From: Spirogloea muscicola
Taxonomy: Eukaryota; Streptophyta; Zygnematophyceae; Spirogloeales; Spirogloeaceae
DNA: 30,438 bases
Assembly (NCBI GenBank): GCA_009602725.1
Contig: WELB01000315.1
Coordinates: 22,424-52,861 of the forward strand
Direction of reading: 5' to 3'
Position 1 is the first letter of the stretch; every line of letters begins with the position of its first letter. The translations under genes and the position numbers were made by a program. The notes below the pieces were generated by a model. That model saw only the letters and a program-made list of their open reading frames with translations. It was not told where the DNA came from and made no database searches. Positions 1 to 30,438 of the stretch are shown one piece after another.

Positions 1-60
1 CCTCCCTCCCTCCCTCCCTCTCTCTCACTCTCTCTCCCTCCCTCGCTGCCTCTCGCGCTC
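1..60. repeat. Pyrimidine-rich CCCT/CT microsatellite
   Basis: The window opens with a run of CCCT and CT units, interrupted by a few other bases, that continues to about base 50 and then becomes CG-rich. It lies about 100 bases upstream of the first J-domain exon and may be promoter-proximal or 5' leader sequence. No TATA-like element is visible. Confidence 0.7.
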
Positions 61-159
61 GCGCCGGGCACTCGGCTGCCGGCTTGCCCGTCTACCGCTC
101 GCCGCCCAGTTGCCGGAGGCGTGCACGCGCAGCGCAAACGTCCACAGCGAGGCAGCCCA

Positions 160-542
160 ATGGCCGCCAGGAGGGCAGAGCGCAAAAGGAGAGGAGCATC
201 GGCCGAGCCCGCGGCTGCGGACGATGAGGAGGGGCCGCAGCGGCGGGAGGAGGGCGAGGAGGACGCCAGCGGCGGCGCCGGCTCCGCACCAGGCGAAGAC
301 AGGGACGGAGGCGCGGCGCCCCGCCCGCTTGGCGGCAAGGACCTCTATCAGGCAAGGCTGCAAGGGCGCCCAGCCCAATTGGCTCTTGACATGGCAGCAC
401 TCTCCGCAGCAGAGATTCACAGCCGCAGCGGCGTGCCATGCAGGCGCTGGGCGTGGAGCGCAGCGCGACCGCAGAGCAGATCCGGCGCGCATATCACCGG
501 CTGGCGCTGCGTCTGCACCCCGACAAGAATCCAGGCGACGCC
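160..542 (+). CDS. J-domain (DnaJ/DNAJC9-like) co-chaperone, N-terminal part only
   Basis: J-domain proteins stimulate Hsp70 ATPase through the His-Pro-Asp loop. Two exons can be joined. Exon 1 is 160-351 (64 codons, ATG at 160), a charged Ala/Glu/Arg-rich leader ending KDLYQ. Exon 2 is 444-542, beginning ALGVERSATAEQIRRAYHRL and continuing LALRLHPDKNPGDA, so J-domain helices I and II and the HPD motif are present. The splice is phase 0 and uses a GC donor (CAG|GCAAGG) with a CAG acceptor. The KDLYQ-ALGVER junction and the HKLALRLHPDKN-type helix resemble DNAJC9 and plant dnaJ 6. Helices III and IV and everything downstream are missing: none of the three forward frames between 543 and 700 carries the usual F..I..AY.VL.D pattern. 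A possible donor (GTGCGC) sits at 543. Anthranilate synthase sequence starts about 150 bases later, so this is a truncated gene, a gene fragment or an assembly join. Confidence 0.65.
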
Positions 543-693
543 GTGCGCATCCCTCTGGCAGCCTCTGCAAGGCTTGCCTGCGCATTCGGTGCCGTTTTGT
601 GGCGTCGCAGCATGTTCGTCGATCACCGAGGCCGCCGCCGCCGCTGCCGCCGCCGGCGCCGCGGGCTGGGCGCCGGAGGGCGGGGTGGCGGGG

Positions 694-3600
694 TTCCGAG
701 AGGCGGCAGCAGGCGGCGCCAACCTTGTGCCCATGTTCCGGCGCATCTTCTCGGACCACCTGACGCCCGTGCTGGCCTACCGCTGCCTCGTCAAGGAGGA
801 CGACCGCGAGGCCCCCTCCTTCCTCTTTGAGTCCGTCGAGACCGGCGCCGACGGCGGCCAGGCCGTGAGTGCCGCACCGCCTTCTGCCGAGGCAACCCAG
901 CTACTCACCTCGCAACCCACCAGAGACTTACGGCTCAAGTCCAGACAGTGGCTGCAGAACGACGAGCTCGACGAGCTTGCAGCTGGGCAAATGAGTGCCG
1001 GGCCGCGGCTGACGAGGCCCGTGTGGCCTGTGCGCCAGGGCAGGTACAGCATCGTCGGCGCGCAGCCGGCCATGGAGGTGGTGGCCAAGGAGGAGTGGGC
1101 GACGGTGCTGGACCACCGGCGGGGCGAGCGCAGCGAGGTGCTGACCGCCGACCCACTTGGCATCGTTGCCGGCATCGCCACCGCCTGGGCCCCCGCGCCC
1201 GTCCCGGGCCTCCCCAAGGCCTTCTGCGGTCAGCGCCCGCTCCTGAATACTCTTGCACAGGATTAATGGATAATTCTTGACAGCACTGCTATATGAAGCC
1301 TTCCCTCTCGTAACTGCTGGATCAAGCGTAGTAGTCTGCATCGACTGCATCAGACCAGACCTTGCGAGGCACACACTTCAGTACCGCTGCCACACGTCCA
1401 GCTCGCTCTGGGGGCTTTGACCTCTGACCCTTAATCTGGTGCTGGTAAACTGGTACTGACAACCAATGGGTGGGTCCGGGTGGGTGAAGGTGGGTGGGTG
1501 GGATACACGTCATATGACACCGTGCGGTACGTGGAGAGCCGCAAGCTGCCATTTGATGGCGCGCCGGATGACGACCGGGGCCTGCCTGATGTCCACCTCG
1601 GCCTCTATGACGACGTCGTCGTCTTCGACCACGTCCGCAAGGTGCACCAGGATGGGTTGCTGCTGCCATTGCTGCAGCCAATTAACCATCTGTGCTAAAA
1701 GGAACGGTTGTCTTTAGATTTCAAGCTCTGATTATATGTCAACTGCGTGGACAGGTCGTTTTTGTGGTACACTGGGAGCACCTCACAACTGGCAGCGCTG
1801 TGGAGGATGCGTACAAGCGCGGCGAGGCGCGCCTGGATGCCCTTATTGCCCGTCTGCAGGCGGCTGAAGCGTGAGAAGCGCCGCCCTACAAGCACGTGCA
1901 GGGTTACTGCAAGGCAGCCGTGGCTCTGACGTCCAGCATTATGTTGGTTCCGCTTTCGCCCCTATATCTAAGGAAGTGGTTGTTTGATGATTCAAAGTTA
2001 GAAAGTTTTTATCGCAGCTGACATGGCTGCTGCTGCGGCAGGCCCAGACTGGCGGCTGGGGCAGTGGACCTGGCTGTTGAATGGCACGGGGCAGGCGCAA
2101 CAGACTGCAACATGGCCGACGGCGAGTTTGTGGCAGCCGTGGCGGCCGCCAAAGAGCACATCCTCGCGGGTGACATCTTCCAGATTGTGTTGAGCCAGCG
2201 GTTTGAGCGGCGCACATTCGCGGACCCGTTTGAGGTCTACCGTGCGCTGCGCATTGTCAACCCCAGCCCCTACATGATCTACCTCCAGGTGTACATCGGC
2301 ACAGGGAGCGCCCGTGTCGGTCAGACGCTAGATAATTTGTCCAGGCTACTCCAAACACAGAACCCCAAGTAGTTCCAATCCTTAAGTGCTCTACTTCAAA
2401 GGCTAAAGACAATGTCAAGCCAAGGTGCGCTGAGCTCAGAAGGTTAAGCGGTGCATAAGCTGTCCGTGTGTTATGAACGTTGTCACTAGCCTGTTTATGA
2501 GTGCTTCATGCTTTCAAGCATCCATGTGTTTTGAGCTCGTTCAATGGAGTGCAGCAATGGCGCAGACTACTCGCATACTTGTTTCTGATTCTCCTCGTAT
2601 GTGGAGCAGACGAGGGGTTCCATCCTGGTGGCTTCCAGCCCAGAGATCCTGTGTCGGATCAAAGATGTACGGGCCGTCAGTACTGCGACACCCTTATGTG
2701 ACACTCTCAAGCTACCAGCATATGAAATCTGCTTCTGCCTGAAGAGCACTTTGATATACATCTGTGCCACTTGATTCTGGACAAACTGTGTGCTTTGCCA
2801 ATCCCGTAGACGTTCCAGCCCTGGGCATCAGCAGTTCAGGCCAGCATTGCAACTTCAAGACTGGTTATAGACTCGCATACTGTCAATGAGCAGAGCACTA
2901 GCTAACTGGCTCTTTCTGTTGCTCGAACATGCGGCAGCGGAAGGTTGTAAACCGGCCACTTGCTGGCACTAGGCGGAGAGGGCAATCTCCGCAGGAGGAT
3001 GCTTTCTTAGAGGCAGACCTGCTTGGCGACGAAAAGGAGATCGCAGAGCACGTCATGCTCGTCGACCTCGGCCGCAACGATGTGGGCAAGGTGCACACAG
3101 AACGTTCTGCACTGCGTCGCATGCACCGCTTGCTGCGCAACTGCAAGCTGAATGCCACATTATTACCTGTGCTGGCTGGTCTTGAACAGGTGTCCAAGGA
3201 CGGCTCAGTGACTGTCGAGAAGTTTATGGAGATTGAGCGCTACTCGCACGTCATGCACATCAGCTCTACGGTACAACTCCGCCCTGGCGATTGCACGCCA
3301 TTTCTTATGCAATGGGAAAGTCCTGCAGGCAGCACGTTTGCCTAGTCACGAAGTGCTCCTCATTTTTCTTGAGCCTTCTGTTAACTCCTGAAAGCAGTTG
3401 GCTGATTAAGCAAGGGGCTGCTGGTTCCTTCCAGGTGACTGGCGAGCTCAAGGATGAGCTCACCTGCTGGGATGCTCTACGCTCCGCCCTCCCTGTGGGC
3501 ACCGTCAGCGGCGCACCCAAGGCACGCTTGAGCTCCTGGGTGTCATAAACGCATTTGTCCATGTGCTTACCCGAGCATACTATCTTGCCAGATTCTGTAG

Positions 3601-4135
3601 TGTGCAATGCAGACCCCACAGAGAACAGCACAAAGGTCTGGCTAGCATGGAGCTCTATTTACGGACTGCTACTTACTGTAGTCGAGGAGTCTGTCAGGGT
3701 TGAGCTCCTCAAAGCTCTTCAAGCCTTTCGTTGCGGTCAGCAACGCAGCAGATTGAAGTAGGGATATGAAAGATTGGGTTGCGGCTGCAGGTGCGAGCCA
3801 TGGAGCTCATTGACGAGCTGGAGCCAACGCGGAGGGGCCCATATGGTGGCGGCATGGGCTGCATTTCGTTCTTTGGCGACATGGACATCGCGCTGGCCTT
3901 GCGGACGCTCATCTTCCCAACCCTCAGCTCGCGGTACGACACCCTGTATAGCTATGGTGGCGACAGCTGGCACCGCCGGGAGTGGGTGGCACACTTGCAG
4001 GCAGGCGCGGGTATTGTCGCCGACTCCGACCCTCAGGCAGAGTACCAGGAGACGGTAAATAAGGCTGCAGCCATGGCCAGGGCTATTGACCTTGCCGAGT
4101 CTGCCTTCCTCGGCAGCGCAAAGGCAGCTGCGTGA
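694..4135 (+). CDS. trpE: Anthranilate synthase alpha subunit (component I), ten exons
   Basis: This enzyme converts chorismate to anthranilate, the committed step of tryptophan synthesis, normally in the plastid with a glutamine amidotransferase beta subunit. Exons by homology and phase: 694(or earlier)-864, 1039-1228, 1490-1641, 1755-1870, 2042-2288, 2610-2666, 2938-3090, 3190-3270, 3435-3521, 3791-4135. They join without a frame break into about 532 residues. Visible landmarks in order: [20 protein letters not shown] with the feedback-site motif [126 protein letters not shown] and AGAGIVADS. Eight introns are GT-AG; the last (3522-3790) has a GC donor. The true start is unresolved. Homology begins at the F codon at 694. 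An in-frame ATG lies at 391, but it would overlap the J-domain exon in another frame. No catalytic residue looks lost. Confidence 0.94.
1468..1502 (+). other. G-quadruplex-type run across an intron acceptor
   Basis: Seven GGG runs separated by one to eight bases fall in 35 bases, ending inside exon 3 of the anthranilate synthase gene. The inferred acceptor (AAG|GT) is at 1489/1490, so the run straddles the 3' splice site and encodes the Gly-Gly-Trp-Val-Gly stretch. It replaces the pyrimidine tract usually found there. Confidence 0.6.
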
Positions 4136-4436
4136 GTTCACCGAGCGGCGGTGCAGAGGCAGTACAGGAGATAAATGCCACCAGCTCTATAAGACGCCTT
4201 GGCAATTGTCGACTTAGCTGACCAGGAGCTCTCGTTGCTGCAGCCTTTGCATTTTGAGCAACTGGGTGTTCATGGATGCATTCCGGTCGGCCCTCCTTAT
4301 GATGCACTAGATGACAAAAGGGTGGATGCTGGGTGCTCGTAGCACAGGTTGGCGGGGCTGGCCACCACATGAAGCATAGCTCAGGCTCTTCTCAGATGAG
4401 CTAGCTGCACAGCAGGCAGAAGAAAAAGCTTCTCCT
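4136..4436 (+). other. 3' flank of the anthranilate synthase gene
   Basis: About 300 bases follow the TGA stop. No domain, repeat or open frame was recognised. This presumably contains the 3' untranslated region. The first TGTAA in the flank is at 4454, but it lies inside a hairpin repeat, so the real poly(A) site is uncertain. Confidence 0.4.
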
Positions 4437-4500
4437 TACAAGGGGGCGATGGCTGTAAAAGGCCAGCCCCATAAAGGTTGGAGAAGGTTCAAGGAAAGCA
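4437..4500 (-). repeat. Hairpin module, minus orientation, downstream of a LINE-like 3' end
   Basis: Read on the minus strand it gives CCTTGAACCTTCTCCAACC, then GGGGCTGGCCTTTTACAGCC, then a TCGCCCCCTTG tail. GGCTG pairs with CAGCC. It lies about 40-100 bases past the group 2 LINE-like 3' end at 4537-4765 and has the same orientation. Confidence 0.6.
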
Positions 4501-4536
4501 TTTGTTAAAACAGCTACGTAAGTGGCTACTTCGAAT

Positions 4537-4765
4537 GGGTGCTGGCAATAACCCCTAGTCAGCACCCGCAAGTCAGAGTAGCTTGCGGATGGAAAATTGT
4601 CACCACGGCGACCCGAAGGCAGCAGCCAAAGCACGGCCTGCCGCAAGTGCCCTGCAAAAGCCTGAGAAGGCTACACCGAGACTGGCAGGCGCAGACGGAA
4701 CGCCTGAGCGAGCAACCTAGCAGCCTTGAAGCTGGGCTCACCTTCATTACCAAATTATTTTTTTT
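4537..4765 (-). mobile_element. LINE-like 3' end, group 2 (5'-truncated)
   Basis: On the minus strand the frames read EPSFKAARLLAQAFRLRLPV, then an AFAGHLR and an Ala/Leu-rich end. This parallels SLAQVFHSMRLSVSF...AGRAMAAAS at 9440-9565 and SLAQINRRLAISPQRSLAF at 27610-27690. The shared pattern is the extreme C-terminus of a reverse-transcriptase polyprotein. It is broken by stops and frameshifts, lacks everything upstream, and ends with the GGGGTTATTG-type segment equivalent to GGTTACTGAG in other copies. Confidence 0.55.
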
Positions 4766-5165
4766 GGGCTGGCCTCCTACAGCCAGTTACTTGGCTACAG
4801 ACGAGTCGGTTTCCATTCTGGCCTTGGCGTCAGGTGCTCGCACGCCGAGCAAGCCGCTTATGAAGGTCCAAGTACAGGCTCTCAGACCCCCCGTGAAAGT
4901 CATTGGCCAGCGCAACCATTCCATCCGCTGGCAGGTTGGTCCGAGCAGTGAGATGAATAGACAGGAAGGTGCGTGGTGCACATGAATGACTCGAAGGCCA
5001 GCTCATGCCAAGACACTCTTCCTGCCAAACATAGGGCAAAGTATGGGGATTCACAAAGCGAAGCCTTATGCTAAGGGGCGCAAAGGCAGGTGTGGAAAGC
5101 CCGCCGAAGGCGACTGCAGTTTCCACGAGTCGAGAAAGAGTCTTCCAGGTGAGGGCGATGGCTGT
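4766..5165. other. Unassigned stretch with one hairpin module at its start
   Basis: 4752-4795 is a plus-strand hairpin module (T run, GGGCTGGCCTCCTACAGCC). The rest has a 98-codon minus frame (4830-5126) and overlapping plus frames, none with recognisable domains. It may be the decayed continuation of the copia reverse transcriptase next door, but I cannot align it. Confidence 0.35.
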
Positions 5166-6184
5166 AAGCGAGCTTATATATATGCTACCGTCTCCGTGCT
5201 ACCGTCTCCATTTCTTTTGATGCGTAGAACCCACTGACAAGCCATGCACTTTTAGCAGGAGGAAATGAAGTCAGCTGCCAAGTACCATCTCTCACAAGAG
5301 ATGCATACTCAGCACCAGCAGCTTGCCAAACAACAGCATCATCAGAGGGAAGAGCTTGAGCAAGGGAGGAAGGATTCCCTGCAATGCCATGAAGGCATGG
5401 TCAGGTGCGAGTGGTGAAATCTTTGGAGTTGTGGCAGATGCAGGAAGCTCGGCAGCTGTAGATGCTTGAACATCGACAGAATCGCATGTGCTATTCTGTG
5501 CTTCAGTAGTCAGTCCATTTGACTCAGACTGTATTTCATTGAAGGGATCATTCAAGCTGTTAGAAGATAAGCAAACACCACTCTTAGGAGGTTGTTGATC
5601 AGTCGAATTGGTTTATACTCCCTCTGATTCAGAGAGCACCACATCTCATCTCACAATAATGCTTTGCCGGTCTAAGTCCCATATGCCTTTTGATACAAGC
5701 TGTATCCAACGAACAAGGATTTGTACGACTTGGCATTCACCTTACTGCAATTTGTATTGAGAACATGTGCTAAGCACAAAAAAACTCTCAGATGAGATAC
5801 ACAAGGTGTAACTCCAGTACAAAGCTCATGTGGTGTTCTGTACAACGGCTGTTGTAGGACTCCTGTTCTTGAAATGAGCAGCAGTAAGACAACCTCTGTC
5901 CCCCAGAATAGGGCAAGATGGCTGCCATGCAGCATGGCTCTGGCAGAATCACAGATGATTCTATCAGCTCTTTCAGCTACACCGGTTTTGCTGCGGTGTG
6001 TGTCGGGTCCTATTTTGTTGAACATTTTGAAAGACTTGCAATATCTGGAAGTATGCTCCAAGGTACTCACCTCGACAAACACTTCTCAGCATCTTCAGCT
6101 GTGCCTGTCTGCCTCTGTGCCATGAGATAACAATCTCAAAATTGAGCTAGCACCTCATAGTTGTGCTTCAGAAAACAAGCAAAT

Positions 6185-6300
6185 GTCATCCTTAACTTCT
6201 CATCTATAAAGGTAACCAGATACTTACTAGCCCCAACAACGATCGTCATCAGGGACTTTACCGTCACTTAAGGTAACTAGAAACTTGCTATCTCCAACAG
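6185..6300 (-). repeat. Imperfect 60-base tandem duplication inside copia integrase
   Basis: 6185-6244 and 6245-6300 are diverged copies with the same ends (GTCATC ... CCAAC). On the minus strand each encodes a form of GDSKFLVTLSDG / GASKYLVTFIDE, so the integrase N-terminal segment appears twice. Confidence 0.55.
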
Positions 6301-6404
6301 AAGCATCGTCAATTGGTCCGCTCACATCAGTGTAGACCAAAAGTAAATTATTAAATATTAAATGAATCTAGTAACTCTTCAGCTCCACTTGCGCTTTCCT
6401 TGGG

Positions 6405-6460
6405 AAGAAAAATTCCGTATATAAGAAACAAATGTAGGCCAAACGGCCAAGTACAGAAAG
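6405..6460 (-). mobile_element. Short LINE-like 3' end (group 1) nested in copia
   Basis: The minus strand reads CTGTACTTGGCCGTTTGGCC, then ACATTTGTTTC and a CGGAATTTTTCTTCCC tail. The same block ends the group 1 elements at 26840-26880, 28370-28430 and 28885-28925. It separates the copia pre-integrase motif from the LVYTDV start of integrase, so it inserted into the older copia element. About 55 bases remain, an extreme 5' truncation. Confidence 0.6.
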
Positions 6461-6717
6461 GGGGAAGGGGAGTTTATGCTGCTTACTTGAAGAACAACCC
6501 TCACACAAGACATCAGAATAATGCTTAGCTTAAATCATCCCTCTTACCCAAACATATCCCTCTCACGATATCCCGTGAGAAGAGCTCTTGAAGATTGTTG
6601 TGTCCTCATATTGGCGATGCAAAAGGTCTCTGCTTGGCGTTGGCAAGGAGCTGGGGGTGCACATCTGGAGATGACTCAAGGGTGGTCACTACCAGTGCGT
6701 AGGAGGACAGCAAGCTA

Positions 6718-7180
6718 GATATATGGAAGCAGATAAGAGGCCACGTGCTTGTCAGAGATCGGACTGACTATGATAGCAAGCTTGTTTCCTAGACGATTCA
6801 TAGCATCAACATGCGTGAGTAAGGAAGTTCCCTCTGTCATCTGATGCCCAAGTAGGAACATCTCATTAGCGGGCTTTGGGACATTGTTGAGGTTCGTCTT
6901 GTACAGCAGGCTTGTGCAGTCATAGCTAGATCTAGTCCATAACCAACTGCACCATGTGGAGTTTCTCAATAGCGCCAAGGCATGTTAGGATTGACTAAAT
7001 GAAGTGTGTATACCCAAATCGTTGGAGATGTTCCATTTCTGGAGACTACTTGGGCTTCGGATGACAGAGGGATCTTGCTTACTCACACATGCCAATACAA
7101 TAGATTGTCTAGGGAACCAGCTTGCTGTCATAGGCAGTCCGGTTTCTGATAAGCACATGGCCTCTTGCTTTCTAGCTTGC
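6718..7180. repeat. Inverted gag duplication, about 140-base arms
   Basis: The reverse complement of about 6718-6865 matches about 7040-7180 at roughly four bases in five; both contain GATGACAGAGGGA and CCTCTT at matching places. The spacer is about 175 bases. The two copia fragments are therefore opposed, with gag 5' parts innermost. Confidence 0.7.
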
Positions 7181-7835
7181 CTTCCTCCTACAAAGTGGGA
7201 GTGACCTCCTTGAAAATGGAGAACCAGCTCCATCTCTCTCACAAGTCATATTCAAACTTGTACTGGAAGAGACTAAGAGAAAGGACAAGGCGTTTAAGAG
7301 TAGCTCCCATGATGCTATGGCGCTTTTTAGCAGTACAAGTCCAAAAGGCCATCTGCTCCTCTCCTCAAAGATAAATCATGCTGAGAAGACATGCTGGAAA
7401 TAACATCCAGAACCAAGACACAGTCCCCTAAGAAGTACTTCGGCGTCGTCAGAGGAAGCTTCTATGACTGCCTCTTGTACTAACTTTACTACTTCTGCCA
7501 ATGGTGATGAGTGGTAGATGGGTCCTGGAGCTACTCAGCAGCTCTGCTGTCACTCATCATGGTTTAGCAGCTACAAAAGTTCTTCACCCCTGAATATTTA
7601 CCTAAGCAGATGGGAATTTCGGACATGCTGTAGGTACATTCCAATTACTTGCCCAAGTGAAGAGTAGAGACGAACCATTTGTACTGTGCAAGAATGTGCT
7701 CCATGTTCCGTCTATGGAGAACATCTGTATTCAGTCACTGTTGCAACTTGTGATGATAAGGAAGTGAGGTTCTTCGCAGACAAATGTGAGAGTTCATCCA
7801 CGGAATTGTAAGCAGATGCTGGCTTTAGGCAAAGA
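7004..7835 (+). mobile_element. Second Ty1/copia remnant (gag and protease region), plus strand
   Basis: Plus-strand frames give LGLRMTEGSCLLTHANTIDC, SDKHMASCFLACLP, SYKVGVTSLENGEPAPS and EETKRKDKAFKSSS, a gag of the same type as the minus copy. Around 7410 a CWK triplet may be the remains of the zinc knuckle. From about 7510 come WVL(D)SGAT-like, WFSSYKSSSP and VLCKNVLHVPSM, the copia protease and the linker before integrase, broken by frameshifts. The element stops near 7835 with no integrase or RT and no LTR. Its 5' end faces the 5' end of the minus element. Confidence 0.75.
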
Positions 7836-7949
7836 AAGATGTATCAGTTACAGTGCACTGTTCTTACATAGCAGCTGCCAGACTGTGCTTTGACACCAGC
7901 TACTTGGCTTGGCCTTCGGACTGGCTACCGCCTCCAACAGCCATAGGAC

Positions 7950-8139
7950 ATGCGGCTGGCGCTCGCCACTCTCACGAGGTGCATTGCACAGCGGCCGCAG
8001 TGCCTGGCCCAAGCCCTGCCTTCCTCTACGGCAGCGAAGGCGGCGTACGCGTCTTCCGGCGTGGGCATCCTGGCAGGCGCCGCGGCTCTCGTCCAGCACC
8101 CGCGCTTCCGCAAAGCGCCAGCCGCTCTGAAGCAGGCTT
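7950..8139 (+). CDS. Possible truncated first exon with mitochondrial-type presequence
   Basis: The frame from the ATG at 7950 begins MRLALATLTRCIAQRPQCLA and continues for about 63 residues rich in Ala, Arg, Ser and Leu with no Asp or Glu, as in mitochondrial targeting peptides. It contains GVGILAGAAALVQHPRFRK. The frame then runs into a hairpin repeat at about 8145. No downstream exon was recognised, so this is either the start of a gene cut by repeats or a chance frame in GC-rich DNA. The function is unknown. Confidence 0.25.
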
Positions 8140-8340
8140 CCCATTCTTTTCTGGGCTGGCCACTTCTTTGGCTCGTTCGCACTCAAGCTCCCTCAGACCT
8201 TGTCCATTCTTTTGGGCTGGCCTTTCCCAGCCACCAGTCAATCTGGCCGCGCTTTCTTCTTTGGCTTTAGACATTGTCCACTCTTTTTGAGCTGGCTTTG
8301 CCAGCCCCTCTTCTCTATTGAGCATCTTTAGTCTCTATGG
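8140..8340 (+). repeat. Two or three hairpin modules in tandem, plus orientation
   Basis: A degenerate half copy is at about 8145-8165. A full copy is at 8200-8262 (CCTTGTCCATTCTTTTGGGC, stem GGCTGG...CCAGCC, then CACCAGTCAATCTGGCCGCG). A third is at 8272-8325 (GAGCTGGCTTTGCCAGCCC, then TCTCTATTGAGCAT). The CACTCAAGCTCCCTCAGACC leader before the second copy is shared with 25760-25780 and, inverted, with 25127-25150. Confidence 0.7.
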
Positions 8341-8404
8341 AGCGCCCCTTGCTGACGACTTGGTACATGGTATCCTGCTTCTTACGCCATCCGGCCCTTC
8401 CAGG

Positions 8405-8545
8405 CCGGCCCTTTCCACTTGCGAGCAGGCCGCGCTCTGGCTGCTGCTTCTGGGTGTCGGCGGGTGCCTCTTTCCCAGCTCGGGTGACTATGACTTGCTG
8501 CTGCTCACTCGTGGTCACCAAGCTTCCATCTACGGTGGTCTTGTG
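8405..8545 (+). mobile_element. LINE-like 3' end, group 2 (short)
   Basis: ACTTGCGAGCAGGCCGCGC, then TGGCTGCTGCTTCTGGG, then GACTTGCTGCTGCTCACTCG, match the end of the copies at 9520-9665, 25615-25720 and 27675-27785. In one frame the first part reads HLRAGRALAAAS, the terminal residues of the element's protein. A plus-strand hairpin module follows at 8575. Confidence 0.5.
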
Positions 8546-8567
8546 CATAGCTGGGTGGTTTAGGCGC

Positions 8568-8665
8568 CTTTCGGCTCTTTGGACCTTGTTCATTCTTCTT
8601 GGGCTGGCCTTTCCCAGAGAAAGCGCGGCCAGATTGACTGGTGGCCTGGCCTTTCCCAGCAGTGG
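8568..8665 (+). repeat. Hairpin module with an embedded second copy
   Basis: GGACCTTGTTCATTCTTCTT and GGGCTGGCCTTTCCCAG are followed directly by the reverse complement of the CACCAGTCAATCTGGCCGCG tail, then by a second GGCCTGGCCTTTCCCAGC. One copy seems to have been inserted or recombined into another in opposite orientation. Confidence 0.55.
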
Positions 8666-8779
8666 GGTAGGATGAACACGCAACAACAACGAGTGAGGAG
8701 CCGCAAATCCCAAAGACTAGCTGCCGGAATAATGCCCAACCCCAAATCTGAGAAGACGCTTTTGGCCCCTTCGTTTGGC

Positions 8780-9040
8780 CCCTTCGAACCTTGTCGACTC
8801 TTTTTGGGCTGGCTGAGCCACTTCCTTACCGCAGCACTTGCCCCCATTTGGAGAGCCACTTCTTCTTTTTCGGGCTGGTTGTTCCAGCCCCTATTCTCAA
8901 TGGGCGAGCACTTTCTTCTTCTTTCTCAGCCCTTACTTGCTTCTTGGAGAAATTGCTCGCTTATAGAGAAGAGGGGCTGGGAAAGGCCAGCCCAAAAAGA
9001 TTGGACAAGATCCAAAGAGCCAAAAGGGGCCGACAAGAAA
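8780..9040. repeat. Cluster of three hairpin modules, two plus and one minus
   Basis: 8783-8840 (plus) has CCTTGTCGACTCTTTTTGGG and a decayed right stem. 8868-8925 (plus) has GGGCTGGTTGTTCCAGCCC and CAATGGGCGAGCACTTTC. 8950-9035 (minus) has GAGGGGCTGGGAAAGGCCAG and CCCAAAAAGATTGGACAAG, followed by GCCAAAAGGGGCCG. The second and third copies face each other about 40 bases apart. Confidence 0.7.
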
Positions 9041-9045
9041 ACCAC

Positions 9046-9665
9046 ACACAGTGCATGGAGTCTTCCTGGAGGCGGGCTACATGGTAACAGTGAATAACCA
9101 CTTCCATCATGCCCATCCAGCTGGGCGCGGACGGTCAGCTCCATACCCAGCGCGCCAACCTGGTCGCCATCCCGCCCGGAGGAGGTCCTCGCATCATCGC
9201 GGATGTGGTGACTGCGTCGACTCCGCCAACCCCACCATATTGGCGTCGACCGCAGGGCACGCGGTCGGCCTGGCGGCCCGTGGCAAGGAGCGTAAGTACG
9301 TCGACCACCCTGCTGGTGATGAAGTTGCTGGCGATTGACGTTCACGGGGCTTTCGGCAGTCGCTGGCTGGACCCTTCCAGCTGCTTGCCCGGCAGACCAT
9401 CGATCGGCGGCTGGGTTAGCCAGGGGAGCTGCCCGGCTTCAAAGCTGCCGGCTCGCTAGCGCAGGTCTTCCACAGCATGCGGCTGTCGGTCTCTTTTCAG
9501 CGCTCCCTGGCTCACACAGTCTACTCGCGAGCAGGTCGCGCTATGGCTGCTGCATCTGGGTCTAGGCGAGTGCCTCTTTCCTAGCTGCGAGTTACTCGGA
9601 CTGGCTGCTGCCCACTCGTGGGTACCGAGCTTCCATCTGCATCGTCTCGTGTCTAGCTGGGAGAG
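9046..9665 (+). mobile_element. LINE-like C-terminal region, group 2 (longest copy)
   Basis: Frames read GVFLEAGYMVTVNNHFHHAH, MPIQLGADGQLH, IPPGGGPRIIADVVT and GHAVGLAARGKERKYVDHP. These line up with VEVNNIMPITTDAQG, GEGPRAVDVVVTEVY and IAGHAVDSAEQ of the group 1 element at 28973-29599. Next come RWLD...LLARQTIDRRLG and SLAQVFHSMRLSVSF...AGRAMAAAS, like the C-terminal helices that end many reverse-transcriptase polyproteins of plants, algae and oomycetes. Frames change at least twice, so it is inactive. The segment up to about 9665 includes the CGAGTTACTCGG block equivalent to the 3' region of other copies. Confidence 0.55.
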
Positions 9666-9724
9666 CCACTTTCTGTCTAAGGCCCGCGCGCTGCACCTTC
9701 GTGCCGGCAGAGCCCTCGCTGCTC

Positions 9725-9754
9725 TCTGGCTCTGGCTCTGGCTCTGGCTCTGGC
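9725..9754. repeat. Five tandem copies of TCTGGC
   Basis: A perfect hexamer array, 30 bases, placed between a LINE-like 3' end and a foldback repeat. The CTGCTCTCTGGC just before it recurs about 65 bases later, suggesting a larger local duplication. Confidence 0.9.
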
Positions 9755-9837
9755 AGTAAGGCGTGTGTATGAAGAGATGGGGAGGCCTCGCTGCTCTCTG
9801 GCGGTCCTCTGGCCGCGCTTCCCGTCTGGCTAGAGAA

Positions 9838-10370
9838 AGTGCTCGCCCATTGAGAATAGGGGCTGGAAAAGCCAGCCCAAGAAACAATCAACAAAGGACG
9901 AGAAGGGGGCCAGGGGAAGGAAGCGCTTAGAAAATCAAGCACACCGAAACAAAGCAGCTACGGATCACTCAGTAACTCCTGCTAAGCAGCCCCAGGTCAG
10001 AGACGCTAGGCTCCTGGAAGTGGGTCCCCTGGCCAGAAGAAAGTGCTCGCCCATTGAGAATAGGGGCTGGAAAAGCTAGCCCAGAAAAGATGAATAGAGT
10101 ACGAGAATGGGGCCAGGGGAAACGCTAAGAAAAGAGGAAGTGCTCGCCCATTGAGGATAGGGGCTGGAAAAGCCAGCCCACTATCAGCAGCCTAGCATCT
10201 CTGATCTGCGGCTGCTTAGCAGGGGTTACTGAGTGATTCGTAGCTGCTTTGTTTACTTGTGTGCTCTTGTCTTTCTTAGCTTTCCCCTGGCCCCGTTCTC
10301 GTACTCTTTTCATTCTTTTTTGGGCTGGCTTTTCCAGCCCCTATCCTCAATGGGCGAGCACTTATCTTCA
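9838..10370. repeat. Foldback of hairpin modules, about 175-base arms
   Basis: The left arm (9838 to about 10012, minus) and right arm (about 10187-10370, plus) are inverted copies. Each contains, from the outside in, the AAGTGCTCGCCCATTGAG tail, the GGCTGG/CCAGCC stem, GGGGCCAGGGGAA, AGCAAAGCAGCTAC-like sequence, CTCAGTAAC and GCTAAGCAGCC. The spacer holds two more minus-strand hairpin modules (10033-10095 and 10135-10185). Five pieces of one family are therefore stacked in 530 bases. Confidence 0.75.
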
Positions 10371-10974
10371 ATTTCTAGATTGTCATGCGCACCGCGCACG
10401 CGCCTACTCTCTCGGGTGCGGGCCGAGCCGTGGCCGTGCCCGCCATTGTCTGCGGCCGACGCTTGCCCGCCTCCCGACGACCCGCCAGGGTGGGGCCCCC
10501 CCGTTTCCAGCCGTTGGCCAACGAACCGCCCCACCGTCGCCCCTCATGTGTGCCACCCACTCCCCCTCTCTCCCCCGCCCTCCCTCTNATCCATCTCCTC
10601 TCCCCCGACTGCACGAGTGGGTGCCCACTTGGGCAACCAGAAGACCAGACTCGGCGCCACCCGGCTCCACACCACCTCCTCACTCCAAGCCTGGCACTTG
10701 GAGTTAGGAGCCGTCCAGACCAGTCCCGGCGAGCAGGCGCAGCTCGGGCTTCGCCACCGCCATGCGCCCAATGCAGTGGCGGCAGGCGGGCACAGGCCAC
10801 GCCTAAGGGAGCCGTCCCAGCCCAGCTGAGCGCTGAGCGTTTAACGCCAGCCTCCATGGTGGCGGTATCGCGCCAGCCGCTGCAGCGGCTGTCCCTCTGA
10901 CAGCCAAGCCTCTCGAGAGAGGCAGCTGCCACAGCATTGGTGCCCTCTGAACTTGCGCACTGTTCACTGCTCCC
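10371..10974 (+). other. Upstream region of the CDC20 gene
   Basis: GC- and C-rich sequence with one unresolved base at 10588. A plus frame from the ATG at 10385 runs 171 codons without recognisable domains; its composition (Pro, Arg, Ala) is that of random GC-rich DNA. An N-terminal CDC20 exon could be hidden here, because plant CDC20 has about 25-40 residues before the C-box, but none was identified. Confidence 0.4.
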
Positions 10975-13867
10975 ATGCTACGGGCCAATGGTCATGAGCA
11001 TGATGGCAGTGGCCATTGGCAGCAGTGCGACCGCTTCATACCCAACCGGCGGTCACTAGACCTGGACATTGCGCAATTCAGCATCCTGCGCGAGTGCACC
11101 AAGGACAACATTGGCGGCGGCAATGACCCGGCATTGGCTCCGCCGCCGCACCTTGCCGTCACGTCGCCCGTCAAGGTCAGCGGGAATGGCTGCTGCCTAT
11201 GCGGCTGCTGGTCTTCGCAGTGCTTGTGAGCCAGGTCGTCGTGGCCAAGGTGCCCATGCCTGGTGGCGGTATTGTTGGACCGCAGGAGGAGTACAAGCGG
11301 AAGCTGGCGGCAAATCTGCTACGGGAGTCCGGTGGCGGAGTTGGGGGAGGCATTGGTGTTCGAAGCAGGGGCAGCAGCCCCATCCTCTCCTTCAAGAGCC
11401 CTGCACGGCAGCCAACATCGGCGTCAGTGGCGGCGTTAGCAGACCTGGACCTGCAAGCCGGGGCTGGCGATGGCACCATCACCTCGCGTCGGCCCTTCCG
11501 CCACATCCCTGAGGTGCCACGCCGCTTCTGGCGGCGGAGCTCAGCTTTGTGTAGTTAGTCAGGTCCTGCAAAAGGAGGTTGAGGATCTGCTGCTAACGCA
11601 GGCCATGGCCTGATTGTTGCAACATCATGTCAGGGCCAATCTCTGTGCTTTGTATCAAATTGAGGATCGTTGTCTATGTGATTGCAACATCTTGACATCA
11701 CCATCAAGTCAAGTTTTCATTGCCTCTGTATAGACTCATGAGAACCTCTGAAAGCTCTTATGCATTCGCCTGACAACATCAGTGCTTTGATCGTTTTGGG
11801 CAGGGGTCGGAGCGCATCCTTGACGCGCCAGAGCTTGTGGATGACTACTACCTCAACCTCCTGGACTGGAGCTCGTCCAACGTCGTGGCTGTCGCCCTGG
11901 GCACTGCCGTGTACCTGTGGGAAGCCTCGGGCGGCACCATTCAGCAGCTGATGCAGGCGGACGAGGGAGGTGGCGGCAACGACTACGTAACGTCCGTCGC
12001 GTGGGCTGCTGATGGCCGCCACCTTGCCGTCGGGCTCGACTCCGCTGATGTCCAGCTATGGGATGCGTCCCGCCTGCGCCAGGTTCCACCTCCTGCATGC
12101 ATCTCTCTCCTTCAGACCTCTCCCTGCCTCGCTCCATCGCTATCATCTCTGACAGCCACATGTCCCTCTCTATGCCACCCGTGCCTGCCCTTGTCCAACC
12201 AGCTCCGCCTGATGCCTCTGGACTGAGGCGCGTCCTGTTGCAGGTGCGCACCCTGCGGGGTCATGGGGCCCGCGTTGCAAGCCTCGCCTGGAGTTCGTCG
12301 CTGCTCACCACCGGCGGACGTGACACACTCATCCTCAATCACGATGGTATAGGAAGGCTTTGCAACTGGCCCTCCAATCTCGCCTACGCTTCAACCTTGC
12401 TGAGTTGATCCAAAATCTCCACTATACATCTAGTAGCTGCTTTCCTTAGCTGCTTCTGAACTCTTGGTGCCACTTGGCTCCCTAGCTGTCTTTGACACTA
12501 TGGCATGGTGTGGCCTGCAGTAAGGGTGCGGGAGCACGTCGTCTCCCGCCTAGCTGGCCATGATCAGGAGGTCTGCGGCCTGCGGTGGGCACCTTCAGGC
12601 CGCCAGCTCGCTAGTGGCGGCAATGACAACCGCCTGCACATCTGGGACGTTTCGGCTGCGTCGTCATCGCTGCCGCCGTCTGGCGGGCGGCAAGGCGGCG
12701 CCCCTATACGGCCGCGCTACCTGCACCGCCTTGAGCAGCACACCGCAGCCGTCAAAGCCCTCGCCTGGTGCCCGTTCCAGGTGCAAATTACGCCGCTGCA
12801 CGGGCATGCCCGCCACCGGCGCTGGCTGATTTTGACGTCGCCTCCTGATGACAGCAGCTTGCTCTGTGCACAACAAGAGGCAGCATTTGTGAAGACTGCA
12901 GGCCGTATCTTGTGATTCCAGCTCTTGTGTTTGCACTCCCAAAGCCATTGCTGGTGTCGTTACCGCTGCCTCGGCATCGTCGCTGTGCACAGAGCACTTT
13001 GCTGGCATCTGGCGGCGGCACAGCAGACCGCTGCATCCGATTTTGGAACACCACCAATGGCACGTGCCTCAACTCCATCGATACGCACTCTCAGGTTCGC
13101 TGAAGTCATCCACAGAGCTTGACTTCCCTGGCCATTTGACAGCTGACAGCTGAGAGAAGTGACTCACATGTAGCAGTGGTGGCGGGTGGCATTGGGTGAT
13201 GGCGTGCAGGTATGCGCCCTACAGTGGTCAACGCACGAGCGGGAGATCCTGTCATCGCACGGTTTCAGCCAGAACCAGCTCTGCCTCTGGCGGTATCCGA
13301 CTCTGGCCCAGCTCGCGGAGCTGCGGGGCCATTCTGCGCGCGTCCTCCACCTGGCGCAGGTATATTGCCAGTGCATGTTGGACTCCCCCTCTCCACTTTC
13401 CCGTCTTTGCTCCTCTGGCCTGTCACTGTCCTCCTCGCCTACTCTCCGCCCCAGTCTGCCCTGCTCCAGGGCCCTCTCCTCTGAGCCCTGTCTTCCCTCC
13501 TCCCTCTCCTTTCCTTTCTTGATGCATACCCCCCCACAACCCCACACTCTGCTCCCCTTCCTCCCCGTGGTTTACACGTAACTATGAGTCTCTCCCCTGC
13601 GAGCTCCCCATTTCCTTCTCGCAGTCGCTAGTAGGGCCACTCTTTGTGACGCTGTACTCATTTTGCTGCTGCCATCGAAACGTGCGCCGAGCTTCATCGC
13701 AGAGCCCGGATGGACACACAGTGGTCTCGGCGGCTGCAGACGAGACACTGCGCTTCTGGCAGGTCTTTGGCCAGCCCGGGGTCAGCAGCCAGCGGCTTCT
13801 CCGTGCTGGCCGTAGCGCCGGCAGCACCGCATCACCCCTTGCAGCGCGCTCTTTCAACATACGCTAA
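10975..13867 (+). CDS. CDC20: CDC20-type activator of the anaphase-promoting complex, eight exons
   Basis: CDC20 loads substrates such as securin and cyclin B onto APC/C at metaphase. Exons: 10975-11175, 11286-11513, 11804-12082, 12244-12346, 12521-12780, 12993-13094, 13210-13359, 13703-13867. All seven introns are GT-AG and phases agree, giving about 495 residues, normal for the family. The C-box DRFIPNR lies about 20 residues from the chosen start. A Gly/Ser-rich linker leads to [20 protein letters not shown], then WD40 repeats including [118 protein letters not shown] and [15 protein letters not shown]. The protein ends in Ile-Arg, the tail that docks on the APC3 TPR subunit. AHSQV- and ADETLR-type repeats favour CDC20 over CDH1/CCS52. 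The first exon start (ATG 10975) is provisional; no KEN or D-box was seen. Confidence 0.95.
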
Positions 13868-13904
13868 CAAGGTTTGCCTAGAGGCACTAATTGTGCAGGC
13901 TCCG

Positions 13905-13909
13905 TGTAA
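13905..13909 (+). terminator. TGTAA poly(A)-type signal after CDC20
   Basis: A TGTAA pentamer lies 38 bases past the CDC20 stop. TGTAA is the usual polyadenylation signal of chlorophyte green algae. One pentamer is weak evidence, but position and type fit. Confidence 0.4.
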
Positions 13910-14830
13910 GTTGAGTCACTTTGCAGCACAATTGAGATGTGAGTTTGCCCCCCCTTGTTGCAAGAGAAAGTTCCGCTTGCTGTCCTACATATTGTGCCTT
14001 TTCCAACCTCTGCCTTAAACATTTGCTGCTTGGCTTTTACAATGGTTGCATCTAGTATGCATGAAATCATGTCGATACACCTTGCCAAATATGAATATCC
14101 TGAGGGCTTTTGGGTCCTGCCAACTCTGAGAGCTGTTTCAACTCTGAGAGCTGATACTGACTGTCCCTTGCTTGCGATGTTGTCCGGCCAACACTCGTCA
14201 AACTGGTGTTCAAATGGATAATGACGAGCTTCGCGACAATGAGGTTCATCAATGCTGCCATGAGGACAGCACGTGAGCTGACAAGCAGAGGACGGCAAGC
14301 TTGCTCCACGGCTGTGACTAGGCTGTGACCAGGCTCAGGTATGGGTGATATAGCAGGCCAATGACCAGCAATCAAAGCCGTGGTCAGCTCGTCTTAGCAG
14401 CGGTACAGCTTCTGGCTAGCGGTTTGCGTGGCGGCGCAGGCAAGCTCACCGCAGTGATTCTGCTTAGGAGCTCCTCACTGCCGTCATGGCAAATGAACGT
14501 CACAGCCTGCCTTGAAAACAGCGGGCCGCAACACTATGCTTGTCTAATAGAGAATGTAGAGCAGTTGGTAGAGCTGCAAGCATCAGGCAAGATACAGAGC
14601 AGGTCTTGCCTTACAGATATCATGTGTCAGCCTGGTGTAATTAGCACGCATGAGTGGCCATGCGTGGCTGGGCAACCCACACTAGTGGGGATGAAAGCAA
14701 TGTCATTGACTATTGCATACATGTTTGTCGGGGTGACCATGTTGTGCTGGTGCGCTGATTGGCAGCAGCTTAAGGACTCCTGAATTTTAATTTGCAAGAG
14801 GTCCAGGGCAGGACAGCTTTTGAGAAGGAA
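13910..14830. other. Intergenic sequence, no gene recognised
   Basis: AT content is higher than in the genes. Frames of 80-140 codons exist on both strands but show no domains. A perfect 15-base direct repeat (CAACTCTGAGAGCTG) occurs at 14121-14135 and 14139-14153. Confidence 0.5.
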
Positions 14831-14975
14831 TTGCGCGTCCATCGAGAAGAGGGGCTGGTAGAGGCCAAGCCCTGGAAGAATGGACAAAGTCCAAAGTGCC
14901 AAAAAGATGCCGAGGAAGAAATTCTACAAAGCTAGGCACAAGACGACGCAACGGGAAACTCAGTAACCCCTAATT
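14831..14975 (-). repeat. Hairpin module with upstream segment, minus orientation
   Basis: Contains GCGTCCATCGAGAAGAGGGG, a decayed stem (GGCTGGTAGAGGCCAAGCC), AGAATGGACAAAGTCCAAAG and then AACTCAGTAACCCC. On the minus strand the order is GGTTACTGAG, pyrimidine leader, stem-loop, tail, as in the other longer copies. Confidence 0.65.
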
Positions 14976-15454
14976 ACTCTTCTGTACATGAATTCAATAC
15001 CGACCGCACGACACTTCATATCCGTCAGAGAAATCACTATGAAAAAGAGTGATTCCTTTAATATATGTATGTCATGGACCATCTCATTGTACATCAGGCG
15101 CTATCCACTCTCTAAGAAAAAGCTGGGCCAAGCCCATGGCCCCTTGGCTTGCACAAAGGCGGGGCAGGCCTCTTTTCTCATTTTGCATTCTTTTCCTCGT
15201 TTACGTTTTGGCGTCAGCCGCTGTCAAAGGTCGTGCCAGGACTTGCAGTTCGTTCTTCTCCGGCTTTCCTGGCCGGAGAAGGATCATTCTCCAGCGGCTC
15301 GCGTGGCGAGTGGCGGCCTGGCCTCGAGGGCCGCATGGCGAGCAGCCTGCACTGATGTGGCCGGTTCCTTGTTCACGTATGCCACATGTGCCACTCCACC
15401 TCGCTCCAGTGATCCCAGGCACTTGCCACGCATCACCAGGCTGGCAGCGCTTTG
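14976..15454. other. Unassigned intergenic sequence
   Basis: No conserved domain, RNA or repeat was recognised. Plus frames of up to 180 codons run through into the hairpin repeat at 15455, which argues against them being real. Confidence 0.45.
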
Positions 15455-15505
15455 GCTTGGTTTCCAGCCCCTATCCTCAATGGGCGAGCACTTTCTTCTT
15501 TGGCT
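15455..15505 (+). repeat. Partial hairpin module, plus orientation
   Basis: TTTCCAGCCCCTATCCTCAA and TGGGCGAGCACTTTCTTCTT are present, with only a remnant of the left stem (GCTTGG). The copy is truncated in the stem. Confidence 0.65.
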
Positions 15506-16305
15506 GCCGCCTTTGGATTCCGCAAGGTGACTGTCTTCCTGCTGCTACAATTTTTTAATTGCGGCTGTTGAATATAAGCTACTGAGCAGTCATTCATGGT
15601 GTTCACTGGCTTTGCTGAGTGGTTCGCGTTTTCTGTCGCCTTCAACCTTGTCCGTTCTCTCTGGGCTGGGCTTTGATTCCAATGACCCTCCTGGACAAGC
15701 TTTCTAATTGCCGGCCGGCGTCGCCGTGGTTGGCCTTGTTATTGTATGCTGCGTGCAGCTGCATTTCCGCCGCAGTGTCGAGGAACATTCTCGGGCTGGT
15801 CCCGAGGTGGCGCCCCGCTGAGGGCGGCTCTCGTGGAGGCACGCACCTCTCCAGACTGCACTCTTCCCTATGTCTTTGCTGGATCATCGGCAGAAAAGAG
15901 AACCGCGCTTCCACAATGTTTGGTGGCTGTGAGAGGCCAGCCCAAAAGAAGAGTATCACAATCACAAAAAGGTTTTCCCTTGTGCAGATTGACTCCATCT
16001 GTTGAGCAAAGCTATGTCCTAAAGTAATCTGATAATCTGGAGTACCAAAAGCTAGCATAACATTGTCATGTATGTACAAGCCTAACAAAATCTGGATGAG
16101 AATATTCGTGTCCAAGCACTCTAGCTGACACGTTCTTGATGTTCTCTTGCTGTTCTTGTTACCTACTTGGCCACTCTGGCCCTCCATACCCTCCGTACAA
16201 GGATAGCCTTGCAAATTCACTACGCATTCGGATCTAGTTCATCAATACGTGGGCTGGCATTCCCCACCCCCTCTTCCTATGAGCTTATTCCTAGTACGAG
16301 TTTCT
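15506..16305. other. Unassigned stretch with degenerate hairpin pieces
   Basis: 15645-15680 has TTGTCCGTTCTCTCTGGGCT (plus, right half lost). 15920-15955 has a minus copy (GGTGGCTGTGAGAGGCCAGC, then CCAAAAGAAGAG). 16240-16300 has GTGGGCTGGCATTCCCCACC, then TATGAGCTTATTCC. No coding domain was recognised in between. Confidence 0.5.
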
Positions 16306-16309
16306 TGGG

Positions 16310-16560
16310 GTCTTGGTGGCTGGACCTCTTGACCCTCTTTGTGCGTCACGCAATGTGCCGCCATCAGGGCTAGCAGGCTGACTACAACGCCGCTGGCTCG
16401 CTAGCGTAGGTGTTCCATTGCGACTGTCCATTTCCCTCCAATGCTCCTTGGCCCACACCTTGCATCTGTGAGCTGGCTGTGCTCTAGCTGCCGCGTCTGG
16501 TGATTGTCAAGGGGACTGCTTCCCGGCAGCAAGTCGTTTAATCAACCTTGTGGCTACTTA
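16310..16560 (+). mobile_element. LINE-like 3' end, group 2
   Basis: Frames give RWLDLLTLFVRHAMCRHQG, then DYNAAGSLA and, after frame changes, the Ala-rich end, parallel to ARHAISRRQGQQ, GYNAAGSLAQINRRL and AGRTLAAA at 27540-27715 and to RWLD...SLAQVF at 9355-9470. Stops interrupt it. A plus hairpin module follows at 16620-16680. Confidence 0.55.
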
Positions 16561-16617
16561 CTAGATAAAAAGTAAGTGATCATCCTTCGTGATACTCGCT
16601 AAAATTGTTACTTTTCT

Positions 16618-16685
16618 GGTCCCTTCGGACTTTGACTATCCTGTTCGGGCTGGCTTTTCACAGCCCTCGGATGAGCTTTGCTTCT
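16618..16685 (+). repeat. Hairpin module following a LINE-like 3' end
   Basis: CCCTTCGGACTTTGACTATC, then CGGGCTGGCTTTTCACAGCC, then CGGATGAGCTTTGCTTCTT. The stem is GGCTG/CAGCC with an eight-base loop, the same loop type as at 26305-26325. Confidence 0.6.
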
Positions 16686-16807
16686 TCACCACTCCACCTC
16701 TCTTCACTGGCAACATCCCGCTGGGCCGTGTTGTCGGTGCCATGCCGCCGAGGCTTCCCCACTAGGGGCCGTGCTGTGCCGCCCGCAAAAGTTCACTTGC
16801 ACGGGCG

Positions 16808-16818
16808 GGAGTCGAACC
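16808..16818 (-). promoter_or_regulatory. Isolated perfect tRNA-type B box
   Basis: The minus strand reads GGTTCGACTCC, an exact match to the RNA polymerase III B-box consensus GGTTCGANTCC. CGGGA before it and TCCCG after it could form an elongated T-arm. No A box or acceptor stem could be fitted, so this is not called as a tRNA gene; it may be a decayed tRNA or SINE head. Confidence 0.35.
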
Positions 16819-16984
16819 TGTATCCCGGCTCTCCACGTGCCTGAAGTGCTGGAGGTTCCAAAGCGGGGAAGGACATCCCAGTGGAACTGCCGCCAGGCTC
16901 CACACCATACTCTGGTCAACACCGTGTCCGTTGAGCGCTCTCTACTTTATCGGTCAGCGTGGCCCGCTACACTTCCCACTTCCA

Positions 16985-17085
16985 GGACCCTAGCCTCTCT
17001 GATTTGCGGCTGCTTAGCAGGGGTTACTGAGTAATTTGTAGCTGCTTTCTTTCTTTGTGTGCTTTGGTTTCTTAGCGCTACAGCG
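16985..17085 (+). repeat. Solo upstream segment of the long hairpin repeat
   Basis: CTCTCTGATTTGCGGCTGCT, then TAGCAGGGGTTACTGAGTAA and TTTGTAGCTGCTTTCTTT match 10195-10285 closely. The hairpin itself is missing directly downstream; a separate module begins at 17265. Confidence 0.65.
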
Positions 17086-17261
17086 AGTGGCGTGATGACG
17101 GTGGACTGCAAGACATCTTCCTCAGACGAAGTGGCAATGCCTCCAGCTCTTCTGCCCGGCCAACTTCGCCTTCAGAGAGAAGATACTACTCAATTATAAG
17201 GGGCCAAAGGCTGTGGAAGGCGTCCCCTTCTTCACTCGCTGTCTTTTTCGGCACCTTTTTC

Positions 17262-17340
17262 TTTTGGCTTCGGACATTGTCCATTCTTTTTGGGCTGGCT
17301 TTGCCAAACCCTCTTCTCTATGGGCGAGCGCTTTCTTTCT
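17262..17340 (+). repeat. Hairpin module, plus orientation
   Basis: ACATTGTCCATTCTTTTTGG, GGGCTGGCTTTGCCAAACCC (right stem decayed), then TCTCTATGGGCGAGCGCTTT. Closest to the copies at 8272 and 26895. Confidence 0.7.
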
Positions 17341-17680
17341 CCGCTCTCGGTGGCTCAGACTCACGAGCTTAAAATGGGAGGGACTGAGCCACCAAGGGCC
17401 GTGCAGTGAGGTAGGGCACGTGGGTCCCCTTTCCTTTCGGGCTACAGTATCAGCCGAGCAGTGCCCACCAGCCAGGCGGGCGACCCCCGCCCGCGCGGGG
17501 CGGGGGGGGGCAGCGGGGCGGGCGGCATAGCTGGGCTAGGGGCCCGCGCCTGGAGCTTGCCTGTCAAGTCCTTTCGCTCCAGCTGTCTGAGCAGTTCTTC
17601 CTCGCAGTGGCCGCCCGCTGTGGGAGAGAGGGGAAGAAAGAGGAGAAGGCGCGGTGCGTATGAAATGCAAGAAGTGGCTC
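17341..17680. other. GC-rich unassigned sequence with G runs
   Basis: Contains GGCGGGCGACCCCCGCCCGC followed by a G8 run near 17500-17512. No domain was recognised on either strand. Confidence 0.4.
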
Positions 17681-17682
17681 TC

Positions 17683-17755
17683 CCAATGGGGGCAAGGGCT
17701 GGGAAAAGCCTTGCCCGAAAAGAATTGACAAAGGTTTGAAGGGGCCAAATGAAAG
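17683..17755 (-). repeat. Hairpin module, minus orientation
   Basis: CTCCCAATGGGGGCAAGGGC, TGGGAAAAGCCTTGCCCG, AAAAGAATTGACAAAGG, then GGGGCCAAATG. The stem here is changed to CAAGGGCTGGG/CCTTGCC-type pairing, still foldable. Confidence 0.6.
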
Positions 17756-18465
17756 GGTGGGCCAGTACAGTCGATCCATAGTTCAGGCAGAAAGTGCGCG
17801 CGCACACTCCTCTCGCGCACATTCCCAGGGCGCCAGCATGGCGCCGGGGCGCTCGTGGGCCGCCCGCGTGCGCGAAGCACTTTTATGGGCGCGCATGCGG
17901 GTGGCGCCATGGCGGCGCACCCAGCGGCGAGGAGGATAGACACCGGCGGTGGAAAGGGAGCGAAATGATGCGGCTGCTGATAATAGAGGAGCGGCTGTGA
18001 AACCCATCCAGATGCATACCCAGGGTGTTTTTGTGACACTGACTACATTGCAGGCCAGACAGGGAGGAAGGGCAGACCCCCACCGACCCCTCGGCCATGT
18101 CCCGACAACGTAGCGCTGCGCATGCCTGACCGAAGCATGTGCCCCCGCGGCCCCCGGGAGAAGTTAGCCGTAGCTTGGCGCCTAGCGGCCAGCTTCCCAC
18201 CTGCCAAGTCCGCTCAGCCGGCGCACGGGCGCGCATGGCACGTGCTGGCCATGTGCTGCGCTGGCCGCGTGGCCGGCGCGCGTGCGCGCCCCTTCCCTGC
18301 GCCGCGCTCGGCGCGCTAGGCGACAGGCGAGGCCCCCGCTGCCCAACCCCGGACTCTGCGGATGGAGCAACCTCAGAGGACGCTAACGGCGGTTAGGGCT
18401 CTTGATGAACAAAGGCTCCAACATTCAACGAAGCAAGCACCCACACAGGGCAATCACATCGTAAA
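17756..18465. other. GC-rich unassigned sequence
   Basis: Several overlapping frames on both strands; all are Arg/Ala/Pro-rich and without domains. High CG dinucleotide content might mark a promoter-like region, but no gene starts here that I can recognise. Confidence 0.35.
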
Positions 18466-18467
18466 TC

Positions 18468-18560
18468 AGTCTCTCTTGGGCTGGCCTTTTCCAACCCCTA
18501 TCGTCTATGGGCGAGCACCCAAGTACGAGAAGCGGGCCAGGGGAAGCGCCAAGAGAAACA
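18468..18560 (+). repeat. Mosaic hairpin module
   Basis: TTGGGCTGGCCTTTTCCAAC, then CTATCGTCTATGGGCGAGCA, is a normal plus-strand copy, but it is followed by GTACGAGAAGCGGGCCAGGG and GAAGCGCC. That second block belongs on the opposite strand in the other copies, so two inverted partial copies are joined. Confidence 0.6.
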
Positions 18561-18779
18561 AGAAAGGAGAGCCCTTCTGCTTTCAGCCCCTGTGGGCCTT
18601 CTGTCGACTCCAATTTCTGGTGCCAAGCGAGCACGAGGGGGTGCGCCCGATTGCCGGATGGGCGAGCTAACGTGAAGGTCAGCGGCGGGCAGGGCCCCCG
18701 TCCCCATAAGAAGGCGCCCCTCAGCACCTCCGCCCCAGCCTCCGAACCGCCAGGACCGCCGCCGCCAAGCCACCGCCGC

Positions 18780-19075
18780 CAGCGCCAGCGCCGCCGTCGC
18801 CGCCGCCGCCGCCGCCGCACGCCNNNNNNNNNNNNNNNNNNNNNNNNNNNNNNNNNNNNNNNNNNNNNNNNNNNNNNNNNNNNNNNNNNNNNNNNNNNNN
18901 NNNNNNNNNNNNNNNNNNNNNNNNNNNNNNNNNNNNNNNNNNNNNNNNNNNNNNNNNNNNNNNNNNNNNNNNNNNNNNNNNNNNNNNNNNNNNNNNNNNN
19001 NNNNNNNNNNNNNNNNNNCGCCGCCGACGCCGCGCCGCCGCCGCCGCTGCCGCGGCGGCTCGGCGAGGCCGAGCC
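18780..19075. repeat. GCC triplet repeat interrupted by a 195-base assembly gap
   Basis: CCGCCG units run into Ns at 18824-19018 and resume as CGCCGACGCCGCGCCGCC afterwards. The gap length may be nominal. Frames through it would encode long Arg, Ala, Pro or Gly runs. The minus frame beyond the gap (SVPQEVVDGFRHLRLGLAEP, about 19050-19115) reads like protein, but no family was recognised. Confidence 0.85.
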
Positions 19076-19115
19076 GCAGGTGGCGGAAGCCGTCCACCAC
19101 CTCCTGTGGGACTGA

Positions 19116-22100
19116 GCGCCGCATCGCCGCCACCGTCTCGAGCCCCCGGAGCACGCTCCCACGGCGGCACTGCCGCCAGACCTGCTGCTCCGATCCGTGC
19201 CGCTTCTGACGAGCGCGCGCCCGTTTCTGACGACTGCCTCCACCCGAAACAACGTCCATCGTTGTCGACTGGGCAAGCAGCCCCAGCCCACCTCGCTACT
19301 GTGGCCTTATTCATTGGGCTCTCCGTTCATCTTTTTTGTTAGTTGCTGTACGTGGAGGACTGGAGTCCTCCTTTTTGACATTGACAGCCACCCCCGCGCC
19401 CATGCGGGCTGCTGTTTTTTGTCCGGCGCCTGGCTGCGCAAAGCCGGGTGTCAGGACCTTTGTAGAACCGCTGCCCCTTTTGGCGTGGCCCTAGCTGCCA
19501 CCTCCCAGCCTGGTCGCAGGGCCTAGCATGATCACTTGCTCTGTGGGTAAACGCCCCAGCAGCACGACCTTCTGCACCTGACGGCCACCCCCCAGTCCCC
19601 CTTAGGCCCATGGTGTCCTCCACCCCCATTTTTAGAGCCGCAACAGCGCAGCTGCTGACAGCCGCCTGCTGCTTGCTGCTACACATCCATTTGTCCAGGC
19701 CCCGTGAAAACAAATGAGTTCTCGGGGGGACGTTTCCTTACATTTTGCTGTAGACTCTTTACAATCATCATACAACATTGCAGCCGTCATGACCACCTAG
19801 GCTCGTTCAATGTCTGACGAGCATCAATGCAGCTTCCTGCTAGCTTGGTGATTGAGTCAATGACCACATCACCGGTTGCTGTGACAATCACAATCCATCA
19901 TCTGCACAACGTAACTTGCACGTGTGCTGCCACTTCTGTGATTGTCTTCGTCTTTGACTGGTTGTCTGTCCACTCGTATTTCAGCAGACTGGTATGGTCG
20001 TGTGGCACTTCCAAGTCCACTGTGCATGTTAACCTCGTAGGGACTGACGTCTCTGAGTAACTTAGATGACAAGGTCCTTCCTATGCAAAGGTCTCACCTT
20101 GGCAAGGCTCAGCAAGTAGTTGCAATATGCTGCTCGGTTGTCGTGCTTGGTTATTCTACTCGATGGCCTGCGGGCAGCTTTCTGACTATTTGAAACGGAT
20201 ATGGCAAAACCCATCGCTCAATGTTGGAGATGCTTGCATAGGAGGCAGTGCCCATTGGAACAGATTTGCGCGACAATCTTTTGGCAACTCTTGCTTGGCA
20301 ATCAGCTCAGCGATTTAGCACAGCCAGCCAGCAGTTGTGGTTAGAGTGAGGCAATGGCGCGCAGAATGAAAGCCGTGTCCTGCACTACCATGTCGAGGCT
20401 TATGCATGTTGATCTGACTCAAAAGCCGATCTGACTGACACGAGAATGGTACTGGTAGGCTTACTCATACTGATCTTCTAAACGCGTTGAGCACGGGGGG
20501 CCCCTTCCTGAAAAGGTCAAGATGAAGTGCTGAACAAAATCGTGTAGTAATGGCAGCACAGCGACGATGAAGGGCCACGCATGCGCTTAATACGTTCAGC
20601 CAATGAAGACCTTCCAAGGTGCAACAACGAGGTAGCCCACAAAGAGGGCACCTCAGCCATCACGTACTATGCAGGTGGGCGCTACAGAAGCCGTGGCAAA
20701 AGGATGGCAGAGCGACGCTGTAGCCAACAATCCATGGTCCAAGAAAGCACTGGGCTTGACGAGGGGTCAAACAAGGGGCAACCGGCCATACCACGGCCTA
20801 CTGAAAGATGCGAGTTACCTCGACGAGACCAGCAGTGCAAGGGAAGGGACCCTCACTCCAAGCAGTCTGCTTGGCAAGCCTCAGCCTCTAGCTGAGAGCC
20901 GCACCTGCGAAAGCGCCGCACTTTGGTCGTCGAGTTTGGGCACTGGGTGCAGCTGCTAGTGAGCCTTCGCTGGACCTGTACGCGCTGCGCATATGGACAT
21001 TTGCAGTGCGCAGCCTCTGCCTCGAGTGCCGTGCTCTCATCATGGGCTGTTGCATCGTCAGTGCCAGTGTTCAGACGCGGTCCAGAAGCTGTTACTCAAG
21101 CTTGAAAGTAGGTCGTGACCTGTTTGACAAGCGCCGGCGTTGCACATCATCCCGGGCTGGGTGCATTGCATACATTGCTTGTGTGACGCCTCCATCTTTG
21201 TTGCATTGGGTCACCAAGGGCTAGGATGTCGGGCTTAGCCTGCGCAGACTTGGCTAATAAGGTGGACTTGAGGAATTTCTCATTGGCTCTTTGGCTCTGC
21301 GTGCTTCCCACTTGGAGGTCTGTTTGGCTCAGGTCACGCACTAAGTCTGTCGTTAAAGGATCTCTTTGGCGATGATTGCGGAGTATTATCTCCTCTATGG
21401 GCATCTCTTCGGCTTGGGGCTGTCCACCAGACTCTGTCTCTGCTTGTCTGCACCTCATTAAGCTTCAGCTACGAATCAGGCATTCTACTCTGTCACTCTC
21501 TGCTGTCTGCTTTCTGCCCTCTTCCATACTTCCCTTACTTGTAGATACCGCATTACTCTTTGCATGCATTTCCGACAGCCTCCTTGGTCATCTGTCAATC
21601 TAACACCTGGGATTACAATTTTCCCTTTGGTTTCGTTACCACGTCGTCTCTACACATCAGTATCAAAGGCCGATGTAGCATATCAACGTTACCTAGCAAG
21701 CAACTCCACTTGCTTGACACCACATCTCCCAAATACTACGTCCAGGGCAAGAGTCTAGTACTGGAGTACTGCACGCACCCCATTGCAAGTGGTCCTCAGA
21801 GCCGTCGGCCAGAGTATGGAGATAGAGAGATAGACTACAACCCGCCTGCTCCAAAATGTGCAACTAGCGGTAGGCCTGACATAGTTGGCACCAGCTTCAT
21901 TTTGCAGCCACTACAGACGGAAGCATTAGAGCCTATAACATGAGGCGTACATCCAATCAATACGCAAGGGCCTGTCGGTCAGCATAGGCAAGTGGCGGCT
22001 CAGAGCTTGCATACAAGTCTTGGGGCAATGGTCGTAAGTACACATCAGCATGACGAAGGTCGGATTGTTGCAGAACAATATAGATGCACAATGCTTCGAT

Positions 22101-22482
22101 GTGCTACCGCATTCTGAACGTTAAGCTTCTCACTGGATCAAGTGAGCCAGAAGTACTGCGATGGACACTTTGACAGCACTACCCACAAACATGGTCGACT
22201 TGGCAAGTGTATACTTGTCGCAGAGCAACAAAAAGTTTGGTGGTTGGTGACATGCTGTACACGAATGACCATTCTGAGGCCAAGTGCTAGCCACTGCGGG
22301 CTGCTGCCAAGGGTCCGAAGCGTACTCGGACCATACTTGGGCAGCCGGGAGTCGGCCAGCCGGCATGGTGCACACTCGAATTGCACACATGACTCTTCCT
22401 ACGGCAGGCACAGAGGGCCCGGCTGCTGGCGTACGGCAAAGCTAAGCTGGAGGAAGCGAGGGGGCAGTGAAGCCAGAGTGGC
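19116..22482. other. Long unassigned region, no repeats of the local families
   Basis: Over 3.3 kb lacks the hairpin modules and LINE pieces found elsewhere. A perfect short hairpin (GGAGGACT GG AGTCCTCC) is at about 19353-19370, followed by five T. Two frames have balanced, protein-like composition without recognised domains: minus 21147-21458 (Gln/Glu/Arg-rich, 103 codons) and plus 21560-21943 (127 codons). They may be exons of unknown genes or old retroelement pieces. Confidence 0.4.
21147..21458 (-). CDS. Unrecognised Gln/Glu/Arg-rich open frame
   Basis: 103 codons beginning MRCRQAETESGGQPQAEEMP, with PIEEIILRNHRQRDPLTTDL later. Composition is hydrophilic and unlike the Ala/Arg/Pro frames that GC-rich noise gives in this window. 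Upstream in nearly the same direction the sequence also reads as charged protein (KGSMEEGRKQTAESDRVE), with an intervening stop. It could be an exon or decayed retroelement capsid. No motif supports either. Confidence 0.2.
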   Translation of the reverse strand: MRCRQAETESGGQPQAEEMPIEEIILRNHRQRDPLTTDLVRDLSQTDLQVGSTQSQRANEKFLKSTLLAKSAQAKPDILALGDPMQQRWRRHTSNVCNAPSPG

Positions 22483-23463
22483 TCACTGGATCCCCGCCGA
22501 AGAAGGGTCTGCGCGCCACGAGGAAGATGCATTGGCGGCGGCGGCCGAGAGGCAAGCGGCGAGCGCCTGGAGGGGCGTGATGGGCTGCCGGAACATGAGC
22601 TCGAAGCAGCCGCCGGCAGCCAGCGCGGCCCGCATGACCACGTCGTTGGAGCCGTCCTCTGAGTCGGGCTCGACGACCAGGAGCTCGAAGCCGGAGCCGG
22701 AGGCGGTGCGCACGGAGCGGCCGAGCAGGGTGACCGTCTGCTCGTCCCTGGCGATGGCCGCCCACTGCACGGGCCGCAGCGCGCCACGGCCGTGGCCCTT
22801 GCTGTCGCTAGGCGAGAAGCCGAAGGAGCCCAGGAGGCCGCCGCCGGAAGCTCTGACTTCTTGCGCAGCCCCGGCGTCCTCTATCAGCGCGTACGCGTTG
22901 CCCTTGGTGCGCGGCGCCAGCCGGGCCACGGCCAGGGCCTCGCCGCCGTCGTCGGCGCCGCCGCCGGGCTGCGCGATACAGAAGCCGCGGCCAGATGGGT
23001 CCCGCGCGGCCGTCAGGATGGGGTCCGCGTCGGCGTCGGCGCCGAGGACGAGGACGTAGCCGCCGTCGGGCTGCGGCAGCACGCAGGCCGCCATTGTTGT
23101 ATCGATGCTGGAGGCGCTGGCTCCGCTGGGCTGGCAGCGGCCGGCGAGCTCGCAGGCGTCGCACAGCGAGCTCCGTCGGCTGCTGCTGCTGCCGCCGCCA
23201 CTGCTGCGGGACGACGGGGACGGCATCTCGACGTCCTTGTAGAGCCAGGCGTGGAGCGCGCCGTTGCTGCTGCGACGCGACGGCGAGCCGCTGGGCGACG
23301 CGGCGCCGGAGGAGCAGCACGAGGAGCAGGGCTCCGAGGCGGCTGCCGACGGAGACTCCACGGCGATGGCGGCCATGTCGCCGGACGGCAGCTGGCTCCA
23401 GCTGAGCGAGCGCGCGAGCTCCGGGCGCCGCAGGCGCGCAGCGAGCTTGCGGACGAGGCCCAT
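22483..23463 (-). CDS. Hypothetical single-exon protein, 326 residues, Ser-rich N-terminus and conserved-looking C-terminal domain
   Basis: Reading from the ATG at 23463: MGLVRKLAARLRRPELARSL gives a basic amphipathic start, followed by SWSQLPSGD, a Ser/Ala-rich stretch to about residue 110 that includes LYKDVEMPSP and a Cys cluster (CDACELAGRC), then a globular-looking part from about residue 120 (PDGGYVLVLGADADADPILT, GNAYALIEDAG, VQWAAIARDEQTVTLLGRSV, GFELLVVEPDSEDGSNDVVM, AAGGCFELMFRQPITPLQAL). The alternating strands and final helix faintly recall tubby/LURP-like barrels, but I cannot assign it. An upstream in-frame ATG at 23661 would add 66 residues of Pro/Ala-rich low complexity, so 23463 is preferred. 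The frame stays open for 393 codons, and third positions are G/C, as in the known genes here. Confidence 0.6.
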   Translation of the reverse strand: MGLVRKLAARLRRPELARSLSWSQLPSGDMAAIAVESPSAAASEPCSSCCSSGAASPSGSPSRRSSNGALHAWLYKDVEMPSPSSRSSGGGSSSSRRSSLCDACELAGRCQPSGASASSIDTTMAACVLPQPDGGYVLVLGADADADPILTAARDPSGRGFCIAQPGGGADDGGEALAVARLAPRTKGNAYALIEDAGAAQEVRASGGGLLGSFGFSPSDSKGHGRGALRPVQWAAIARDEQTVTLLGRSVRTASGSGFELLVVEPDSEDGSNDVVMRAALAAGGCFELMFRQPITPLQALAACLSAAAANASSSWRADPSSAGIQ

Positions 23464-24060
23464 GGCGGCGGCGGCGGCGGCAGCGGGGCTAGCCCGGCGG
23501 GGGAGGGGGGGGGGGGGGGCTTGCGTGTGCTGGGAGAACGGGGGCCCGGGGCGTCCAAGTACCACGGCAAGCTCGGCGGCTGACGTCCCTTGAATCTGCC
23601 CATTTGCTAATCGGCGGGGGGGCGCCATGGCTGCCGGGCCAAGCAAGCCCTGCCCCCCCACCTCCCTCCTCCCCCCCTCCTCGCGCCCCCTTCGCGGGCC
23701 CCCCGGGCGGCGCTACGCGACGCGCCACCTGGCCCCCGCCGTGGGCCCGATGTGCCGTGGGCGCCGGGCTCCGGCCAATGAGCGCGCGCCGAGACGCGGC
23801 GGACCGACGCCGCCAAGCCGGCGGCCACGGCGGGCTGTCGGGGCCGGAGACTGACGGCTGCGATGAGCACCCTTCCCACATCGGACGGCCCACACAGGCG
23901 GACGGCGGGCCGGAGGCAGGGTGCGCGTGCGGCTCGTGCTGCAGGGTGTGGGCGCGGCGGCTCGAGTGCTCGAGCGCCCCCCCCGGCTAGACGGTGCCAC
24001 GTGGCGTTTCCTGCCAACGCTGGCCCGGAACCGGTTCTCGTAGGACACCACTGGGAGGCA
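23464..24060. other. GC-rich flank upstream of the minus-strand gene
   Basis: A polyG stretch at 23500-23519 and C-rich runs near 23655-23690 fall in the probable promoter and 5' leader of the gene at 22483-23463. Long open frames on both strands (for example minus 23607-24419) are Ala/Arg/Pro-rich and run into repeats, so they are not called. Confidence 0.4.
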
Positions 24061-24144
24061 TGTACGTGGACTGGAGGAGACGCGGCGCCTCGCCCCCCGG
24101 GCTGTGCACGTGTGCGGGGGCCGGTCCTCCCCCGTGCCGACCAC

Positions 24145-24240
24145 ATGGAGGGGTGCCGGCGCGCCGCCGCCGCATTCGAACAGTGGAGATTTTTGAGCGA
24201 TGCTGCAGGTCGAACCACGTCGATTCTTTCCTGGCTGGCA
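24145..24240. repeat. GCC-core repeat with a B-box-like TCGAACC segment
   Basis: GGGGTGCCGGCGCGCCGCCG, then TTTTTGAGCGATGCTGCAGG, then TCGAACCACGTCGATTC. The same order of GC-rich core, GCGATGCTG and GTCGAACC occurs at 25365-25495 and 25860-25950. On the minus strand the last part is GGTTCGACC, close to an RNA polymerase III B box. Confidence 0.55.
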
Positions 24241-24279
24241 TTCAGCAGCCCCGAGCAAGGACGCTTCCAGGCCCCCCTT

Positions 24280-24475
24280 CTCGTACTTTGTTCATTCTTT
24301 TTGGGGCTGGCTTTTCCAGCCCCAATCCTCAATTGGGCGAGCACTTTCTTCTTCCAGGAGAGGGCGGTGGCTACACAAGGTTCACACCACAGCATCGCCA
24401 GGAAATTCATTCTGTTCATTCTTTTTTGGGCTGGCTTTTCCAGCCCCTATCCTCAATGGGCGAGCACTGTCTTCC
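24280..24475 (+). repeat. Two hairpin modules in direct orientation
   Basis: 24280-24352 and 24405-24466 both have TTGTTCATTC or CTGTTCATTC, a T run, GGGCTGGCTTTTCCAGCCC, CAATCCTCAATTGGGCGAGC or CTATCCTCAATGGGCGAGC, and ACTTTC/ACTGTC. Stems are perfect in both. The first follows CCCCTTCTCGTACTTTG, the longest conserved leader. Confidence 0.8.
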
Positions 24476-24531
24476 TCGGGCAATTTCTCCGGGTCGAAGC
24501 GGCGGCGGCGCGCCGCAGCCCGCCGGCCGGC

Positions 24532-24533
<2 letters not shown>

Positions 24534-24572
<39 letters not shown>
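24534..24572. repeat. (CT)19 microsatellite
   Basis: An uninterrupted CT dinucleotide array of 39 bases immediately after a GCC-rich core. It lies between the second hairpin module and the right arm of the inverted repeat. Confidence 0.95.
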
Positions 24573-24576
<4 letters not shown>

Positions 24577-24659
24577 TGGCCGGCGCCGGAGGACCGTCAC
24601 CACCTGCACGTGCAAGCCCCCGGGGGCGAGGCGCCGCGTCTCCTCCAGTCCAAGTAGTA

Positions 24660-24900
24660 GAAGAAGGGCTCGCCCATTGAGAATATGGGCTGGAACAGCC
24701 AGCCCAAAAAAGAATGAACAGAGTACAAGAAGAGGGGGGGGGGAAGCCAGGCGAAGCCCTAAGGCGAAGCAGCAGAAATGACAAGCACACAAGAAAAAAA
24801 AAAGTAGTGGCCTCCGAGTGGGTTCCCACGAGAATGGGCTCTCCCATTAAGGATAGGGGCTGGAACAGCCAGCCCCTATCCTGAATGAACAACACAAGAA
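24660..24900 (-). repeat. Two minus-strand hairpin modules, one with a 14-bp perfect palindrome
   Basis: 24662-24735 has GGGCTCGCCCATTGAGAATA, GGGCTGGAACAGCCAGCCC, AAAAAAGAATGAACAG. 24832-24890 begins the same way (CTCCCATTAAGGATAGGGGC), but after the loop the sequence returns as CCAGCCCCTATCCT, so arms 24850-24863 and 24869-24882 pair perfectly around AACAG. Confidence 0.8.
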
Positions 24901-24924
24901 CGGTCGGGCCACTGTGAAGAAGAA

Positions 24925-24990
24925 GGAGCTGGCAAAGCCAGCCCCAAAAGAATGGACAAATCCTAAAGAGCCAAAGAAGGTGCTGAAAAG
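24925..24990 (-). repeat. Hairpin module, minus orientation
   Basis: AAGGAGCTGGCAAAGCCAGC, CCCAAAAGAATGGACAAATC, then CTAAAGAGCCAAAGAAGGTG. The left tail (CTCGCCCATTGAG) is missing, so the copy is truncated at the loop-distal side. Confidence 0.65.
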
Positions 24991-25224
24991 AAGAGCTACA
25001 CAGCTGGACACGAGACCCTTTGAGAGCTGCTCCTATTCCTTCTTCTACTTTGTTCGACTGCTTCGCTTCCTCAGAGAGAAAGCGGGCCAGATTGACTGGT
25101 GGCTGGGAAAGGCCAGCCCAAAAGAATGCACAAGGTCTGAGGGAGCTTGAGTGCGAACGACTAGGACTAAGACATCAGCCAGGGAACGCTCAGTAACCTC
25201 TAGACAGGAGATGCAGATCCTCAG

Positions 25225-25281
25225 AATACTGACAGATAGAAGCTTTCGGGTCGATTAAGGTGATGACTATCTGTCAGTATT
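25225..25281. repeat. Perfect 15-bp stem with 27-base loop
   Basis: AATACTGACAGATAG at 25225-25239 is exactly complementary to CTATCTGTCAGTATT at 25267-25281. It lies just inside the left arm of the larger inverted repeat and has no counterpart near the right arm. Confidence 0.9.
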
Positions 25282-25309
25282 TCTAGGCTGGCCACACGAA
25301 TGAAATGAG

Positions 25310-25500
25310 GTGTCCAAAGTGATGGAGAGCCAGAGTGGCCAAGTACAAAGCCACACGGCTCCACAGGAGAGGTGCCGGCCGCCGCGCCGCGGCGCCCCGC
25401 CGCCGCGCCGACCTCGTGAGTTTCGGGGCAAGGAAATTTCGATTATCTGGGATTTCGTGGCGATGCTGTAGTCGAACCCAGGTCCATTCCATTTTCCTCG
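25310..25500. repeat. GCC-core repeat with B-box-like segment
   Basis: GAGGTGCCGGCCGCCGCGCC and further GCC units, then GGGATTTCGTGGCGATGCTG and TAGTCGAACCCAGGTCCATT. On the minus strand the end reads CCTGGGTTCGACTACAGCAT. The arrangement is parallel to 24145-24240 and 25860-25950. Confidence 0.5.
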
Positions 25501-25574
25501 CCCCTTTCGGGAGAAGCTACTCCCAGAAGCTTCTGTTGAACGGCTGCTTCTCTTCTCAGCCATCGCCTTGCCAA

Positions 25575-25725
25575 AATGCTTCCATCTTCTGTCAATATTT
25601 GTCTTTAGGTTCACTTGCGCGCAGGCCGAGCTTTGGCGGCGGCTTCCGGCTTCCGTCAGGGCGACGTCTTTCCGCCAGCTAGCTACTCCGACTTGCATCT
25701 TCTGACTAGAGGTTACTGAGCGTTC
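25575..25725 (+). mobile_element. LINE-like 3' end, group 2
   Basis: TCTGTCAATATTTGTCTTTA, ACTTGCGCGCAGGCCGAGC, TTTGGCGGCGGCTTCCGG, GTCAGGGCGACGTCTTTCCG, then GACTTGCATCTTCTGACTAG and AGGTTACTGAGCG. It matches 27655-27790 step by step. The coding part ends in the HLRAGRALAAA-type residues. The hairpin module of the right arm (25760-25834) follows on the same strand. Confidence 0.6.
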
Positions 25726-25854
25726 CCTGGCTGATGTCTTAGTCCTAGTCGTTTGCACTCAGGCTCCCTCAGACCTTGTCCGTTCCTTTGGGCTGGCCGT
25801 TCCCAGCCACCAGTCAATCTGGCCGCGCTTCTTCCTTTTGGCTGGCCACACGGA

Positions 25855-25985
25855 GCTTTGCCGGCCCGCCGGGCCGCGGCGCACTGCCGCCGTGTTGACC
25901 CCGAGAGTTTCCTGAGCGATGCTGTGGTCGAACCTTGTCTATTCTTTTTTGGCTGGCTTTCCGCAACCCCCCCTTCATCTACTTC
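25855..25985 (+). repeat. GCC-core repeat joined to a hairpin module
   Basis: CCGGCCCGCCGGGCCGCGGC, AGAGTTTCCTGAGCGATGCT, GTGGTCGAACCTTGTCTATT, then a T run and TGGCTGGCTTTCCGCAACCC. Here the B-box-like segment runs straight into the pyrimidine leader of the hairpin, showing that the two pieces can belong to one unit. Confidence 0.6.
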
Positions 25986-26210
25986 CCCTGGCCCAGGCTT
26001 TGCACCAGCTGGGCGAGCTCTAGTTGGTGGCAGAAGGGCTTCGTAGCTGACATGTAATATTCAGGCATCGATTAGTGACCTTTATGTTTCGACCCGTGGT
26101 TACTGAGCGGGGCAATTTGCTGAAGGTTATGTAGGTCTTTAGATGTGCTTGCCTTTGTATTTGGCTATTTGGCCCTCGTTTGTTCAAATTTACAGAATTG
26201 CTCCTGGCCC
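25985..26210 (+). mobile_element. LINE-like 3' end, group 1 (5'-truncated)
   Basis: Begins CAGGCTTTGCACCAGCTGGG, matching the last coding residues of the 26330 copy, then AGAAGGGCTTCG, GTGACCTTTATGTTTCGACC, GGTTACTGAGCGGGGCAATT, GTGCTTGCCTTTGTATTTGG and GTTTGTTCAAATTTACAGAA. A hairpin module in the same orientation starts at about 26215. Confidence 0.65.
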
Positions 26211-26335
26211 CCTCTACTATGTTCATTCCTTTTTTGGGCTGGCTTTTCCAGCACCGATCCACAATGGGGGAGCCCTCTCCTTCCCTTCATCTCTCCTTGT
26301 CTTCTCGGGCTGGCTTTTCACAGCCCTTGCCACGG
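26211..26335 (+). repeat. Two hairpin modules directly after a LINE-like 3' end
   Basis: 26215-26275: CTATGTTCATTCCTTTTTTG, GGGCTGGCTTTTCCAGCACC, CAATGGGGGAGCCCTCTCC. 26300-26330: TCTCGGGCTGGCTTTTCACA, GCCCTTGCC. The first begins about 10 bases after the conserved LINE tail. Confidence 0.7.
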
Positions 26336-26885
26336 ATAGGACCACGGGCCCTCGTCGACGTTGTTGTTGCGGAGGCGTATAAAGGTCCAGCATCGACACG
26401 CATCGCTGGTCACGCAGTGGGCGGTGCTGAACAAAGACAACTGCAGCACTACTCCGATCACCCCCAATGCGATCAGCTCCTGCCAGCGGCAATCGACATC
26501 TTTGGCTGTCTGGGTCCTCGTTTCCACCCTCTCCTTCGAAATATTGCCAATCTAAGCTACACTCGACAAGCCGATGTGGTCCCGGCTGAGATGGACTTGC
26601 CAGCTGCATATCTGTCGCTCTTGCTACGACGAGTTTCGGCCTGTTTGCAGCGTGCTCAGGCTAGTGCCTTGCACCAGAAAGCTGGGCGAGCTCTAGTTGG
26701 TGGCAGAAGGGCTTCGTTTCTGGCATTTGGTATTCATGCATCGAGTTAGTGACCTTTGAATTTTGACCCGTAATTACTGAGCGGATCAATCTGCTGTAAG
26801 TAATGTAGATCTACAGATGTGCTTGCCTTCGTACTTGGCCATTTGGTCTACGTTTGTTTGAAATACACGAAATCCTCCCCTTGCC
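26330..26885 (+). mobile_element. LINE-like C-terminal domain and 3' UTR, group 1
   Basis: An open frame to the stop at 26749 reads RALVDVVVAEAYKGPASTRI, AGHAVGGAEQ, CDQLLPAAIDIFGCLGPRFH, PAEMDLPAAYLSLLLRRVSA and CLQRAQASALHQKAGRALVG. It aligns residue by residue with the minus-strand copy at 28973-29599. The shape (IDV core, FG.LGP, then R.S..LQRA.A) is that of the region after the fingers and palm in many non-LTR reverse transcriptases. The upstream part is missing. The 3' UTR (26750-26885) keeps GACCCGTAATTACTGAGCGG and CTTGCCTTCGTACTTGGCCA. Confidence 0.65.
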
Positions 26886-26965
26886 CCATTAAAAGAGGAA
26901 AGTGCGCGCCCATAGAGAAGAGTGGCTGGCAAAGCCAGCCCAAAAAGAATGGACAATGTCCAAAG
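26886..26965 (-). repeat. Hairpin module, minus orientation
   Basis: GTGCGCGCCCATAGAGAAGA, GTGGCTGGCAAAGCCAGCCC, AAAAAGAATGGACAATGTCC, AAAGCC. The stem is perfect. It is opposed to the LINE copy that ends just before it. Confidence 0.75.
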
Positions 26966-27034
26966 CCAAAGTAAGAGGTACCGAAAAAGGTCTACAACAC
27001 AAAACACAACACTACAGAACACCCCATTGGGAGA

Positions 27035-27245
27035 GCAACTTGTTCGCCCACTTGCTGACGCCTTTGGGGACTAGTATCCTGTTCTTCGCGCCTTCCGGCC
27101 CTCTCAGACCTTTTCCAAGCTTCGGGCCGGCCTCTCACAGCCACTTCTGTCAAGTTAAGAAGCTGTTCCCTTCCGACCCTTTCAGACCTTGTACACCCCT
27201 TTTAAGCTGGCCTCTCACACCGTTGCCGTCAATCAGACGAGCTAT
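27035..27245 (+). repeat. Two hairpin modules of the CACAGCC type
   Basis: GCCCACTTGCTGACGCCTTT, GGGGACTAGTATCCTGTTCT and TTCCGGCCCTCTCAGACC lead to CGGGCCGGCCTCTCACAGCC (27125). CCCTTTCAGACCTTGTACAC then leads to AAGCTGGCCTCTCACACCGT and CAATCAGACGAGCTATC (27200). The same leader recurs at 27785-27850. Confidence 0.6.
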
Positions 27246-27449
27246 CCTTTGGAAGAGCTCACCTCCTCCGCCCCCTCTGACAGAAGAAAGTGGCTCTCCC
27301 AAAGCTCGTCCAAATTACGTCAATGGCTGGAAAGGGGTCGAGGGATGTGAACAGCAAGCCCGAAAATTTGACAGTCTGAAGAGGCCCAAAAAGCGCGTTA
27401 CCCAAAGCTAAGAGCTCTGAGAGCACTATCTCTCTTCTTTCTTCTTTTC

Positions 27450-27510
27450 AATCTTGAGCAAGCCTTTCACAGCCGTCGCCGCCATTTAGGAAGACCTTTC
27501 CACTGAATAT
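27450..27510 (+). repeat. Degenerate hairpin module
   Basis: TTTTCAATCTTGAGCAAGCC, TTTCACAGCCGTCGCCGCCA, TTTAGGAAGACC. Only the right side of the stem (CAGCC) and the tail remain clear. Confidence 0.45.
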
Positions 27511-27514
27511 TTGG

Positions 27515-27790
27515 GACTCGGTGGCACGGCATCCTCCGGCGACTTGCGCGTCATGCAATATCCCGCCGCCAAGGACAGCAGAGCGAGCAGCCCGGCTACA
27601 ATGCCGCCGGGTCGCTTGCTCAAATTAACAGACGCCTGGCAATCTCTCCGCAGAGATCCTTAGCCTTTGCCGTCCACTTGCATGCAGGCCGCACCCTGGC
27701 TGCTGCCTAAGCTTTTCGTCAGGGCGACGCTTTTCCGCCCTCTATTGATGTTGACTTGCAATTACTGACCAAAAGTATTGAAAGCCCACT
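27515..27790 (+). mobile_element. LINE-like 3' end, group 2
   Basis: One frame stays open through ARHAISRRQGQQSEQPGYNA, AGSLAQINRRLAISPQRSLA and FAVHLHAGRTLAAA, the best preserved C-terminus of group 2. It is followed by GTCAGGGCGACGCTTTTCCG and TTGACTTGCAATTACTGACC. A hairpin module on the same strand follows at 27830-27905. Confidence 0.6.
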
Positions 27791-27827
27791 TACTGACGTC
27801 TTGGAGGCTAGTATTCTGGTTTTTGCG

Positions 27828-27910
27828 CGATCTGACCTTTTCAGACCTTGTCCATCCCTTTGAGCTGGTTCCTCACAGCCATTGCCGTCATTTGAGCTAT
27901 CTCTTTCTAT
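27828..27910 (+). repeat. Hairpin module following a LINE-like 3' end
   Basis: TTTTCAGACCTTGTCCATCC, CTTTGAGCTGGTTCCTCACA, GCCATTGCCGTCATTTGAGC, TATCTCTTTC. Stem AGCTG/CAGCC is slightly weakened. Confidence 0.6.
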
Positions 27911-28240
27911 CTAACTCGCTGTGTGAAGCGCTTTTAAGGATGCGGCTTTAAGCGTAGCAGCGCTCCCAAGCTCTGGCTATTCAACAACGTGCTGGGCGCG
28001 CGCTTGAAGTCCGGCCAGCGGCTTCCGTGGCGGAGCTCGGGCTCCTCAAATTTAGCCAGTCGGAGTAGTATGTGCACCCGTTGGTATTAATATCACACTG
28101 TTACCTCTGCAACCTCAGAAATGGGCTACGATTTTACCTGCCCCACTATTTGCACTAGCTTTTGCCTCAACAAGGTATTGGCTTCAAATTGGCCACTCTC
28201 TTATGTCAAATGCACCGTATGCCTTCTCTCTTTTCTGACC
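27911..28240. other. Unassigned sequence with a repeat shared with the window end
   Basis: 28160-28235 (GCCTCAACAAGGTATTGGCT, TCAAATTGGCC, TGCCTTCTCTCT) matches 30330-30400 on the same strand. No coding domain was recognised. Confidence 0.5.
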
Positions 28241-28330
28241 CCTTCGACCTTTGTTCAATCTTTTTCTGGGCTCGCCAGTCACAGCCATCGCCCTCTACTG
28301 GACGAGTCTCTCTCCCTGCCCTTCCCTTTC
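28241..28330 (+). repeat. Hairpin module, plus orientation
   Basis: CCCCTTCGACCTTTGTTCAA, TCTTTTTCTGGGCTCGCCAG, TCACAGCCATCGCCCTCTAC, TGGACGAGTCTCTCTC. The left stem has a G-to-C change at GGCTC. Confidence 0.55.
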
Positions 28331-28430
28331 GGGTCAATTTGCAGTAGGTGATGTACGTCACCAATGTGCATGCCTTTGTACTTGGCCAATTTGGCCTCCA
28401 TTTGATTAAGATATACGAATTTTCTCCCCT
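28330..28430 (+). mobile_element. LINE-like 3' UTR only, group 1
   Basis: GGGTCAATTTGCAGTAGGTG, ATGTACGTCACCAATGTGCA, GCCTTTGTACTTGGCCAATT, TGGCCTCC and TACGAATTTTCTCCCC match the 3' UTR of 26770-26885 and 28885-28965. No coding part remains. Confidence 0.65.
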
Positions 28431-28504
28431 TCTTCCACCCGAGCCTGTAGGGCGTGGATGCGGGCCGACTCGCATGCCGTCGAGATATATAATGACAATC
28501 TGAC

Positions 28505-28565
28505 TACAGTACATTCCCTAAGGGCTGGCTCCTCACAGCCATTGCCTTGTATTGAAAGAGCTGTT
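28505..28565 (+). repeat. Hairpin module, plus orientation
   Basis: AAGGGCTGGCTCCTCACAGC, CATTGCCTTGTATTGAAAGA, GCTGTTTCTTTCTTTC. It lies about 85 bases past the LINE-like 3' UTR at 28330-28430, same strand. Confidence 0.6.
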
Positions 28566-28884
28566 TCTTTCTTTCGAGACAAAAGAGCAGTGAACTGTCA
28601 CCACTCTCGGACCCCTGGACCTTGCCCTCTTGCAGAATTCGTTGTCATCTTACTGTTGTAGCCCCAACCCAATGGTTTTCCCGCTTTTCTTGCTCCGCCG
28701 GCAGCCTGGGCTTGGCAGTCTGCAGCATCCCTTACAGCCTTAGTTGATGTGCTGCCCACGAGTGTGACTTCATGAGCATGCAGTACGACCTTGTCTGGGC
28801 CAAAGACAGCTGCAAGAGTATAGAGGTGAGGCTGTGTGCAAGATGCAAGTCAACTCGGCTCTAGTGCAGGGGAAGGAATCTTCC
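28566..28884. other. Unassigned sequence
   Basis: No domain, RNA or repeat recognised in about 320 bases between the hairpin at 28505-28565 and the end of the minus-strand LINE-like element. Confidence 0.45.
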
Positions 28885-30125
28885 GTGTATTTGAAACAAA
28901 CATAGGCCAAATGGCCAAGTACAAAGGCAAGCACATCTGATTACGTACATCACCTACAGCAGATTGACTCGCTCAGTAACCACTATTCAATGCATAAGGG
29001 TCGCTGATCGATGCCTGAATACTAGATGGCAGATTAGAAGCCCTTCTGCCACGATCTAGAGCTCGCCCAGCTTTCTGGTGTAAAGCATTAGCCTGAGCAC
29101 GCTGCAAATAAGCCGAAACTCGTCCTCGCAAGAACGACAGATATGCAGCTGGCAAGCCCATCTCAGCCGGAAACACACTTGCACGTCGTGCATAGCCTAG
29201 ATTGGCAACACTTCCAAGGAGAGTGTGGAAATGAGGACCTAAACAGCCAAAGATGTCGACTGCAGCTGACAGGAGCTGATCGCATTGGAATTGAATCGAA
29301 GAAGTGCTGCAGCTTTGTTCTGCACTGTCCACAGCGTGGCCAGCAATGTGCGGTGATGCTGGACCTTTATAAACCTCCGTGACAACAACATCAACGGCCC
29401 GTGGTCCTTCACCAGATTGCACGCCCACAATTTTAAGTGTGCGGTGATGATGACGTCCCTGGGCATCAGTGGTGATAGGCATGATGTTGTTCACTTCCAC
29501 GATCGTACGAGGGCCGGCGTCGCACATCAAACCCGCCAGGGCATCGCGGAGGAGGTTGTGGATGCCCACCACTCCTGGTCCAGTGGGGCATCGCAGCATG
29601 TGAGTGGCGAGCTCAGCGGCGAGCTCACGGAAGCCTCAAGCAGTTAGGTGAGAGGCCGAGGAAGAGCCGAAAGGCCTCGAAGCTGATGCTGAAGGCGTTG
29701 GCGACGGCGTGTGAGGTGTTCCAGTCGGTGTCACCAGGTGTGGCGAGAGAAGCAAGTCTTGCCAGGCTCCTTGGGTTGTTGTGAATCTTTGGCAGCCTCC
29801 TCACCTTTCTGCGGCGCTCATCTTCCACTGCCGTAACCAGTCTGGATTGTGCCCCTCTATCAGAAGCTTGGCCGAGGGCGGAGAATGGCGTGAGTAGGGG
29901 TCGTAGAGAGGGTTAAGAGCCGATTGCTGAGTCGCGGATGCTCCTCAGATCCGCTTGGAAGGGGAAGGAGCCTTCCTCCGCATTGGGTACGGGGTCGTGT
30001 GAGGCAAGGGAAGCGCATGGGTAGCAGAGAGGCGATCTGGTGCCAGCAGCCAAGGAAGGCTGCTTGCGTCGTCTGCTCCAACGACCGGCAGCCAAGGCCG
30101 CCCATGCGGGTGGGGAGGGAAGCCT
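28885..30125 (-). mobile_element. LINE-like reverse-transcriptase remnant, group 1 (largest copy)
   Basis: From about 30125 on the minus strand: ASLPTRMGGLGCRSLEQTTQ, AAFLGCWHQIASLLPMRFPC, the LP..GGLGLRS...AAFL.SW pattern typical of the end of non-LTR reverse transcriptases. After frameshifts comes FRELAAELATHMLRCPTGPG, then an intact 208-codon frame (29599-28973): VVGIHNLLRDALAGLMCDAG, VEVNNIMPITTDAQG, RAVDVVVTEVYKGPASPHIA, DIFGCLGPHFH, PAEMGLPAAYLSFLRGRVSA and YLQRAQANALHQKAGRA. The H...RC...G....H..LRDAL motif followed by a DV core is a nuclease-like tail found after RT in some algal and oomycete elements. The 3' UTR (28972-28885) ends in the shared block. Palm motifs are not in the window. 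Confidence 0.65.
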
Positions 30126-30438
30126 GGAGGGAAATTGACGCAGAGGGGAAAGAGGAAGATTGTAGTGGGGATGCCAGGGACTGCAGTAGGAAAAAGAACG
30201 TAGGGAGGTATCGTACTCCTTGTATCGTACTCCTTATCGTACTCCTTTTCCTCTCTTACTAATGTCATCTTAGGTACCTTAGATTAGGTCTCCGTATTAT
30301 GTAGCATTGTTTAGTCTGCACTCGACTCTGCCTGAACAATGTATTGGCTTGAATTGGCCTCCCTTTCAATTCATGCGCCCCGCGCGCCTTCTCTCTCTCT
30401 TGGGACCGTTGGCCCCCCCCCCCCCCCGGGCCGCCGCC
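30126..30438. other. Window end: tandem unit, shared repeat, polyC
   Basis: TATCGTACTCCTT occurs three times in close tandem at 30209-30247. 30330-30400 is the repeat shared with 28160-28235. A run of about 15 C near 30412-30426 precedes GCC-rich sequence at the edge. No gene recognised. Confidence 0.6.

Follow-up and report, generated by a model that had tools for sequence, protein, structure and literature searches.

A leader-hairpin-tail module at the 3' end of several LINE families in Spirogloea muscicola

Modules and LINE 3' ends at the locus

The window (the whole 30,438-nt stretch of Spirogloea muscicola DNA that was analyzed) carries many copies of a short module. It consists of a TTGTYCATTC leader, a T run, a GGCTG...CAGCC stem, a TGG..GAGC-like tail and then pyrimidines. 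A motif scan and a covariance model both place this module on both strands, with the loops named in the original prediction. The model was built from 22 window copies, which match by construction, and it gave 39 window matches at E<=1 and 32 at E<=1e-4. A search of the window against Rfam at the gathering threshold returned no match, which rules out a known RNA family as the identity of the module. Among the open-licence papers listed by literature searches, none names this hairpin in its title or at the opening of its abstract. The modules and LINE 3' ends are as follows (CM, covariance model).

4425..4492, minus: D-type module, 3' end of the LINE end at 4537-4765 minus (CM, 53 bits)
8193..8258, plus: C-type module (CM, 72 bits)
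8267..8332, plus: B-type module, immediately after the C-type tail (CM, 60 bits)
8386..8629, plus: LINE C-terminal remnant (..LLTRGH..) with module 8579-8629 (33 bits)
8863..8915, plus: A-type solo module, leader cut (CM, 54 bits)
8949..9015, minus: B-type solo module (CM, 78 bits)
9835..10024, minus: family A LINE 3' end, stop 9968-9977, module 9835-9901 (CM)
10039..10104, minus: A-type solo module (CM, 69 bits)
10136..10180, minus: A-type module without leader (CM, 48 bits)
10177..10365, plus: family A LINE 3' end ..LLSRGY*, stop 10224-10233, 3' UTR, module 10299-10365
14827..14968, minus: B-type LINE end ..RGY*, stop 14959-14968, module 14827-14894
15899..15966, minus: D-type module (CM, 50 bits)
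16310..16682, plus: D-type LINE end, module 16625-16682 (CM)
17270..17335, plus: B-type module (CM, 72 bits)
17671..17738, minus: E-type module, 5' arm altered (CM, 55 bits)
24281..24348, plus: A-type solo module (CM, 81 bits)
24405..24471, plus: A-type solo module (CM, 78 bits)
24662..24728, minus: A-type solo module (CM, 78 bits)
24897..24973, minus: B-type solo module, tail lost (motif scan, stem at 24943 minus)
25076..25215, minus: family C LINE 3' end, stop 25189-25198, module 25076-25140 (CM)
25620..25834, plus: family C LINE 3' end ..LLTRGY*, stop 25711-25720, module 25769-25834
25985..26279, plus: family T LINE 3' end, 25985 to about 26197, then an A-type module at 26212-26279, foreign to T
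26898..26963, minus: B-type solo module (CM, 80 bits)
27515..27907, plus: family D LINE 3' end, module 27841-27907 (CM)
28244..28313, plus: D/E-type module (CM, 56 bits)
28320..28567, plus: family T LINE 3' end, 28320-28430, then a D-type module at 28500-28567, foreign to T

The copy at 24897..24973 minus is absent from the covariance-model matches; the model scores the adjoining 24832-24899 instead. Seven LINE-like ends had originally been described as followed by the module. A same-strand module does lie near all seven, but two of them (25985-26210 and 28330-28430) belong to family T. Two attached ends were missing from those seven: one on the plus strand at 10177-10233, whose module lies at 10299-10365, and one on the minus strand at 25185-25215, whose module lies at 25076-25140. 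Two of the eleven copies listed as solo are LINE 3' ends, namely 9838 (LINE end 9940-10024 minus) and 14831 (stop 14959-14968 minus). By our own reading of the matches, LINE ends without a same-strand module within 230 nt lie at 9400-9680, 16975-17060, 26353-26872, 28890-29635 minus, 6437 minus and 30240-30404.

The encoded protein

An RVT_1 domain (Pfam, 4.6e-17) lies in a 1434-aa stop-to-stop frame of L083, and several of the top matches to the post-reverse transcriptase (RT) protein come from open frames 1340-1490 aa long. In a phmmer ranking, the best PDB match of the RT is 9nl3 (R2), at E 2.2e-7 vs 7.7e-5 for L1 ORF2p. No APE domain is among the Pfam matches. A CCHC pattern was seen by eye at the C-terminus, as was an RLE-like motif in the C-terminal part. 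An upstream C2H2-like finger is suggested by zf-met at E 0.11, below the cut-off, and alignment to the R2 finger was not significant. Two single sequences of the C-terminal part matched no Pfam family, an alignment profile of this part had no match in PDB, and its structure model (pLDDT 37) is too low in confidence for use. An RT domain in a long frame and 5' truncation, two hallmarks of LINEs, are both present.

The module as the 3' terminus of four LINE groups

Several LINE families, in the groups A, C, D and alpha/beta, have the module as their 3' terminus, as its position, strand and boundary bear out. A same-strand module was found no more than 230 nt from the ...RGY* end of the ORF at 16 of 20 loci in family A, 10 of 10 in C, 8 of 10 in D and 12 of 12 in alpha/beta; a module on the opposite strand was found within this distance at 2, 1, 2 and 1 loci, respectively. 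The predicted preference for the strand of the LINE 3' end thus holds in these families. The A loci were 20 of 42 rows, mostly best scores first; the C and D loci were 10 of 41 and 10 of 48 rows, and the 12 alpha/beta loci, together with 8 gamma/delta/epsilon loci, were 20 of 135 matches. B ends were tested for 3' position in the window only. The first anchors failed for 2 alpha loci, 6 of the 8 gamma/delta/epsilon loci and all 20 T loci, and these groups were recounted with other anchors. Among the four misses in family A, L003 and L009 have a degenerate module that the model found, and L017 and L019 are, by eye, interrupted by another LINE sequence. In the D loci L116 and L121 the hairpin is absent behind the leader.

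The 3' boundary is sharp. Across 40 A-type copies, the majority base reaches 0.85-1.00 over TTTCTT, 0.55-0.68 over the next three positions and 0.30-0.42 thereafter, with similarity gone less than 10 bases beyond the tail. Similarity drops likewise beyond the tail in 10 C-type copies, and already after two bases in 12 alpha/beta copies. Conserved sequence at the extreme 3' end, a mark of stringent-type LINEs, is therefore found in A, C, D and alpha/beta, and we call the module a stringent-type LINE 3' tail.

Could the LINEs instead have inserted into pre-existing pyrimidine-rich modules that are not part of them? Such nesting suits T and gamma/delta/epsilon (L020, L098, L101, L102), L091 of beta, and probably also 25985-26279 and 28320-28567. 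The distance from the ORF-end anchor to the module nevertheless varies little within a family: it is 68 in C, 59-60 in D with a single value of 49, 32 in alpha/beta and 84-92 in most of A. The outliers in A, L002 (139) and L020 (124), carry an insertion of other sequence. The stretch between ORF end and module is also the same within each family. This near-constant spacing refutes nested insertion for A, C, D and alpha/beta, and nesting is very improbable as a general explanation.

Families without a module of their own

The family T 3' end has no module. A same-strand module lay within 230 nt at 2 of 20 T loci, and an opposite-strand one at 2. These loci were 20 of 41 rows, with L072 and L073 looking identical, which leaves 19 distinct. 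Besides others, the sample omits C100 and C3, whose match spans almost the full query and which therefore probably have the module placed as in the window; counting both, the T figure is probably 4 of 22. C100 and C3 also match the neighboring D-type end and look like duplicates of the window cluster. The gamma/delta/epsilon ends likewise lack a module belonging to them; a same-strand module lay within 230 nt at 4 of 8 of these loci, and an opposite-strand one at none. Family T and alpha are 38% identical over the aligned C-terminal protein part. The idea that one hairpin serves all LINE-like ends, including all seven originally named, fails because family T ends without it. Caution is called for here, since the sequence that lies 3' of a LINE end does not always belong to that LINE.

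Conservation and folding of the stem

The stem is conserved as sequence and is nearly invariant across families, so that it cannot show covariation. The expectation that compensatory change maintains it was not upheld: one compensatory cell was found in 139 distinct rows, which is not above shuffles, and none in the 22 window copies. Absence of covariation had been named among the conditions that would refute the original prediction. The count used 150 of 188 matches, aligned by fitting them to the model; another alignment was not used because its rows had been selected for exact stems. Compared with its shuffles, a typical A-type RNA folds much more favorably (z -4.73, 0 of 200), B and E ends show a moderate excess (z -2.07 and -1.86), and C, D, alpha and beta ends are unremarkable (z -0.74 to +0.45). 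An outer helix between leader and tail suits A and B, and A leaders pair best with A tails. For the leaders of B, C and alpha/beta, however, A tails are better partners than the tails of the same family, and D leaders do about as well with B tails as with D tails. The outer helix is therefore unsupported as a structure shared by all families.

The hairpin may have another function in the RNA (in forming its 3' end, in its stability or in its packaging), which would account for its 3' position, with the RT needing the tail sequence only. The absence of covariation in a stem conserved as sequence is compatible with such a role, as is a tail almost as constant as the stem; stringent-type LINE proteins, however, are described as binding 3' stem-loops (PMC4176376). 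We regard this role as rather doubtful. It overlaps with RT recognition of the whole end except on what the RT recognizes.

Solo copies and 5' truncation

The module is abundant in the genome. At no more than 2 mismatches, the A-type 42-base string has 2526 copies and the C-type string 2324, and backwards control patterns of both had no match. The ORF end has 1280 copies and the UTR stretch 818 at the same tolerance. Among the matches listed, A-type and C-type modules are spread over many contigs.

Forty A-type copies were taken from 100 listed places, all exact and on contigs C1-C52, out of the 2526; drawn from exact matches only, this sample leans to young copies. Their homology lengths range from 43 to at least 442, with a median of 87.5, and end at gaps, so that L021, L041, L056 and probably L057 exceed the stated length. 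Solo copies thus form a gradient from hairpin-only copies to LINE fragments, which fits the prediction of 5' truncation.

A different reading makes the solo hairpins a short non-autonomous element in their own right, either SINE-like or a mobile small RNA, with a 3' end borrowed from the LINEs; truncation would then account for the longer copies only. In its favor, 22 of the 40 copies are no longer than 100 nt by alignment (though L021, L041 and L056 among these are longer, with internal gaps), and module copies are about twice as numerous as ORF-end copies. The start points of the short copies, however, are scattered from 43 to 96 nt, the lower limit being set by the search string itself, with no single fixed head. 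A constant, SINE-like RNA-derived 5' head was not found among the 40 loci, a small sample, and ten upstream-flank pairs with homology to both break points proved by eye to be LINE or module sequence, with nothing non-LINE in common. The window also lacks an Rfam match at the gathering threshold. An independent element is therefore improbable. The original prediction had offered both origins for solo copies: severe 5' truncation is supported, and the parasites were looked for in the 40 loci and not found.

Insertion sites and the proposed mechanism

Candidate target-site duplications were found in a minority of copies. Exact repeats of at least 8 nt in the appropriate place flank 8 of 38 copies, vs 6.2% of permuted pairs; the longest candidates are in L026 (13 nt) and in L048 and L050 (9 each). 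The remaining 30 copies have no such repeat, and several of the 8-nt repeats are plain pyrimidine runs. Nesting is also apparent by eye. In L011, a C-type LINE end lies within an A-type hairpin, with CTTTTCCAGC repeated on either side; L020 has a T-type 3' end inside an A-type leader, between CCCTTCT repeats; and L091 (beta) reads as inserted in an older tail. Copies start beside an older tail in 8 of 40 cases, vs 94 of 1900 control positions drawn from the flanks of these copies.

Quite likely, a LINE 3' terminal module recognized by the RT, with solo copies arising by 5' truncation, explains these observations jointly. From its position, conservation and precedent, the leader-hairpin-tail end is most likely what the LINE RT recognizes. 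Target-primed reverse transcription would start at the terminal pyrimidines that follow the tail (GAGCACTTTCTT in A). Synthesis would often stop early, presumably through low processivity, giving 5'-truncated insertions, some of which, the solo copies, would hold hardly more than the hairpin. Pyrimidine stretches would be preferred targets, and as the leaders, loops and tails of older copies are among them, modules would pile up together and beside the 3' ends of sister-family LINEs that have no module.

More tentatively, the leader-hairpin-tail may be a shared code by which each family's RT copies the RNAs of others. Abutting arrays might then arise from re-targeted old tails or from RNA-to-RNA jumps, from the broken 5' end of one RNA to the hairpin of the next. 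We regard this as rather unlikely. Related families with and without the hairpin, together with thousands of module copies in one genome, offer a natural experiment on how LINEs choose their RNA.

Comparison with known systems

The Spirogloea elements resemble R2 in the best PDB match of the RT, the lack of APE among Pfam matches, a long single frame and the CCHC pattern seen by eye. R2 inserts into one rDNA site, whereas the Spirogloea elements are dispersed. If their RT is R2-like, they bear on 3' recognition beyond the L2 and L1 clades.

ZfL2-1 and ZfL2-2 of zebrafish and UnaL2 of eel have a stem-loop in the 3' tail, where reverse transcription starts, and stringent-type LINE proteins are described as binding their own 3' stem-loops (PMC4176376). 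The module likewise places a stem-loop in the element's 3' tail. ZfL2 belongs to the L2 clade and its recognition is experimental, whereas recognition here is predicted; the stem here hardly varies between families, and the 40 loci yielded no SINE partner. We probably see a known trick of 3'-hairpin recognition in another group of elements.

A 3' hairpin of plant L1 elements common to monocot SINEs is flanked on its 3' side by CGAG and has a UCU loop motif, and the SINEX elements of Chlamydomonas are described as partners of RandI and L1-1_CR (PMC3747384). CGAG is present in A and B tails and TCT in D loops, a likeness in sequence; the compensatory changes reported for the plant hairpin were not found here.

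Zepp and ZeppL of green algae leave 5'-truncated copies nested in existing ones, mostly as 3' ends (PMC8226300), as do the Spirogloea elements in older copies. Zepp is assigned to L1 and ends in (A)n (PMC3747384), and in Coccomyxa it is clustered at one place per chromosome (PMC3446292), whereas the modules here end in pyrimidines and, among the matches listed, lie on many contigs.

The module as the 3′ end of LINE families

The LINE remnants of the window share a common C-terminus that ends in ...RGY*. A hairpin module (TTGTYCATTC leader, T run, GGCTG...CAGCC stem, tail) was found on both strands by a motif scan and by R1, a covariance model built from 22 module copies of the window; R1 gave 39 window matches at E<=1 and 32 at E<=1e-4. 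Subtype labels are our own and were set by loop and tail sequence.

Module subtypes
A-type: loop CTTTT, tail CTATCCTCAATGGGCGAGCAC
B-type: tail CTCTTCTCTATGGGCGAGC
C-type: tail ACCAGTCAATCTGGCCGCGC
D-type: loop CCTCTCA, tail end TGGAAGAGC
E-type: tail CTTGCCCCCATTGGGAGAGCC

The genome (153 Mb, 471 contigs) was searched with a 114-base family A query covering the ORF end and UTR, and 40 of 1385 first-look candidates were scored. In 20 fetched loci, the UTR was followed by leader, hairpin and tail, beyond which the loci diverged, unless other sequence interrupted it. By regular expression, 16 of these loci had a same-strand module and two an opposite-strand one. In the four loci without a same-strand match, degenerate modules were detected by the covariance model in L003 and L009, whereas L017 and L019 were, by eye, interrupted by another LINE sequence. 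Same-strand modules were present in 10/10 loci of family C (opposite strand, 1) and 8/10 of family D (opposite strand, 2). Groups alpha and beta, reached via a post-RT protein search, have the same stem but another leader and tail (12/12 loci; opposite strand, 1). The distance from ORF-end anchor to hairpin was nearly constant within families: 84-92 in A (two interrupted loci excepted), 68 in C, 59-60 in D (once 49) and 32 in alpha/beta. Across 40 A-type copies, the majority base had a frequency of 0.85-1.00 over the TTTCTT after the tail and 0.30-0.42 from the tenth base. The module belongs to the LINEs. In D-type loci L116 and L121, similar other sequence replaces the hairpin directly behind the leader.

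LINE groups without their own module

The original observation of the hairpin behind LINE 3′ ends on the same strand held for families A, C, D and alpha/beta and failed for family T.

Family T in the window
28890-29635, minus strand (28905)
26353-26872 (26835)
25985-26197 (26161)
28320-28430 (28382)
6437, minus strand

Family T ends in about ...TTTCAAATACACGAAATTTTCC and is regarded as a sister group because its protein is 38% identical to that of alpha over the aligned C-terminal part. Among 20 loci, a sample that omits two others arranged as in the window, a module lay within 230 nt on the same strand in two and on the opposite strand in two. At E<=0.01 the model gave downstream same-strand matches in two loci and opposite-strand matches in five, strands being turned to locus orientation. 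Near its 3′ end the family carries a short palindrome of its own, GGCCATTTTGGCC; some copies have an RGY*-like ORF end. The cluster at 27580-28565 (D-type end, T-type end, D-type module) matches contigs C3 and C100 with its order kept and thus looks duplicated as a block.

The gamma, delta and epsilon groups end in about ...CATGCGCCCCGCGCGCCTTCTC. A same-strand module lay within 230 nt in 4/8 loci and an opposite-strand one in 0/8, a small sample; the distances were 44, 104, 199 and 41, and the subtypes differed by eye. These differences would fit insertion beside or into old modules. An epsilon-type 3′ end (..CATGCGCCCCGCGCGCCTTCTC) at 30240-30404 was seen by eye to have no module.

Hairpin structure and conservation

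Covariation had been proposed as a check on the stem. It did not exceed that in shuffles, and it cannot support the stem because the stem is nearly invariant. Changes on both sides of a pair numbered zero among the 22 window copies. Among 139 distinct rows, drawn from 150 of 188 model matches in 100 loci, one cell had such changes, not above the shuffled mean. Leader and tail include columns almost as constant as the stem. The fold of a typical A-type end includes an outer leader-tail helix (z -4.73); B (-2.07) and E (-1.86) were moderate, and the folding of C, D, alpha and beta ends was not unusual. An outer helix common to all families is not supported, since A tails are better pairing partners for the leaders of B, C and alpha/beta than the tails of these families themselves. 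In the E-type copy at 17671-17738 (minus), the 5′ stem arm is GGGCAAGG, an exact inverted copy of downstream CCTTGCCC, the pattern that conversion by local template switching would leave.

Other features of the window

Domain matches and repeats
390-827: DnaJ gene piece
3770-4132: chorismate-binding gene piece
5672-6082, minus strand: retroviral polymerase SH3-like domain (3.2e-9), probably left by an LTR-type element
6735-6855 / 7046-7166: inverted repeat, 121 bases, 83% complementary, arms 190 bases apart
11774-13578: CDC20/Fizzy WD40 gene piece

These gene pieces, together with the general look of the window, suggest a green algal origin.

Encoded enzyme

Locus L083 holds a stop-to-stop frame of 1434 aa with an RT (RVT_1, 4.6e-17, Pfam). 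In the PDB ranking of this RT, R2 proteins came first (2.2e-7), followed by L1 ORF2p (7.7e-5). Upstream, a C2H2-like finger is no more than suggested (zf-met E 0.11, below cut-off; 3.4 bits for the aligned R2 finger, not significant). By eye, the C-terminal part shows a CCHC followed by a candidate restriction-endonuclease-like motif. The Pfam matches included no APE domain.

Truncation, nesting and proposed mechanism

With at most two mismatches, the genome holds 2526 A-type and 2324 C-type modules (controls, 0). Family A ORF ends number 1280 and UTR stretches 818, a rough ratio to the modules, as the stretches vary to different degrees. LINE homology upstream of 40 exact A-type copies extended from 43 to at least 442 bases (median 87.5) and was 100 bases or less in 22, at least three of these being shortened by gaps. 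No non-LINE head common to their upstream flanks was seen in 10 inspected pairs from the 40 copies. Correctly placed repeats that match exactly over at least 8 nt flank 8/38 A-type copies versus 6.2% of permuted pairs; those at L026, L048, L049 and L050 look convincing, and others are pyrimidine runs.

A-type copies start beside an older tail in 8/40 cases versus 94/1900 control positions. Among exact A-type patterns, a same-strand module lay shortly behind the tail at 21 places and an opposite-strand A-type module at eight. By eye, seven of these eight are arranged tail against tail, a pyrimidine run facing a purine run across a few bases.

The module is terminal, lies on the strand of its LINE and is borne by truncated copies. 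Most likely, the RT would start on the module-bearing 3′ end in target-primed reverse transcription and would often fall off early. That the RT recognizes the module and primes there is inferred by analogy with stringent-type LINEs (PMC4176376). In nesting into old copies, the module-bearing LINEs resemble Zepp (PMC8226300).
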